From positions 186,001 to 250,000 of the forward strand of contig NZ_SDDZ01000005.1 in the NCBI RefSeq assembly GCF_004115975.1: a DNA stretch of 64,000 nucleotides. Direction: 5' to 3'. Source of the stretch: Gelidibacter gilvus. Lineage in GTDB: Bacteria; Bacteroidota; Bacteroidia; Flavobacteriales; Flavobacteriaceae. The position numbers and the translations under genes are program-made. A model generated the notes under the pieces. The model was not told the origin of the DNA, searched no databases, and worked only from the letters and a program-made list of their open reading frames with translations. This document shows, in pieces, positions 1 to 64,000 of this stretch. How positions within the stretch are numbered: the stretch's first letter is position 1; every line of letters begins with the position of its first letter.

Positions 1-210
1 CATAAGTCAGTTTATCCAAATAAAAAGAACACTAGAATTATATAGCGAATAGAAAAACACAGAAGTTAGCATTTCATAATCCATTCCCATCAATGGCATC
101 GGCAGAAAACATAGCTTCGAAACTCTTGTATTTAGGATCAAATGGTCGCATTTCAATCTTGGACAAAAATCATAGCATCGATTACCTGTTTTTAGGTTTT
201 TTCTAAGATG
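1..210. other. Left-edge intergenic stretch, no gene recognised
   Basis: This DNA lies downstream of the nhaA gene. The only open frame of note is a 25-codon minus-strand frame at 74-151, which reads like ordinary protein (it begins MRPFDPKYK) but is too short and lacks context, so I do not call it a gene. No convincing terminator hairpin is visible. Confidence 0.5.
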
Positions 211-1563
211 TCATTTTTCGTGTGTCGGCAAATCCGATAGATTCATTCTGATCTTGTCTTCAGTAATTGCTTCAGGTTTTCGGGTAGCATTACGAAGCAC
301 AAGATAGCCTAGCAAGCCACTCAAGCCAGAGGCAAAAAGAATTCCGATTTTAGCTTCTTCCTGTAAAATAAGATCGTCAAAGGAAAGATTCACAATAAAT
401 AATGACATGGTGAAACCGATACCGCAAAGAAGCGAGATCCCGAAAAGCAGTTTCCAAATTTCCGGCGTGTTTTTAGAACTTTTATAGAAGAAGGTCAAGA
501 ATATATAACTGGCAAACATAATTCCAATCGGTTTTCCAATTAATAATCCCAACATGGTTCCCCAAGTAATGGTGAGATGAAATGCCTCACTTAAAATTTC
601 AGCATCAAATATAATTCCGGCATTTACGAAAGCGAAGGTCGGCATAATAAAAAAGTAAACCAGCCCGTGTAGTTTTCGTTCCAATCGTTTCAATGGCGAT
701 TCCATCTCCCGATGTATATTTTCAAGAAAATGATGTACCTGCGGACTTGTCATGGCGTGAGTATCATCCTTAGCCTCTTTAAAAAGCCGATACCCTTTTA
801 AAGAAACTTTTTTTATCTGATCCATATCCCATTCGCGCCGTAAAGGCACGGTTAACGCTAAAATAACCCCTGCAATGGTGGCGTGAACGCCAGACGCCAA
901 AATGGCCCACCACATGACAAATCCAATAACGAGATAGGGCGTCAACCTGTTCACACCTTTCCGGTTAAGAATCAAGAGTATTATGGTACAGCCCGCCGCG
1001 ATTCCCAAGGCGTGCCAATGGATTTCATCGGTATAAAAAAAGGCGATGACCAATACTGCAATAAGATCATCAACCACAGCAATTGTAGTTATAAAAACCT
1101 TAGCCCAAGAAGGCATTCTGGAACCAAGCATCGCAATGACACCAATAACAAAGGCAATATCAGTAGCCATTGGTATGGCCCATCCTTTTACATAATCAGT
1201 CCCTAGATTAAAAGCGAGATATATAATAGCCGGAAACATGGCACCGCTGAAGGCTGCGGCGACAGGAAATATCGCCGATCTGAAAGACGTCAGACTGCCA
1301 AATTTCAATTCGCTCTTAATTTCAAGGCCAACCATCAAAAAGAACAGTGCCATCAAACCGTCATTGACCCAATCATGTAAGGACTTAGAGATGTAGACAT
1401 CTTTAAACCCCATTCCAAAATTGAGCTGCATTACCGTATGATAAAAACTATTTAAGGAGGTATTGGCCACAATCAACGCTGAAGCAGTGGCGATGATCAA
1501 TAATATCCCTGGTGCGGAATCTCGTTTTAAAAATGCATCTATACTCTCAGTTACTTTGCCCAT
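211..1563 (-). CDS. nhaA: Na+/H+ antiporter NhaA
   Basis: An inner-membrane sodium/proton antiporter that expels Na+ in exchange for H+ and serves pH and salt homeostasis. At 450 residues it is somewhat longer than the roughly 390-residue enterobacterial protein, with the extra length in a hydrophilic loop rich in charged residues in the middle and a short charged C-terminal tail. About eleven to twelve hydrophobic segments are visible. The family signature is present: the TDIAF segment and the paired aspartates in VVDDLIAVL, which bind the cation in characterised NhaA. The gene stands alone, is separated from the next gene by 377 bases, and has no evident link to the glycan genes. It is a common gene in marine flavobacteria. 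The start is the ATG of MGKVTESIDAF. Identification is secure from sequence; the physiological role is inferred from the family. Confidence 0.95.
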   Translation of the reverse strand: MGKVTESIDAFLKRDSAPGILLIIATASALIVANTSLNSFYHTVMQLNFGMGFKDVYISKSLHDWVNDGLMALFFLMVGLEIKSELKFGSLTSFRSAIFPVAAAFSGAMFPAIIYLAFNLGTDYVKGWAIPMATDIAFVIGVIAMLGSRMPSWAKVFITTIAVVDDLIAVLVIAFFYTDEIHWHALGIAAGCTIILLILNRKGVNRLTPYLVIGFVMWWAILASGVHATIAGVILALTVPLRREWDMDQIKKVSLKGYRLFKEAKDDTHAMTSPQVHHFLENIHREMESPLKRLERKLHGLVYFFIMPTFAFVNAGIIFDAEILSEAFHLTITWGTMLGLLIGKPIGIMFASYIFLTFFYKSSKNTPEIWKLLFGISLLCGIGFTMSLFIVNLSFDDLILQEEAKIGILFASGLSGLLGYLVLRNATRKPEAITEDKIRMNLSDLPTHEK

Positions 1564-1940
1564 TTTTGGAGAGAATTGTATTTAATGTACAATTTCGGAT
1601 TTTAAATCTTCTCTATCAATAAAAATTGAAATTATATTTTCAAAAAAATTGAAATTGAAATTAATGACCAAATTTAACCGGAGAAGGAGAGATTAGCAGT
1701 AGTCTCTAAGTACTCCTGTGGAGGGAATATTCCGATGTTTCCGAACAACAATCGACATCCATCTTTTTGGCTTTTAGGATTAAAGTTTCATATCCTGCCC
1801 AAAAGCGGGATTACTTCAAACAGCAATACCCAATGCGCTTCGCTTTTAAGTTTTGCCTGCCGGCATACAGGGGTTTCACTAAGAAAGCCCGAAAAAATTA
1901 TTTCTTCGGGCCCTCCAACTAATCAAATCAACTTAATATT
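1564..1940. other. Intergenic region with one terminator-like hairpin
   Basis: This 377-base stretch separates nhaA from the DUF3472 gene. It holds the hairpin at 1881-1911 described separately. A plus-strand open frame that starts at 1735 runs into the antisense of the DUF3472 gene and is rejected. The segment around 1848-1875 (tgcctgccggcatacagg) looks like a degenerate copy of a flavobacterial intergenic repeat. No promoter could be assigned. Confidence 0.4.
1881..1911 (-). terminator. Hairpin downstream of the DUF3472 gene
   Basis: GCCCGAA at 1887-1893 pairs perfectly with TTCGGGC at 1905-1911. Read on the minus strand the stem is followed by a short T-rich run (tttctt), just after the end of the DUF3472 gene. 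The seven-pair stem with a weak T-tract makes it a plausible but not strong intrinsic terminator. Confidence 0.55.
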
Positions 1941-3263
1941 TCAATTTTTTGGCACTTCCAATTGCGTAAAATCAATGTTTGGAGCTGTGCCATTTGATGT
2001 TCTTGTAAATTCCGTATTGATTGGAGTGGCATCACTAAAAAAGCCACAATTCTCCATAAAAAACTGGTCACCATTCACGCCACCGGCATAGTCCAATCGA
2101 GATTCCTTTCGAGCTGTGGCGTCTGCGGTAAATTTAGCTTTGGTCAGTTCAAGCCACTCTTTATCCGTCGTGTAAACCCACTGATTATTGTAGTTTGCTT
2201 TTCGCGAAATATTACCAGTTGCCGGTACAAAATTCTCTAAAAACGAATACAACCTTTCTAAGTGTCTACTGCCTTGTGGTCTTCTAAAACTCGCAATCAA
2301 ATGCCATTTATTGTCTTCTGGCGTGTAAAAATATGCGGTATAATCTGTTGAATTATTTTCTGCAGGAACACCTTTCAATAAAAACTTATAAGAGGTATTC
2401 GCTTTCCAATTGTACACTTTATAACTCTGTCCTCCAGAGCCTTCATTTCCAAATTCGCCAGTGGTTACGCCATCACCTTTCCCCAATAAAATAATTTTAT
2501 GATCGTCAGGAATCTCCTTCGGATCTTGAGTATCAAAAGGACTCCAGACTGAAAACAGGACGCGACGCTCCGTTTCTGAATTGACCTGAATTCCAAAATA
2601 GCCGTCCAGAAACCCGTTTGCCATATAATAGGAACCTATGACATCTTCACCTTCCGGAACATTGATTTCGTTATAAAACCATTCAATCTCCTTTTCCTTA
2701 GGCAATTCATACGTCAAATGGACTGATGGACCACGTCTTCCAAAATAAAAGTCGTCTTTAATAAAATATATATTTCCTGCAGTGGCTGGACCACCGATTA
2801 ACACCTCACTAATGTTGGCCACAACAGGTCCTGATTTTTCAATACCCACCAGCTCAATAACATTATAACCGGCTTTAATATCAAAAACACCAATGTCAAT
2901 TGTTTGGCCTTCTGAAGCATTTATTTTTATGGTTTTGGTTTGATCGGCCAATGTGACTTTTAATCTTGAAGTGCCCTCTGGGACATTCAAATTCAAACCA
3001 AGGTGGAGCTTTCCTGAAGTATCGGTTTTAAAATAAGTGTGTACTATGGTTTTTAAATCGGTCCAATTTTTAATTTCAGAATCACTTATCATGTCGGAAG
3101 TAATGGAAGGGTTATTGACCACCCAACTGTTTGGACCTGCAGGGATTTGGATGGAGAAATTGAGTTCTACTCCTTCTTGTTCGTTGGATTTATTAGCGTT
3201 GCAACTTATCAGAGTAAAAGAAACCAGTAAGACTAGAAATAAAAGGCACCCTTTTTTTAGCAT
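1941..3263 (-). CDS. DUF5077/DUF3472 lipoprotein of unknown function
   Basis: A predicted lipoprotein of 440 residues: the N-terminus has a signal peptide ending in a lipobox (LISC, Cys21), so it should be anchored to a membrane. The first third (about 30-155) resembles the DUF5077 beta-sandwich that often precedes DUF3472. Residues about 195-380 match DUF3472, recognisable by the FGRRGPSVHL stretch, the YYMANGFLDGYFGIQ stretch and the RRPQGSRHLERLYSF stretch. These domains are often encoded next to SusC/SusD genes, and no catalytic activity is established that I know of. It sits 158 bases after SusD in the same direction, behind a hairpin at 3348-3377, so it may be expressed at a lower level than SusCD or read through. 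A surface glycan-binding role is a guess based on location. Confidence 0.8.
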   Translation of the reverse strand: MLKKGCLLFLVLLVSFTLISCNANKSNEQEGVELNFSIQIPAGPNSWVVNNPSITSDMISDSEIKNWTDLKTIVHTYFKTDTSGKLHLGLNLNVPEGTSRLKVTLADQTKTIKINASEGQTIDIGVFDIKAGYNVIELVGIEKSGPVVANISEVLIGGPATAGNIYFIKDDFYFGRRGPSVHLTYELPKEKEIEWFYNEINVPEGEDVIGSYYMANGFLDGYFGIQVNSETERRVLFSVWSPFDTQDPKEIPDDHKIILLGKGDGVTTGEFGNEGSGGQSYKVYNWKANTSYKFLLKGVPAENNSTDYTAYFYTPEDNKWHLIASFRRPQGSRHLERLYSFLENFVPATGNISRKANYNNQWVYTTDKEWLELTKAKFTADATARKESRLDYAGGVNGDQFFMENCGFFSDATPINTEFTRTSNGTAPNIDFTQLEVPKN

Positions 3264-3347
3264 AGTTTTTAATTATTTATACACAAATAATATTCATTGA
3301 AAACAGTGATTACTGATGTGTTGGTGTTCCGTCAAAGGTTAAATTGA

Positions 3348-3377
3348 GAGAAGCTTGATTTTAAGGTCAAGCTTCTC
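3348..3377 (-). terminator. Perfect 11-bp hairpin after SusD
   Basis: GAGAAGCTTGA at 3348-3358 is perfectly inverted at 3367-3377, with an eight-base loop. It lies in the gap between the SusD-like gene and the DUF3472 gene. On the minus strand the following bases are only moderately T-rich (tcaattt), so it could be a terminator, an attenuating or stabilising 3' hairpin, or both. Confidence 0.6.
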
Positions 3378-3421
3378 CCGAGATGTTCACTCTCAATCAA
3401 TATCTTTGACTCTTACAGGAT

Positions 3422-5134
3422 TTATTGGGTCGGATTCTGAGTCAATGTTCCTGGGTAAGAATTTATGGCATCTTGTGGAATATAATAAACCACACGATAA
3501 TCAGTAGCCGAGATATCATCAAATTGATTGTGAGGTCCTGGATAGTGACGTGTCAGTTCCTTGCCATTTCTGAATACATCATAACTACGCTCTGCTTGAT
3601 AAGCAAGTTCCAATTGACGTTCTTTGTCAATCCGAGCGCCAGCATTGTCGGCATCCAAAGTAGTGTATCCACCATTAACAATAGAACGCTCTCTAATAGT
3701 ATTAAGATCAATCAGGGCATCGCTATAATTCCCCAATTTGACATAGGCCTCAGCACGATTCAGGTAAACCTCACCCAAACGACTGATTACGGGAGAGTGC
3801 AAATGAGACTCCTCACCTTCCAATGATGCTTTTGTAATGTAGAACTGTGGATAGACACGGTTAAGTGTGATATAATCATCTATGACACCTGAATAAGTTT
3901 TGCCGTCTTTGTAAACAATAGAATAAGTTTCCTGATTCGCATCAATAGCAGTAAGCGTATAAGTATTATCGCCTTCCTTAGCGGTAATGGCACCACCGCT
4001 ACGAGTGATATTTGCTTGTACATAGTTTAAGTTATTAGGACCATCTTCCTTGACAAAACGAAACACTTCAGTGTAATTTCCAGTGTTAGCATCTTTTGAA
4101 TAAGTAGGCATGATAAAGGCTGCACGTGCATCTACCAGATTATAGCTATCTTCACGCCAGTCATTGCGACCGGTTTCATTTAGCAAATCAATATATTTAG
4201 CACTGGCATACATTTCTCCCCAGCCCATTCCACCTAAATTGGCATACATTCCTCCAACGCCATAGTAATGGTCAAAACCTGAATACTCAGAAGCCACACG
4301 TTTGATAGCAAATATAGTTTCGGCATTGTTTTCTGGGATAAAGGTATTGTACTTCATAAACTGTGCTCTTGGTAACAACGAATATTTTCCAGAATTGATA
4401 ACTTTGTTTGAGTAATCTACTGCAAGCTGCGCATATTCTGTATTAGGTGCCGTATAGGTGCCACTCATATAAAGATAGATGCGGGACAACATGGCCTGAG
4501 CTGCTTCTTTTGATGCGTAGATAGAAGTTTTATCTAAAGTCAATAATGATTCGGCCTTCTTTAAATCGTTGATGGCCTGCTCGTAGCTTTCTTTTACTGT
4601 TGCACGATCATCAAAATTCATATTAAGAACATCGTCAGGAGTTCCATTCACGATTGGAACACCCAAATTTGTTTCTGGGTTTTGGTAATAAGGACGTCCA
4701 AACGCACGGGTCAAGTAAAAATACATCATCCCACGCACGTAGTAGGATTCCCCAATCTTATTATCAATCTCAGCACTTTGTCCTTCATCAATCATATCAA
4801 TAATATTTGAAGCCTGAGCAATAGCTTTATACCCCGAATCCCACATTTGGGTCAAACGATAGTTGTTTGGAGTACGTGCATAAGAAAGAAATTCGTAGAA
4901 GGCATCAGTAGATGATCCACGGATCATCATATTATCTCCTGCATATTCTCCCATTCTATGCATAGGATCTGACCAAGCTTTTAACTGGGCATACATTCCG
5001 TTGAGCAACGCTTCGAGAGATGCATCAGGATCACCGACAATAGTCTGTGAATCCATACTTCCGTGAGGCAGGCGGTCGATATCACACGCTGTGAATGTTG
5101 CCGTGACCAATAGCGCTATAAATATTTTTTTCAT
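3422..5134 (-). CDS. SusD/RagB-family surface glycan-binding lipoprotein
   Basis: The surface lipoprotein lid of a SusCD importer. It captures oligosaccharides and closes over the SusC barrel. At 570 residues it has the usual family length. The signal peptide ends with a lipobox (FTAC, Cys17). The body shows the TPR-like helices of the family, including YYVRGMMYFYLTRAFGRPYY and the C-terminal SusD segment with EVYLNRAEAYVKLG, LNTIRERS and KERQLELAYQAERSYDVFRNG, followed by a terminal tyrosine-rich YRVVYYIPQDAI segment. The gene starts 11 bases after the SusC stop, so the two are surely co-transcribed and co-translated in balance. With GH109 directly upstream of SusC, the cargo is probably a GalNAc-containing glycan, though SusD sequences do not reveal ligands by eye. 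Confidence 0.95.
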   Translation of the reverse strand: MKKIFIALLVTATFTACDIDRLPHGSMDSQTIVGDPDASLEALLNGMYAQLKAWSDPMHRMGEYAGDNMMIRGSSTDAFYEFLSYARTPNNYRLTQMWDSGYKAIAQASNIIDMIDEGQSAEIDNKIGESYYVRGMMYFYLTRAFGRPYYQNPETNLGVPIVNGTPDDVLNMNFDDRATVKESYEQAINDLKKAESLLTLDKTSIYASKEAAQAMLSRIYLYMSGTYTAPNTEYAQLAVDYSNKVINSGKYSLLPRAQFMKYNTFIPENNAETIFAIKRVASEYSGFDHYYGVGGMYANLGGMGWGEMYASAKYIDLLNETGRNDWREDSYNLVDARAAFIMPTYSKDANTGNYTEVFRFVKEDGPNNLNYVQANITRSGGAITAKEGDNTYTLTAIDANQETYSIVYKDGKTYSGVIDDYITLNRVYPQFYITKASLEGEESHLHSPVISRLGEVYLNRAEAYVKLGNYSDALIDLNTIRERSIVNGGYTTLDADNAGARIDKERQLELAYQAERSYDVFRNGKELTRHYPGPHNQFDDISATDYRVVYYIPQDAINSYPGTLTQNPTQ

Positions 5135-5145
5135 GGTGTATAGTT

Positions 5146-8100
5146 TTAAAATTGTAAGTTAAGTCCAAGCATAAATTTACGCGTGGTCGGATATACTGCA
5201 GGACCTGTTGATCCCATTACAGCTCCATCAATTGCTGGGATTTCTGGATCTACCCCTGAGTATTTGGTGATGGTGAATAAATTCTCTCCAGATAAGGAGA
5301 TGCGTAAGTTATCCACCTTAAACTGGCTTAAGTCGATATTATAACCTACAGTCAAGGAACGTAACTTTAAAAAATCGTTGTTTTCTAAATAACGCGTGGA
5401 TGTTGCATTTCCTTTATCCTGGTTATTATACCTCGCTACAGGATGCGTTGCAATATCACCTGGCTTTTCCCAACGGCTCCATTCTGGTCTCAAACGCATT
5501 TGGTTACGGTCTGTATAAGTTCCGTCCGAATCGTATTCCTGTCTTGAGTAATTATATATTTTACCGCCTAGAGCATAACCGAATACAGCGTTAAAATCAA
5601 ATCTCTTATAATTTAATGCTGTAGAAAAACCTCCAAAAATATCAGGAGATACCTTACCTGTTTTCTCAAATGTTGCTTGTGAATAATTAGAAGTGGTTTC
5701 ACGAGACAATTCATTTCCGTCGGCATCTCTTTCTACTTTGTACCACAATGGCAATCCGTCATCAGGATTAACGCCAGCCCATTCTTTTAAATAATAGGTA
5801 TCCACTGGACGACCTGGCTCCAACATGCGTTGTGCGGAACCGGCAATGCCTAGACCATCACCAACTATAATTGGTCTAACCACGTAATCACCATTGGCAT
5901 TTTTTGTTTTGTAGAGTTTAGTCAACTTATTAGTATTATGACCAAAATTCAAGTCTACACTCCAAGTCAAATCTTGATTACGAATGATATCGCCACCAAT
6001 GGCAACCTCAATTCCTTTGTTTTCCATTTCACCAATATTCTGCCAAATGCTCGTCACTCCTGTCAATCCAGTGATTGGAACTCGGTACAGGATATTATCA
6101 GTATTCTTCTCATATAAATCAACCGTTAATCTGGCGCGGTTGTTCAATATACTTGCGTCAATCCCTATACCACTGGTATACGTCTTTTCCCAAGTTAAAT
6201 CTTTGTTTCCTATTTGACTGATCAATGCTCCAGGATTCTGGTTGTAGCTCGCGCCACCTGATACAGCATATAAATCATATTGTGGATACAAAGCACTTGG
6301 ACGGTTTCCTACCGAACCGTAAGATGCACGGATTTTCAAATTATCTACCCAGTCTGCTTTAAACCACTCTTCACGGTTGATGTTCCATCCCGCACTCACC
6401 GAGAAGAAATTACCGTACTTGGCGTTGTCACCAAAGTTGGAAGCCCCATCTCTACGGAAGGAAACCTGACCCATGTATTTATTATCATAGGCATAGTTAG
6501 CGTTGAAAAAAACCGATTGGACAGCCCATTCACTGATACCACCTTTGGTTCGCTCTGGGACTGCTACAACGTCCAAAACTTCAAAACCTGGAATAAATCC
6601 GGTACCTGCCACGTCCAAAGTTTCCGAAGTATAATCATTAAATTCATAAGCCAATAAAGCATTGACGTCATGTTTACCCCAACTTTGGTTAAATCTTAAC
6701 AGCTGACTTGTAAACATACGGGTATAATCTGATCGATATTCTTCAATACGACCACCTACGCTTTCACCGCCACTAGAGCGAGGATCTGTATAACCACTTG
6801 ACTTATAAGTATTGTAACGTATGTTGTTGATAGAGGAGAAGGTCAACCAATCCGTCAATCTGACGTCAAAATCCATATTCCCCATGAACTCATAATTCTT
6901 GCTGGCACCATGATTCCACTGAAGATCGTACAAATAATTGGTGCTGGCACTATTTACCCAACTGCTGGAACGGTGTCCCACCAAAGTTCCATCTTCATTA
7001 TAAGGACTGTCCCATGGTAAGTTAGAATACATGGCCGTTGTAGAATACTGACGGTCATCCACATCACGCATAGAACCAGAAATTGCCGGCTTTATAGTCA
7101 ACCAATCCAACGGTTTGTATTCCGTTTTGAAACGGAAATTATAACGTTTGTAGTCATAACCTTTAACAGCTCCTTCTTCATCGTATAACCCAAGAGACAT
7201 ATAAGAACGCAGTGTTTCAGTACCTCCTTGAATGGAAACGTTATACGTACGTGTCAAACCAGTCTTAGTGGCCAAATCCCACCAATTAAAATTGCTGTTA
7301 CGTAAATCAGCATTCCAACGTGGAAATGAAATTTGACTGGCATTGGAAAACGAGGAGTAATAATCATATAATTCCGCCCCATTCATCATATTTGTGTTAC
7401 CGTTATTGAGTGTGCTAATACCCACTTTAGTAGAAAAGTTAACCGAAGTTTTTCCAATTTTAGCTCTTTTTGTCGTTACCACAATAACGCCGTTAGCCCC
7501 CTGAGATCCATAAATGGATGTGGAAGCAGCATCTTTAAGAATCGTCATGGTCTCGATATCATCTGGGTTCAATTCCCCTGCACTAGATCCAACAATAACC
7601 CCATCAATAACCCAAAGTGGGCTCGTTGTACCACTTAACGTAGCTTGCCCACGAATAACAACTGCACCTCTTGAACCTGGTTGCCCTGACCCAGAAGCTA
7701 CATATACCCCAGGTGCTTTTCCATTAAGCATGTTTTCTACGGATGGCGTAGTAACATCCCTAAGGTCATCTCCAGTAACCGTATTCAATGCGCCGGTTAA
7801 ACTCTCTCTTTTTTGTGTACTATATCCAACAACAACCACCTCATCCAAACTGGCGATATCTTCCTTCAAGCTAATGCCTATGGTCGTCCTGCCATTGACT
7901 TGAACCTCTTGAGTTACAAATCCCATAAATGACACTACCAAAGTTGCGTCGCTAGTGACATTTATAGAAAAATTTCCATCAAAATCAGACACCGTCCCAT
8001 TGGTAGTACCTTTTTCTAAAACAGTTGCTCCTGGAACAGAAATCCCAGTACTGGCCTCAGTTATCGTACCTTTGACCTCAATTTTAGATTGCTGCGCATA

Positions 8101-8151
8101 AGCAGATCCAACAAATAAGGATAAGAATAAGACTAATAATAGTTTCTTCAT
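5146..8151 (-). CDS. SusC/RagA-family TonB-dependent outer membrane transporter
   Basis: The outer-membrane beta-barrel importer partner of the SusD-like protein, energised by TonB/ExbBD. It has 1001 residues. In order: signal peptide ending in SAYAQ (about 1-20), a carboxypeptidase-D regulatory-like domain (about 24-95), a TonB-box-like DEVVVVGY segment (about 103-110), the plug domain (about 110-230, with the SusC signature DIETMTILKDAASTSIYGS), then the barrel ending in the aromatic terminus LGLNLQF expected for BamA-dependent insertion. There is no N-terminal FecR-interacting (STN) domain, so control by an ECF sigma/anti-sigma pair is unlikely. That fits the nearby hybrid two-component regulator. 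It follows GH109 by 55 bases and precedes SusD by 11. It is the only SusC in the window, although at least fifteen catabolic glycosidases are present. Confidence 0.97.
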   Translation of the reverse strand: MKKLLLVLFLSLFVGSAYAQQSKIEVKGTITEASTGISVPGATVLEKGTTNGTVSDFDGNFSINVTSDATLVVSFMGFVTQEVQVNGRTTIGISLKEDIASLDEVVVVGYSTQKRESLTGALNTVTGDDLRDVTTPSVENMLNGKAPGVYVASGSGQPGSRGAVVIRGQATLSGTTSPLWVIDGVIVGSSAGELNPDDIETMTILKDAASTSIYGSQGANGVIVVTTKRAKIGKTSVNFSTKVGISTLNNGNTNMMNGAELYDYYSSFSNASQISFPRWNADLRNSNFNWWDLATKTGLTRTYNVSIQGGTETLRSYMSLGLYDEEGAVKGYDYKRYNFRFKTEYKPLDWLTIKPAISGSMRDVDDRQYSTTAMYSNLPWDSPYNEDGTLVGHRSSSWVNSASTNYLYDLQWNHGASKNYEFMGNMDFDVRLTDWLTFSSINNIRYNTYKSSGYTDPRSSGGESVGGRIEEYRSDYTRMFTSQLLRFNQSWGKHDVNALLAYEFNDYTSETLDVAGTGFIPGFEVLDVVAVPERTKGGISEWAVQSVFFNANYAYDNKYMGQVSFRRDGASNFGDNAKYGNFFSVSAGWNINREEWFKADWVDNLKIRASYGSVGNRPSALYPQYDLYAVSGGASYNQNPGALISQIGNKDLTWEKTYTSGIGIDASILNNRARLTVDLYEKNTDNILYRVPITGLTGVTSIWQNIGEMENKGIEVAIGGDIIRNQDLTWSVDLNFGHNTNKLTKLYKTKNANGDYVVRPIIVGDGLGIAGSAQRMLEPGRPVDTYYLKEWAGVNPDDGLPLWYKVERDADGNELSRETTSNYSQATFEKTGKVSPDIFGGFSTALNYKRFDFNAVFGYALGGKIYNYSRQEYDSDGTYTDRNQMRLRPEWSRWEKPGDIATHPVARYNNQDKGNATSTRYLENNDFLKLRSLTVGYNIDLSQFKVDNLRISLSGENLFTITKYSGVDPEIPAIDGAVMGSTGPAVYPTTRKFMLGLNLQF

Positions 8152-8206
8152 AAGTTTTATTTTAAGTTTATTTTCATTTTTAAAAAATCACAGTATATTT
8201 TATTTC

Positions 8207-9565
8207 TTAATAGGTATCCTTGATCCAATTGTAAGGCTTACGTTTTACCCACATTCCTCTTGTAAAATCCGGGATTTCCTGAGGTGCTCCATTATTTTCT
8301 ATAGACGCTTCTGAAAGTGGGGTAATTGCACTCCATGCCGCCGCATCATAGGCATCCATAGGAGGTGCAATTTTTTCTTTGGCTGATTCTATAAAGGAAT
8401 TCATCACAAAAAAGTCCATGCCACCATGACCAGCGCCAGTAGCGAGCTCGCCATACTTTTTCCATAAGGGATGGTCGTACTTTTTAAGCCATTCATCGGC
8501 ATCATCCCATTGATGTGGTTTTGATTTACCCTCGATATAAATTCTTTTTCCATCATCTTCCCATAAACCGTTGGCACCCTGAACCCTAAACCCTAAGGAA
8601 TAAGGTCTTGGTAGATTAACGTCATGCGTAATAATGATGGTTTCGCCATTGGTGGTTTCTACCGTCGTGGTAATCACATCACCTTGCTTGAATTTCAATT
8701 TAGCGTTGGGATGGTCCTTGCCACCGTTGTCAACAATATAATTATGTAATCCGATCCCTTTTGATGCATTGGACGTTAAGGACATCAAACGATTTCCTCT
8801 ATTGATATCACACATAACAGCCATAGGTCCTAAACCATGCGTTGGATAGACATCTGCGTTTCTTAACAGTGAATGTTGGGTACGCCATGCAGATTCAGAA
8901 ATACCTTTATCTCCAAACTCCACGCCTTTACCGTAAGCCGTCTTACCATCGTTGAACTTTACGCCACGCAAATCGTGCTGATACCCGCATCTAAAGTGGA
9001 CCAATTCACCAAAGACATTTTGTTTCACCATATTTAATACAGCGAGAACATCTCTACGGTAATTGACGTTTTCAAGAATCATTAAATGAGATCCTGTTGC
9101 TTCGTGCGTGTTTACCAAGTCCCAGCACTCCTCTAAGGTATTGGCAGCAGAAACTTCCAAGCCGGTGTATTTTCCTGCTCTCATAGAATCAACAGCCATT
9201 CTTGTATGCCACAACCAAGGTGTAGAAATCACAACCGCGTCAACCTCTTTCAAGTTCAATAGATTTAGATAATCTTGATCATTTTTACTGAAAACCTGTG
9301 GTTTTGCAAATCCTGCATCCTTGATCATTTTCAGTGCAACTTCAATCCTAGCAGGATCCACATCACAGATGGCAGTAATTTCCGTATCCTTTCTGAGCAA
9401 TGCATTGTTTAAATGATTTACTCCTCTTAGGCCAACGCCTATAAATGCCATTTTTAATTTTTGGTCGGCTGAACCCAACATCGCACCAAAGGACATATTA
9501 GGAAGCATCATTAAACCTGCGCCAGCCAAAGCTGTTTTTTTGACAAAATCTCTTCTTGAACTCAT
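8207..9565 (-). CDS. GH109 NAD-dependent alpha-N-acetylgalactosaminidase
   Basis: A 452-residue Gfo/Idh/MocA-fold protein with a twin-arginine signal (SSRRDFVKKTAL at the start), so it is exported folded with its nicotinamide cofactor. The Rossmann motif GVGLRGVNHL follows at about residue 43. The middle part carries stretches I recognise from GH109 enzymes such as the Elizabethkingia blood-group A-zyme: ENVNYRRDVLAVLNMVKQ, ELVHFRCGYQHDLR, YPTHGLGPMAVM and NRGNRLMSLTS. GH109 enzymes cleave terminal alpha-GalNAc through an oxidation-elimination mechanism with bound NAD. It is the first gene of the unit with SusC and SusD, so alpha-GalNAc is likely a marker of the imported glycan. A plain oxidoreductase of the same fold is the alternative, but the match to GH109 blocks is close. 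Confidence 0.88.
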   Translation of the reverse strand: MSSRRDFVKKTALAGAGLMMLPNMSFGAMLGSADQKLKMAFIGVGLRGVNHLNNALLRKDTEITAICDVDPARIEVALKMIKDAGFAKPQVFSKNDQDYLNLLNLKEVDAVVISTPWLWHTRMAVDSMRAGKYTGLEVSAANTLEECWDLVNTHEATGSHLMILENVNYRRDVLAVLNMVKQNVFGELVHFRCGYQHDLRGVKFNDGKTAYGKGVEFGDKGISESAWRTQHSLLRNADVYPTHGLGPMAVMCDINRGNRLMSLTSNASKGIGLHNYIVDNGGKDHPNAKLKFKQGDVITTTVETTNGETIIITHDVNLPRPYSLGFRVQGANGLWEDDGKRIYIEGKSKPHQWDDADEWLKKYDHPLWKKYGELATGAGHGGMDFFVMNSFIESAKEKIAPPMDAYDAAAWSAITPLSEASIENNGAPQEIPDFTRGMWVKRKPYNWIKDTY

Positions 9566-9575
9566 ATTATGAAAT

Positions 9576-9633
9576 CGTTAATGTTTCGTTAAATAATCTA
9601 GCTCTCAAATTTGGAATTAAAGTCCGTTAATGT
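9576..9633 (-). promoter_or_regulatory. Direct repeat CGTTAATGT upstream of the GH109-SusCD unit
   Basis: CGTTAATGT occurs at 9576-9584 and again at 9625-9633, 49 bases apart, inside the 285-base divergent region between GH109 and the HTCS. The repeat could be a binding site for the HTCS AraC domain, since such regulators act on repeats near SusCD promoters. Two copies of nine bases in AT-rich DNA could also be chance. A loose plus-strand promoter candidate (TTG at 9743, TATATTTA at 9761-9768) is too weak to list separately. Confidence 0.25.
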
Positions 9634-9850
9634 GGTAGAGATTTTAGGCAATTGTGGAGAAAATGACATGAATGCTGAAATAATCCTCCTATTTGACGAA
9701 TTAATGGCTTATGCTCTATTAATCCATTCTCTACAAGGCGCCTTGCATTTATATTATTAATATATTTACCATAATTAATCAGTTACTCTAGTAGCTATCC
9801 TAATATTTATGTCCTTCAAGGAAATAGTCTACAAATCCAAGAATTGACTT

Positions 9851-12800
9851 ATGTACAGTTTGAAGCCTTATCTTTTAACCCTTTGTTTATTTATAGCGAC
9901 CGTTACGTCTGCACTTGCACAGCACCATGTCAATTTTACGCATTTAGCGCCTACTACAGATAATAGAGCGATTACGGTTAACAAAACGATACAGGACGCT
10001 TTTGGAAATATCTGGATGGTTGATAAAGGAGACATATACATCTATGATGGGTATAACTACCGACACATCAGCAACCAAAATATTTTTCCTAATTCCAAAG
10101 ATTATGAATCCATAAAAGACATTCTTATTGATGATTTTAAAAATATCTGGCTGATCTCAGCCCAAGGTTCATTAACTCAATATGATCCTAGCAAAGGTAT
10201 TTTTGAGGATGTAACACCACTGATAAATAATGAGAAAATTGGAGCCATCACTTCAAAAAACAAAGAAATCTGGTTAGCCACAAGTAAAGGCAGTATTTAC
10301 ACCTATGCCAACTCTAAAACGGATAGCATTACTACTTTTCCTGGCATGGGCAGCACTTCAAAAACCGTTGTGGATCTTGCAGTGGGACAAAATAAGGACA
10401 TTTTCTTAAGCACAGGAGATGGCAACGTTATGGTATATTCTATACCATCCCAAAACCAAGAATTTCTAAAAGCACCCTTTAATAATTATCCCGAAAGCTT
10501 AAGGTTATTGGCGGACAATTACAATAGATTATGGATTGGTACGGAAACCAGTGGGCTTTTTTTATATGACATCACTAAGAAACAATTTATTCAAGATTCA
10601 TTTTTCAAAGGAAATTCGCACAACATTAAAAATGAATTATTTCTGAATCTTTATGCGGACACACGTGGATTTCTATGGGCAGGAACCGATGGCGGTGGTT
10701 TATATAAAGTAAATTTAACAACAGGTGATGTTCTTCTGTTCAGCAAACAAGTGAATAGTGAATCTTCTTTAAGTAGTAATACCATTTTACATATTAATGA
10801 GGATAATCATCAAAACATTTGGATCACACCCAATTACGGCAACTTGAATATCTTACCCAACGCAGATAATAACATCAATTATCACGAGGGCTCTGAAAAT
10901 CGTGTGCCTAGCCGAATATTGAGTATTTACAAAGGTTCTGACGATGTGTTATGGGCAGGGACGGATGGATCCGGACTTACCAGAATTACTTTCAACCCCG
11001 ATGGAAGTTCAAATGAAAAGCAGTTTTTCAATGATTTCAATACTAACAAAGGGTTTTACGTCCAAAGCATAACCGAGGACAACAATGGCAATATATGGAT
11101 TGGCACCTACAAAAATGGGCTGTGGTTCTATGATGCCAAAAAAAGAGACTTTCGTGAAATTCCCGTATTAAACTCCAAAAATCAAAAAGCGTCCGACGTT
11201 CGGACGGTTTTTAAAGATAGCAAAGGACGCGTTTGGGTAGGATCCAATACCTGCCTGAACATCTATTCAGACAATCTGGAACTTCTGGCATCCTTTGAAA
11301 ACAATGCGAATAGTTTAAGAGGCACCATTGTTGAAAGCATCATCGAAACTCAAAATGGCAGCATATGGCTAGGTATTTATGAGGGTGGCTTATTTCAATT
11401 TAAGGAGAATCACACTGAGTTAAGTGCCTCTACTTTTTTAGACTTTTCCATCTTGAATGATCAATTGGACAGGATAAAAAGTGTCAAATCCATTTCAGAA
11501 GGCACTTATAACAGCTTATGGCTGATAAATGATATCGGAAAACTATTAAAGTATGATATCAAAAAAAATACGTTTACCTCATTTGAGGATTTAAAGACTA
11601 TTTCAGATAGAACGCTCACCGCGGTTATCAATACAGGGAATGATAATTTATGGATAAGCTCCATCAATGGCATTGTCAATTTCAATACTAGAGACGCCAT
11701 CATAAAAACCTATTATATCACTGACGGACTGCAGGATAACGTGTTTTTGTCGAGAAGCGCGTTTAAGGATCATAAGGGCGTCTTATATTTTGGTGGATCG
11801 AAAGGCTTTAATTATTTCTATCCCAAAGATTTACACAAAAAAGAATCACAGCCCAACCTACAAATTAACACCATAGAAGTTCTAAACCAACCAGCGGAAG
11901 TTCTATTGCCAGAACAAATTGACAGTGGCATTGTCAATGTCAAGTCCTTGCATCTAAAACACAATCAGTCGTCATTTTCGTTTCGTTTTGCTGCTTTGGA
12001 CAATATATTATATCCGAAACACTTTTACGCCTATAGGTTAAAAGGTTTTGACGACGATTGGATCTATAGTCATTTGGAACGTTCTGCCACCTACACCAAC
12101 ATTCCTGCGGGCAATTATACTTTTGAGGTTAAGGCAGGCACACGAGACAACGTTTGGGACATTCCTGCCAAAAGTATAAACATCTCTATTGAACAACCAT
12201 TTTGGAATAAACCCTTTGCCTGGATTTTATACATAGCCTTTTTTGGTTTAATGGTTTATGGCGTAAGACGTTGGTATGCCTTAAAAAAGAAGTTGTTCAC
12301 AGAAAAAATAAGTCATCAAAATCAGAATGAACTGCATGAATTAAAAATGAATTTTTTCGCTAAAATGTCACATGAAATTCAAACGCCTCTAACCCTGATT
12401 TTAGGACCTCTTGATGACATGATTCGGAAAGCAGAAAAAAACGGCAATCTTCTTTTAAAACAGCGCCTTGAAATCATCGGATATAATAGCAGGCGACTTT
12501 CTAAAATTGCCTACGAATTGACCTTGGTCAGAAATAAGGAATTGGATAGACTCCGATTGAATGTCACTAAAAATAACCTCTATAAGAAGATTGATGACAT
12601 TGCACAGTCATTCCATGAATTAGCAAGAAAAAAGCATATCGACTTTGCGGTCAACTGTCCCAAAAACCTCACTGCAGCATGGTATGACAAAGAAAAGTTA
12701 GAACATATCATATATAATCTCCTCTCCAATGCGTTTAAGTTTACGCCAAAAGAAGGGAATATTATATTGACCGTAACGCCGATCAATTCAAAAAAGATGA

Positions 12801-13939
12801 TCCGTTTATCCGTAACTGATTCCGGTCCCGGCGTGGCTAAAGAAGAATTGAACACGATTTTTGAACTCTTTTACCAATCCAAAATTGGAAGAAAAAAGAA
12901 AGGCATCGGGATAGGATTGGCACTGACAAAAGAATTGATTGATTTGCACAAAGGAAAAATAGAGGTGGAATCCTCCGCAATAACCGGTACCACATTTACA
13001 ATAACGTTTCCCATTCATAAGGAAGCCTATACAGATATGGAAAGAATTACGGCAGATGATGACGATGAGCCTAACGAAGTTACCATTGAAAATGAGGTCA
13101 TCGCTGAAACGCAAAACGAAAGTAACGCTTTAAAAAAGACCATTCTGATTGTTGAAGACAATTTGGACTTACAACTTTTCTTGAAAGACCTTCTTCAAAA
13201 TCAGTATAATATCATATTAGGCGAAAACGGCATTGAAGGATTTCATTATGCCAAGAGCAATATTCCAGACCTGATTTTAAGTGATATTATGATGCCAGAA
13301 CTTGATGGTATTGAAATGTGCAAACAATTAAAAGAAGAGCAGCTCACTAAACATATTCCTATTATTTTACTGACTGCAAAAAACTCGACCCACTCAAAAA
13401 TAACTGGGTTGAAATCCGGCGCCATAGAATATATCAACAAGCCTTTCAACACCAAGGAACTCTTACTTAAAATTGAAAATATTCTTATTGCTAAAGATGA
13501 TATCATCACGAAATACCGAAAAGAAGTGATTTCAAGACCAGAAGTTCCTTTGGAAAAATCACAGGACGAAATCTTTCTCGAAAATTTAGTGGCCAATATT
13601 ATTTTAAGATTGGAAGATGCCAATTTCAAAATGGAAGAATTGGCCGCACCTTTAAACATGAGCTATTCCACCATATATAGAAAATGTCAAGCGCTAACAG
13701 GTCATAGTTTAGTAGATTTCGTAAGAATATTACGCTTAAAAAAAGCGGCTGTTTTAATCACTAAAAACGGATTTACGGTTTCTGAAACAGCATTTATGAC
13801 CGGATTTAATGATCCGAAGTATTTTTCAAAATGCTTTAAAAAACAGTTCAAAAAAAGCCCTGTAAGTTTCAAGCACGAAGCCCATAAAATTGGCGTGGAT
13901 GAGTATTTAAACAAACATGAAGTAGGATCTTTCTTGTAG
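9851..13939 (+). CDS. Hybrid two-component system regulator (HTCS)
   Basis: A one-protein sensor, kinase and transcription factor in the inner membrane, 1362 residues. In order: signal peptide ending ALAQ (1-24); a periplasmic double beta-propeller of Reg_prop repeats (about 30-690, units such as NIWIGTYKNGLWFYD and FLWAGTDGGGLYKV); a Y_Y_Y domain (about 700-785); a membrane helix (about 790-810); a dimerisation domain with the phosphorylated His841 in SHEIQTPLTLI; an ATPase domain with NLLSNAFKFTP and GIGIGLALTKEL; a receiver domain with LIVEDN and acceptor Asp1145 in LSDIMMP; and a C-terminal AraC helix-turn-helix (about 1245-1350). All catalytic motifs are intact. It is divergent from GH109-SusCD, 285 bases away, and probably activates that unit on sensing an oligosaccharide in the periplasm. 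Confidence 0.97.
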   Translation: MYSLKPYLLTLCLFIATVTSALAQHHVNFTHLAPTTDNRAITVNKTIQDAFGNIWMVDKGDIYIYDGYNYRHISNQNIFPNSKDYESIKDILIDDFKNIWLISAQGSLTQYDPSKGIFEDVTPLINNEKIGAITSKNKEIWLATSKGSIYTYANSKTDSITTFPGMGSTSKTVVDLAVGQNKDIFLSTGDGNVMVYSIPSQNQEFLKAPFNNYPESLRLLADNYNRLWIGTETSGLFLYDITKKQFIQDSFFKGNSHNIKNELFLNLYADTRGFLWAGTDGGGLYKVNLTTGDVLLFSKQVNSESSLSSNTILHINEDNHQNIWITPNYGNLNILPNADNNINYHEGSENRVPSRILSIYKGSDDVLWAGTDGSGLTRITFNPDGSSNEKQFFNDFNTNKGFYVQSITEDNNGNIWIGTYKNGLWFYDAKKRDFREIPVLNSKNQKASDVRTVFKDSKGRVWVGSNTCLNIYSDNLELLASFENNANSLRGTIVESIIETQNGSIWLGIYEGGLFQFKENHTELSASTFLDFSILNDQLDRIKSVKSISEGTYNSLWLINDIGKLLKYDIKKNTFTSFEDLKTISDRTLTAVINTGNDNLWISSINGIVNFNTRDAIIKTYYITDGLQDNVFLSRSAFKDHKGVLYFGGSKGFNYFYPKDLHKKESQPNLQINTIEVLNQPAEVLLPEQIDSGIVNVKSLHLKHNQSSFSFRFAALDNILYPKHFYAYRLKGFDDDWIYSHLERSATYTNIPAGNYTFEVKAGTRDNVWDIPAKSINISIEQPFWNKPFAWILYIAFFGLMVYGVRRWYALKKKLFTEKISHQNQNELHELKMNFFAKMSHEIQTPLTLILGPLDDMIRKAEKNGNLLLKQRLEIIGYNSRRLSKIAYELTLVRNKELDRLRLNVTKNNLYKKIDDIAQSFHELARKKHIDFAVNCPKNLTAAWYDKEKLEHIIYNLLSNAFKFTPKEGNIILTVTPINSKKMIRLSVTDSGPGVAKEELNTIFELFYQSKIGRKKKGIGIGLALTKELIDLHKGKIEVESSAITGTTFTITFPIHKEAYTDMERITADDDDEPNEVTIENEVIAETQNESNALKKTILIVEDNLDLQLFLKDLLQNQYNIILGENGIEGFHYAKSNIPDLILSDIMMPELDGIEMCKQLKEEQLTKHIPIILLTAKNSTHSKITGLKSGAIEYINKPFNTKELLLKIENILIAKDDIITKYRKEVISRPEVPLEKSQDEIFLENLVANIILRLEDANFKMEELAAPLNMSYSTIYRKCQALTGHSLVDFVRILRLKKAAVLITKNGFTVSETAFMTGFNDPKYFSKCFKKQFKKSPVSFKHEAHKIGVDEYLNKHEVGSFL

Positions 13940-13952
13940 AATTTAGTGCGGT

Positions 13953-14381
13953 TTACTCAATTGTCAATCGATAGACGTTAGTTTCTCTTTTTACAAAACC
14001 TAACTTTTGATATAAGGTATTGGCAGCCACTCTATCTGGACTAGAAGTCAAATTGATGGTTTTAATGTTTTGGTTTTTGACATAATCGATAGAAAACGCC
14101 ATCAATTGTTCACCAACACCTTTCCCTCTGGCTGAGTTATCTACCACAACATCTTCAATCCAAATTTTATCGCCCGTAGGAATTTTAGTGAATACCAAGG
14201 TCAATGTACCGAGTATTTCATTATTCTCTTCTGCTATAAATAGTCGTGTGCCATCAGAATTAACAATTGCCTCAAGGTCTTTTTTGGTCGGTAAAGGATG
14301 ACCAGGGGCGAGTTGAGGAATCAACTTCCCAAAGGCATTTAGAACCTGATCTGTTACGGTGGTGAGCTTATAAATCTTCAT
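13953..14381 (-). CDS. GNAT-family N-acetyltransferase
   Basis: A small cytoplasmic acetyltransferase of about 142 residues. The acetyl-CoA pyrophosphate-binding motif is visible as ARGKGVGEQL, preceded by the typical beta-strand WIEDVVVDNS and followed by the SSPDRVAANTLYQKLGF segment of motif B. The substrate cannot be read from the sequence. The frame extends upstream to 14435, but I prefer the internal ATG at 14381 (MKIYKLTTV), because the fold begins there and the extra 18 residues have no family counterpart. It is convergent with the HTCS gene, 13 bases between stops, and divergent from the DNA glycosylase gene. It shows no obvious link to glycan use. Confidence 0.85.
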   Translation of the reverse strand: MKIYKLTTVTDQVLNAFGKLIPQLAPGHPLPTKKDLEAIVNSDGTRLFIAEENNEILGTLTLVFTKIPTGDKIWIEDVVVDNSARGKGVGEQLMAFSIDYVKNQNIKTINLTSSPDRVAANTLYQKLGFVKRETNVYRLTIE

Positions 14382-14550
14382 AGTACCAAAATTAAGAATT
14401 TTTTCGCCGATTTCTTCATTTAAAAATGAATTCACTTCGATATGTTAAATACCTGGCTATAGGACTTTTACCGATACATTGCTACGCTTTATAAAATCTC
14501 TCGATGATTATCCTCTAGATTTTAATTAATTTAGACACAAATAAAAGATA

Positions 14551-15339
14551 ATGCCAGAATTACCAGAAGTAGAGGGCTACAAAATTTATATTGACAGCAC
14601 CGCCCTCCATAAAAAAATCACTTCATTTGAATGTCGTGATACTAGATTGCTCAAAACCTCAACCGCAGATTTCGAAAAACATTTGGTCAATGAAGAACTT
14701 ACAGAAACAAAACGCATTGGAAAATATTTGTTCGTAAAAACTTCGGGCAAAAAAATACTCGTTATCCATTTCGGAATGACCGGCCGTCCCAATTACTATA
14801 AAGAAAAGGAAGACCGTCCAAAATTTGGACATATTGTACTCACTTTTGAAAATGGCTTTCACTTTGCTTTTGAGAACAAACGCAAATTTGGCTGGTGGGA
14901 TCTGATAGATTCCATTGAAGATTACAAAGTAGCACGCAAACTCAGCGATGATGCCAGAGACTTAAGCTTAGAAGATTTCAGAGACTCTTTACGCAAACGG
15001 AAAACGTTTATCAAAGCCGTTCTTATGGATCAAAGTGTCGCTGCTGGCATTGGCAATTGGATGGCGGATGACATTCTTTACCAATCAAAAACCCATCCTG
15101 AAACCAAAGTTCAAGCTCTTTCGGACAAAAATATTGATACCATTTTTAAGGCCATGAAAAACGTCATAGAAGTGGCCATTGAAAACGACGCCCATTACCC
15201 CGATTTCCCAGAATATTTCTTAATCCATAATAGAAAAGAAGGCGCATCATGTTTTCACTCAGGCGTGGAAATCCAAAAAATAAAAGTGGGTGGACGCTCT
15301 ACTTATTTCTCACCAGATTGGCAAAAAAAAGCAGAATAG
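14551..15339 (+). CDS. Fpg/Nei-family DNA glycosylase, zinc-less form
   Basis: A base-excision repair glycosylase/AP lyase that removes oxidised bases, 262 residues. The N-terminus begins MPELPEVEG, with the catalytic Pro2 (after Met removal) and Glu3. The conserved lysine loop RIGKYLFVK, the FGMTGRP motif and the helix-two-turn-helix segment VAAGIGNWMADDILYQ are present. The C-terminal finger is recognisable by GRSTYFSPDWQ, yet only one of the four zinc-binding cysteines remains: CFHS replaces CxxC and SPDW replaces CPxC. This therefore looks like a zinc-less finger, as described for some Fpg and NEIL1 proteins, and the fold is probably retained. DNA-binding Arg is kept in GRSTYF. Whether it prefers 8-oxoguanine or oxidised pyrimidines cannot be told. 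Confidence 0.9.
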   Translation: MPELPEVEGYKIYIDSTALHKKITSFECRDTRLLKTSTADFEKHLVNEELTETKRIGKYLFVKTSGKKILVIHFGMTGRPNYYKEKEDRPKFGHIVLTFENGFHFAFENKRKFGWWDLIDSIEDYKVARKLSDDARDLSLEDFRDSLRKRKTFIKAVLMDQSVAAGIGNWMADDILYQSKTHPETKVQALSDKNIDTIFKAMKNVIEVAIENDAHYPDFPEYFLIHNRKEGASCFHSGVEIQKIKVGGRSTYFSPDWQKKAE

Positions 15340-15378
15340 ATGGTATTGAATTTATAATCATACACGTGATGTTTTATT

Positions 15379-15470
15379 TGGGCGTGCCCCAAAAGGGTCG
15401 GGCTATCCGTTACAAGTCCTCGCTTCTCCTATCGGAATCGCTGCGGGCTTTCCACTTCTATCCCTCACGC
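15379..15470. repeat. Structured flavobacterial intergenic element
   Basis: A GC-rich island in AT-rich DNA between the Fpg and symporter genes. It starts with the hairpin-like GGGCGTGCCC and ends with CCCTCACGC, whose CACGC can pair with the starting GCGTG. Segments such as GGGTCGGGCTATCCG and CGCTGCGGGCTTTCC occur, from memory, in the same order in many intergenic regions of flavobacterial genomes. I infer a dispersed non-coding or palindromic element. The open frame crossing it (95 codons from 15249) overlaps the Fpg gene and is not credible. Confidence 0.5.
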
Positions 15471-15548
15471 GAGATAATTAGAGCATTTAAAAACGAGCTT
15501 CAAAACCAGCAACATCTAAATAACCTAAATGTATAAATACACTTTTTT

Positions 15549-18167
15549 TTAAACGATGCTACCTTTTTCTTTATTTGGAAACATCAAACTAAAAGCATAG
15601 CCAAAGATAAAACACGAAGCAACGCCCAAAAACGAGTACATTAAAAAATTAATTTCTGTAAAAACGCTGACATACCATATCAAAAGCGCACTGACTACCA
15701 AGCCCATTAATGTGCCTTTGGCATTTGCTTTTTTGGTAAGCATTCCCAAAAGGAACATGCCTCCCAATCCTCCCGTAAAAAGTCCCAAGAAACGATAGAA
15801 CTGATCCCAAAGCGATTTGATCTCAGAACTTGCCATCCATAGGGCCAAAAGCACACCAAGAACACCGGTAACCATTGTGGCGACCCTCGCAATTCGCAAA
15901 AGTTTACGATCATCCACTTTTGGTCTGAAATGCAAATGGAAATCGTTGCAATAAGCCGTGGAAACCGAATTCAGACTACTACTGATACTCGACATAGCTG
16001 CAGAAAAAATTCCCGCCACCAACAAACCTGAAACGCCCTTTGGCAACTCTCTTACAATGTACCATGGAAAAATTGAATCGTTATTGGAAATGGCCGGCGA
16101 CAGTTTGCTGGGCATTTCAGAATAGAACATAAACAACAGCGTTCCAATCCCAAAAAAGATAATGGTTGCGGGCAAGGTCAACACCGCATTAGTGTATAAG
16201 GTTTTTTGAGAATCCTTGACACTGGAACTTGTCAAATACCGCTGAACAATAGTTTGATCCGTCCCTTGCGTGACCATCGCCGAGGCAAGACCACCAATGA
16301 AAACAACCCAAAACGTGGACTCTGTAAAGTTAAAATCCATATTGGCAATATTGAATTTATCCCTATCTGAAGCGTAGGTAATCATATCGCCAAATGAGGT
16401 TTCCGTATGCATCATAATCCACGCCACTGCTAAAACACTACCTCCAAGAAGCACGACCACTTGCATAACATCGGTCCAGATCACCGCTTCAATACCTCCA
16501 AAAGTGGTGTAAAATATACACAGCACGCCCATAATTAAAATACTGGTCTCCACAGGGATGCCGGTCACAATGGAAATGGCCAAAGAAGGCAATAGCAATA
16601 CAATCCCGATGCGTCCTAATTGAAATAAGATAAAAGATAAACTTCCAAAAGCACGTGCGGCGTAATTGAAGCGGTCCTCAAGATATTCATAGGCCGTTTT
16701 TATTTTTAGTTTATTAAAAAATGGGATGAACACAAAAGCGATTAATGGCGTGATGAGAATGGCCGTAATATTCAGAAAAAAGAACGACCAATCGGTCACA
16801 AAAGCCTTAGCCGGAATGGCCATAAACGTAATGGCGCTCAAAAGTGTTCCAAATACACTTAAACCAGCGGCCCACCAAGGAATACGTCCACCACCTACAA
16901 AATAATCTTCGGTCGATTTTTGTTTGCGGGCAAAATAAAGACCAATCAAAACAGATATCAAAAGGTATATCGCAAGGATACTATAATTGAGAATTCCAAA
17001 GGGATGTGCGGCATCAGCAATCTTAAAGCTTTGTACCCCAGAAGTACGAATCCCTGGAGAGACCTCACCAGAAACGATGAAAAAATCGTTGTTGTTTTTA
17101 AAAGAAAGTGCAGTTACCGGTATTTTGGAAGGCAGGCTCGCATAAACAAACCATTTTTTGGTAATGGTATTGTAGGCGAGGATATCATTTGAAAACCCAG
17201 GATGCGTGTTTAAAATGTCATCCCTTCTAGAGGTCAATTGATTTCTTATAGTGTCTGTTCCGACTTTAGCTAAGTCCAAACCAATGTTTTCCAATTCATC
17301 AAAAAGCACGGCGTCACTCCCGCCGTAAACCATAATATGCATGGAACCCATGACCTCTGCAGATGCGCCCATCAATACTCTTGAGGCGTCTTTTATGAGC
17401 AGATCGCCTTCATCGGCCCAAATCTGATTTTTAAAATCGTAGGATAAATAAGAGGTTAAAGCTTCTGATTTCTGACCTACACTTTCATCTCTTCCGCCAA
17501 TAACAAATAGTTTCTTAGTGGTTTGTGTTTCTTGAACGGCAGTCGTGTGAAGTGCTCTCGCAGGTCCAGGGAAATCCGCGAGTTTCTCCCATTGCTGTTG
17601 GCCCTTTAACGATAATCTGTAAAATGAATTCGTGCTGCCCTTATCATTGGTACCACCTACGACATATACAAAATCATCAACGACCACCGCCGATGAAAAT
17701 GCCAGAGGCTCTGGAAGTTTCGGGTACTCCGTAATTCCAACCTCTTTGCTGCCACTATTATAGGCCATTAAGAAGACCTGATCACTTATGAGATTTTCAT
17801 TATTACCTCCTATGCACAAAATCCCTTGAGCAGTTGCTACAGACGCCGAATAACCCAACGGCATCGGCAATGTTGTTGAAGACAAACGCCATTGGCCATT
17901 TTCATAAATAAAAATGGCATCAGTCCATACTTTTTTTCCGCCTTCCCAAGGTAAACCCTCAGGAAAGTTTGCACCCCCAGCTGCTAAAAGAACGCCGTTA
18001 TGCGCGCCTCCCAACATGCCGGCATAACCAATGGATGCGCTTGTGGAAGTTTCGGCAGGCAAATTGGGAAGGTCTGCAACATCTAATTTTGAGATTTCTT
18101 GACTAAAGGACGGCATCCATAAAAAAAGAATGACCAATAGAAGTGTCGTTTTCAGAATTTTCTTCAT
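15549..18167 (-). CDS. Kelch-type mutarotase-like domain fused to a sodium:solute symporter
   Basis: A two-domain membrane protein of about 872 residues. After a signal peptide ending MPSFSQ come Kelch-type repeats (about 25-390, with YVVGGTNDKGSTNSFYRL, FVIGGRDES and VYGGSDA) that resemble the cyclically permuted mutarotase family related to the sialic-acid mutarotase NanM. From about residue 415 an SSS-family sodium symporter follows (YFVGGGRIPWWAAGLSVFG, AITFMAIPAKAF, QGTDQTIVQRYL, AAMSSISSSLNS). The propeller should face the periplasm and present its sugar product to the transporter. The cargo may be an N-acetylated sugar; no sialidase is in the window, so sialic acid is only one candidate. 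I chose the ATG at 18167 because the signal peptide begins there. The frame could extend to 18269, but that leader is not signal-like. It is divergent from the M28-GH20 operon. Confidence 0.87.
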   Translation of the reverse strand: MKKILKTTLLLVILFLWMPSFSQEISKLDVADLPNLPAETSTSASIGYAGMLGGAHNGVLLAAGGANFPEGLPWEGGKKVWTDAIFIYENGQWRLSSTTLPMPLGYSASVATAQGILCIGGNNENLISDQVFLMAYNSGSKEVGITEYPKLPEPLAFSSAVVVDDFVYVVGGTNDKGSTNSFYRLSLKGQQQWEKLADFPGPARALHTTAVQETQTTKKLFVIGGRDESVGQKSEALTSYLSYDFKNQIWADEGDLLIKDASRVLMGASAEVMGSMHIMVYGGSDAVLFDELENIGLDLAKVGTDTIRNQLTSRRDDILNTHPGFSNDILAYNTITKKWFVYASLPSKIPVTALSFKNNNDFFIVSGEVSPGIRTSGVQSFKIADAAHPFGILNYSILAIYLLISVLIGLYFARKQKSTEDYFVGGGRIPWWAAGLSVFGTLLSAITFMAIPAKAFVTDWSFFFLNITAILITPLIAFVFIPFFNKLKIKTAYEYLEDRFNYAARAFGSLSFILFQLGRIGIVLLLPSLAISIVTGIPVETSILIMGVLCIFYTTFGGIEAVIWTDVMQVVVLLGGSVLAVAWIMMHTETSFGDMITYASDRDKFNIANMDFNFTESTFWVVFIGGLASAMVTQGTDQTIVQRYLTSSSVKDSQKTLYTNAVLTLPATIIFFGIGTLLFMFYSEMPSKLSPAISNNDSIFPWYIVRELPKGVSGLLVAGIFSAAMSSISSSLNSVSTAYCNDFHLHFRPKVDDRKLLRIARVATMVTGVLGVLLALWMASSEIKSLWDQFYRFLGLFTGGLGGMFLLGMLTKKANAKGTLMGLVVSALLIWYVSVFTEINFLMYSFLGVASCFIFGYAFSLMFPNKEKGSIV

Positions 18168-18310
18168 TTTAGAGAGATTACTTAAAAATACTCGTGCTTT
18201 GTTCGGATACCAGTTAAATTTCATTGAAATTTGTGGGTCATCCAATTTAATAAAATGACAACCACCCACATCGTCAAAAAATAATGCTAAATATAATAAA
18301 ATAGAATTAA

Positions 18311-18345
18311 TTGTATTATGTATTACATATTAATTTCTAAATTTG
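18311..18345 (+). promoter_or_regulatory. Promoter with embedded TATGT-N3-ACATA operator-like site
   Basis: TAAATTTG at 18338-18345 matches the Bacteroidota -7 element TAnnTTTG exactly. A TTG at 18311-18313 lies 24 bases upstream, slightly farther than the usual -33 spacing. Between them lies the palindrome TATGTATTACATA (18317-18329), part of the 21-base motif GTATTATGTANNACATATTAA (18313-18333) that recurs at 41483-41503. A repressor bound here would cover the promoter spacer. The site would control the M28-GH20-GH20-GH123-GH84 operon and perhaps also the divergent symporter. Confidence 0.5.
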
Positions 18346-18419
18346 TCCTAATCGTCTATCTAATTCTAAGCAAGACAGTTGTTTCAGACCTATTCATCAA
18401 TATAAAACATAGAAACACC

Positions 18420-19376
18420 ATGAAAAAAATACTTCTGTTTTCACTTTTAATCTTAAACTATTGTGCGTCCTATTCCCAAGTAGAAATCACTGAAAACGAA
18501 ATCAAAGATCATATCCTGTTTTTAGCTTCAGAACAAAATGCAGGCCGTTATCCTGGTACGAAAGCCAACCGCGATGTCGTAAAATACATCATCAAGGATT
18601 TTAAAGAACAAGGCCTTCTCCCTTTAGCTAAAAATTATAAACAGAAATTTAAGGCTCGTTTACGTGTCGATAAAGGAGAACCTGAGAAACGCCTTGCTAA
18701 AACCTGCAATGTTGTGGCCTATCTTGAAGGTAATGATCCGCTTCTGAAAAATGAATATATTATTTTAGGTGCGCATTATGACCATTTGGGAATGGGCGGT
18801 CCTTCTTCAAAATCAGACCAAAGTAACACCATTCATTACGGCGCCGATGACAATGCCAGTGGCACTGCCGCGCTTTTAGAAATTGCCGAGAAAGTAGCGG
18901 CAAATAAAGATTTGTTAAAACGAAGTGTCATTTTTATTGCATTTGGTGCAGAGGAACAAGGGTTGCTGGGAAGTCAGTATTTTGTAGATAACCCGTTAGT
19001 CCCGCTTTCACAGGTTAAACTGATGATTAATATGGACATGGTAGGCAGATTAAACAACGAAAATCATGTCTATATGAATGGCGCTGGAACATTTCCCGGA
19101 GGGGTCGAATTTATGCAGCAGTTAGGTGAATCTTTGAACTTAACCCCAATTGTCCATGCCGGTTCAGTTGGTGGTTCAGACCACGTGTCGTTTTTTAAGA
19201 AAGATATTTCTGTGCTCGGGATTCACACGGGCGCGCATCCACAATACCATCGACCGGAAGACACTGCCGATTTGATCAACGTTCCAGGTCAGAAACAAGT
19301 AAGCGATTATATTTACGACGCTTTAATGACCTTTGCCACCACCGAATATAAAATGGAATTTATCCCACAAGAATAA
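18420..19376 (+). CDS. M28-family zinc aminopeptidase-like metallopeptidase
   Basis: An exported di-zinc exopeptidase of 318 residues. The signal peptide (MKKILLF to about SYSQ) is followed by the M28 catalytic domain with all ligand motifs in order: HYDHLGMG, GADDNASGTAALLE, FGAEEQGLLGS (general-base Glu-Glu pair), NMDMVGRL and YHRPEDT. It probably removes N-terminal residues from peptides. Being first in an operon of hexosaminidases, it may trim glycopeptides, supplying amino acids and also the free GlcNAc-Asn that the glycosylasparaginase at 51667-52686 needs. That role is inference. The frame is open back to 18318, but the ATG at 18420 starts a clean signal peptide and lies downstream of the promoter at 18338-18345. 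The next gene is 188 bases downstream. Confidence 0.9.
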   Translation: MKKILLFSLLILNYCASYSQVEITENEIKDHILFLASEQNAGRYPGTKANRDVVKYIIKDFKEQGLLPLAKNYKQKFKARLRVDKGEPEKRLAKTCNVVAYLEGNDPLLKNEYIILGAHYDHLGMGGPSSKSDQSNTIHYGADDNASGTAALLEIAEKVAANKDLLKRSVIFIAFGAEEQGLLGSQYFVDNPLVPLSQVKLMINMDMVGRLNNENHVYMNGAGTFPGGVEFMQQLGESLNLTPIVHAGSVGGSDHVSFFKKDISVLGIHTGAHPQYHRPEDTADLINVPGQKQVSDYIYDALMTFATTEYKMEFIPQE

Positions 19377-19564
19377 AACAAGAACGTCATGTAACGCGAT
19401 TTTGAAAATGCTATTTTATCGGCTCCATAAAGTAAAACGCGGTCAGCGTTCCGGGGTGGTCATCCGTCGAATTCATTTTTAAAATTCTCAGTAAATTCAT
19501 ATATTTTAAGCTTGATTTTTTTGCAATAAAACGACACCAAGAAACACTTATAACCATCATAACA

Positions 19565-21211
19565 ATGAAATCCACCTTTTTAGCTTTAATCGCTCTTTTT
19601 ACACTCAGTAATTGCACAGAAAAAACCAGATCTTTTACGGCATCTGAGATAGCCCTTCTTCCAAAACCTTCGTCTTTAGACCTAAATGAAGGCTCTTTTG
19701 CCATTCAGGACAATCAACAAATTTTTTCAAATCATGAAGAACAAAAAACTGCGGCGGCAGATCTTCAAGCTTATATTTCTGAAACTTCAGGTTTCAATGC
19801 ATCTTTAGGAGAAAACTCTGCGGCGTCCATCACTTTTGAAAAAAAGGAAGATTTAGGACCAGAAGCCTACCAATTGATAGTGTCACCAAAAAAGATAAGC
19901 ATTTTGGCAAATGATGCTGCTGGATACTTTTATGGCGTCCAAACTTTAAAACAGCTGATTTCAATTGAGACTCCAGAAGGATCTCAAGACCAAGTGTACT
20001 TAGTGCCATCCATTACAATTACGGATAGTCCACGATTTAAATGGCGTGCCTATATGCTTGATGAATCCCGTTATTTTCACGGCGAAGAATTCGTAAAACA
20101 AATGCTGGACCAAATGGCATTGTTAAAAATGAACACCTTCCATTGGCATCTGATTGACGATGCAGGATGGCGGATTGAAATTAAAAAATATCCACTATTG
20201 ACTGAAGTTGGAGCCTTTCGTGCCGATAGTGAAATTGAAACGTGGAAAAGCGGAAAAACTTCGGGAGAGCCGCACGGCGGATTTTATACCCAAGAGCAAA
20301 TTAAAGACATTGTAGCTTACGCTGCTGAACGCAACATTACGATCGTTCCAGAATTTGAAATGCCAGGACATTCAAGTGCGGCCATTGCGGCCTATACTTG
20401 GTTAGGAACTGCCGGAAAAGCTATTGACGTACCTGTGACATTTGGCCGCTTGTACGACAATTATGATGTGACCAAACCTGAAGTGGTGACGTTTATAAAA
20501 GATGTTTTGGATGAATTATTTGTATTGTTCCCATCTGATGTCATCCATATTGGTGGTGACGAAGTGGGTTATGAAGTATGGGAGAAATCGGCTTCGGTTC
20601 AAAAATACATGAAAGAACACGGCATCAAATCGCCTGCTGATCTGCAGATAGATTTTACGAACAAAATTTCAAAGTATATTGAAGAAAATGGTCGACGCAT
20701 GATGGGTTGGAACGAAATTTTAGGTAAAAACATCCATACAGATTTTGAAGAAAAGAAAGACGATCAAGAGGCAGAAACTGAATTAGCAAAAAACGCCATT
20801 GTTCATTTCTGGAAAGGCGATTTGGAATTATTGACCGAAGCTGCTAAAAACGGATATGCCATAGTAAATTCCTTGCACAATAGGACGTATTTAGATTACA
20901 GCTACACTTCCATTCCTTTAGAAAAAGCCTATAGTTTTGATCCTATCCCTGAAGGTTTGGATGCGCAATACCACAAAAATATTTATGGCACCGGCTGTCA
21001 AATGTGGAGCGAATGGACGCCAACCAATGCTGATGTGGAACGACAAACTTTCCCAAGAATCGCCGCATATGCTGAAGTCGGATGGACTGCATTAGAAAAT
21101 AAAGATTACGACAGTTTTAAAATCGCACTTAAAAAAATGCAAAAACATTGGGATGCTTTAGGCATCAATTATTTTAAGGATGTCGATGCGTCCAAAACTG
21201 AAGGGGAATAA
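19565..21211 (+). CDS. GH20 beta-N-acetylhexosaminidase, lipoprotein
   Basis: Releases terminal beta-GlcNAc or beta-GalNAc by substrate-assisted catalysis. It has 548 residues: a lipobox signal (LSNC, Cys17), the GH20b alpha/beta domain (about 28-150) and the TIM barrel (about 155-520). The catalytic Asp332-Glu333 pair lies in HIGGDEVGYEVW, preceded by the substrate-binding WHLIDDAGWRIEIKKYP and PEFEMPGH segments. It lacks the C-terminal extensions seen in the other two GH20s of the window, so it is the minimal enzyme. An acidic insert (EEKKDDQEAETE, about residue 398) is unusual and probably a surface loop. It is the second gene of the plus-strand operon. A membrane-anchored role in the periplasm or at the cell surface is inferred from the lipobox. 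Confidence 0.95.
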   Translation: MKSTFLALIALFTLSNCTEKTRSFTASEIALLPKPSSLDLNEGSFAIQDNQQIFSNHEEQKTAAADLQAYISETSGFNASLGENSAASITFEKKEDLGPEAYQLIVSPKKISILANDAAGYFYGVQTLKQLISIETPEGSQDQVYLVPSITITDSPRFKWRAYMLDESRYFHGEEFVKQMLDQMALLKMNTFHWHLIDDAGWRIEIKKYPLLTEVGAFRADSEIETWKSGKTSGEPHGGFYTQEQIKDIVAYAAERNITIVPEFEMPGHSSAAIAAYTWLGTAGKAIDVPVTFGRLYDNYDVTKPEVVTFIKDVLDELFVLFPSDVIHIGGDEVGYEVWEKSASVQKYMKEHGIKSPADLQIDFTNKISKYIEENGRRMMGWNEILGKNIHTDFEEKKDDQEAETELAKNAIVHFWKGDLELLTEAAKNGYAIVNSLHNRTYLDYSYTSIPLEKAYSFDPIPEGLDAQYHKNIYGTGCQMWSEWTPTNADVERQTFPRIAAYAEVGWTALENKDYDSFKIALKKMQKHWDALGINYFKDVDASKTEGE

Positions 21212-21494
21212 AGTTTGATGTTTCCGCCTACGCAAAAGCTACGGACGGGCAGGCGAATTTCTAGTTAGGTTAAAAAATTAAACCATGGAATAAGTTGATA
21301 GGATTTTAATAAAGACTGAAAGTCTATTCAATTCGTGAAATAGATAGTATAAAAAATGATTTTACCTTTAAGAACAAAGGAATTTGTAAAAATTAGTGCT
21401 ATTCGTGTCTAAGAAATTTTAAAAATCAACACGGAAACCTTGAAGCCGAACGAACAGAAAATTAAGGGATTCAACCCCTTAAAAAAATGAAAAA
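21212..21494. other. Intergenic gap with a palindromic repeat
   Basis: This 283-base gap separates two GH20 genes of the same operon. At 21223-21256 it holds TCCGCCTACGC...GGGCAGGCGA, a small inverted repeat whose 'cctacgcaaaagct' part recurs in similar form at 57291-57318. I see no promoter. The rest is AT-rich with no pattern I can name. Confidence 0.45.
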
Positions 21495-23792
21495 ATGAAA
21501 AACCTCTCCTTATTATTAGTGCTTTTACTCATGCTTTATAGCTGCGAAACCGTAAAAACTAGAACTTTTACGGCTGAGGAAGTGTCCATAGTTCCAAAAC
21601 CTTCTGAAATGGTTATTGAAGAAGGCAGCTTTACATTTACGGAAGACACTAAAATATCTGTTGAAAATGACAATCAAAAACCCGCAGCCAAATACTTATC
21701 TGATTTGTTCGAGAATGCTGCCGGTTATGCATTATCAATAATAGATACGAGAGAAGATAGAGGTGTTGCTTTTTTAAATGATGATAAGATAGCTAGTGAA
21801 GCGTATACGTTAGAAGTGACGCCAAAAAAAATCACCATAAAAGCGAGTGACGCCGCAGGCTATTTTTACGGGGTGCAAACCTTGCGTCAATTACTTCCAC
21901 CAAGTATTGAAATCGAAAACAGCGACGAAGACAATTGGGTGATTCCGAGCATTAAAATTAAAGACAATCCGCGATTTGCATGGCGCGGCATGCACATGGT
22001 TTTCAGTCGCCATTTTTTCAGTCTAGAGGAGGTAAAAATCTTTTTGAACTATATGGCACTTTATAAGTTGAATACCTACCATATGCATTTAACCGACGAT
22101 CAGGGTTGGCGGATTGAAATTAAAAAATATCCCTTATTGACGGAAAAAGGCGCATGGCGTGTGGAAAGCTCCCATGACATTGCTTGTAACGAATTAGCTA
22201 AAACAGATCCTTCTTATATTATAGACGAACAGCATTATCACAGTCGTGAAGGACAAAAAATGTACGGCGGATTCTTTACCCAAGATGACATCAAGGAAAT
22301 TATTGCCTACGCCGCAGAGCGTCAAATTGAGGTCATCCCTGAAATTGATATGCCCGGACATTTTAAATCGGCAATTGATAATTACCCCTATTTGTCCTGT
22401 ACCGGCGAAGCTGGTTGGGGCGAACTTTTTTCAACTCCGGCATGTTTAGGAAAAGAAAGCACCTATGAATTCACAAAAAATATCCTCTCGGAGATTGTGG
22501 AATTATTCCCGTCTGAATACATTCATATTGGTGGTGACGAAGTGAACATCCAATCGTGGAAAGAATGTCCGCTATGTCAACAAGCCATAAAAGATAATAA
22601 CTTAAAGAACGAACACGAATTGCAATCCTTTTTCAATAGAGAGATTGAGGACTTCTTGAAATCTAAAGGAAAACGCCTTATGGGATGGGATGAAATTGTT
22701 GAAGGAGGTCTATCAGAGGATGCGACCATGATGTGGTGGCGCAATTGGGCACCTACCATGAGAGATATTGCCGCCAACAATGGCAACGACATGGTGCTCA
22801 CCCCCTGTTTTGAATACTACTTTGATGCCCAACACGACGTAACCCCATTTGAAAAAGTCTACAAGTATGAACCCATTCCTGAAGGATTTACGGAAGATCA
22901 AGCCAAACATATTTTAGGTGTTCAGGCTAATTTATGGTCGGAAATGATTCCTAATTTTAAACGGTTGGAATATATGGCCTTCCCAAGACTATTGGCCTTG
23001 GCAGAAACTGCATGGACTTCAAAAGACAATAAAAACCATGACGATTTCCAAAAGAGAATGCTGCTGCAATACGACCGATTGGATGCGCTGGATATTAAAT
23101 ACCACATCCCTTCCGTAACAGGTTTTAAAGATAAAGTCGCATTTTTGGACAAAGCCATTGTCGAATTGCAAGCGCCGCTGAAAGAGATGGATATCTATTA
23201 TACAACCGACGGCACCACGCCTTCAAAAGATTCTAAAAAATATACCGGTCCGCTAGAGTTTACAGAAACAGTCACTCTAAATACTATTGCCTATAGAGGC
23301 GACATTGAAAGCGACACGCGATCCGCACTGGTTGAAAAACAAACTTATTTAGAACCTATCGATGTGAATCCAAATACTGGCAGTCTAAAACGATGGGCAG
23401 GTATCAAACAATTTTCTGTGGTGGATGATGTGGTTTTACCTAAAAACGCCACGTTCACATCCGAAAAGGCGATTGCTTTCTCAGATCATGATGGGAAAGA
23501 ACACGTGTCCATGGTTTTTAAAGGTTATTTTTATGCAGAAGAAGACGGATTGTTCGAGTTTGCCACCAAATCTGATGATGGCAGTTTATTGTATCTCGGC
23601 GATATATTCGTTGTTGATAATGGCGGCAACCATTCGGCAATGGAGAAAAATGGGATGGTAGCACTTAAAAAAGGATGGCATCCTCTCACCATTAAATACC
23701 ATGAGGCCACTGGAGGTGGAGCATTAGAAGTTTGGTACACCGCACCAAACGGCGAAAAGAAAGTTTTAAAAGGGGATGTTATTGCAGAGTGA
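21495..23792 (+). CDS. GH20 beta-N-acetylhexosaminidase with C-terminal PA14-like domain
   Basis: A 765-residue multidomain hexosaminidase lipoprotein (lipobox LYSC, Cys17). In order: the GH20b domain (about 25-150), the catalytic barrel (about 155-510, with Asp348-Glu349 in HIGGDEVNIQSW, and HLTDDQGWRIEIKKYP and PEIDMPGH), a chitobiase C-terminal type Ig-like domain (about 540-605, YYTTDGTTPSKDS), and a PA14-like sugar-binding domain (about 615-760, GYFYAEEDGLFEFATKSDDGSLLYLG). The extra domains suggest binding to a polymeric or surface-displayed glycan. An insertion with paired cysteines in the barrel (YLSCTGEAGWG, CPLCQ) is shared with the GH20 at 48976-51315. It is third in the operon, 52 bases before GH123. 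Confidence 0.95.
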   Translation: MKNLSLLLVLLLMLYSCETVKTRTFTAEEVSIVPKPSEMVIEEGSFTFTEDTKISVENDNQKPAAKYLSDLFENAAGYALSIIDTREDRGVAFLNDDKIASEAYTLEVTPKKITIKASDAAGYFYGVQTLRQLLPPSIEIENSDEDNWVIPSIKIKDNPRFAWRGMHMVFSRHFFSLEEVKIFLNYMALYKLNTYHMHLTDDQGWRIEIKKYPLLTEKGAWRVESSHDIACNELAKTDPSYIIDEQHYHSREGQKMYGGFFTQDDIKEIIAYAAERQIEVIPEIDMPGHFKSAIDNYPYLSCTGEAGWGELFSTPACLGKESTYEFTKNILSEIVELFPSEYIHIGGDEVNIQSWKECPLCQQAIKDNNLKNEHELQSFFNREIEDFLKSKGKRLMGWDEIVEGGLSEDATMMWWRNWAPTMRDIAANNGNDMVLTPCFEYYFDAQHDVTPFEKVYKYEPIPEGFTEDQAKHILGVQANLWSEMIPNFKRLEYMAFPRLLALAETAWTSKDNKNHDDFQKRMLLQYDRLDALDIKYHIPSVTGFKDKVAFLDKAIVELQAPLKEMDIYYTTDGTTPSKDSKKYTGPLEFTETVTLNTIAYRGDIESDTRSALVEKQTYLEPIDVNPNTGSLKRWAGIKQFSVVDDVVLPKNATFTSEKAIAFSDHDGKEHVSMVFKGYFYAEEDGLFEFATKSDDGSLLYLGDIFVVDNGGNHSAMEKNGMVALKKGWHPLTIKYHEATGGGALEVWYTAPNGEKKVLKGDVIAE

Positions 23793-23843
23793 GAATTGAA
23801 AAATTCCAAATAAAAAATACCAATTCAAAATTTATAATCAAAA

Positions 23844-25622
23844 ATGAAATTAATCTTTAAATGCGTATTCGTTCTTTCAATTCTACTTACAGTCGGCTGT
23901 CAGAATGAAAACAAAGAATTTACTGTAGCTCAAACCTACGAAGAGCCTCAAGATCCTTCACCAAACACTGAAGAAAATTGGTCTGCCGTTGCCAACGGAC
24001 TGCAAGCTTCTGTAACCTCAACCGACATTCGTTTTGTAAGAAGTGAAATCCCAAGAATTGAACAACAAAACTCCTGGTCCGGAACTGCTTGGAAAGGTGA
24101 TCGAACTTCTGCACAAATCGTCTTGTGGAGTAAAGATTCATTAACCGAAGTACATACGCAGCTGTCAGAATTTAAGTCGGATGCTGGTGAAACCTTACCA
24201 TCAGATATCGCCAAAATAAGTTTCGTAAAATACATTCTAACCGATGAGTTTGCAGAAGGCTGTGGCTACAGAAAACCAGAGGATTTTGCATCCTCACTGG
24301 CCGCCGATGGTTTAGACCCTGTAAATTCCTACGCCATAAAAGCTGAAGAAACACGACCTATTTGGATCTCGATTGATGTGCCTTCTGATGCCAAAGCAGG
24401 AACTTACAACAGTACTTTTAGCATTGATATCAAGGGACAGGAGACCAAAACCCTGACGTTTTCCATTCGTGTGATTGATAAAGTATTGCCACCTGCTACC
24501 GATTGGAAATTCCATTTGGATCTATGGCAAAATCCTTACGCAGTAGCCCGTTATCATGATGTTGAACCTTGGTCTGAAGCGCATTTTGATTTATTGAAAC
24601 CCATCATGAAACGTTTAGCAGATGCGGGACAAAAAGTGATTACCGTTTCTCTCAACAAACGTCCTTGGGGCGGGCAGACTTTTGATCAATTTGAAGCCAT
24701 GATCGAATGGCGCAAGAAAGCAGATGGCACTTGGAGCTATGATTATTCAATTTTTGATAGTTGGGTGCAAATGATGATGGACTTAGGCGTTAAAAATCAA
24801 ATCAGCTGTTATTCGATGGTGCCATGGGGCAATGAATTCTACTATTTCGATGAAAACGAAAATAAAGAGATAAAAATAAAAGCGGCTCCAGGAACTGAAG
24901 CTTATAGCGAATTATGGATTCCGTTTTTGGACCAGTTTAAAGCGCATTTGGAGAAAAAAGGTTGGAATACCATTACGAGAATAGCTATGGACGAACGTGG
25001 TCCGGAAGAAATGAAGGCCATGTTGCAATTGCTCAATGAACATGCTCCAGAATTTGGCGTCTCTTTTGCCGATAATCATAAAAGCTACAAACTTTATCCC
25101 AATGAATTAAAGGATATGTCCGTCGCTTTTGGAGATCCGGTTGATAAAGAAGATTTGATCCTTAGAAGAGCAAATGGCTACATCAGCACCTTTTATGTAT
25201 CCTGTGCAGATGGCTTCCCAAACACCTTTACCTTTTCGGCCCCGGCAGAAGCTACATTCATTGGTTGGTACACTATGGCTGCCGATTTTGATGGTTTTTT
25301 GAGATGGTCGTATAATAGCTGGACAGAAAATCCGCTACAAGATTCCCGTTTCATCACCTGGCCTGCTGGAGATACCTACAGTGTTTATCCCGACAACAGA
25401 AGTTCCATTCGGTTTGAAAGATTAAGGGAAGGCATTCAAGATGCTGAAAAAATCAGGATTCTAAGAGAAGAACTTACAGAAAAGAACATGTTGGATGAAT
25501 TGGACCATTTGGATAAAGTTGTGGCCCAATTTAATCTGACTGTAAAGCCAGCAAATTTTGAAGGCATGCTTAAAGACGCCAAAAATGTACTCGATATTTT
25601 AGCTGAAAAACTAAATCAATAG
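23844..25622 (+). CDS. GH123-like (DUF4091) N-acetyl-beta-galactosaminidase
   Basis: A lipoprotein of 592 residues (lipobox TVGC, Cys19) with an N-terminal beta-sandwich (about 40-215) and a TIM-barrel C-terminal domain (about 220-590) of the DUF4091/GH123 type. GH123 enzymes hydrolyse terminal beta-GalNAc, for example from glycosphingolipid glycans, by the same substrate-assisted mechanism as GH20, using an Asp-Glu pair. Here the likely pair is Asp383-Glu384 in RIAMDERGPEE. Other family blocks seen are FHLDLWQNPYAVARY, YSMVPWGNEFYYFD, GFLRWSYNSW and FERLREGIQDAEK. Its operon partners also act on N-acetylhexosamines, which supports the call. Many DUF4091 proteins are uncharacterised, so the exact sugar is inferred. 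Confidence 0.85.
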   Translation: MKLIFKCVFVLSILLTVGCQNENKEFTVAQTYEEPQDPSPNTEENWSAVANGLQASVTSTDIRFVRSEIPRIEQQNSWSGTAWKGDRTSAQIVLWSKDSLTEVHTQLSEFKSDAGETLPSDIAKISFVKYILTDEFAEGCGYRKPEDFASSLAADGLDPVNSYAIKAEETRPIWISIDVPSDAKAGTYNSTFSIDIKGQETKTLTFSIRVIDKVLPPATDWKFHLDLWQNPYAVARYHDVEPWSEAHFDLLKPIMKRLADAGQKVITVSLNKRPWGGQTFDQFEAMIEWRKKADGTWSYDYSIFDSWVQMMMDLGVKNQISCYSMVPWGNEFYYFDENENKEIKIKAAPGTEAYSELWIPFLDQFKAHLEKKGWNTITRIAMDERGPEEMKAMLQLLNEHAPEFGVSFADNHKSYKLYPNELKDMSVAFGDPVDKEDLILRRANGYISTFYVSCADGFPNTFTFSAPAEATFIGWYTMAADFDGFLRWSYNSWTENPLQDSRFITWPAGDTYSVYPDNRSSIRFERLREGIQDAEKIRILREELTEKNMLDELDHLDKVVAQFNLTVKPANFEGMLKDAKNVLDILAEKLNQ

Positions 25623-25715
25623 ACATAATAAGGTTCTAAAATGATTTTAAGAACCATTTTAATACCCAATAAAAACGTGATTAAAACACAAAAACTTACA
25701 GCAAACACAATTTTA

Positions 25716-27905
25716 ATGAAAGCTTCACTTTCTGGATTATTCCTTTTGATGTGCTTTTTTGGTTTTGCACAAAACTTAGCCATTAACCCTACGCCTCAAC
25801 AAACCGTGATTTCTAATTATATAGAGACGCCCACTCATTTTAAGTTACAGTTGAAAAACGTAGACCTTGCGACCCAAAACCTACTCTCTGGATTTTTTAA
25901 TGAAGGGAACACTTCAAACAAAGGTTTTACGATTACCATTGGGGACATCAATGATCGGTTCCATCGAAAATTCCTAAGAAAAGTACCTCAAAACGCAGAA
26001 GGCTATTTCATCAATAGTAGTAATAAAAAAATCACGGTTATTGGTCGGGATGCGCGGGGCACTTTTTACGGTGTGAAGACCTTATTAGCGTTATTGGCAT
26101 CAGATAAATTTCCTCAAGGTGAAATTATAGATTATCCCGATGTCGTTGCGCGAGGCGTTGTAGAAGGTTTTTACGGAACACCTTGGAGTTTTGACCACCG
26201 GATCCGTCAAATCGATTTTTATGGCCAAAATAAATTGAACACGTATATTTATGGACCAAAAGACGATCCTTACCATAGCTCGCCAAATTGGAGAAAACCC
26301 TATCCTGAAGACGAAGCTACTCAACTTAAAAAACTCATCGATCGAGCAGCGCAAAATCATGTCGATTTTGTCTGGGCCATTCATCCCGGAAAAGACATCC
26401 AATGGAATGATGAAGACCGCACTGCCCTACTCCATAAATTTGAATTGATGTACGATCTGGGCATCCGTTCCTATGCCGTGTTTTTTGATGACATTTCAGG
26501 AGAAGGTACCAACCCAAAACAACAAGCAGACTTATTAAATTATTTGCACAAGGCCTTCGTTAAAGTAAAAGACGATGTCAAACCTTTGATCATGTGTCCT
26601 ACCGAATACAATAAAGGCTGGTCAAAACCTGAAGGTGGGTATTTAGAAACTCTAGGAAAAGAATTGGAGCCTTCCATTAGGATTATGTGGACGGGCAATA
26701 CGGTCGTGTCTGATATCGATCAAGAAACGATGGATTGGATCAACTCCAAAATACAACGAAAAGCATTTATATGGTGGAATTTCCCTGTGTCCGATTATGT
26801 GCGAAATCATCTGCTTTTAGGTCCAACCTACGGCAATGCAAAAGATATCGCTGATGACGTTTCAGGTTTTGTTGCAAATCCGATGGAACATGCCGAAGCA
26901 TCGAAAATTGCTATTTATGGCGTGGCCGATTACGCTTGGAACATGACTGCATACCAATCGGAAAAAAACTGGTTGGAAGCCTTAAAAGTAGTGATGCCTG
27001 AAAGCTATAAAGCTTTGGAAATTTTTGCAAGGCATAACAGCGATTTGGGTCCGAATGGCCATAAATACAGACGTGATGAATCGGTCAGCTTTGCACCTAA
27101 AGCCACTGTGTTTTTACAAAAACTTGAAGCAAATCAACAGATTGATAATCTTGAAGCCATTCAAAACGAATTTCAATCCATGGTTGAAGCGTCCTATATT
27201 TTATTGAATAGCACGGATAATCCAGTACTTCTGGATGAAATCCGCCCGTGGGTAAAACAGTTCCAACTTCTCGGACAATCAGGTCTTGCAATGTTGCATA
27301 TGTACAAGGCATTGGAAGATAAACAAACGGAGCGTTTTGAAAGAAGTTATCAAGCGCTCAAAGCCATGAAGGCTCAAATGTATGCCATAGACCGTACCGA
27401 AAACCAAAATCCTTACCAACCTGGAGTTAAAACTGGGACTTTAGTAGTTTCACCATTGATTGATAAGGGATTTGCTCATGTAGTGAATGCTTATAATGAC
27501 ACATTTGATAAAAATCTTGAAGTAGAGTCCAATTACAACCCGCATCAATTATTTACAAATGTTGAGCAGTTAAAAAATCAGCAGATCACATTGAGAGATA
27601 GGACACTAGCGTTAAATCCGCCATTGGAAATCCTTCGTTTTGAGCCACAATCTTATTTTGGATTTGAATTACAAAAGATAGAACATGTGAAAAATATAGC
27701 CTACAAACTTTCTCCAAGTACAGTTTACGAGCAAATTTCTCTTGAAGTTTCTAACGATGGCGCAGAGTGGACTGCTTTAAAAACAGAAGTTAAAGACGAC
27801 GCTGTAAAAGCAACTGTGAATAGCGAGATTAAGTTTATTAGACTTGTAAACACCTCATCGGAAATGTCAGAAGCTAAACTTGAACATTTTACTGTGATGT
27901 TGTAG
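25716..27905 (+). CDS. GH84 beta-N-acetylglucosaminidase (O-GlcNAcase-like)
   Basis: Hydrolyses beta-GlcNAc from glycans or O-GlcNAc proteins by substrate-assisted catalysis. From the ATG at 25716 it has 729 residues: signal peptide ending FGFAQ, a GH20b-like alpha/beta domain (about 25-130), and the catalytic barrel (about 135-410) beginning RGVVEGFYGTPWS, with the paired catalytic aspartates Asp258-Asp259 in VFFDDISGEG and the binding segment YGVADYAWNM. A helical region follows, then a discoidin-like C-terminal domain (about 615-729). The frame is open from an ATG at 25641, but the 25-residue leader is not signal-like, whereas the signal peptide begins at 25716. It is the last gene of the operon, followed by a strong terminator. 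Bacteroidota GH84 enzymes resemble human O-GlcNAcase and are used on host-type glycans. Confidence 0.93.
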   Translation: MKASLSGLFLLMCFFGFAQNLAINPTPQQTVISNYIETPTHFKLQLKNVDLATQNLLSGFFNEGNTSNKGFTITIGDINDRFHRKFLRKVPQNAEGYFINSSNKKITVIGRDARGTFYGVKTLLALLASDKFPQGEIIDYPDVVARGVVEGFYGTPWSFDHRIRQIDFYGQNKLNTYIYGPKDDPYHSSPNWRKPYPEDEATQLKKLIDRAAQNHVDFVWAIHPGKDIQWNDEDRTALLHKFELMYDLGIRSYAVFFDDISGEGTNPKQQADLLNYLHKAFVKVKDDVKPLIMCPTEYNKGWSKPEGGYLETLGKELEPSIRIMWTGNTVVSDIDQETMDWINSKIQRKAFIWWNFPVSDYVRNHLLLGPTYGNAKDIADDVSGFVANPMEHAEASKIAIYGVADYAWNMTAYQSEKNWLEALKVVMPESYKALEIFARHNSDLGPNGHKYRRDESVSFAPKATVFLQKLEANQQIDNLEAIQNEFQSMVEASYILLNSTDNPVLLDEIRPWVKQFQLLGQSGLAMLHMYKALEDKQTERFERSYQALKAMKAQMYAIDRTENQNPYQPGVKTGTLVVSPLIDKGFAHVVNAYNDTFDKNLEVESNYNPHQLFTNVEQLKNQQITLRDRTLALNPPLEILRFEPQSYFGFELQKIEHVKNIAYKLSPSTVYEQISLEVSNDGAEWTALKTEVKDDAVKATVNSEIKFIRLVNTSSEMSEAKLEHFTVML

Positions 27906-27941
27906 TAAAGTCATAAATCACTTTGGATTTCATATTAAACA

Positions 27942-27979
27942 AAAGGCAAAGCAAATAGTAATGCTTTGCCTTTGTTTTT
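27942..27979 (+). terminator. Strong intrinsic terminator after GH84
   Basis: AAAGGCAAAGCA at 27942-27953 pairs perfectly with TGCTTTGCCTTT at 27962-27973 around an eight-base loop, and GTTTTT follows. It lies 37 bases after the GH84 stop and ends the five-gene plus-strand operon. Confidence 0.9.
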
Positions 27980-28156
27980 GAGAGCATCCTAATTTAACAA
28001 AAATCACGAAACTCAAAATAGCTTAAGGTAATTTTCCACTCGGTTATAAAAACTTTCATCAAATAAGGCGGGCTTTAAAACTATGGCTATATTAGAGACA
28101 TCAATAGTTAAAATGCAACAACCTTGAATAAAAACTTTTCAATCAATTGCGACCCA

Positions 28157-28762
28157 TTGAAGCGAATCATTTTATTAGTTTTTATATCAAGCATCATCAT
28201 CTCTTGTCAAGATAAAACACCCCATCGGAATTTACTTCAAGACCATTCTTTAACTAAAACGGAAAGACTCGATCTGTTTTTAGAATCGCCAATCACTATT
28301 AATACCAACGCGAACGAACAGCGATTAAACAACATCAAATTCCATAAGAGCTATATTCTAAATGATAATCCACATTTTAATTCTGACAGCGACTCTATTG
28401 CGAAGGCAACTTCAAACAGCTATGTGATCCTAAATGGATCGTCTTTTGACAAAGAACAAGATTCCATAATTAGAATATCTTCAAATACGGACGTCATTGA
28501 GATTTTAAAAAACAAATATGTAGAACGTATTACCTATATGAGATTGAATTCAAACGGAATACAATTAAATTATGGCGTGCATTTAGGAATGGCCTTGGAT
28601 GATTTTACGAAACTATTTCCTTTAGAAATAAACGAAAATCATGTTGCATCTTATATCGATAACGACTCTTTTGAAGTGAAATTCATATTTGATGAAGACA
28701 GCAAAAGGTTAAAGGAGTTCAACTACTTATCAATAATGGACTGGTTCTTGGTTCATCGCTAA
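28157..28762 (+). CDS. Small lipoprotein of unknown function
   Basis: An uncharacterised lipoprotein of about 202 residues. I see a signal peptide with a lipobox (IIISC) and no ATG in frame ahead of it, so a TTG is used. TTG at 28157 (giving M-KRIILLVF) puts the signal peptide at the very N-terminus and is preferred; TTG at 28124 is the alternative. The mature part is hydrophilic, with no domain I can name. The C-terminal block YGVHLGMALDDFTKLFP resembles the 'starts, then G-M-x-x-D-x-x' segment of small lipoproteins that hang near stress or envelope genes, but this is weak. It stands alone between a terminator and the CHRD gene. Its place between two glycan blocks may be accidental. Confidence 0.65.
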   Translation: MKRIILLVFISSIIISCQDKTPHRNLLQDHSLTKTERLDLFLESPITINTNANEQRLNNIKFHKSYILNDNPHFNSDSDSIAKATSNSYVILNGSSFDKEQDSIIRISSNTDVIEILKNKYVERITYMRLNSNGIQLNYGVHLGMALDDFTKLFPLEINENHVASYIDNDSFEVKFIFDEDSKRLKEFNYLSIMDWFLVHR

Positions 28763-29152
28763 AGCAGTTCTCAAATGCATTTCTATCATTATATATGATG
28801 AAAGAAACTTTCGATTTATAAACTTAATGACCAATTATTAGTAATTTGATATTCGTTAAAAATCTTACTACTGTAAAACTCTAAACAAGTTTCCAAATAA
28901 AAACTTGGCTCATCCCTCAAAATGGAAGATTTAATCCCTAACCCGTAGTGAGATTTACCACATTTTTTCAATAATTCTGCCCCCTAACCTCTAAGAGTTT
29001 TAAAAATCATCTACTCGTCTTACACCCATAATTTGATCAAAAGACAAGGTTAAACTAACGTTAAAATAAAATTTACACGCAATTTATTATTGAATAACGT
29101 TGTTATACAACAATTAAGAAAATCCTTTTCTTAAACGTATAACTTAAAAATT
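28763..29152. other. Intergenic region upstream of the CHRD gene
   Basis: This stretch of 390 bases has stop codons in all frames and no repeat family I can identify. Just upstream of the CHRD gene there is a small inverted repeat (GTTGTTATACAAC, about 29099-29111). No TAnnTTTG promoter match was found. It probably carries the promoter and leader of the CHRD gene. Confidence 0.4.
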
Positions 29153-29602
29153 ATGAAAATTATGAAACAAATATTCAAATTCGTTGCGATTTTAGCAATT
29201 ATTATTGGCGTGGCATCATGTAGTGATGATGATGACAATACCACACCAGATCCAAATGTTGTATATGAAACAACACTATCCGGAGCCAACGAAGTTCCAG
29301 CAAATAGTTCAGAGGCAAAGGGCACTGCCACACTTACATTTAATAAGGATACAAAAATTTTCACATTAAATGTCACCCATGATATTGCCACTCCAACCAT
29401 GGGACATGTGCATAAAGCTGCTGCGGGTGAAAATGGCTCAGTTATATTTCCATTTACATCTCTAGCCTCACCAATTTCTTTTACAAGTCCCGTTTTGACA
29501 GAAGACCAAATTGCTGACTTAAACAATGGACTTTACTATGTAAATATTCATACGGAATTATTTCCAGGAGGGGAAATCCGTGGAAATCTTGTAAAGAAAT
29601 AA
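29153..29602 (+). CDS. CHRD-domain lipoprotein
   Basis: A 149-residue lipoprotein. The signal peptide ends with a lipobox (VASC, Cys23), followed immediately by SDDDD, an acidic run of the kind that acts as a lipoprotein export signal to the cell surface in Bacteroidota. Residues about 38-147 form a single CHRD domain, seen by the motifs LSGANEVPANSS, MGHVHKAAAGENG and NIHTELFPGGEIRGNL. CHRD was named for chordin; its bacterial function is unknown, and metal binding through the conserved histidines is only speculation. A clean terminator follows. Nothing links it to the glycan genes apart from location. Confidence 0.88.
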   Translation: MKIMKQIFKFVAILAIIIGVASCSDDDDNTTPDPNVVYETTLSGANEVPANSSEAKGTATLTFNKDTKIFTLNVTHDIATPTMGHVHKAAAGENGSVIFPFTSLASPISFTSPVLTEDQIADLNNGLYYVNIHTELFPGGEIRGNLVKK

Positions 29603-29625
29603 AAAATAATGATATTTTATATTCC

Positions 29626-29656
29626 AAGCCGATTCATAAGGAATCGGCTTTTTTTA
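29626..29656 (+). terminator. Intrinsic terminator after the CHRD gene
   Basis: AAGCCGATT at 29626-29634 pairs perfectly with AATCGGCTT at 29642-29650 and runs into seven T residues. It lies 24 bases after the CHRD stop. The adjacent sulfatase is read towards it from the other side. Confidence 0.9.
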
Positions 29657-29759
29657 ATTTCCTTTCGATGAAATCCAAGCGTAAAAAATCATGTTTTGGC
29701 ACTGATTAGTAAATCCATTTTCACATTGCAACTGAAAATGAAGTCCAAAAATCTTTTTA

Positions 29760-31364
29760 TTATTTGTTGTACTGATCAATATATTTTTTATCCAAGGATT
29801 CCGAATCTTTATATTTCTCTCTTGTTTCCTGAAGTTTCTGTTTCATTTCAGCAACCACCTTGGCATATTTTGGATCATTGATCACATTGTTAATTTCCCT
29901 TGGATCTTTTTTGCGGTCATACAATTCCCATTCGTTGACATCATGATAAAAATGGATGATCTTATAATCTTTCGTAGCGATCCCATAATGCCTTTTCACG
30001 GCGTGTTCGGCAGGATATTCGTAATAATGATAGTAGACAGCATCTCGATCCCAAACGGCTTTATTACCCGTTAAAAGCGGCACCAAGCTCTCTCCTTGCA
30101 TGTCTTTTGGCGCTGTAACACCGGCAACTTCAAGAAAGGTTTGAGCAAAATCCAGATTCTGAACCATTTCATCTTCAGTAATCCCTGGCCTAATTTTATT
30201 TGGCCATTTGATCAATAATGGTGTTTTAAAAGATTCGTTGTACATAAAACGCTTGTCAAACCAACCGTGCTCGCCCAAATAAAATCCCTGATCGGAGGTA
30301 TAAATAACGATGGTATTATCGGCAAGGTTTTCATCATCCAAATAATCCAATACACGACCTACGTTATCATCAACAGAAGCAATCGTCCCTAGATAGTCTT
30401 GCAAGTAGCGCTGATATTTCCATACCGTAAGCGTGGAATCATTCATAGTAGGATAGCGCTTTTTGAAATCCTCATTGATAGGACCATAAACAGCATCCCA
30501 ACTGGCGCGTTGTTCAACAGTCATACCATATAAACTTTCTCCGAGCTGGCTCCATTGTTCAATACCGAGTTCCTTAACCGTTTCTGGAGTTAATTTATTA
30601 TCGTTGATAAGCGACATGTGCTTTAAGATGCCCATTTCTGCAGTTTTTGCAGCAGTGCCTCTTGTCTTATAATCATCGAACAAGGTTTCCGGCAAAGGAA
30701 AAGTTTTCTGGGTATATTCCTTATAATACTTTTCACTTGGCAACCAGGCGCGATGTGGTGCTTTGTGCAAATACATTAACATAAACGGTTTGTTTGGATC
30801 CCTTCGGTTTTTCATCCAATCCAAAGTCAGATCGGTAGTGATGTCGGTCACGTAACCCTCAATGATGGTATCTCCTTTTTGGGTAATAAATTTAGGATTG
30901 TAATATTCCCCTTGGCCAGGTAGAATTTTGAATTCATCAAACCCTTTCGGATTATTTCCAAAGTGCAATTTTCCAAACATCGCTGTTTGATAACCTGCTT
31001 TCTGAAGGATCTGCGGGAACGTGACATTGGTGGTATCAAATTCACTTAAGTTATCTATTTTACCATTGATATGGCTGTGTTTTCCGGTGAGGATCACTGC
31101 TCTTGACGGTGCACAAATGGAATTGGTAACCGTGGCGTTAGTAAACAACATGCCTTCATTGGCAATCCTATCGATATTTGGCGTGTGTATCAAGGTCTTG
31201 TCATAAGCACTTATGGCCTGATACGCATGATCATCAGACATAATGAAAATGATGTTGGGTTTTTCAGAAGTTGCCTGTTCCGTTTTTTCAGAAGCTTTTT
31301 CTTGCTTACAACTTACCATCAGTAAGCTGCCAAAAACAATGATTAAGAGTTTAAAATATGTCAT
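29760..31364 (-). CDS. S1-family sulfatase, Cys type, lipoprotein (possible GlcNAc-6-sulfatase)
   Basis: Hydrolyses a sulfate ester from a glycan. The protein has 534 residues with a lipobox (LMVSC, Cys19). The N-terminal metal site IFIMSDDHAYQ and the sulfatase signature CAPSR, whose Cys84 is oxidised to formylglycine, are intact, as are KAPHRAW, the TSDQGFYLGEHGWFDKRFMYNES block and the C-terminal YDRKKDPRE block. The overall pattern is closest, from memory, to N-acetylglucosamine-6-O-sulfatases active on mucin or glycosaminoglycans; this linkage call is inference. No sulfatase-maturing enzyme is seen in the window, so maturation must be encoded elsewhere. It is the last gene of the minus-strand sulfatase-GH27-GH2 set. 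Confidence 0.9.
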   Translation of the reverse strand: MTYFKLLIIVFGSLLMVSCKQEKASEKTEQATSEKPNIIFIMSDDHAYQAISAYDKTLIHTPNIDRIANEGMLFTNATVTNSICAPSRAVILTGKHSHINGKIDNLSEFDTTNVTFPQILQKAGYQTAMFGKLHFGNNPKGFDEFKILPGQGEYYNPKFITQKGDTIIEGYVTDITTDLTLDWMKNRRDPNKPFMLMYLHKAPHRAWLPSEKYYKEYTQKTFPLPETLFDDYKTRGTAAKTAEMGILKHMSLINDNKLTPETVKELGIEQWSQLGESLYGMTVEQRASWDAVYGPINEDFKKRYPTMNDSTLTVWKYQRYLQDYLGTIASVDDNVGRVLDYLDDENLADNTIVIYTSDQGFYLGEHGWFDKRFMYNESFKTPLLIKWPNKIRPGITEDEMVQNLDFAQTFLEVAGVTAPKDMQGESLVPLLTGNKAVWDRDAVYYHYYEYPAEHAVKRHYGIATKDYKIIHFYHDVNEWELYDRKKDPREINNVINDPKYAKVVAEMKQKLQETREKYKDSESLDKKYIDQYNK

Positions 31365-31495
31365 AAAAATTTATTTTTAATTTAATGCTTTTCGGTTTCT
31401 AAAGACAAGTTATAAGCGATTCAATTTTTATTTATAGTATCCATCATCCATAAATATTTTCGGATGTTGAGATTCCGAATGCAAAAGCCTTTTCT

Positions 31496-31600
31496 CTCTG
31501 TGACCCTCTGTGAAACCTCTGTGAAACTCTGTGTCACAACTTTTCAACCGCAAAGCATACAAAGATTTTCTGCAAGGGTCGCGATAGAAATTTTTTCTAC
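31496..31600. repeat. Helically phased CTCTGTG repeats with a flanking CTTTGCGGTT-type segment
   Basis: CTCTGTG occurs at 31496, 31506, 31517 and 31527, i.e. with a spacing of 10, 11 and 10 bases. It is followed by ACCGCAAAGCATACAAAG (from about 31548), which read on the minus strand resembles the CTTTGCGGTT intergenic repeats seen in flavobacterial genomes. It lies in the 239-base gap between the two sulfatase genes. It may be a dispersed intergenic repeat or a phased protein-binding tract. Confidence 0.5.
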
Positions 31601-31603
31601 TCC

Positions 31604-33178
31604 CTATTCAAAAATCGCCTCCACTCCATCAATCACAAAAGATGCATTCTCTGGCGTATGATGTTCTTTTTTTACAATCTCAAAGAATTTTTCGAGCATT
31701 TCTGGATGTTGGTCCATAATATTATGTTCCTCTCGAATATCGGCATTCAAATCATACAACTCAACGTTCTTATTCCCGTCTTTAATATTTTTCCAGATCA
31801 TTTTCCATTTGCCCATTCTCACCGCAACTTGTCCATTATAGCCCGCGAACTCCCAATAAAGATATTCATGTTCCTTTTGCTTTTCGGTATTCGTAAGCGT
31901 GTTATAAAAACTAATACCATCGGATTTATAGTCGGTTTGGACATTGGCAATCTCATTTAAGGTAGGCATCACATCGTAAAATGCAGAGATATGATCTGTT
32001 TTCGAACCAGCTTTTATTTTAGCAGGCCATGTGGCAATCATGGGCACTCTTATCCCACCTTCGTATAAAAACCCTTTGCCTCTCCCATCACTACTATCAA
32101 ATGGCGCAGCACTATCAAACCAAACGGCGTCACCACCACCGGCTGAGCTAGGTCCATTATCAGAGGTAAATACAATGAGCGTATTTTCATAAAGACCTTC
32201 TTCTTTTAAATACGCGACCAACTTACCAACATTTTCATCCAAATAAGAAATCATCGCCGCATAGGTCGCGTGTGGATATCGGGTTGGAAAATAATCTGCG
32301 CCTTTGTCCTCAATAAAATGATGTGGTTTTTCATCACCAAATTTCTTGACGTAATAATCGATCCATTTTTGCGGCGCTTGCAAGGGTACGTGTGGGATTG
32401 GACTTGCCCAATACACAAAGAAGGGATCCTTTTTATTTTCATCAATAAAACCCATCATTTTATCAAAAATCAAGGACGGGCTATAATCAGGCTGTGTGTA
32501 TTTAGCATAGGATTCTAAAGAAAACGCATCACTTCCTTTGGCCAAGCCTTCGTGTGGGGCAATGGTATCATTATTTAAATACACACGGTTTTCGTTTTCA
32601 TACAAATGTACCGGCGTATAGGTGTGTGCTTGACGCTGGCAATTGTATCCAAAAAAGTAGTCGAAGCCCATTCTTGTTGGGATAGACTCCGTTTGTGGTG
32701 CTCCCAATCCCCATTTGCCAACAATAGCAGTTTTATAATCTGCTTTTTTCAATAATTGAGCGATTGTGACGCTTTTTTTAGGCATCGGGCGTTGTCCTTC
32801 CAAAGTAGAATCTGCAATCATGGCGCGATAATTCCAAACATTTCCGCGTTCTTCCCATTCGTCATTCCCTCTAATACTGGCGTGACCGCCATGCAATCCC
32901 GTTAACAATGAAGCCCTAGCTGGCGCACACACAGGCGATGCTGAATAATGTTGGGTAAACAACAGGCCTTCTTTAGCCAAGGCATCAATATTAGGCGTTT
33001 CTATTTTGGTCTGTCCGTAAACGCCCAAATCGCCATAACCTAAATCGTCCGCAAGGATATAAATGATATTGGGTTTTTGATGGACTTCGGTTTTAGCAGA
33101 ATCATTTGCCTTTTTATCTTGACAGCTAGAAAGGGAGACTATTAAAATAAAAGATGTTAAAATCTGAATTAATTTCAT
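31604..33178 (-). CDS. S1-family arylsulfatase-like sulfatase, Cys type, lipoprotein
   Basis: A second sulfatase, 524 residues, lipobox SLSSC (Cys19). The metal motif YILADDLGYGDLGVYG is followed by the signature CAPARASLLTG, with the formylglycine Cys84. Further blocks are the KWGLG motif with its catalytic lysine, IPHVPLQAP with active-site histidine, and FTSDNGPSSAGGG. The arrangement is typical of the arylsulfatase A-like branch, which in Bacteroidota often removes galactose- or GalNAc-linked sulfate. The exact position cannot be read by eye. It differs clearly from its neighbour at 29760-31364, so the two are not recent duplicates and probably act on different sulfate esters. It follows GH27 after a repeat-filled gap. 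Confidence 0.92.
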   Translation of the reverse strand: MKLIQILTSFILIVSLSSCQDKKANDSAKTEVHQKPNIIYILADDLGYGDLGVYGQTKIETPNIDALAKEGLLFTQHYSASPVCAPARASLLTGLHGGHASIRGNDEWEERGNVWNYRAMIADSTLEGQRPMPKKSVTIAQLLKKADYKTAIVGKWGLGAPQTESIPTRMGFDYFFGYNCQRQAHTYTPVHLYENENRVYLNNDTIAPHEGLAKGSDAFSLESYAKYTQPDYSPSLIFDKMMGFIDENKKDPFFVYWASPIPHVPLQAPQKWIDYYVKKFGDEKPHHFIEDKGADYFPTRYPHATYAAMISYLDENVGKLVAYLKEEGLYENTLIVFTSDNGPSSAGGGDAVWFDSAAPFDSSDGRGKGFLYEGGIRVPMIATWPAKIKAGSKTDHISAFYDVMPTLNEIANVQTDYKSDGISFYNTLTNTEKQKEHEYLYWEFAGYNGQVAVRMGKWKMIWKNIKDGNKNVELYDLNADIREEHNIMDQHPEMLEKFFEIVKKEHHTPENASFVIDGVEAIFE

Positions 33179-33493
33179 GCGATAATCTGTTTTTAATTTT
33201 TAGTTGAGATATGCATTTTTCTTGTTTTTGATCTTTTTACAAGTTGCATCGCCATTGGCGGCTGCTCGATACGTTCCTGCGCCCTTCACTGAGCACCTTA
33301 AACAATCGATGTTTAAATTCAAAACCCATTTAAGATGTCGCCTCTCTGAGGCTTGATTTTTACTAATTATACATTGGCTACAAAGATGTCATCCCTATGG
33401 GATTTCTAAGCTCCAGCGGAGCGGAATATTTGTAGTTTAAATATGCATAGGGAATAGAGCTCCGTAGGAGCGCCATCTCAATGGACGATTTAA
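33179..33493. repeat. Gap with inverted CTACAAAGATG-family repeats
   Basis: This 315-base gap between the second sulfatase and GH27 carries CTACAAAGATGTC (33378-33390) and, in inverted orientation, TTTGTAG (33429-33435) and AGCTCCGTAGGAGCGCCATCTC (33458-33479). The same family appears at 51330-51545 and 58450-58590. A further GC-rich piece (cgatacgttcctgcgcccttcactgag, about 33269-33295) is also repeat-like. No gene is seen. Confidence 0.6.
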
Positions 33494-34747
33494 TTATTTA
33501 TTCTGAAAAATATTGAACGGTTTTGAAACACCGTCAAGCTTTAAAACAACCACACCATGTGGCGCCACTTCAAAGCTTAAAGTTTTCTTTGTACTGGTTT
33601 CAAAATCCTTCTTTGCCCATAAATCGCGATAACTATAACTTTCTGAAGCATCCAAACCTATCGTATCCAAATCAAAAGAAATGGTTGCTGCTTTTTCTGA
33701 TCTGTTCAAAAGTGTGACCGCTACTTTCCCACTCATTGTGGAAATCAATGGTTTTGCCCAAACTTCCAAATCGCCACGTTTATCCAAGCGGCGTGCTTGA
33801 TAAACCAAAGGATCCTGATTGAGTGCGATAATTTCTTTATTGGTTAAAATTTCAATGGTTTGATCAGTCATATATCTCAAATCATTGCCTGCCAAAAGAG
33901 GTGAGTTCATCATGCACCACATGGTAAAATGCGTTTTATCTTCTTCATAAGTCATTCCTCTTCCTACTTGCAACATATCCATATCATTGACATGACCCGG
34001 AGAAGCGTATTTCCATAAATCGGCATTCAAATCGATGATGTGTAGAATGGAACTAAATTCGTTGGAAATATCGCCTGAAATTCGCCAGGAATCGGCAATT
34101 TGAAGCGCCCATTCACCAGGAAATTCCCATCGACAGATATTAAAAACCGTGTGGGGTTTGATCTCTTTTATAATATTGGCGATTTGGGTGTAGCGTGTTT
34201 CTTCATCGAGATCTAACCAATCGCCACCACACCAATCGACTTTAATGAAATCGTAGTTCCAGTCGTTAAGCATCAGTTTCAAATCCTTTCGATCGTGACC
34301 CATTAGTCCTGAGCCTACACCTATCGTATCTTTATCCCAGTGGGAAGCACAGGTATTGATGCCCGCATCGGAGTAAATTCCGGCTTTTAAGCCTTTAGAA
34401 TGGATATAATCTGAAATCACTTTCATACCATTTGGAAATCGTACAGGATGGACGAGCAAATCACCATGATCATCACGACCAGCAAAAAACCCATCGTCAA
34501 TATTGACATAAGCATAGCCTACTTCAGCCATCCCGGAAGACACCATAAAATCGGCTTGCGCTTTAATCACCTCCTCATTAATATCCACATGAAAATTATT
34601 CCAGCTGGACCATCCCATAATGGGCGTTTGTGGTTTATTAGTCGCAAGTGATATTGGTCCATTCAAATCATCCGACCTTATCTCCTGTTCTTGATTTTTA
34701 CAAGACACGAGCAGAATCACCGCTAAAAAAAGACCATATTTTATCAT
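33494..34747 (-). CDS. GH27 alpha-galactosidase / alpha-N-acetylgalactosaminidase
   Basis: A lipoprotein of 417 residues (lipobox LVSC, Cys16) with a GH27 TIM barrel (about 35-310) and a C-terminal beta domain. Family signatures are GWSSWNNF, YVNIDDGFF, GLKAGIYSDAG and KVDWCGG with nucleophile Asp171. The acid/base Asp226 lies in SGDISNEF. GH27 retaining enzymes remove terminal alpha-galactose or alpha-GalNAc; I cannot decide which from sequence alone. The company of two GH2 beta-galactosidases fits removal of outer alpha-Gal caps, while GH109 elsewhere in the window would cover alpha-GalNAc. The frame is open to 34786, but the ATG at 34747 starts the signal peptide. It starts 88 bases after the end of the GH2 gene upstream. 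Confidence 0.92.
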   Translation of the reverse strand: MIKYGLFLAVILLVSCKNQEQEIRSDDLNGPISLATNKPQTPIMGWSSWNNFHVDINEEVIKAQADFMVSSGMAEVGYAYVNIDDGFFAGRDDHGDLLVHPVRFPNGMKVISDYIHSKGLKAGIYSDAGINTCASHWDKDTIGVGSGLMGHDRKDLKLMLNDWNYDFIKVDWCGGDWLDLDEETRYTQIANIIKEIKPHTVFNICRWEFPGEWALQIADSWRISGDISNEFSSILHIIDLNADLWKYASPGHVNDMDMLQVGRGMTYEEDKTHFTMWCMMNSPLLAGNDLRYMTDQTIEILTNKEIIALNQDPLVYQARRLDKRGDLEVWAKPLISTMSGKVAVTLLNRSEKAATISFDLDTIGLDASESYSYRDLWAKKDFETSTKKTLSFEVAPHGVVVLKLDGVSKPFNIFQNK

Positions 34748-34834
34748 TTCATTTGATTTATAAAAACCAATATCGACTTTCTGCATGTTGCAATAAAGTC
34801 GATATGGTATTTTTTATAGCATTATTTTAATTTC

Positions 34835-41339
<6,505 letters not shown>

Positions 41340-41456
41340 TTATATAGAATGCATAATTAAACTTTTAATAATCATTTTCACTATCAGCAGTTTTAATAGC
41401 CAAAAGCATTCGTTTTTGGACTGAATGAGCAACGATTATTACTACAATGAATGCCC

Positions 41457-41464
41457 TAAATTTA
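41457..41464 (-). promoter_or_regulatory. Weak -7 candidate upstream of the GH2 operon
   Basis: The palindromic TAAATTTA differs from the TAnnTTTG consensus by one base and lies on the gene side of the operator-like motif at 41483-41503. No well-placed -33 TTG is seen, so this is a tentative mark only. Confidence 0.2.
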
Positions 41465-41482
41465 AGCAATATTTCATCAATA

Positions 41483-41503
41483 GTATTATGTAGGACATAT
41501 TAA
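41483..41503. promoter_or_regulatory. Second copy of the GTATTATGTANNACATATTAA motif
   Basis: This 21-base sequence equals 18313-18333 at 19 positions; only the central two bases differ (GG instead of TT). The core TATGT-N3-ACATA is palindromic. Both copies lie in promoter regions of glycan operons about 23 kb apart. I infer a shared operator for a regulator not encoded in the window. Confidence 0.5.
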
Positions 41504-41530
41504 ATCTACGAAAACGGTTTCGTGGATTTA
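41501..41530. promoter_or_regulatory. 30-bp near-perfect palindrome with LacI-type core
   Basis: TAAATCTACGAAAAC / GGTTTCGTGGATTTA pairs at 13 of 15 positions. The core ACGAAAACGGTTTCGT looks like operators of LacI-family repressors. It abuts the motif at 41483-41503, and together they form a compact control region upstream of the longer GH2. It could alternatively be a hairpin ending the upstream PNGase F transcript, but no T-tract follows. Confidence 0.45.
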
Positions 41531-41570
41531 CTATTTAAAAGGGTATAAAAACCTATAATTAAGGAACTTT

Positions 41571-42749
41571 TTATTCGTAAGTCAAATACGCCGAAACCAG
41601 CCAATGGTTTAATTTATCACCCTCAACAGGCGTCGCCGGGATTTTAATTTTGATAGCATGATCACCAGCTTTCAAATTACCTAAATCTACTACCATTGGT
41701 TCCACAAATGACCCAGGGCACCAGTTGGAACGTGACAAATCTGAAGATGCAATACGCTCTTCAATTTCCTTAATTTCATATTTTCTGGTTTCAGAACTTA
41801 TATAAGACGCCGAATCTTTCTTGATCCACACGCCCGAAGTTGGATTGAAACGTCTAAAAGAGGCACAATCATCACGCCACGGAATGGTATCCAATACCAA
41901 TTTGCCATCAAAATAGACACTGTTTTTGATTTTGATAAATTCATCACCACCGCTGTGCCCACCGTGGCCTGTTGTGATATAATGTAGCTTTACGTTTTTT
42001 GCATTCTTTTTTAAATGAATGGTTTGCTCTAAATCTTTATGGGCGAAATTATCCGGTATTTGCTGTCCGCCAACATACGGAATCGTATTTACTAGTGGTA
42101 TCACGGAAACTTTTTGTTGTTTTCTGTCGGAATAGGTCAATTCCATATCAAAGTCATAGCCTTCGGCAGTCCAAGTGTCAATCCAAACGCCCACATAAAA
42201 TGTACCGGTGACCAGACTTTCCAAATCGGTAATGTCATGTTCCCAAACCACTTGTTTTTCCCATGAAGGGATATAAACTGGTTTTCTATATTTCACTTTG
42301 TTATCACTGTAATGTCCTACGCCAAATGGGGTCATAAATCGCATTAATTCTACCACTGGATTATAGCTTTTACCGGTGACAAATCCGGCGTATTTATCAT
42401 CCACATAAGAATCTGATGGGAATTTTTCGTCTTTTTCCGCAATGGAAAGAATGGAGAGTTTCTCTGGATCGGTGACCACAAAGCAAGATCCGGACTTATC
42501 CCAACGATCGCCAGCGGAACGTACAGTCAATTTGATTTTCACATCAGTTCCATTTGCAAATGTGGGCACGGTCACTTTTTTGTAGACCAAACGTCCGTCC
42601 ATTAAGCTGACGGCTTCAGCATCCGTACCTTTTTCACCACTAAAATTTAGAGGTTGTTTTTCAAAGACCTTGTAAGTTGATGGATTTTGTGCGTAGACCG
42701 AAACGAACGTGGCTAAAAGGAATGTTATGAGGAGGGATTTGAGTTTCAT
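41571..42749 (-). CDS. Peptide-N-glycosidase F-family enzyme (PNGase F)
   Basis: Cleaves the amide between the core GlcNAc and asparagine, releasing whole N-glycans and converting Asn to Asp. It has 392 residues with a signal peptide ending VYAQ, then the two jelly-roll halves of the PNGase F fold (about 30-215 and 220-390). Recognisable blocks are GDRWDKSGSCFVV, where Asp84 corresponds to the essential Asp60 of the Elizabethkingia enzyme; TTGHGGHSGGDEF, with Glu270 in the region of Glu206; and SRSNWCPGS. At the place I align to Glu118 (TETW) this protein has Asp191 in WIDTW, which may alter activity. It is the last gene of the GH92-GH92-PNGase F group. Alignment positions are from memory. 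Confidence 0.88.
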   Translation of the reverse strand: MKLKSLLITFLLATFVSVYAQNPSTYKVFEKQPLNFSGEKGTDAEAVSLMDGRLVYKKVTVPTFANGTDVKIKLTVRSAGDRWDKSGSCFVVTDPEKLSILSIAEKDEKFPSDSYVDDKYAGFVTGKSYNPVVELMRFMTPFGVGHYSDNKVKYRKPVYIPSWEKQVVWEHDITDLESLVTGTFYVGVWIDTWTAEGYDFDMELTYSDRKQQKVSVIPLVNTIPYVGGQQIPDNFAHKDLEQTIHLKKNAKNVKLHYITTGHGGHSGGDEFIKIKNSVYFDGKLVLDTIPWRDDCASFRRFNPTSGVWIKKDSASYISSETRKYEIKEIEERIASSDLSRSNWCPGSFVEPMVVDLGNLKAGDHAIKIKIPATPVEGDKLNHWLVSAYLTYE

Positions 42750-42793
42750 TTTTAAAATGTTTATTAGTTTTTAGTTTTTGAAATTGTGGTTAA

Positions 42794-42824
42794 GACCTAC
42801 AAGGTTTTGGAAACCTTGCAGGTC
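42794..42824. repeat. GACCTACAAGGTTTT palindrome
   Basis: GACCTACAAGGTTT is inverted as AAACCTTGCAGGTC, and a degenerate third arm (AACTTGCAGGTC) follows. The same family occurs at 57275-57337 and 58681-58713. It lies between GH92 and PNGase F, where it may form a hairpin in the shared transcript. Confidence 0.6.
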
Positions 42825-42855
42825 GCGGGAAACTTGCAGGTCTCCGTAACATTAT

Positions 42856-45081
42856 TTATTCCAAAATGATTTTTAGTATTTTAGCGTTTACCAATTCGTC
42901 ATGGCTAACAAAATAACCTTTGTGTTTTTTACCGTTGATTAGAATTTGTTTGATTCGACCTTTTCCAACTTTTTCAATGACCAATTCCTTGTTTTTATAG
43001 TATTTGGAATCTAATTGAATAGTGATTTTATCGAACAGTGGCTTTGTAATGGTATATTTTGGATCGCCCGGAGAAACAGGATAGAAGCCCATCATTGAAT
43101 AGACTGCCCAAGCCGACATGGTGCCGGTATCGTCATTTCCAGGAAGACCATCGGCCGTGTTTTTAAAATGTTTCCTGACAAGTTCTTCAACCATTTTCTG
43201 ACTGCGCCATTCTTCACCTTTCACATAATTGAAAAGATACGGATACGCAATTCCCGGCTCGTTGGCCATATCAAACTGCTTGGTGTCAAAAATCTTTTGC
43301 AACTGATCCGTAAAGCCTTTATTGCCACCCATCAATTTAATTAATCCAGGTACATCATGCGGAATCATAAACGAATATTGCCATGCATTCCCCTCAATAA
43401 AACCAACGTTTTCAGCAAAATTAGCGCCCTCATTTGGGTCGAAAGGTTCGTACCAATCGCCATTTTGCAATCTTGGTCGCAACATTTTTAAATTTTTATC
43501 GAAGAGCTTTTTATAGGATAAGGAACGGTTTTGAAATCGCTTATAATCGTCTTTTTTGCCCAATGCATTTGCCAATAAAGCGATGGCGTGATCGGCAGCA
43601 TTATATTCTTGGGTCGTAGAAACCGAACCGCCATGATCGGTGGTGACATAGCCTTTTTCGATATAATCTTTTAGACCTGGTCGCAACGGATTATTCTCGA
43701 TCTGATCAGCACTTTTTAACATGGCTTCGTAAGCTTTTTCAACATCAAAATCCTGAATCCCTTTCAAATACGTATCGGCAATGACAATACTTGCAGGATC
43801 GCCTACCATGGTAAAAGTTTCGGTGGAATTCAATTCCCATTTTGGGAGCCAGCCGTTTTCATCGTACATATCCAACATACTTTGGATCATATTTGATTGT
43901 TGCTTCGGATATACTAGCGATAATAACTGATGCACATTTCGATAGGTATCCCACAAAGAAAACACGGTATAACGCGTGCCCTTGGTGTTCCCAATTTCAC
44001 CGGTTTTAATTTCAGGGTAATCGCCATTCCAATCGTTTAAAGTATTGGGATGGATTTGAGTGTGATACAATGCCGTGTAAAATATGGTCTTATCTTCCTT
44101 GGTGCCACCTTCCACTTTGATTTTGGAAAGCGTTTCATTCCACGCGTTATGAGTTTCCTTATAAACATCTTCAAAGGATTTGCCCCCAGTTTCCTGTTCT
44201 AAGTTTTCGCGTGCGTTTTCAATACTGACGTAACTCACGCCAATTTTAACCTCAATGGTTTCTGGTTTGTCAAAGTTATAGCTGAAATAACTTCCAATAC
44301 TATCGCCCACCACCATTTTGGTCGACTTTTCCATGAGTCGCGTTTTTCCATTATACCCCATCCATTGCGCTTCCACACCTTCATAAAGTGCAGGTTTTTT
44401 CCATACTCCAAAATTGGCCGCAGGCTTGGAAAATTTCGCCACAAAATAGACGGGATACGCCGCCTCTGGACTGTTATAACAAAACGATCCAACTGAACGC
44501 ATGCCTTGAATTTCAGTATCAGATACTATTTGCACCATGGCGCCTTCTTCATTGGTCAGTCCAATGCCCAAATTCAATAGAATATTGGCTTGCCCTTCCG
44601 GAAAGCTGAATTTGCTCACGCCTACTCTGGTCGAAGCGGTAAATTCTGCTCTGACGTCGTATTTGTCAATTTGTGTACTGTAATAGCCAGCCTTGGCCAG
44701 TTCGTTTTTATAGGTGGAACCATATTTTAAATGATCCGTTTCCAGATCGCCCGTGGTTGGCATCAGCAGTAAAACACCTAATTCTGGGCAGCCTACGCCA
44801 CTTAAATTGATATGACTGAACCCCGTTAAAAACGTATTTTCATGCACATACGGATTGGACAGCCACTGACTGTCTTTTTCCAAAGGCAAGTTTTGTGGAC
44901 CAGCAACATTGAATGGACTGATGCTTGCCATGCCTCTTGGAGCAATGGGACCAGGATAAGTAGCGCCATAATTGGAGGTGCCAATAATTGGATTCACATA
45001 ATCGGCGGGCTCTTCTTGTGCGACAACTATAAAATTGCCACAAAAAATTATGAGCATAAGGAATGATCTAAATTGTTTCAT
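42856..45081 (-). CDS. GH92 alpha-mannosidase (divergent motif variant)
   Basis: A calcium-dependent inverting exo-alpha-mannosidase, 741 residues, signal peptide ending VVAQ. The N-terminal beta-sandwich domain begins YVNPIIGTSNYGATYPGP (about 27), followed by the (alpha/alpha)6 barrel with WDTYRNVHQLLSLVYP, GNAWQYSFMIPHDV and a C-terminal GLPGNDDTGTMSAW motif. That last block differs from the GNEDCGQMSAW form of the two GH92s at 52699 and 61727, and the region around ANEPGIAYPYLFNY also differs from their HGNEPSHH. These positions shape the +1 subsite in studied GH92s, so another linkage (alpha-1,3 or alpha-1,6 rather than alpha-1,2, for instance) is likely. The start overlaps the stop of the upstream GH92 by four bases (45078-45081), suggesting translational coupling. 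Confidence 0.94.
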   Translation of the reverse strand: MKQFRSFLMLIIFCGNFIVVAQEEPADYVNPIIGTSNYGATYPGPIAPRGMASISPFNVAGPQNLPLEKDSQWLSNPYVHENTFLTGFSHINLSGVGCPELGVLLLMPTTGDLETDHLKYGSTYKNELAKAGYYSTQIDKYDVRAEFTASTRVGVSKFSFPEGQANILLNLGIGLTNEEGAMVQIVSDTEIQGMRSVGSFCYNSPEAAYPVYFVAKFSKPAANFGVWKKPALYEGVEAQWMGYNGKTRLMEKSTKMVVGDSIGSYFSYNFDKPETIEVKIGVSYVSIENARENLEQETGGKSFEDVYKETHNAWNETLSKIKVEGGTKEDKTIFYTALYHTQIHPNTLNDWNGDYPEIKTGEIGNTKGTRYTVFSLWDTYRNVHQLLSLVYPKQQSNMIQSMLDMYDENGWLPKWELNSTETFTMVGDPASIVIADTYLKGIQDFDVEKAYEAMLKSADQIENNPLRPGLKDYIEKGYVTTDHGGSVSTTQEYNAADHAIALLANALGKKDDYKRFQNRSLSYKKLFDKNLKMLRPRLQNGDWYEPFDPNEGANFAENVGFIEGNAWQYSFMIPHDVPGLIKLMGGNKGFTDQLQKIFDTKQFDMANEPGIAYPYLFNYVKGEEWRSQKMVEELVRKHFKNTADGLPGNDDTGTMSAWAVYSMMGFYPVSPGDPKYTITKPLFDKITIQLDSKYYKNKELVIEKVGKGRIKQILINGKKHKGYFVSHDELVNAKILKIILE

Positions 45082-47411
45082 TTTTTAGGTTTGTTTTTTG
45101 AGGTGCTTAAGGAAAACGGCACACTATCAGTAGCAGTTGCCCACGTTTTACTTGGCGTATTGCCCATATTAAATTCTAATCGTCCTCCATTCTGGAGTGC
45201 ATCAGATTTTAAAAAGGTATGGTTATAAGGTTTTCCATTTAATTCAGCACTCTGAATATAAATATTGGCTTCTGAATTGTTTTTGGCAGTGATTTCAAAG
45301 GTGTTTCCGTTTTCCAAATGCAGAGTTACTTTTTTAAACAACGGACTTCCAATGACATATTCATCAACACCAGGTGTCACCGGATAAAAGCCCAAAGTAC
45401 TGAACACATACCATGCGGATGTTTGTCCGTTATCTTCATCACCGCAATACCCATCAGGCGTGGCTGAATACAATTTTGACATCACATCCCGGACTTTTTC
45501 CTGTGCTTTATACGGTTGATTGGCGTAATTATACAGATAGATCATGTGTTGAATGGGTTGGTTGCCATGCGCATAATTCCCCATATTCACGATTTGCATT
45601 TCTCTAATTTCATGAATGGTAAATCCGTAATAGGAATCATCAAATTTTGGTGGCATTTCAAAAACCTCATCCAATTTACCAACAAATTGATCTTTCCCAC
45701 CCATTAAATCGATCAGACCTTGGATGTCATGAAATACAGACCAAGTATAGTGTAAGCTATTACCTTCCGTAAACGCATCGCCCCATTTTAAAGGATTGAA
45801 CGGACTTTGGAAACTACCATCCTTGTTTTTTCCTCGCATCCAATTGGTTGAAGGATCGAACAGGTGTTTATAATTTAGGGATTGCTTGTAGTATTTTTTA
45901 GCGAGTTTCGGTTGACCCATTTTTTCTGCCATCTGGGCAATGGTGAAATCGGCGTAAGCATATTCTAAAGTTCTTGCGGCATTTTCGTTGATATCCACAT
46001 CGTAAGGCACGTAGCCTAATTGATTGTAATAAGTCAATCCCGCTCTTCCTACGGAATTTACGGGACGTCCATCAGGCATGGTAGCGTTTTTCAAAACCGC
46101 TTCCAACAACACCTCAGCATCCATATCTTTGGCACCTTTTAGATAGGCATCTGCAATAATAGGCGCTGAATTGGAACCTATCATCACATCACGATGGCCC
46201 GGACTTGCCCATTCTGGCAGCCACCCCGATTCTTTATAGGTATTGGCCAAGCCTTCCATAATCTTGCCGTTGAGCTCCGGATACATCATATTAAAAAATG
46301 GAAAAACTGCTCTGAAGGTATCCCAAAATCCGTTATCGGTAAACATATAGCCCGGTAAGACTTCACCATTATACGGACTATAATGCATGACGTTATCATT
46401 CACATCATACTCATAAAACTTCCTTGGAAACAACAACACGCGATATAAAGACGAGTAGAAAGTTCTTAGATTATCGATATGATCATCTTCAATTTGAATT
46501 TTATTCAATTCGGTTTCCCAAGCGTGTTTTGCTTTTTCCTTGGTATTTTCAAATGAATCAGTTCCAATTTCTCTCAAGAGATTCAATTGTGCTTGTTCAG
46601 GACTTATAAACGATGATGCCACTTTCACATGAACGACATCTCCCCTTTTCGTTTTAAATCCGATGATGGCACCCACATGGTCGCCTTTGCTATTGGTCGA
46701 ATTTTCCACTAATTGCCAACCATCTTTCCAAGTGTGATTGATTTTAAAGTCCGTATCAAATACGGCAATAAAATAATTATGGAAATTCTCTGGAACTCCA
46801 CCATGATTATTCCTCGCATAGCCAATGATTTTACGCTCTTCCGGAATGATTTTCACCATGGATCCTTTATTAAAAGCATCGAGGATGATATAGGAGTTTT
46901 CAGATTCTGGAAAGGTGAATTTAAAACTGGCCGCTCTTTCTGTAGGAGTGATCTCAGCCACCACATCATAATCGGCTAAATACACCGAGTAATGATAAGG
47001 CGTTACAGTTTCTGCCTTATGCGAAAACCAAGATTCCCGATCATCTTCTTGAAATTTTAAATCGCCCGTCACCGCCATCAATGAGAAGGCTGCATAATCA
47101 TTTACCCACGGACTTGGTTGATGGGTCTGTTTAATACCGTGGATCTTGTTTTCACGGTATTTATAAGTCCAACCATCGCCCATTTTAGAGGTCATTGGTG
47201 TCCAAAAATTCATGCCCCAAGGCGTGGCAATGGCGGGATAGGTGTTTCCATTGGATAAATCAAAGGATGAATCTGTTCCCATTAAAGGGTTTACAAAATC
47301 CACCAAATCCTTACTGGCGATGTAGGCGTTGTTTTGTGCCTCTATATGTGCATTACCAAATATGAAAGCAAGCAAAAACACCAATGAATATTTAACCATC
47401 ATTTTTGACAT
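45078..47411 (-). CDS. GH92 alpha-mannosidase (second subgroup)
   Basis: A second GH92, 777 residues, signal peptide ending HIEAQ. It opens with the family block DFVNPLMGTDSSFDLSNGNTYPAIATPWG, which is longer than in the other three copies, and ends with YCGDEDNGQTSAWYVFS. The middle carries FWDTFRAVFPFFNMMYPE and AHGNQPIQHMIYLYNYA, where Gln replaces the Glu of HGNEPSHH in the GH92s at 52699 and 61727. This is thus a third motif type in the window and probably a distinct linkage preference. It is the first gene of the GH92-GH92-PNGase F trio, with a 215-base region upstream containing a CGACTT...AGTCG repeat. A start at Met1 or at the adjacent Met4/Met5 is equally possible. Confidence 0.94.
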   Translation of the reverse strand: MSKMMVKYSLVFLLAFIFGNAHIEAQNNAYIASKDLVDFVNPLMGTDSSFDLSNGNTYPAIATPWGMNFWTPMTSKMGDGWTYKYRENKIHGIKQTHQPSPWVNDYAAFSLMAVTGDLKFQEDDRESWFSHKAETVTPYHYSVYLADYDVVAEITPTERAASFKFTFPESENSYIILDAFNKGSMVKIIPEERKIIGYARNNHGGVPENFHNYFIAVFDTDFKINHTWKDGWQLVENSTNSKGDHVGAIIGFKTKRGDVVHVKVASSFISPEQAQLNLLREIGTDSFENTKEKAKHAWETELNKIQIEDDHIDNLRTFYSSLYRVLLFPRKFYEYDVNDNVMHYSPYNGEVLPGYMFTDNGFWDTFRAVFPFFNMMYPELNGKIMEGLANTYKESGWLPEWASPGHRDVMIGSNSAPIIADAYLKGAKDMDAEVLLEAVLKNATMPDGRPVNSVGRAGLTYYNQLGYVPYDVDINENAARTLEYAYADFTIAQMAEKMGQPKLAKKYYKQSLNYKHLFDPSTNWMRGKNKDGSFQSPFNPLKWGDAFTEGNSLHYTWSVFHDIQGLIDLMGGKDQFVGKLDEVFEMPPKFDDSYYGFTIHEIREMQIVNMGNYAHGNQPIQHMIYLYNYANQPYKAQEKVRDVMSKLYSATPDGYCGDEDNGQTSAWYVFSTLGFYPVTPGVDEYVIGSPLFKKVTLHLENGNTFEITAKNNSEANIYIQSAELNGKPYNHTFLKSDALQNGGRLEFNMGNTPSKTWATATDSVPFSLSTSKNKPKK

Positions 47412-47577
47412 TATTTAGTCAGTTTAAAGTGCCGACAATTTCATCTTCAGCTATTGACTTAGGACTCTTTGGCGTAAGACGTAGGGCGAAATGTCTATCA
47501 TTTCAAAATACGTTTCTTCCAAAACAAAGAAAGTCAAATGTCTTTAAGTCCTAAGTCTTGATTCTTGGTTCTATTAG

Positions 47578-47602
47578 CGACTTGTGCTGAGCGCAGTCGA
47601 AG
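47578..47602. repeat. TGAGCGCAGTCGAAG-type intergenic repeat
   Basis: CGACTTGTGCTGAGCGCAGTCGAAG is GC-rich against an AT-rich background and contains CGACT/AGTCG inverted ends. From memory, the CTGAGCGCAGTCGAAG string is a very frequent intergenic repeat in Flavobacteriaceae. It lies just after the GH29 gene stop. Confidence 0.55.
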
Positions 47603-47626
47603 TAAGCAGTCTTGATTCTACTTTTT

Positions 47627-48973
47627 CTAATTCAACTCCACCGCCTGTCCATGACCTCGGTATAATTTCAAAGGATCTTCCAACTCAACTTCTAAAATAG
47701 TCACATTGGCATCCAAATTCTTTACTTGAGGCACTTCAATTCTTAAAATTCCAGGAATATTATTCCACGCAGCACCACCATTTCTTTCAAAACTGAGTTC
47801 TTGACCGTTTCCAACAACTTTGATGGATTTTACTTTATTTTGAATCCCTTTTAATGAGATGTAATTATTAGGGGTATCAAATAATGCCAAATAAATTTTG
47901 GTCTCGTCTTTGTTCAATAGTGTCGGTCCATAAAAATGCCCGTAAGGCAAACCTGCTTTAGAATTGAAAACTGCCAACTCGTGTTTTCTCACCCAGTCGC
48001 CCAAAGCTTCCAAACGTTCCATTTCCATGTCGCCAATAGTACCGTCAGGTTTTGGCCCGATGTTTAATAACAAATTCCCGCCAGAAGCAATCACCTCAAC
48101 AAAAGTCCTGATGATTTGTGATACGGGCTTGTAATTGGTATCTGATGGGAAATTCCCCCAATTATCATTCATCGTCATACAAAATTCCCATGCGCCATCA
48201 GGTCTTACAATGGGCACGCCTTGTTCTGGGGTGCTGTAATCACCATAAGTTTTCAATCTGGAATTGACAATCACTTTCGGGTTCCATGCCAACAAAGTAT
48301 CTTTTAAGGATTCCGCTTGCCAGGCTTCACTTGATTGTTCCCAATCGCCATCAAACCAATATAAATCTGGTTTATATTGCGTGCTCAACTCTTTTAACTG
48401 ATCATGATTAAATTTAAGAAACCTTTGCCATGGTGACAATTGATTTTGATTTTTCTGCGGATAATTCTTTCGGGTATCAGGTCGTGGAAACACCACGTCA
48501 TAATCAGGATGCGACCAATCGATCAACGAATAGTACAACCCAACTTTTAAATCTTCTTTTCTTAAAGCATCCACCAATGGACCTACCAAATCGCGTTTTG
48601 CCGGTGTTTTTTCCACAACATTAAGTTTACTGACTTTGGTATCCCATAAGGCCACCCCGTCATGATGTTTTGTGGTCAAGACCGCATAACGCGCCCCAAC
48701 TTTCTTGAACAATTTTGCCCAAGCCTCTGGGTCGTAATTTTTGGCGGTGAACTTCTTCCCTTGCGCCATATAATCGTCATAGGTAATTTGCTTATGATAC
48801 AACGACCAGGACTCACCAATGCCATTGACGCCATAATAACCCCAGTGCATAAAAATGCCGAGTTTAGCATCTTGAAACCACTCCAAACGTTCTTCTTTTG
48901 TTAGCTTTTCTTGTGCCGTAGCTTGATTGGCCACTAAGAAACATAGGACTGCTACAATTTTAAAATATCTCAT
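47627..48973 (-). CDS. GH29 alpha-L-fucosidase
   Basis: A retaining exo-alpha-fucosidase of 448 residues with a signal peptide ending ATAQ. The GH29 barrel begins with FQDAKLGIFMHWGYYGVNG, includes TTKHHDGVALWDTK, and carries the nucleophile Asp208 in YWFDGDWE. The GNLLLNIGPKPDGTI block marks the end of the barrel. A C-terminal beta domain follows. GH29 enzymes remove alpha-1,2/3/4/6 fucose depending on subfamily, so core or antennary fucose of N-glycans is the likely target here, by context. Its start lies two bases after the stop of the upstream GH20, so the two are coupled in one operon. Confidence 0.93.
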   Translation of the reverse strand: MRYFKIVAVLCFLVANQATAQEKLTKEERLEWFQDAKLGIFMHWGYYGVNGIGESWSLYHKQITYDDYMAQGKKFTAKNYDPEAWAKLFKKVGARYAVLTTKHHDGVALWDTKVSKLNVVEKTPAKRDLVGPLVDALRKEDLKVGLYYSLIDWSHPDYDVVFPRPDTRKNYPQKNQNQLSPWQRFLKFNHDQLKELSTQYKPDLYWFDGDWEQSSEAWQAESLKDTLLAWNPKVIVNSRLKTYGDYSTPEQGVPIVRPDGAWEFCMTMNDNWGNFPSDTNYKPVSQIIRTFVEVIASGGNLLLNIGPKPDGTIGDMEMERLEALGDWVRKHELAVFNSKAGLPYGHFYGPTLLNKDETKIYLALFDTPNNYISLKGIQNKVKSIKVVGNGQELSFERNGGAAWNNIPGILRIEVPQVKNLDANVTILEVELEDPLKLYRGHGQAVELN

Positions 48974-48975
48974 AT

Positions 48976-51315
48976 CTAATTAATTATAATTTCATCAACA
49001 AATAACCATACACCACCAACAGCTCCAGGAAGTTTTTCCAGACTTTCAGCAACTACTTTTACATACCTTACCGATTGCTCTTCAAAAGATATTTTAAAAT
49101 CTTTTAAATCGGATGCCGGATTTTTAGCAAATGCTCTTTTTTCAACGCCTACATTTTTAAACGTTTTACCATCGTTAGAAACATAGACGCTTACGGCAGT
49201 TGGGAAATAAATTCCAGGGCCTTGATTTTCTAAGGTGCCTACAAGCACTTCATGAATGGGCATCTCCTCGCCCAAGTCTACCACGGCTTCCATCCCTTTG
49301 CCCAACCACGCTTGCCAACGGCCATCTTGGAAGTTTTTGGTGCCTCGTAAGGTATTGACCATCCCAAACTCGCCATCACCTTGGTAACGATCGTCATAAA
49401 CTTCTTTAAACGTCACCTTTTTACCTACGGCTTTATGAAATGCGACCGTCGTGTTAAACGGCACGCCAACCGCTTTGTCTTCTTTAAACAATGACGCATG
49501 GATGGTTGTGGTCTTATCTATTTTTAAAGGTTCGGTGTATTTTATCGCCTGGTCTGAAAGTTGGTCTTCATTTAATGAATAGCGAATATCTGCATCGGTA
49601 AATTCATTTTTCAAGCTAACAGACGCTTCTTTGGTATCCATATCTATTTGTACGTCGGCCATGACCAGGTAAGCACTCTTCGCGTAATTGATATCTAAAT
49701 ACTCATAACGTTCGAAAAGTGTTAAGATTCGTTTTGAAAAATCGTCCCAATCTCTTGATTCCTTAGGACTCCAAACGGCTTCAGACAATGCCGCCAATCT
49801 TGGATAGATCATGTATTGAGAATGTGCTGCCGTTTTAATTTGCTCCGACCATACATTGGCCTGGCCGCCCAAAACGTGTTTGGCCTGCTCCGGTGTCATC
49901 GTTTCTACAACAGGGTCAAATTCGTAAACCTTGCTTAAAGGAATATAACCACCCCATGCTAAAGGCTCCTCATTTTGTGGCCCTTGATAATAATCAAAAT
50001 ACATATAAGAGGTGGGCGTCATAACCACATCATGGCCTTGGTCTGCTGCTTCAATACCGCCTTCAAAACCTCTCCAGCTCATCACCGTAGCCTCTGGAGC
50101 CAAACCACCTTCTAAAATTTCATCCCACCCGATCAGCTTTCTATCGTGTGAAGCAATAAAACGTTCCATTCTTTTGATAAAATAGCTCTGTAATTCATCC
50201 ACGCTGGCCAAACCTTCATCTTTCATTCGTTTTTGACAATGTGGACATTTTTCCCAATTGGTTTTTGTAGCCTCATCACCACCAACATGGATATATTCCG
50301 ATGGAAACAATTCCATAACTTCCAACAGGACGTTTTCCAAAAACTCAAAAGTCGATTCCTTTCCTGCACAATAAATTTCTGTGATTGGCCAAACCCCACC
50401 CGATGGCACACCAATAGGTGTTTCAAAACAGGACAATTCCGGATAGGCTGCAATGGCACTCATTACGTGGGCCGGCATTTCAATTTCAGGCACCACTCTT
50501 ACGCCTTTTGATTGGGCATAGGCTACAATTTCCTTGATGTCTTCTTGGGTATAGAATCCGCCGTAAGTGGCATCATCTTCCGGTGTTGTCACACGACGGC
50601 CATCCCAGTGGGAATCTTCTTGATCGTTTCTGAATCCACCGATTTCAGTAAGTTTTGGATATTTTTTAATTTCAATTCGCCAACCCTGATCGTCCACTAA
50701 ATGAAAATGAAACACGTTCATTTTGTGCATGGCCAACATATCGATGGTTTGTAGAATATATTCCTTTTCGAAAAAATGACGCGCGACATCCAAATGCAGA
50801 CCTCTCCATTTAAAACGAGGCTCATCTTTTATGGTCAGATTTGGAATGATCCAGTCGGTATTTTTTACAAGGTCCTTACTTTCAATTTGGGTTGGCAATA
50901 ATTGCCTGATCGATTCCAATCCATATAAAAATCCTGAATAGGTCTTTGCTTTTATGGTGATTTTTTTAGAATTCACAACCAGCTCGTAGGCCTCATCATT
51001 TAAATTTTCATCAACAACAAACTCGATAAAATTTGTTTGAGGTGCCTTTTCTGAAATTCCCAAAGTCCATCCTGCGGCACTTTTAAATTTATCCGATAAG
51101 GTGGAAAAGATTTCTTTTTGCGAAGCATCGGAAATCACAAATTGCGTTTGGTCATTAAACTCAAAAACGCCATTTCCCAATTGCAAGCTTACTGGTTTGG
51201 GGATGATGGCAATATCAGCTTTTGTAAAGACTTTAGTCTCTTTTTTTTCTTGGCAGGACGCAGTAATGACTATGAGAATCAGCACTACCAAGTTTTTAAA
51301 TACATTCATTTTCAT
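48976..51315 (-). CDS. GH20 beta-N-acetylhexosaminidase with discoidin-like C-terminus
   Basis: The third GH20 of the window, 779 residues, lipobox TASC (Cys21). In order: the GH20b domain (about 28-155); the catalytic barrel (about 160-510) with Asp347-Glu348 in HVGGDEATKTNW, HLVDDQGWRIEIKKYP and PEIEMPAH; a chitobiase C-terminal type domain (about 555-625); and an F5/8-type discoidin-like domain (about 640-779, DGRWQAWLGKGMEAVVDLGEE). It shares the cysteine-bearing barrel insert with the GH20 at 21495 (ELSCFETP, CPHCQ). It differs from that enzyme in having a discoidin rather than a PA14 end, so the two probably meet different parts of the substrate. It is upstream of GH29 in the N-glycan block and probably removes antennary beta-GlcNAc. 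Confidence 0.95.
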   Translation of the reverse strand: MKMNVFKNLVVLILIVITASCQEKKETKVFTKADIAIIPKPVSLQLGNGVFEFNDQTQFVISDASQKEIFSTLSDKFKSAAGWTLGISEKAPQTNFIEFVVDENLNDEAYELVVNSKKITIKAKTYSGFLYGLESIRQLLPTQIESKDLVKNTDWIIPNLTIKDEPRFKWRGLHLDVARHFFEKEYILQTIDMLAMHKMNVFHFHLVDDQGWRIEIKKYPKLTEIGGFRNDQEDSHWDGRRVTTPEDDATYGGFYTQEDIKEIVAYAQSKGVRVVPEIEMPAHVMSAIAAYPELSCFETPIGVPSGGVWPITEIYCAGKESTFEFLENVLLEVMELFPSEYIHVGGDEATKTNWEKCPHCQKRMKDEGLASVDELQSYFIKRMERFIASHDRKLIGWDEILEGGLAPEATVMSWRGFEGGIEAADQGHDVVMTPTSYMYFDYYQGPQNEEPLAWGGYIPLSKVYEFDPVVETMTPEQAKHVLGGQANVWSEQIKTAAHSQYMIYPRLAALSEAVWSPKESRDWDDFSKRILTLFERYEYLDINYAKSAYLVMADVQIDMDTKEASVSLKNEFTDADIRYSLNEDQLSDQAIKYTEPLKIDKTTTIHASLFKEDKAVGVPFNTTVAFHKAVGKKVTFKEVYDDRYQGDGEFGMVNTLRGTKNFQDGRWQAWLGKGMEAVVDLGEEMPIHEVLVGTLENQGPGIYFPTAVSVYVSNDGKTFKNVGVEKRAFAKNPASDLKDFKISFEEQSVRYVKVVAESLEKLPGAVGGVWLFVDEIIIN

Positions 51316-51666
51316 AATTTTAATTTATTGTGCAGAGATGTCGCCCCGATGGGGCTTACAACCTTACCTAATTTATGCTACAAAGATGTCACTCCTAAGG
51401 AGCTATTAATAATTCGTTATTTCAATACTACAAGGATGTCGCCCCGATGGGGATAATAATACTCACCTATTTATTGCTATTAATAGGTCGCTCCTCTGGA
51501 GCTTTTGATAATCCACTATTTCAATGCTACAAAAATATCGCTCATCCTATCCTAGCCCATCCGTAGTTTAATTGTACGCTCTAATAAACTCTCTCTCTGC
51601 CCTTGACATTCAGGCGGGCTTCGGAGAGGTCGGAACTGCTTTTTCGGCAGTTCCGGGTGAGGCTTC
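51316..51666. repeat. Array of CTACAAAGATGTCGCTCC palindromic repeats
   Basis: No gene lies in this 351-base gap. CTACAA-type units start at 51378, 51428 and 51527, with related GTCGCCCCGATGGGG or GTCGCTCCTCTGGAGC cores at about 51340 and 51486. Each core is a small hairpin (CTCC-TN-GGAG or CCCC-GAT-GGGG). The unit spacing is about 50 bases or twice that. Around 51600-51655 a second GC-rich inverted segment (aactgctttttcggcagtt) resembles a hairpin next to the glycosylasparaginase stop. Such arrays are like REP elements; no transposase is seen. Confidence 0.65.
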
Positions 51667-52686
51667 TTATTCCTCCTCAGCCATTTTAAATGTGGCATCT
51701 TCCATGCGATTGCCGTTGGCTTCATCGTATATGGCGTAGTTGAATCCAGAACGCAAACTGTAACCAGCATGCTCGCCATTTTTGTTCAGGGCGATAAATC
51801 CAACTTGCAAATATTCCATGTCCTTATGGTTTTTATGCTTGTTATAAATTCGTTCTACGATTTCCTTGCAGGCTTCAAGTGGCGATTTCCCTTGACGCAT
51901 CAATTCCACCACCATGGCACTTCCTGCAGTTCTAATCACCGCTTCGCCCAAACCTGTGGCGGCAGCTGCGCCTACTTCATTGTCTAGAAACAAACCTGCA
52001 CCGATAATTGGCGAATCGCCTACACGACCGTGCATTTTCCAAGCCGCACCACTTGTGGTACAACCTCCTGAAATATTCCCGTCTTCATCAATGACCAACA
52101 TCGAAATCGTATCGTGATTTTCAATGTTGATGACGGGTTTATATTTGGATTCTTCCATCCATTCTTTCCAGTCTTTTTCTGATTCTGGGGTCAGTAAATT
52201 TTCTTCTTTAAAGCCTTCAGATAATGCAAACTGAAGGGCACCCTCTCCAGATAACATGACGTGGGGTGTGTTTTGCAATACTTTTTTCGCTACAGAAATA
52301 GGATGTTTGATGCCTTGTAAAAATGATACAGCTCCACAATCGCTATTATGATCCATGATACAGGCATCTAAAGTTACTTTTCCGTCTCTATCAGGAAAAC
52401 CGCCGTAACCTACACTTCTCACCTCTGGATCTGCTTCAGGGATTTTCATGCCCGCCTCAATGGCATCCAAAGCCGATTTTCCGTTTTTTAATTGCTTCCA
52501 AGTTTCCTCGTTGGCCGGTAAACCGTGGTTCCAAGTGGAAATCACCAATGGTTTCACTGCTTTTCTATTTGGCACAGTGGCAGCGACCGTCGGTTCTTTA
52601 CTGGTTAAATTATTACAACTCAGCACTGCAGTAACTCCAATAGTTCCTAAGGCTGCTTTTTTAATAAAATTTCTTCTGTCTGACAT
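51667..52686 (-). CDS. Glycosylasparaginase (N4-(beta-GlcNAc)-L-asparaginase)
   Basis: An Ntn-hydrolase that cleaves GlcNAc-Asn to aspartate and aminosugar, the last step of N-glycoprotein breakdown. It has 339 residues. The N-terminus carries a twin-arginine motif (DRRNFIKK) plus a lipobox-like LSC (Cys24), so it is likely exported folded and perhaps lipid-anchored. Auto-proteolysis is expected before Thr193 in NHDTISML, followed by the conserved GNISGGCTTSGAAWK and HGRVGDSPIIGAGLF blocks, which fit flavobacterial and human enzymes. The substrate must have free amino and carboxyl groups on Asn, so peptidases must act first; the M28 gene at 18420 is one candidate. It sits 12 bases after GH92 and before a repeat-filled gap. 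Isoaspartyl peptidase is the less likely alternative. Confidence 0.92.
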   Translation of the reverse strand: MSDRRNFIKKAALGTIGVTAVLSCNNLTSKEPTVAATVPNRKAVKPLVISTWNHGLPANEETWKQLKNGKSALDAIEAGMKIPEADPEVRSVGYGGFPDRDGKVTLDACIMDHNSDCGAVSFLQGIKHPISVAKKVLQNTPHVMLSGEGALQFALSEGFKEENLLTPESEKDWKEWMEESKYKPVINIENHDTISMLVIDEDGNISGGCTTSGAAWKMHGRVGDSPIIGAGLFLDNEVGAAAATGLGEAVIRTAGSAMVVELMRQGKSPLEACKEIVERIYNKHKNHKDMEYLQVGFIALNKNGEHAGYSLRSGFNYAIYDEANGNRMEDATFKMAEEE

Positions 52687-52698
52687 TCAGTGCTTTTT

Positions 52699-54945
52699 TT
52701 AATTGTATAATTTGGACGAGGGCGCCATAGAATTTTTAGTACGCTTATTGGGTGTATTTCCCATGGTAAACACCAATTCTCCGCCCGCCATAATCTCTTT
52801 ATGTGTGATATAATTCCGATCTACATCTTCGCCATTTAAAGAAATGGTTTGAATGTAAACATTGCCTTTATTATTGTTCAATGCTTTTACCGTGAAGGTT
52901 TTTCCGTTTTCTAAATTGACGGTTGCTGCATCGATAAGTGGTGATCCAATGGCATAAACGCCTTGTGCAGGATTCATCGGATAAAAGCCCAAGGCACTAA
53001 ACACGTACCATGACGACATTTGTCCGCAGTCTTCATTGCCACAATGTCCGCTTGGTTCATTCTGATATTGAGTTTCTAAAATCTCACGAACCAGTTTTTG
53101 TGTCTTCCACGGCTTTTCAATATAATTGTACAAATAGGCAACGTGGTGACTTGGCTCATTACCATGCGCATATTGACCGATCATTCCCGTACTGAAAATA
53201 GGTAATACGTCTTCTGCCAGCGGGTTTAAAGTAAACATCGAATCGAGTTTCCTTTCAAATACGTCGTTTCCTCCAACACGTTCGGCAAGACCTTCTATAT
53301 TGTGCTGAACCGACCAGAAATATTGCCATGCATTACTTTCACAGAAATATGAGGAATAATCTTTCGGATCAAAATCTGAAATAAAAGTGCCATCTTTCAA
53401 TTTTGGATGCATAAAAGTGCTGTTGGTATTATAGACATTTTGCCAATTTTCCGAACGTTTTATAAAGCTATTATAATCGTCTGTTTTTCCCAAGGCTTTT
53501 GCGAATTGTGCAATACACCAATCGTCATAAGCATATTCCAAAGTTTTGGAAACCGACCAATCGTCTTCCTGGTCACCTGCTGGTACATAACCCAAAGCCA
53601 TGTACTCATCAATTTGTCTGGAAGTATCTGTAGCACTCGCGATACACGCTTGGTAAGCTAAATCGACATCAAAATCTTTAATCCCTTTAAAATAGGCATC
53701 AACAATTACGGGAACGGCGTGGTAGCCAATCATCATATTGGTTTCGTTCCCTTGCATGGACCAAACTGGTAAAAGACCTGTTTCTTTATAATGGGCCAGC
53801 ATGGAATTGACCATGTCCGACACTCGATTGGGATGCATGATGGTGTATAATGGATGTGCCGCGCGATACGTATCCCATAGCGAAAACGTATCGTATCTAT
53901 CAAAACCTTTGGCGTTCATGATACTATCATTGGCGCCTTTATAATCGCCATTAAGGTCACTTAATAAAGTGGGCGCCAACATGGATTGGTACAGCATCGT
54001 ATAAAAAATACGCTTTTTGGTATCGTCAGCAATGGTAATGTTGATTTTATTGAGCTGGGTTTCCCATTTGTGTTCAGCTTGATTCCTTATTTCATCAAAA
54101 TCAAAATGTGGTGCTTCCTCTTCCAAAGATTTATAAGCGCCTTCAATAGTTGCGGTAGATAATCCTGTTTTTAAAATGATTTGGTCGCCTTCTTCAGTGC
54201 TATAGTCTAAAATAATTTTAGTATTCTTTCCAGTAACTGGCGACTTCGCTAACGAATCATTTTTAAATAGTTGATAGGATTTGAAAGGTTTTGAAAGTTT
54301 AATAACAAAATAAACCCGTTGGTCTTTTGCCCAACCTGTAGATTTCCGATAGCCTTCAATGGTGGTGTCGTCAACCACATTAAAATGGGTTTCAGTAGGA
54401 CTGTCCCAATTTAAGGAATAGCCTAAATCGATGTGAATTTGTGTGCTGTCGTCTTTAGGAAAAGTATATCTATGAATGCCGGTTCTTTCGGTGGCGGTCA
54501 ATTCTGCTTTAATGCCATAATCCAATAAATCGACCGTATAATAGCCAGGAGATGCAGATTCCTTTTCATGTGAAAAACTCGAAAAAGGTTTAAAGTGATT
54601 GGCTTCTATGCGTTCTGAAAATCGGCTGTTGGTAGGCATCACTAATATATCGTAGAGATCGCCGGCGCCTGTTCCGGATAAATGCATGTGTGAAAATCCG
54701 GTAATAATGGAATCTTGATAAAAATAACCCGCGATCCGATCCCATCCCGAAATCCCAATATCAGGACTTAATTGCACCATACCAAAAGGAACAGTCGCGC
54801 CTGGATAAGTATTTCCAGGACCGTCAGTTCCAATAAACGGATTGACAAAACTGGTTAATTTAACTTGGTTTGACACCTCTGCTGACTCTTTGCATTGAAG
54901 CAAGAACATCGCAAAAAACAGCGTTATAAAACCAAATTTCTTCAT
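52699..54945 (-). CDS. GH92 alpha-mannosidase lipoprotein
   Basis: The third GH92, 748 residues, lipobox LLQC (Cys18). It begins FVNPFIGTDGPGNTYPGATVPFG, contains SLWDTYRAAHPLYTIMHP, ESNAWQYFWSV, HGNEPSHHVAYLYNY and the C-terminal GHCGNEDCGQMSSWYVFSALGFYP, the full canonical GH92 set. The HGNEP and GNEDCGQMS blocks are shared with the copy at 61727, and together these two form a subgroup within the window. The canonical set is close, as I recall, to characterised alpha-1,2-mannosidases, so trimming of high-mannose arms is the best guess. The lipid anchor contrasts with the signal-peptidase-I exported GH92s at 42856 and 45078. The start follows the GHL10-like gene by six bases. Confidence 0.94.
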   Translation of the reverse strand: MKKFGFITLFFAMFLLQCKESAEVSNQVKLTSFVNPFIGTDGPGNTYPGATVPFGMVQLSPDIGISGWDRIAGYFYQDSIITGFSHMHLSGTGAGDLYDILVMPTNSRFSERIEANHFKPFSSFSHEKESASPGYYTVDLLDYGIKAELTATERTGIHRYTFPKDDSTQIHIDLGYSLNWDSPTETHFNVVDDTTIEGYRKSTGWAKDQRVYFVIKLSKPFKSYQLFKNDSLAKSPVTGKNTKIILDYSTEEGDQIILKTGLSTATIEGAYKSLEEEAPHFDFDEIRNQAEHKWETQLNKINITIADDTKKRIFYTMLYQSMLAPTLLSDLNGDYKGANDSIMNAKGFDRYDTFSLWDTYRAAHPLYTIMHPNRVSDMVNSMLAHYKETGLLPVWSMQGNETNMMIGYHAVPVIVDAYFKGIKDFDVDLAYQACIASATDTSRQIDEYMALGYVPAGDQEDDWSVSKTLEYAYDDWCIAQFAKALGKTDDYNSFIKRSENWQNVYNTNSTFMHPKLKDGTFISDFDPKDYSSYFCESNAWQYFWSVQHNIEGLAERVGGNDVFERKLDSMFTLNPLAEDVLPIFSTGMIGQYAHGNEPSHHVAYLYNYIEKPWKTQKLVREILETQYQNEPSGHCGNEDCGQMSSWYVFSALGFYPMNPAQGVYAIGSPLIDAATVNLENGKTFTVKALNNNKGNVYIQTISLNGEDVDRNYITHKEIMAGGELVFTMGNTPNKRTKNSMAPSSKLYN

Positions 54946-54951
54946 TTTTAC

Positions 54952-56067
54952 TTATTTAAAGCTTTCTTTCGTTTCCCTAATGGTTTGCAGATAAGCATCG
55001 GTTAATTGCGGTCCATCAAAGAAGGTCACGCCTTTTGCTCCGTTGTCTTTTGCGTAATGAATGGCTTCTTTTAATTCTTCCGCAGATGTAAATGGTGGTA
55101 GAAAAACGCCCGTATTCAATCCGACATTTTTAGGTTCCAAATCCGTGACGCCTTGTTTGGTGGCATAACCGATCCAATCAATTTCCTCGTTATAAAATCC
55201 GTGGTAAATCATCGGATAAACTTCATCAATATTCCATTTATCCCAACGTTGCCGCACCATATGATCTGCCATTTCAGGATAAGGGAAAACCGCAGCCGTC
55301 AATTTTTTATTGTGTTTATGAACGATATCATAAGCCTCATTTACCAAATTACGGATGGCATTCAACCTAAAATTCTTCCATTCCATATCGATCGCCGTAT
55401 TTTCACTCTCCAACGGATTTTTATGATGGATTTTTTCGAATTCACTAATGCAGACCTCACAATAGCAAAAATCGAATTCTGCCATTTCCGTGTCCTGTTT
55501 TAAATCGTATTTCGGAAGTAAACCGATGGGTAAGAAAATATCGGGAAATCGGATATAATCCAAATGCACACTTTCAATGCCCTCTACTTTGGCCATTTTC
55601 TCAACCAAACTTAAGATATGATTTCTAGATTCAGTCCGTGTAGGGCATAACCATTGGTAGTAATTGACATACGGACGGGTATCAAAACAGGATTTACCGT
55701 CTCGGCTGACCATATACCATTCGGGGTGTTTTTGAGCAACAGTATCACCTGGACGATTAACAGCCCACATCCACGCATGCACTTTTAAACCTTCTTTAGC
55801 TGCTAACGGAACCAAACGTTCGAGTTCTTTAGCATCGGTTGAGGTGTTTATCAGAACCTCATCAATGCCACCTTCCTTATATCTTTTAAATTCGGCGGTA
55901 TACTCGGCATCAGCTTTATTTTTATTGGAAGTGATCCAGGTACCGAATTTAAAAGACCCATCGGTAGATGCGGAAGCATCTGAAAGATTTTGCTGTATTC
56001 TTTCCATTTGATTGCAGGCAACTACAGTTAAAAGTAAGGTCGCAAAAAGGAGGTGTCTGGTTTTCAT
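54952..56067 (-). CDS. GHL10/DUF187-like putative glycoside hydrolase lipoprotein
   Basis: A lipoprotein of 371 residues (lipobox TVVAC, Cys18) with a single TIM-barrel-like domain (about 40-360). Segments recalling the GHL10 (DUF187) proteins are FGTWITSNK, INTSTDAKELERLVPLA, VHAWMWAVN, HLDYIRFPD, VFPYPE and VYPMIYHGFYNEEIDW. A cysteine cluster CYCEVC (about 208-213) is unusual. The substrate of this family is not established that I know of, and no catalytic residues can be named with confidence; Asp and Glu in HLDYIRFPD and PYPE are candidates. Sitting 24 bases after GH18 and six before GH92, it is firmly inside the N-glycan operon. It might cleave a linkage not covered by the known enzymes. 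This is the most attractive unknown in the block. Confidence 0.75.
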   Translation of the reverse strand: MKTRHLLFATLLLTVVACNQMERIQQNLSDASASTDGSFKFGTWITSNKNKADAEYTAEFKRYKEGGIDEVLINTSTDAKELERLVPLAAKEGLKVHAWMWAVNRPGDTVAQKHPEWYMVSRDGKSCFDTRPYVNYYQWLCPTRTESRNHILSLVEKMAKVEGIESVHLDYIRFPDIFLPIGLLPKYDLKQDTEMAEFDFCYCEVCISEFEKIHHKNPLESENTAIDMEWKNFRLNAIRNLVNEAYDIVHKHNKKLTAAVFPYPEMADHMVRQRWDKWNIDEVYPMIYHGFYNEEIDWIGYATKQGVTDLEPKNVGLNTGVFLPPFTSAEELKEAIHYAKDNGAKGVTFFDGPQLTDAYLQTIRETKESFK

Positions 56068-56091
56068 GGCGGTGGATTTTTATACTAACTT

Positions 56092-57258
56092 TTAAAACAA
56101 GGATTCAAAAAGGGTATTCAGTAGCTCTTGATCTTTATCTAAACTATATTCCCAAAACATGACGCCACCCAAGCCTTTTTCTTTGATATACTCTGCCTTT
56201 AACTTGATTTCTTTAGGTGTATCATAAGAAATAAAAATATTATCGGTAGGATTCCAGAGGTAAGATGCTTTAGCAGATTCGTCGTACATTTTTTCATGCT
56301 TTCCGGATTTTAATTTTTCAAGTATTTCCCAATAGGAAATAATATATCCGCCTTGATTGGCCGATGCATATAAGGGAACCTCAGTAGGTGCAACCTTCTC
56401 CCATTGTCTGCCATAAAAAGGAATGCCCAAAACCAATTTTTCAACCGGAACACCAGCTTCGATATGTCTATCTATGGATTCAACGCCACTATTCCCGCCA
56501 TATTTTTCTTTGTCTGATGGGTGTAAATTAGCGTGATGCCCCGTTTGGAACATCCAACCTTGATAAAAGTCGTAACCCATAACATTTATAAAATCAAGAT
56601 GCTTGTGTGCTTCTCCTAAATTGGTATGATCGATATAAGTTTGATCGGCTCCTGTGGCAATAGTTAAAAGGTAATGTGTGTTGTCTTTTTCGCCTTGTAC
56701 ATCCAATGATTTACGGATTTCAGCCAAAAGCAAAGTGAAATTATCTTTATCGGATGGACGGAAGTCATTGTCTTCTGCACGTTGCCCTGGATATTCCCAA
56801 TCTAAATCGACACCATCGAAGTCGTGATTTTTTAGAAGTTCCACGCAGCTTTCTGCAAACTTCTTTCGTGATGCATCGTAAGCTGCCATGGTTGAAAACT
56901 GATCAGACCAAACCCAACCGCCCACAGAATACAGGACTTTTAAATCTGGATTTTTGGATTTCAAACCGATGAGTGTAGCGATTTTAGCCGCATCCGTTTC
57001 CAATTCAAAGGCTGCTTTACCTTCTACAATATTGGCAAAGGCAAAATTGATATGCGTGAGTTTTGTGGCATCAATTTTTGAAAAATCATAATCTTCGTAG
57101 CCCGCTGCGTAGCCAATGATTTTTAGATCTACGTCAGATCTTTTTGCAGTGGTTTGCTCCTGATTTGAGACCTCTTGATTTGTTTCTTCCTTTTTTTCAG
57201 ACGAATTGTTGCACGCGAAAAAAAGCGGGATTAAAAAAATGTATTTGATCACTCTCAT
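56092..57258 (-). CDS. GH18 chitinase-like endo-beta-N-acetylglucosaminidase, lipoprotein
   Basis: A lipoprotein of 388 residues (lipobox FFAC, Cys16) with a GH18 barrel. The DxxDxDxE motif reads DGVDLDWEYPG, with Asp148, Asp151, Asp153 and proton-donor Glu155. YSVGGW, MGYDFYQGW, GIPFYGRQW and the terminal GGVMFWEYSLD are also family marks. The WEYPG form is that of chitinases, not the D-x-DDEY form of EndoH-like enzymes. In this locus it would be expected to cut the chitobiose core of N-glycans, or chito-oligosaccharides. The chitinase-like alternative remains open. A neighbouring repeat (57275-57337) separates it from the CBM9-like gene. Confidence 0.9.
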   Translation of the reverse strand: MRVIKYIFLIPLFFACNNSSEKKEETNQEVSNQEQTTAKRSDVDLKIIGYAAGYEDYDFSKIDATKLTHINFAFANIVEGKAAFELETDAAKIATLIGLKSKNPDLKVLYSVGGWVWSDQFSTMAAYDASRKKFAESCVELLKNHDFDGVDLDWEYPGQRAEDNDFRPSDKDNFTLLLAEIRKSLDVQGEKDNTHYLLTIATGADQTYIDHTNLGEAHKHLDFINVMGYDFYQGWMFQTGHHANLHPSDKEKYGGNSGVESIDRHIEAGVPVEKLVLGIPFYGRQWEKVAPTEVPLYASANQGGYIISYWEILEKLKSGKHEKMYDESAKASYLWNPTDNIFISYDTPKEIKLKAEYIKEKGLGGVMFWEYSLDKDQELLNTLFESLF

Positions 57259-57274
57259 AATATAATTCTTTTTC

Positions 57275-57337
57275 AGACCTGTCAGGTTTTCCTCCTACGC
57301 TTAAGCTTCGGTGGACAAGTAGAAACCTTACAGGTCT
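57275..57337. repeat. AGACCTGTCAGGTTT palindrome with embedded CCTACGC repeat
   Basis: AGACCTGTCAGGTTT (57275-57289) is inverted with one change at 57323-57337 (AAACCTTACAGGTCT). The interior (57291-57318) carries CCTACGCTTAAGCTTCGGTGGAC, related to the repeat at 21223-21256. This nesting of one family in another lies in the gap between GH18 and the CBM9-like gene. Confidence 0.6.
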
Positions 57338-57346
57338 TTAACTAAT

Positions 57347-58408
57347 CTATTGACTTAAAAATTCGCCATCCTCTTTTATAATCAGTATTTTATCTGTAAA
57401 TGGACTTTTTACTGAAATGGTCCATCCAAAACTATGGATTTCAATTTTTGGTCGGATGGTTTTTCCTTCAACAACAATTGGGGATGACGATAGTTGATCA
57501 ACCGAAGTTGCCCATTGTTTATTCGTTTCGTAATGTTTTTTTTGAGCACGGAACACCTCGTACATTTCCCATTTGATTTTTTCATCGTTGGGGATTTCAA
57601 AACTATCTTTTCCGCCAGCTTCTTTGGACGAGAAATACACATAGCCCCACTTTTCAGGTTCGTGCATATTGATAACGCCTTGTGAGGACCAAACCCAATT
57701 GTATTCTGGAAGATAATTACCTTCGGCATCTTTTTTTCGACCGTATTTCCCATCGGTGATTTGATGATCCCAGTTCACTCTTGAAAAATTAACGCGCCAA
57801 AAATCATCTTTAGGCACATTTTCTTCGAAATAAGCTTTTTTGAAAACATCCCAAGGAATTGCCATCTCGAGCATCCAACCTTTGTCGGTATCCTTCGGAT
57901 TGTTCAATGTTCCATTGATGTTGATGGCTGTTTTCATCCCCGTTGCGGTCCAATCGTTTAAAACCACATTGCTTTCACGATAGGGTTTGTTGACAAATAA
58001 GTCCCATACGGTATTGATGGCATTAACCTCGATTTCATAATAATTATGGGTGTCGCCATCGGGATCAATGAATACTTCAAAATCGTTGTTGTAGAAAATA
58101 ATGGCGTCGTGTTCGGTGATGTCTGCCCAAACGTGTGGCTCTTCCATTTTCGCCAAAATATAGAAATAGGTATCATCCCATAACATTTTGACTTGGGTGT
58201 CGTAGGTTGGTTTTTTTATGCCTTCAATATCGATGAAGAGGTTGGTCCACGCTACTTTATTCCACGAGGCATCAGCATCACTTCCATCAACGTCTATAGC
58301 TTCGCTGGTATGGTAGGCGATGTAACTTTCGGGAACTGTAATGTTTTTGGATTGCCCAAATGTCAGCATGCACATACCGAAAAACAGGGGTGTTATAAAT
58401 TTAAACAT
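57347..58408 (-). CDS. Carbohydrate-binding family 9-like protein
   Basis: A secreted protein of 353 residues with a signal peptide ending LTFGQ. The first half (about 25-250) is a CBM9/DOMON-like beta-sandwich: DGSDADASWNKVAW, VKMLWDDTYFYILAKMEE, NNDFEVFIDPDGDTHNYYEIEVNA, GWMLEMAIPW and VNFSRVNWDH are the typical blocks of 'CBM9-like' proteins that accompany Bacteroidota catabolic loci. The C-terminal part is less conserved. No catalytic centre is visible. A binding or chaperone-like role towards the glycan substrate is plausible from context, but nothing else is known from the sequence. It is transcribed with GH18 and the genes downstream, and a repeat array lies upstream. Confidence 0.8.
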   Translation of the reverse strand: MFKFITPLFFGMCMLTFGQSKNITVPESYIAYHTSEAIDVDGSDADASWNKVAWTNLFIDIEGIKKPTYDTQVKMLWDDTYFYILAKMEEPHVWADITEHDAIIFYNNDFEVFIDPDGDTHNYYEIEVNAINTVWDLFVNKPYRESNVVLNDWTATGMKTAININGTLNNPKDTDKGWMLEMAIPWDVFKKAYFEENVPKDDFWRVNFSRVNWDHQITDGKYGRKKDAEGNYLPEYNWVWSSQGVINMHEPEKWGYVYFSSKEAGGKDSFEIPNDEKIKWEMYEVFRAQKKHYETNKQWATSVDQLSSSPIVVEGKTIRPKIEIHSFGWTISVKSPFTDKILIIKEDGEFLSQ

Positions 58409-58720
58409 GGAATATTTTATTATTTATTCATGATATATCGCCCGTTGGGGCTACAAAGATGTCGCTCCTACGGAGCTATAATCTTGTCGTTTTTGTTATC
58501 ATTAGCTACAAAGATGACGCTCCTTTGGAGCTATAACGTTTTCTGTTTTGTTATCGTCGGTCTACAAAGCCGTTGCTTTAATTCGGCTAAAATAACATAG
58601 TCAACGCTTTTTATTTAATGAGCAAATGGTTTAGACCTCATTTAAATTCATACCTACAAGGTTTTCCTTCGAGTATATTTAGACCTACAAGGTTTTGAAA
58701 ACCTTGCAGGTCTAATGAAC
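58409..58720. repeat. Tandem CTACAAAGATGNCGCTCC repeat region
   Basis: This 312-base gap has no gene. Near-identical 30-base units start at 58451 (ctacaaagatgtcgctcctacggagctata) and 58506, with a degenerate one at 58562, a period of 55-56 bases. Each contains a GCTCC/GGAGC hairpin. At 58681-58713 a perfect-arm palindrome (agacctacaaggtttt inverted) is present, matching 42794-42824. A plus-strand open frame across the gap is therefore repeat-derived. Confidence 0.65.
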
Positions 58721-59686
58721 TTATAAACTATTATCTTTTGTAAACTGGACGACTTCACTCAATTTCCCAAATGCCATGGCGACTACAGTATCTGCAGCAC
58801 CGTAGTAAATCGCTAATTTATCTTCTTCTATATCGTGCAATGCTGCGCAAGGAAACACCACGTTGGGTACGTCTCCTGTTGTTTCGTAAAGTTCTGCTGG
58901 TCCCAATAAATAAGGTTGGGTTCTGTACTTTACTTTATCGGGTTGATGTTCATCTAAAAGCGCGGCACCCATTGCATAACGGAAGCCGTTACAGGTGTTG
59001 ATTACGCCGTGATAGATCATCAACCAACCTTCATCTGTTAAGATAGGAATTGGACCTGCACCAATCTTGGTACATTGCCAAGCACTGTCAACAAATGCAG
59101 TGGTTTTCATGACACAACGGTGTTCTCCCCAATATTTCATATCCGGACTGTAGCTGATGTAAATATCACCAAATGGCGTGTGGCCATTATCACTCGGGCG
59201 ACTTAACATCGCGTACTTTCCGTTGATCTTTTTAGGAAATAAAACCCCATTTCTATTGAATGGTAAAAAGGCATTTTCACACTGGAAAAACTCCTTGAAA
59301 TCGTAGGTATAGGCAATCCCGATGGTTGGTCCGTGGTAGCCATTACACCAAGTAATCCAATAACGGTCTTCAATCCATACAACCCGTGGGTCATATTTGT
59401 AATCGGATTCGATCATTTCTGTATTTCCTGCTTGCATCACGATTGGATCGTGATTGATGTCCCAATCGATTCCATTTTTACTAAAACCAGCAAAAATATT
59501 CATTTGCACCGATTTGTTATCACATCTAAAAACGCCAGCATAGCCATCACCAAAAGGCACCACGGCACTATTAAAAATACTGTTGGAGGATGGAATATCA
59601 TATCTGTTGATGATAGGATTCTCAGAATATCTCCAAACTACATCTTTGCAACCTTCCGGTTTATCTTGCCAAGGAAATGTACTCAT
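58721..59686 (-). CDS. GH130 mannoside phosphorylase (Man-GlcNAc type)
   Basis: Phosphorolyses beta-mannosides such as Man-beta-1,4-GlcNAc to mannose-1-phosphate plus GlcNAc. It has 321 residues and no signal peptide, so it is cytoplasmic. The five-bladed propeller shows the GH130 blocks [74 protein letters not shown] and [22 protein letters not shown]; the second holds the likely catalytic Asp. The overall set resembles the branch acting on the N-glycan core disaccharide, known from gut Bacteroides and human-gut UhgbMP. Being intracellular, it is the natural terminal step for the disaccharide that the next gene may import. The start ATG is preceded by a 156-base gap containing the ccccct...aggggg repeat. 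Confidence 0.92.
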
Positions 59687-59701
59687 ATGTTATTTATTTT
59701 T

Positions 59702-59731
59702 AGGCCCCCTAACCCCAAAGGGGGAATGGAA
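59702..59731. repeat. CCCCCTAACCCC-AAAGGGGG repeat
   Basis: A short GC-rich inverted repeat (GGCCCCCTAACCCCAAAGGGGG) in the gap between GH130 and the SSS symporter. The string is a familiar flavobacterial intergenic palindrome from memory. On the minus-strand transcript it would form a small hairpin between two cotranscribed genes. Confidence 0.55.
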
Positions 59732-59842
59732 ACGTTTAGGTTAAACTTATTTTGTAAAAAAAAATTATTTTTTGTTCCTAATACTTCCTTTTATGCCAAA
59801 TCTCTCTCACCAATAATTCCTCATTCCTAATCCCTTTCTCCC

Positions 59843-61720
59843 CTAATTCGGAATCTTCCTCACCTTATCCAACCACGTAAACTTCAAGATTATCGAGGTT
59901 ACCAAAAATACGCCTAAAGAAACAAATGCCTTAGGATAATCGCGGATAATAAAGTAAATAGGCAGCACAATCATGCTGGATTGCCAAACAATACCGATGG
60001 CACAGTTTAACATATCCGGCCAAAATTGAGAATTACGCTCAATTTCTGAGTTATCTTTCTTTAATTCATTTAAAACAGGTTTCCAGAATCCCCAAGGATG
60101 GACGTTGGAATAGAAGGATTTCAGAACATCCATATCTGTTGGTTTCGTGAGATAGGTTCCTAAGAAAGAACCTATAAGCGACACCCCAAAGATGACTGGA
60201 AATAAATATATGGCTGATACATGGGACAGATCATAAAGTAGTGTGCCTTCTGTAAAGTTTCCTTTGTTTTGATCTAATAAAAATTGCAGACTGGCAATAA
60301 TCAACCCCGATAGCATGCCCCAAAAATAACCCCAACCATTGAAACGCCACCAAATCCATTTCAAGAAATTGGCCGCTACGTAACCTCCAAACAGAGAACT
60401 GGTAATCCATAAAGTCAGTGAGTTGATGGAATCGGCGAAGAAGCCCATGAATACACCGAGTCCAACCACGGCGAAAGACGCAATATGACTGGCTTTTATA
60501 TAATGTCTATCCGTTGCTTTTGGCTTAAAATATTTTTTATAAATATCATTCACTATATACGCAGGTCCAGCATTGACGAAAGCAGAAAAAGTGGACATAA
60601 AAGCCGCCAATAACCCAGCCAAAAGCAGTCCTTTGATTCCAACAGGAACATGGAAATTAACTACTTGAGGCAGTAAAATCTCCAAATCAGCCCAAGCTAA
60701 ATTAGGATTTGCAGCCATCTCGGGAGCCAATACTACCAAAGCAATAACGACCACGCCTCCAATTAGTAAATACCTAGGAATAAAGAGAACGAGATTGGTA
60801 AAACCACTCATATATGCTGCTTCTTTAACCGTTTTGGTGGAGAGGATTCGCTGCATATCAAAACTTGGTGTTGGTCCAGCGATACTGGCAAAAAAACCTT
60901 TAAAAAGACTCATGCCAATCAAAGCGCCAAACATTTTATACCCTTCTGAATCGACCAAATCATTAAACGCCTGGTATTTATCACTCCAATGGGTTTCCAG
61001 TTCCCAACCAAAGAAAATACTTTTCCACTCATCAGTAAGCACGCTTGTGACTTCAATATCGGTAAACGCGAAAAATGAATAGGCAGCGATCAAAATTCCG
61101 GCAATAACCATAATGCCATATTGTAGTACCTCTGTGGCCACGACGGAGAACATCCCTCCTTTTATGGTGTAAATAGTGGTTAGGAATATAATGATTAAGG
61201 CATAAGATTGCTCAGAAGTCAATAGTTCTGAAGTCCCAATATGCAAAGCCAGATCCCAAGGTAAAATGACGGTCATGAATTTACCCACGCCTTCAAAGAA
61301 ATAGGCAATAAAACCAATGGACGCAATAACTGCAAAAAGCGCCACAATTTTGTGGGACGCCCGTCCGGCTTTATCATCGCCAAAACGCGTTAGGATCCAT
61401 TCCGATCCGGTCATGATATTTGAGCGTCTGATCCAAACGGCCAAAAACATCATAATAAAAATCTGGTTCCATATGGGCCAGAGCCACATGAGCATAAAAC
61501 TCTTGGTACCATAAAGAAATAGCCAACCTACCATTAAGGCGGTTCCAGAAATATCAAACATCCCAGAGCCGTTGCTCAATCCTAAATAGTACCATTTTAT
61601 GGAATTGCCACCCAAGAAATAGGAATCCAAGCCTTTGGAGGCTCTTTTAGACATCCAAATTCCTACGCCTAAGGTTAAAACAATATAGACTGCAATAATT
61701 GATACATCAATAATATCCAT
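59843..61720 (-). CDS. Sodium:solute symporter (SSS family)
   Basis: An inner-membrane Na+-driven solute importer of 625 residues with about 13-15 hydrophobic segments and no separate binding protein. It begins MDIIDVSIIAVYIVLTLGVG; the YFLGGNSIKWYYLGLSNGSGMFD block is the SSS signature near TM2. Blocks AGPTPSFDMQRILSTKTVKEA and LAGLLAAFMSTFSAFVNAGPAYIVNDIY are also typical, and a soluble C-terminal tail (about 535-570) sits before the last helices. Its start lies six bases after the GH92 stop, and GH130 is next downstream. The pairing of SSS with a cytoplasmic GH130 suggests import of Man-GlcNAc or of mannose, but the substrate is inferred. Compared with the Kelch-fused symporter at 15549 it lacks a periplasmic propeller. 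Confidence 0.9.
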   Translation of the reverse strand: MDIIDVSIIAVYIVLTLGVGIWMSKRASKGLDSYFLGGNSIKWYYLGLSNGSGMFDISGTALMVGWLFLYGTKSFMLMWLWPIWNQIFIMMFLAVWIRRSNIMTGSEWILTRFGDDKAGRASHKIVALFAVIASIGFIAYFFEGVGKFMTVILPWDLALHIGTSELLTSEQSYALIIIFLTTIYTIKGGMFSVVATEVLQYGIMVIAGILIAAYSFFAFTDIEVTSVLTDEWKSIFFGWELETHWSDKYQAFNDLVDSEGYKMFGALIGMSLFKGFFASIAGPTPSFDMQRILSTKTVKEAAYMSGFTNLVLFIPRYLLIGGVVVIALVVLAPEMAANPNLAWADLEILLPQVVNFHVPVGIKGLLLAGLLAAFMSTFSAFVNAGPAYIVNDIYKKYFKPKATDRHYIKASHIASFAVVGLGVFMGFFADSINSLTLWITSSLFGGYVAANFLKWIWWRFNGWGYFWGMLSGLIIASLQFLLDQNKGNFTEGTLLYDLSHVSAIYLFPVIFGVSLIGSFLGTYLTKPTDMDVLKSFYSNVHPWGFWKPVLNELKKDNSEIERNSQFWPDMLNCAIGIVWQSSMIVLPIYFIIRDYPKAFVSLGVFLVTSIILKFTWLDKVRKIPN

Positions 61721-61726
61721 TTGCCG

Positions 61727-63991
61727 CTAGTTATTGGATGGTTGTGAACTGTTGTTTACTCCCCAATTTTTATTGGGCTGGTTGCCCATCACAAAATGTA
61801 AAGTGCCACCTTTTAAAATAGTCTCGTGTGAGATTCTTGTCTGATTAAAAGCTTTTCCATTTAAGGTTGCGGATTGGATATAGAAGTTTTTATCCGAAAC
61901 GTTTTCTGCTTCTATGACAAAGGTCTTATTATCTGAAAGCTTAACGGTTGCTTTTTCAAAAATTGGCGTTCCAATTTCGTATTCTGCCGATGCCGGATTC
62001 ATAGGATACAACCCTATTGAACTCAAGACGTACCATGCGCTCATTTGTCCGCAGTCCTCATTTCCACTCAGGCCGTTAGGCGTGGTGTTGTATTGGGTGT
62101 CCATAATATGGCGCGCCCAATATTGGGTACGCCACGGCTGATTGGCATGGTTGAACATGTAGGCAATATGATGGCTTGGTTCATTTCCGTGTGCGTATTG
62201 ACCGATAAGTCCGGTGATATCTACGGAAATATTATCGCCTGTAATTTCAGAGCTTTCCGTAAATAATTGCTCCAGTCGTTTTGTAAAGGCATCATTTCCG
62301 CCGTGGATTTTGATCAGATCATCAACATCTTGAGGCACAAACCAACTGTGTTGCCAGGCGTTACCTTCGGTATAATCAGTTTGTTCTCTGTGGTTGGAAT
62401 GTTTGGCATCAAAAGGTTCGTTCCATGACTTGCCATCTACCGATTTTCCACGCATAAATCCGGATCCGACATCAAATAAATGCTGGTAGGCTTTTGATCG
62501 GTTTAAGAAATAATGATAATCTTCTTCTTTCCCCAATTCCTTAGCCATTTCGGCCACGCACCAATCGTCATAAGCGTATTCTAAAGTGATGGTCACGGAT
62601 TCGTCCAATAAACTGTAAGGAATATAGCCGTATTTTTTATAATGATCCAAGCCGCGTTCGTCCTGCATCATGGTGTTTTTCATTGCTTCGTAGGCTTTTT
62701 CAACATCAAAACCACGAATGCCTTTTTTGTAGGCTTCCACTATCACAGGAATAGAATGGTAGCCGGTCATGGTATTTGTTTCATTCCCATATAAAGTCCA
62801 AACAGGTAATATGTCTCTGACCTCATAATACGCCAGCATAGAGTTGATCATATCAGAAACCCGATCTTTGGCAATAATTGTCAGAAGCGGATGTTCTGCT
62901 CTAAAGGTATCCCAAAGCGACAAAGTGGAATAGGCGGTATAATTTTTGGCGGTAACAATGCTGTCGTTTTCCATTCGGAATTGGCCATTTTTATCGCTAA
63001 AGGTCACTGGTGCCAATTGGGCATGGTAAAGGGCCGTGTAGAAAATAGTTTTTAAGGAATCGGTTGGTGTCTCAACAACAATAGTTGATAATGCTGATTC
63101 CCATAATTTTTCAGCGTCAGCTTTAGTTTTATCAAAATCAAAACCTTCAAGTCCCATATTGTCTTTTGCATTTTCAATACTTACAGATGACAAGGCCACT
63201 TTGGCAAATAATTCGGCACTTTTTTCGGCGGGATCAAAGAACAGCTGAGCGGAAGTCTTTATACCTTCATTTTCGCCTTCTTGAAAAACTTCTCCATCCA
63301 CATAGATCTTATAATCCGAAATTGGCTTTGAGAATTTCGCAACGAAAAACACTTTCTGATTGTGCGCCCAACCTGTACTATGGCGGTAGCCACTTATGGT
63401 GTATCGGTCTTCAACTTTCAACGACGTCGCTACGGCTTTATCCCAGTTAATGGCGAAACCTAAGTCAATAACCACCGACTGTTCATCGCCTTCTTTAAAA
63501 GTGTATTTATGATACGCTGTTCTTTCTGATGTGGTCAATTCTACATTGATATCATGGTCTTGCAAAAAGACTTGGTAATATCCAGGTGATGCAGTTTCGT
63601 TGTTATGATTGTAGGTAGACCTATAAGCAATACTATCTCTGGAGATTGGATTTACGGTTAAATCGACGGCCTTATTGATGGGCATAAAAATAATATCTGC
63701 CAAATCGCCAATTCCTGTTCCACTCAAACTCAAATGACTGAAACCAATGGCAGTATCATCAGAATAATGATATCCTGAGCACCAATCCCAAGCACTGATG
63801 CCGTTAACTGGACTTACCTGCAACATTCCAAAAGGCACGGTTGCACCTGGATAAGTATGACCATGGCCACCCGTCCCGATAAACGGATCTACATAACTGT
63901 TAATTGCGGTCTCGCTTTTTGCAGTTTCAGGTTGCTTATTACAGCTTAAAATCAAAAAAGTGGAGAGAATAATTAGGTATTTGTTTTTCAT
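61727..63991 (-). CDS. GH92 alpha-mannosidase lipoprotein
   Basis: The fourth GH92, 754 residues, lipobox ILSC (Cys17), close in layout to the copy at 52699. It starts YVDPFIGTGGHGHTYPGATVPFG and has SLWDTFRAEHPLLTIIAKDR, EGNAWQHSWFVPQDV, HGNEPSHHIAYMFNHA and GLSGNEDCGQMSAWYVLSSIGLYP. The canonical HGNEP/GNEDCGQMS set and the lipid anchor suggest the same linkage class as the copy at 52699, likely alpha-1,2, with a different chain-length or branch preference. It is the first gene visible of the operon GH92-SSS-GH130 and further. The start is nine bases from the window edge, so the upstream gene or promoter cannot be seen. Confidence 0.94.
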   Translation of the reverse strand: MKNKYLIILSTFLILSCNKQPETAKSETAINSYVDPFIGTGGHGHTYPGATVPFGMLQVSPVNGISAWDWCSGYHYSDDTAIGFSHLSLSGTGIGDLADIIFMPINKAVDLTVNPISRDSIAYRSTYNHNNETASPGYYQVFLQDHDINVELTTSERTAYHKYTFKEGDEQSVVIDLGFAINWDKAVATSLKVEDRYTISGYRHSTGWAHNQKVFFVAKFSKPISDYKIYVDGEVFQEGENEGIKTSAQLFFDPAEKSAELFAKVALSSVSIENAKDNMGLEGFDFDKTKADAEKLWESALSTIVVETPTDSLKTIFYTALYHAQLAPVTFSDKNGQFRMENDSIVTAKNYTAYSTLSLWDTFRAEHPLLTIIAKDRVSDMINSMLAYYEVRDILPVWTLYGNETNTMTGYHSIPVIVEAYKKGIRGFDVEKAYEAMKNTMMQDERGLDHYKKYGYIPYSLLDESVTITLEYAYDDWCVAEMAKELGKEEDYHYFLNRSKAYQHLFDVGSGFMRGKSVDGKSWNEPFDAKHSNHREQTDYTEGNAWQHSWFVPQDVDDLIKIHGGNDAFTKRLEQLFTESSEITGDNISVDITGLIGQYAHGNEPSHHIAYMFNHANQPWRTQYWARHIMDTQYNTTPNGLSGNEDCGQMSAWYVLSSIGLYPMNPASAEYEIGTPIFEKATVKLSDNKTFVIEAENVSDKNFYIQSATLNGKAFNQTRISHETILKGGTLHFVMGNQPNKNWGVNNSSQPSNN

Positions 63992-64000
63992 GCTTATATT

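Follow-up and report, generated by a model that had tools for sequence, protein, structure and literature searches.

We analysed a 64,000-nt window of Gelidibacter gilvus DNA (assembly GCF_004115975.1, contig NZ_SDDZ01000005.1, positions 186,001 to 250,000), which holds, at 41571-63991, a block of 13 adjacent genes lying entirely on the minus strand (ORFs and Pfam). The block begins with a GH92 alpha-mannosidase gene (GH92a; 61727-63991, PF07971 E = 1.3e-177) whose product carries a lipoprotein-like signal (LSC-N, read by eye), followed by an SSS sodium:solute symporter (59843-61720, PF00474 E = 1.4e-26), a GH130 phosphorylase of the UhgbMP type (58721-59686, PF04041 E = 5.1e-66), a CBM9-domain protein with a signal peptide (57347-58408, PF06452 E = 6.6e-11), a chitinase-like GH18 with a lipoprotein-like signal (56092-57258, PF00704 E = 5.9e-88), a predicted GHL10 glycosidase, also lipoprotein-like (C18; 54952-56067, PF02638 E = 3.4e-11), and a second GH92 with such a signal (GH92b; 52699-54945, PF07971 E = 6.8e-187; 6f8z E = 3e-196). 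It continues with an Asparaginase_2/glycosylasparaginase gene (GA; 51667-52686, PF01112 E = 7.1e-66), a GH20 beta-hexosaminidase with an F5/8 C domain (48976-51315, PF00728 E = 8.6e-128), a GH29 alpha-L-fucosidase (47627-48973, PF01120 E = 6.8e-93), two further GH92 genes that overlap by 4 b (GH92c; 45078-47411, PF07971 E = 2.7e-176; and GH92d; 42856-45081, PF07971 E = 3.4e-163) and a group 1, BF0811-like PNGase (41571-42749, PF09112 E = 2.8e-56, PF09113 E = 4.6e-54). The lipobox pattern flagged GHL10 alone among the block genes; the remaining lipoprotein-like signals were read by eye. Every family named in the original prediction was thus present on this strand and in the predicted places, but the CBM9 and GHL10 genes had been overlooked.

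The genome's sole PNGase-domain match, its sole GA match (E ≤ 1e-40) and its sole GH130 match (E ≤ 1e-60) all fall inside the block, as do four of its six GH92 genes. From GH92a to PNGase, the intergenic gaps measure 6, 156, 312, 88, 24, 6, 12, 351, 2, 215, -4 and 106 b. The close packing noted originally, with several genes 2-24 b apart, was right for much of the block (≤24 b in 6 of 12 gaps), yet 4 of the 12 exceed 150 b and 3 span 215-351 b.

We compared the block with 80 named loci, the best 80 of 146 relatives, which together carry 12 taxon labels; because these loci were fetched with GA, GA occurs in every one by design. All 800 of 800 matches in them lay on one strand and the order of an eight-gene core was unchanged in 80/80, bearing out the expectation of the same gene order in related flavobacteria. 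GH130 and CBM9 were each present in 80 loci, GH20 in 78, GHL10 and SSS in 77, GH92a in 75, GH92d in 74 and PNGase in 8, although edge genes such as PNGase are undercounted because the loci stop about 10 kb from the query. The symporter was missing only from L040, L042 and L073, which begin with GH130. One Lutibacter block (L046) holds a mannose-6-phosphate-isomerase-like gene. Recurrence of the same order and strand across the 80 named loci indicates that the arrangement did not arise by chance. Among 395 Bacteroidota genomes not picked by GA, 14 Flavobacteriaceae carried this GH130, with GA within 10 kb in 11 of them. Of 26 PNGase loci in the family, 11 had GH130 on the same strand as PNGase and no more than 20 kb away. 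The arrangement, predicted to be unusual, is common in Flavobacteriaceae, not rare, and clusters like it have been published (PMC12381499, PMC6794258, PMC6298971, PMC9522356).

Just outside the window, a LytS/LytTR pair diverges from GH92a and has the His_kinase, receiver and LytTR domains of a LytTR two-component system. LytS was matched in 63 and LytR in 49 of the 80 named loci, every one on the opposite strand. Where the upstream sequence exceeded 1300 b, as in 53 loci, the regulator was present in 51, both exceptions being Polaribacter. The repeat TGNTGT-N15-TGT-N3/4-CGTCTAAA occurred in 53 of 55 divergent regions (the window and 54 named loci; L059 and L066 miss it), its spacer being 15 every time in a search that allowed 12-18. 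Self-matching of the divergent region peaked at period 21 among periods 8-29, marking a direct repeat, and the right-hand core has a single perfect copy in the genome. Because the set is mostly Flavobacterium, conservation of the repeat is not independent evidence; the strict pattern was found in 1 of 40 further loci, where diverged forms were read by eye. LytTR sites are described as direct repeats of 9 b that mostly lie 12 b apart (PMC6193735). The 21-bp period is of the right size for such sites, and the direct repeat is a candidate LytTR operator at which the divergent pair would act to control the block.

The PNGase has both N-glycanase domains and is far closer to 3ks7 (E = 1.1e-118), which we take to be BF0811, than to 1pnf (E = 8.2e-05), placing it in group 1. 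BF0811 is described as acting on high-mannose and complex glycans and not on plant-type ones (PMC9522356). GA has an RR-type signal with a lipobox-like Cys, matches 1p4k (E = 1.3e-124) and aligns with the 1ayy_B beta chain from residue 193; at the level of sequence, D192-T193 falls at the predicted Asp-Thr autoproteolysis point with T193 as the beta-chain N-terminus, identifying GA as a predicted Ntn hydrolase of this type. Glycosylasparaginase is described as working on single-Asn substrates (PMC6960285), so proteases would be needed before it. The GH130 lies nearest UhgbMP (4udk, E = 4.8e-151), no signal peptide was seen at its N-terminus, and it is predicted to be a cytosolic enzyme of the beta-1,4-mannosyl phosphorylase type. 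UhgbMP is, we presume, active on Man-GlcNAc. The GH18 carries the motif DGVDLDWEYP and has the chitinase 5gzu as its best PDB match; the best 60 of 143 PDB matches were chitinases, chitotriosidases, chitinase-like proteins or plain GH18/glycosyl hydrolases, with one N-acetylglucosaminidase and none named as an endo-beta-N-acetylglucosaminidase, so that this GH18 may not release glycans.

We infer the following activities, substrates and localisations. PNGase would free glycans from glycopeptides, from which, outside the cytosol, the four GH92 enzymes with GH20 and GH29 would remove alpha-Man, GlcNAc and Fuc. CBM9-GHL10 and/or GH18 would then cut the GlcNAc-beta-1,4-GlcNAc core to leave Man-beta-1,4-GlcNAc, while GA would strip GlcNAc from Asn stubs once proteolysis is done. 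The SSS symporter, the proposed importer, would bring in Man-GlcNAc, which the cytosolic GH130 would convert with phosphate to Man-1-P and GlcNAc.

Cooperation of the genes as two to four transcripts, broken at the 156-, 312-, 351- and 215-b gaps and so forming a cluster instead of one operon, is a credible although less favoured possibility. These four gaps could hold promoters or terminators, and the SSS-GH130 and GA-GH20 gaps are wide in many relatives too (medians 225 b and 214.5 b). By contrast, GH130 and CBM9 lie ≤50 b apart in 76 of 81 pairs among relatives, and the operator-like core occurs as a single perfect copy in the genome. Two of the wide window gaps contain short hairpin repeats that are nearly absent from the 80 named loci (at least two copies in one, single copies in two more), so these gaps look like late insertions. 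As to substrate, PNGase, GA, GH29 and GH20 stand in the same run as GH92 and GH130, and we know of no role for any of these four on mannan; together with the resemblance of the GH130 to UhgbMP, this makes it very improbable that the block targets an alpha-mannose-rich polysaccharide in place of N-glycans. Such a target would fit a marine survey that files similar sulfatase-free GH92/GH130/GH20/GH18/CBM9 clusters under alpha-mannose-rich substrates (PMC6794258), and mannan loci also carry GH92 and GH130, but the paper on the latter itself suggests N-glycosylated glycoproteins as a possible target of GH92-rich PULs (PMC6298971).

The least explained part of the block is the CBM9-GHL10 pair. GHL10 scores 43.2 bits against the PF02638 cut-off of 27.9, has invariant D170, Y171 and R173, and is modelled by AF2 as a TIM barrel (pLDDT 78.9); profile score, conserved Asp and predicted barrel agree with the GHL10 family. 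The closest fold is Cwp19 (5oq3), a lytic transglycosylase whose reaction is unlike the step proposed for GHL10. By analogy, D170-Y171 may be the counterpart of Cwp19 Asp196-Tyr197 (from PMC5765458). The fold also matches PgaB bound to GlcNAc, but it is generic, as Foldseek returned 680 matches at E ≤ 0.001, with a beta-amylase at rank 4; in single-sequence and profile searches of the PDB, no relative by sequence scored below E 0.1. The CBM9 model (pLDDT 76.9) matches the CBM9 structures 7nwn and 1i82, which confirms that fold and nothing further.

We consider cleavage of the chitobiose core by CBM9-GHL10, yielding Man-GlcNAc for GH130, a tentative assignment, and there is about an even chance that the pair has nothing to do with chitobiose and is carried along, its target being a different linkage or peptidoglycan. 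Retention of GHL10 in 77 of 80 named blocks speaks for a role in the block, and GH18 is present where GHL10 is absent, in L060 and L086 and in the further block L198, whereas L101 (an 11-kb MAG contig), the third named block without GHL10, has neither. Outside the block, in 40 loci picked as non-block, CBM9 lies immediately upstream of GHL10 in 28, a point in favour of the proposed role of the pair, and a HexNAc gene of the scored kinds occurs in 14 and PEPCK in 7; GH92 is nearby in one locus and GH130 and GA in none, so that all three are absent from 39 of 40. Two enzymes that act on peptidoglycan count both for the chitobiose assignment and for an unrelated role, namely Cwp19, a GHL10 enzyme, and DigH, which we take to be a GHL10 member. 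Cwp19 cleaves peptidoglycan (PMC6016235) and DigH denuded glycan strands (PMC12288456). A further GHL10 enzyme, DogH, has reported hydrolytic activity on starch, mannan, cellobiose and melibiose (PMC9967864), so that members of the family are not confined to HexNAc substrates. Blocks L187, L200 and L207, moreover, have SSS, GH130 and GH92 and lack GHL10, GH18 and GA, so an in-block endo step is dispensable. These three span two genera (L187 and L200 are one genus), and two of them have GHL10 homologues elsewhere in the genome; L201 and L206 keep GHL10 without GA. We gave no weight to the joint absence of GA, GHL10 and GH18 as a sign that GA and the endo step are linked, since it involves few genera and also argues against a need for the endo step. 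The starch-active DogH and the three blocks without an endo candidate are why we keep the chitobiose assignment weak. It is rather unlikely that CBM9 and GHL10 form a portable two-gene module that cleaves beta-1,4 HexNAc-HexNAc bonds and that flavobacteria have recruited as a new type of chitobiose-core enzyme within a SusCD-free, LytTR-switched operon with an essentially single genomic operator.

Pfam found no SusC/SusD among the 13 block genes, and the block therefore lacks the in-locus pair of a PUL, while CAZymes, a transporter and a regulator are co-located for what is presumably one glycan, as in a PUL so defined. On the far side of the divergent regulator there is a SusC/SusD pair (L001:4730-9807, called by eye), and a SusC-like match follows PNGase in L044 (27%), L190, L197, L199 and L205. 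A sialidase-like gene and GH2 genes, like SusC/D, are all outside the block; two LacZ-type GH2 genes and a GH27 (33494-41333) adjoin it on the minus strand as possible members of the unit, separated from PNGase by a 237-b gap, yet 27 of the 80 named loci have GH2 relatives (43-46%) inside the block. Sulfatases were set aside in judging membership. The claim that the block is nearly self-sufficient proved too strong, given the lack of SusC/D, the chitinase-like GH18 and the proteolysis needed ahead of GA.

Conserved order and strand, a divergent regulator with an operator-like repeat and a GH130 without a signal peptide nevertheless uphold the predicted single functional unit. We put the probability at roughly 0.77 that the block, conserved as it is in many Flavobacteriaceae, works as a single regulated unit, probably an operon, for the catabolism of eukaryotic-type N-glycans. 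If so, a type of cluster that is common among environmental flavobacteria and has mostly been filed under mannose-rich substrates would be firmed up as a protein N-glycan scavenging unit, GHL10, with few characterised members, would gain a testable role, and a candidate regulator and operator would be named for N-glycan use outside the gut.

Among gut Bacteroides, B. thetaiotaomicron has a GH130 locus, BT1033. N-glycan loci of these bacteria use PNGase, GH92, GH29, GH130 and GH18 families as the block does, but the accounts of them mention no glycosylasparaginase, and in B. thetaiotaomicron the steps are scattered over several loci, unlike the single block (PMC9522356, PMC11180146). The original prediction of a scattered arrangement holds for three group 2 PNGases termed orphans, but not for those of B. 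helcogenes and B. vulgatus, which sit in larger loci with neighbours including SusC/D, GH29, GH3, GH130 and GH92 (PMC9522356). Searches of open-licence PMC papers yielded no printed description of a block with the GHL10 and LytTR parts. The Runella zeae PNGaseRz operon combines PNGase, asparaginase, GH18, fucosidase and mannosidase; GH130, a symporter, a CBM9-GHL10 pair and a LytTR regulator are all missing from its description, and a bowl-like module is added to its PNGase (PMC12381499). Lactobacillus casei alf-2 likewise pairs glycosylasparaginase with a GH29 fucosidase and a permease for an N-glycan remnant, but it is intracellular, serves one glycoamino acid and has no mannosidase or PNGase among its listed genes (PMC6960285). 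Marine GH92-rich PULs are grouped by SusC/D, unlike the block, and PNGase, GA and GHL10 go unmentioned in their description; like the block, these sulfatase-free PULs of Formosa, Polaribacter, Aurantivirga and NS5 join GH92, GH130, GH20 and GH18, sometimes with CBM9 or GH2 (PMC6794258).

ORF and Pfam scans of the window (contig positions 186001–250000) recovered every gene family named in the original prediction, together with two further members, one with a CBM9 domain and one of the GHL10 family (PF02638 predicted glycosidase). The closest named relatives belong to Gelidibacter, and the source is accordingly assigned to that genus. From 63991 down to 41571, all on the minus strand and with intergenic gaps of -4 to 351 b, the block reads GH92a, sodium:solute symporter (SSS), GH130, CBM9, GH18, GHL10, GH92b, glycosylasparaginase (GA), GH20, GH29, GH92c, GH92d and PNGase. 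Its PNGase-domain, GA (E ≤ 1e-40) and GH130 (E ≤ 1e-60) genes are the single such matches in the genome, and it holds four of the genome's six GH92 genes, the four being 28–46% identical to one another.

That the block forms a single functional unit is well supported. Among the best 80 of 146 relatives' loci fetched with GA as query (the named loci: Flavobacterium 55, Gelidibacter 7, Lutibacter 7, Wenyingzhuangia 2, Polaribacter 2 and seven singles), all 800 gene matches lie on one strand and an eight-gene core shows no change of order. GA is present in all 80 as a consequence of this selection, alongside GH130 (80), CBM9 (80), GH20 (78), GHL10 (77), SSS (77), GH92a (75), GH92d (74) and GH29 (74, many at 28–34% identity and therefore of other GH29 types). 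GH2 (27), GH18 (22), GH92b (20), GH92c (17) and PNGase (8) were also counted, edge genes, PNGase above all, being undercounted because the named loci stop ~10 kb from GA. Gaps of at most 50 b separate GH130 from CBM9 in 76 of 81 pairs in relatives, CBM9 from GHL10 in 56 of 57 and GHL10 from GH92b in 15 of 15; SSS–GH130 and GA–GH20 gaps are usually wider (≤50 b in just 14/77 and 9/48 pairs). Accessory genes tested in single relatives were GH35, other GH29, an MFS transporter, mannose-6-phosphate isomerase (L046), GH97 and GH65. Yeosuana aromativorans carries a tandem duplicate of the GH130–CBM9 pair (L051:3063-6625).

The rarity originally claimed for this gene combination was overstated, as PNGase with GH92, GA or GH130 recurs in Flavobacteriaceae and similar clusters are in print. 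In 395 Bacteroidota genomes selected independently of GA, block-type GH130 (E ≤ 1e-60) occurs in 27 (14 Flavobacteriaceae and 13 others). GA lies within 10 kb on the same contig in 11 of the 14 (exceptions G032, G119 and G609) and, by coordinates, beside GH130 in none of the 13, with no GA in 12 of these 13 GH130 loci fetched at 20 kb. PNGase-domain matches occur in 49 of 299 Flavobacteriaceae genomes; around 26 of the 31 strongest (leaving out the window's own and four others), same-strand neighbours include GH92 in at least 18, GA in at least 12 and GH130 in at least 11, lower bounds because several stretches end before GH130, and 8 of the 26 lack all three. This makes the arrangement a trait of Flavobacteriaceae rather than something peculiar to this genome.

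The block PNGase is nearest in the PDB to 3ks7, which we take to be BF0811, and to 4qhb; classical PNGase F is a far weaker match. BF0811 is described in PMC9522356 as a group 1 PNGase that strips complex and high-mannose, not plant-type, glycans. GA most resembles the enzyme of E. meningoseptica, has Thr193 as the first residue of the beta chain and carries an RR-type signal and a lipobox-like Cys; GH130 is nearest to the reference UhgbMP, and no signal peptide was seen on it. Lipoprotein-like signals were read by eye on GH92a, GH92b, GH18, GHL10, GA and GH20, among which a simple lipobox pattern picked out GHL10 alone.

We propose the chitobiose core as the putative substrate of GHL10 on three grounds: the glycan keeps its GlcNAc2 after PNGase release, GH20 is an exo-enzyme, and GH130 needs a supply of Man-GlcNAc, which a cut by GHL10 would provide. 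Where present, GH18 could be the core cleaver instead. Among 60 listed of its 143 PDB matches, names are chitinase, chitotriosidase, chitinase-like or plain GH18/glycosyl hydrolase, with one N-acetylglucosaminidase and no ENGase; its motif is DGVDLDWEYP, and that of GH18 ENGases differs. The AF2 model of GHL10 is a TIM barrel (pLDDT 78.9, loops weak). By fold it comes closest to Cwp19, in the GHL10 domain of that protein, and next to beta-amylase, PgaB, GH164 beta-mannosidase and a lacto-N-biosidase; with 680 matches at E ≤ 0.001, the fold by itself therefore says little. Invariant residues across 36 proteins (P0001 and 35 of 40 non-block proteins) include W44, H97, D170, Y171, R173 and D176. 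DigH is presumably also a GHL10 member. Cwp19 is a lytic transglycosylase on peptidoglycan (PMC6016235), DigH takes denuded glycan strands as substrate (PMC12288456), and the GHL10 protein DogH has reported activity on starch, mannan, cellobiose and melibiose (PMC9967864), substrates that count against a chitobiose-core role for GHL10.

GHL10 matches (E ≤ 0.001, many partial) occur in 103 of the 395 genomes. At 40 loci chosen as non-block (39 of 42 distant near-full-length matches plus G160; 32–61% identity), the gene immediately upstream, in the same orientation, is CBM9 in 28; within 10 kb are SusC-like genes (12), GH20 (8), PEPCK (7), GH18 (5), NagB/PIG-L (5) and ROK (3). A HexNAc gene of the scored kinds is near GHL10 in 14 and GH92 in one, with neither GH130 nor GA within 10 kb in any of the 40. 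The CBM9–GHL10 pair is therefore portable and not specific to N-glycans. GHL10 and GH18 are both missing from three relatives' blocks (L187, L200 and L207), so core cutting can be supplied from outside the block or dispensed with. The near self-sufficiency predicted for the block went too far. GHL10 is the part of the block most worth testing.

The genes directly upstream of GH92a and divergent from it, beyond the window (L001:2205-4025, our locus with its flank), encode a histidine kinase of the LytS type and a LytTR response regulator. LytS (63/80) and LytR (49/80) matches in the named loci are always on the opposite strand, and 51 of 53 loci with >1300 b upstream have a regulator match, the two misses being Polaribacter. 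The divergent region contains a direct repeat, TGNTGT-N15-TGT-N3/4-CGTCTAAA, found in 53 of 55 such regions (window plus 54 named loci, mostly Flavobacterium; misses L059 and L066), with a spacer of 15 in all carriers in a search permitting 12–18 and with self-match of the region highest at period 21. Across 40 unnamed loci, a separate set, the strict pattern occurs once (L206), and a diverged repeat of the same period was seen by eye in several others. Genome-wide, a perfect match to the right-hand core occurs once; with one-mismatch matches counted, the core has 7 sites versus 10 for a backward control. In known LytTR systems the binding sites are 9-b direct repeats, mostly spaced 12 b from each other (PMC6193735), the same period as here. 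Judged from sequence, the pair and candidate repeat fit a dedicated regulator of the block.

Tandem-like hairpin elements (AGCTCC-loop-GGAGCG, then ACATCTTTGTAGC) lie in gaps at 58409-58720, 51316-51666 and 33179-33493. Within one mismatch, GCGACATCTTTGTAG has six genome copies, four in the block; within two, it occurs four times in L036 (Gelidibacter pelagius), once each in L038 and L055, and in none of the other 77 named loci. The near-perfect palindrome GACCTGCAAGGTTTTCAAAACCTTGTAGGTC (58682-58712 and 42794-42824) has five genome sites within 2 mismatches. In a 906-aa single ORF (15549-18269), a Kelch domain resembling N-acetylneuraminate epimerase is fused to an SSF symporter, which suggests sialic acid uptake. 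M28 peptidase, two GH20, GH123 and GH84 genes (18318-27905, plus strand) make up a second amino-sugar/glycoprotein block adjoining the N-glycan block, and SusC, SusD, GH109, a DUF3472/DUF5077 protein and a hybrid two-component regulator occupy 1941-13939. Beyond the window, on the block's strand (L001:4730-19280), reading by eye gives a SusC/D-like pair and a GH27-like gene, and the stretch also carries GH20, SGNH/SASA esterases and a BNR sialidase-like protein.

The fixed block order across flavobacterial genera, a GHL10 member of such clusters and a LytTR pair with its repeat beside them did not turn up in literature searches of open-licence PMC papers. Much of the pattern is already known from precedents: a Runella zeae PNGase operon has fucosidases, mannosidase, GH18 and asparaginase (PMC12381499); sulfatase-free marine Bacteroidetes PULs with GH92/GH130/GH20/GH18/CBM9 were assigned to alpha-mannose-rich substrates (PMC6794258); N-glycosylated glycoproteins were suggested as a possible target of GH92-rich PULs (PMC6298971); and in two Bacteroides species PNGase is adjoined by GH29, GH3, GH130 and GH92 (PMC9522356). 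We read the block as a variant of known N-glycan catabolic clusters.
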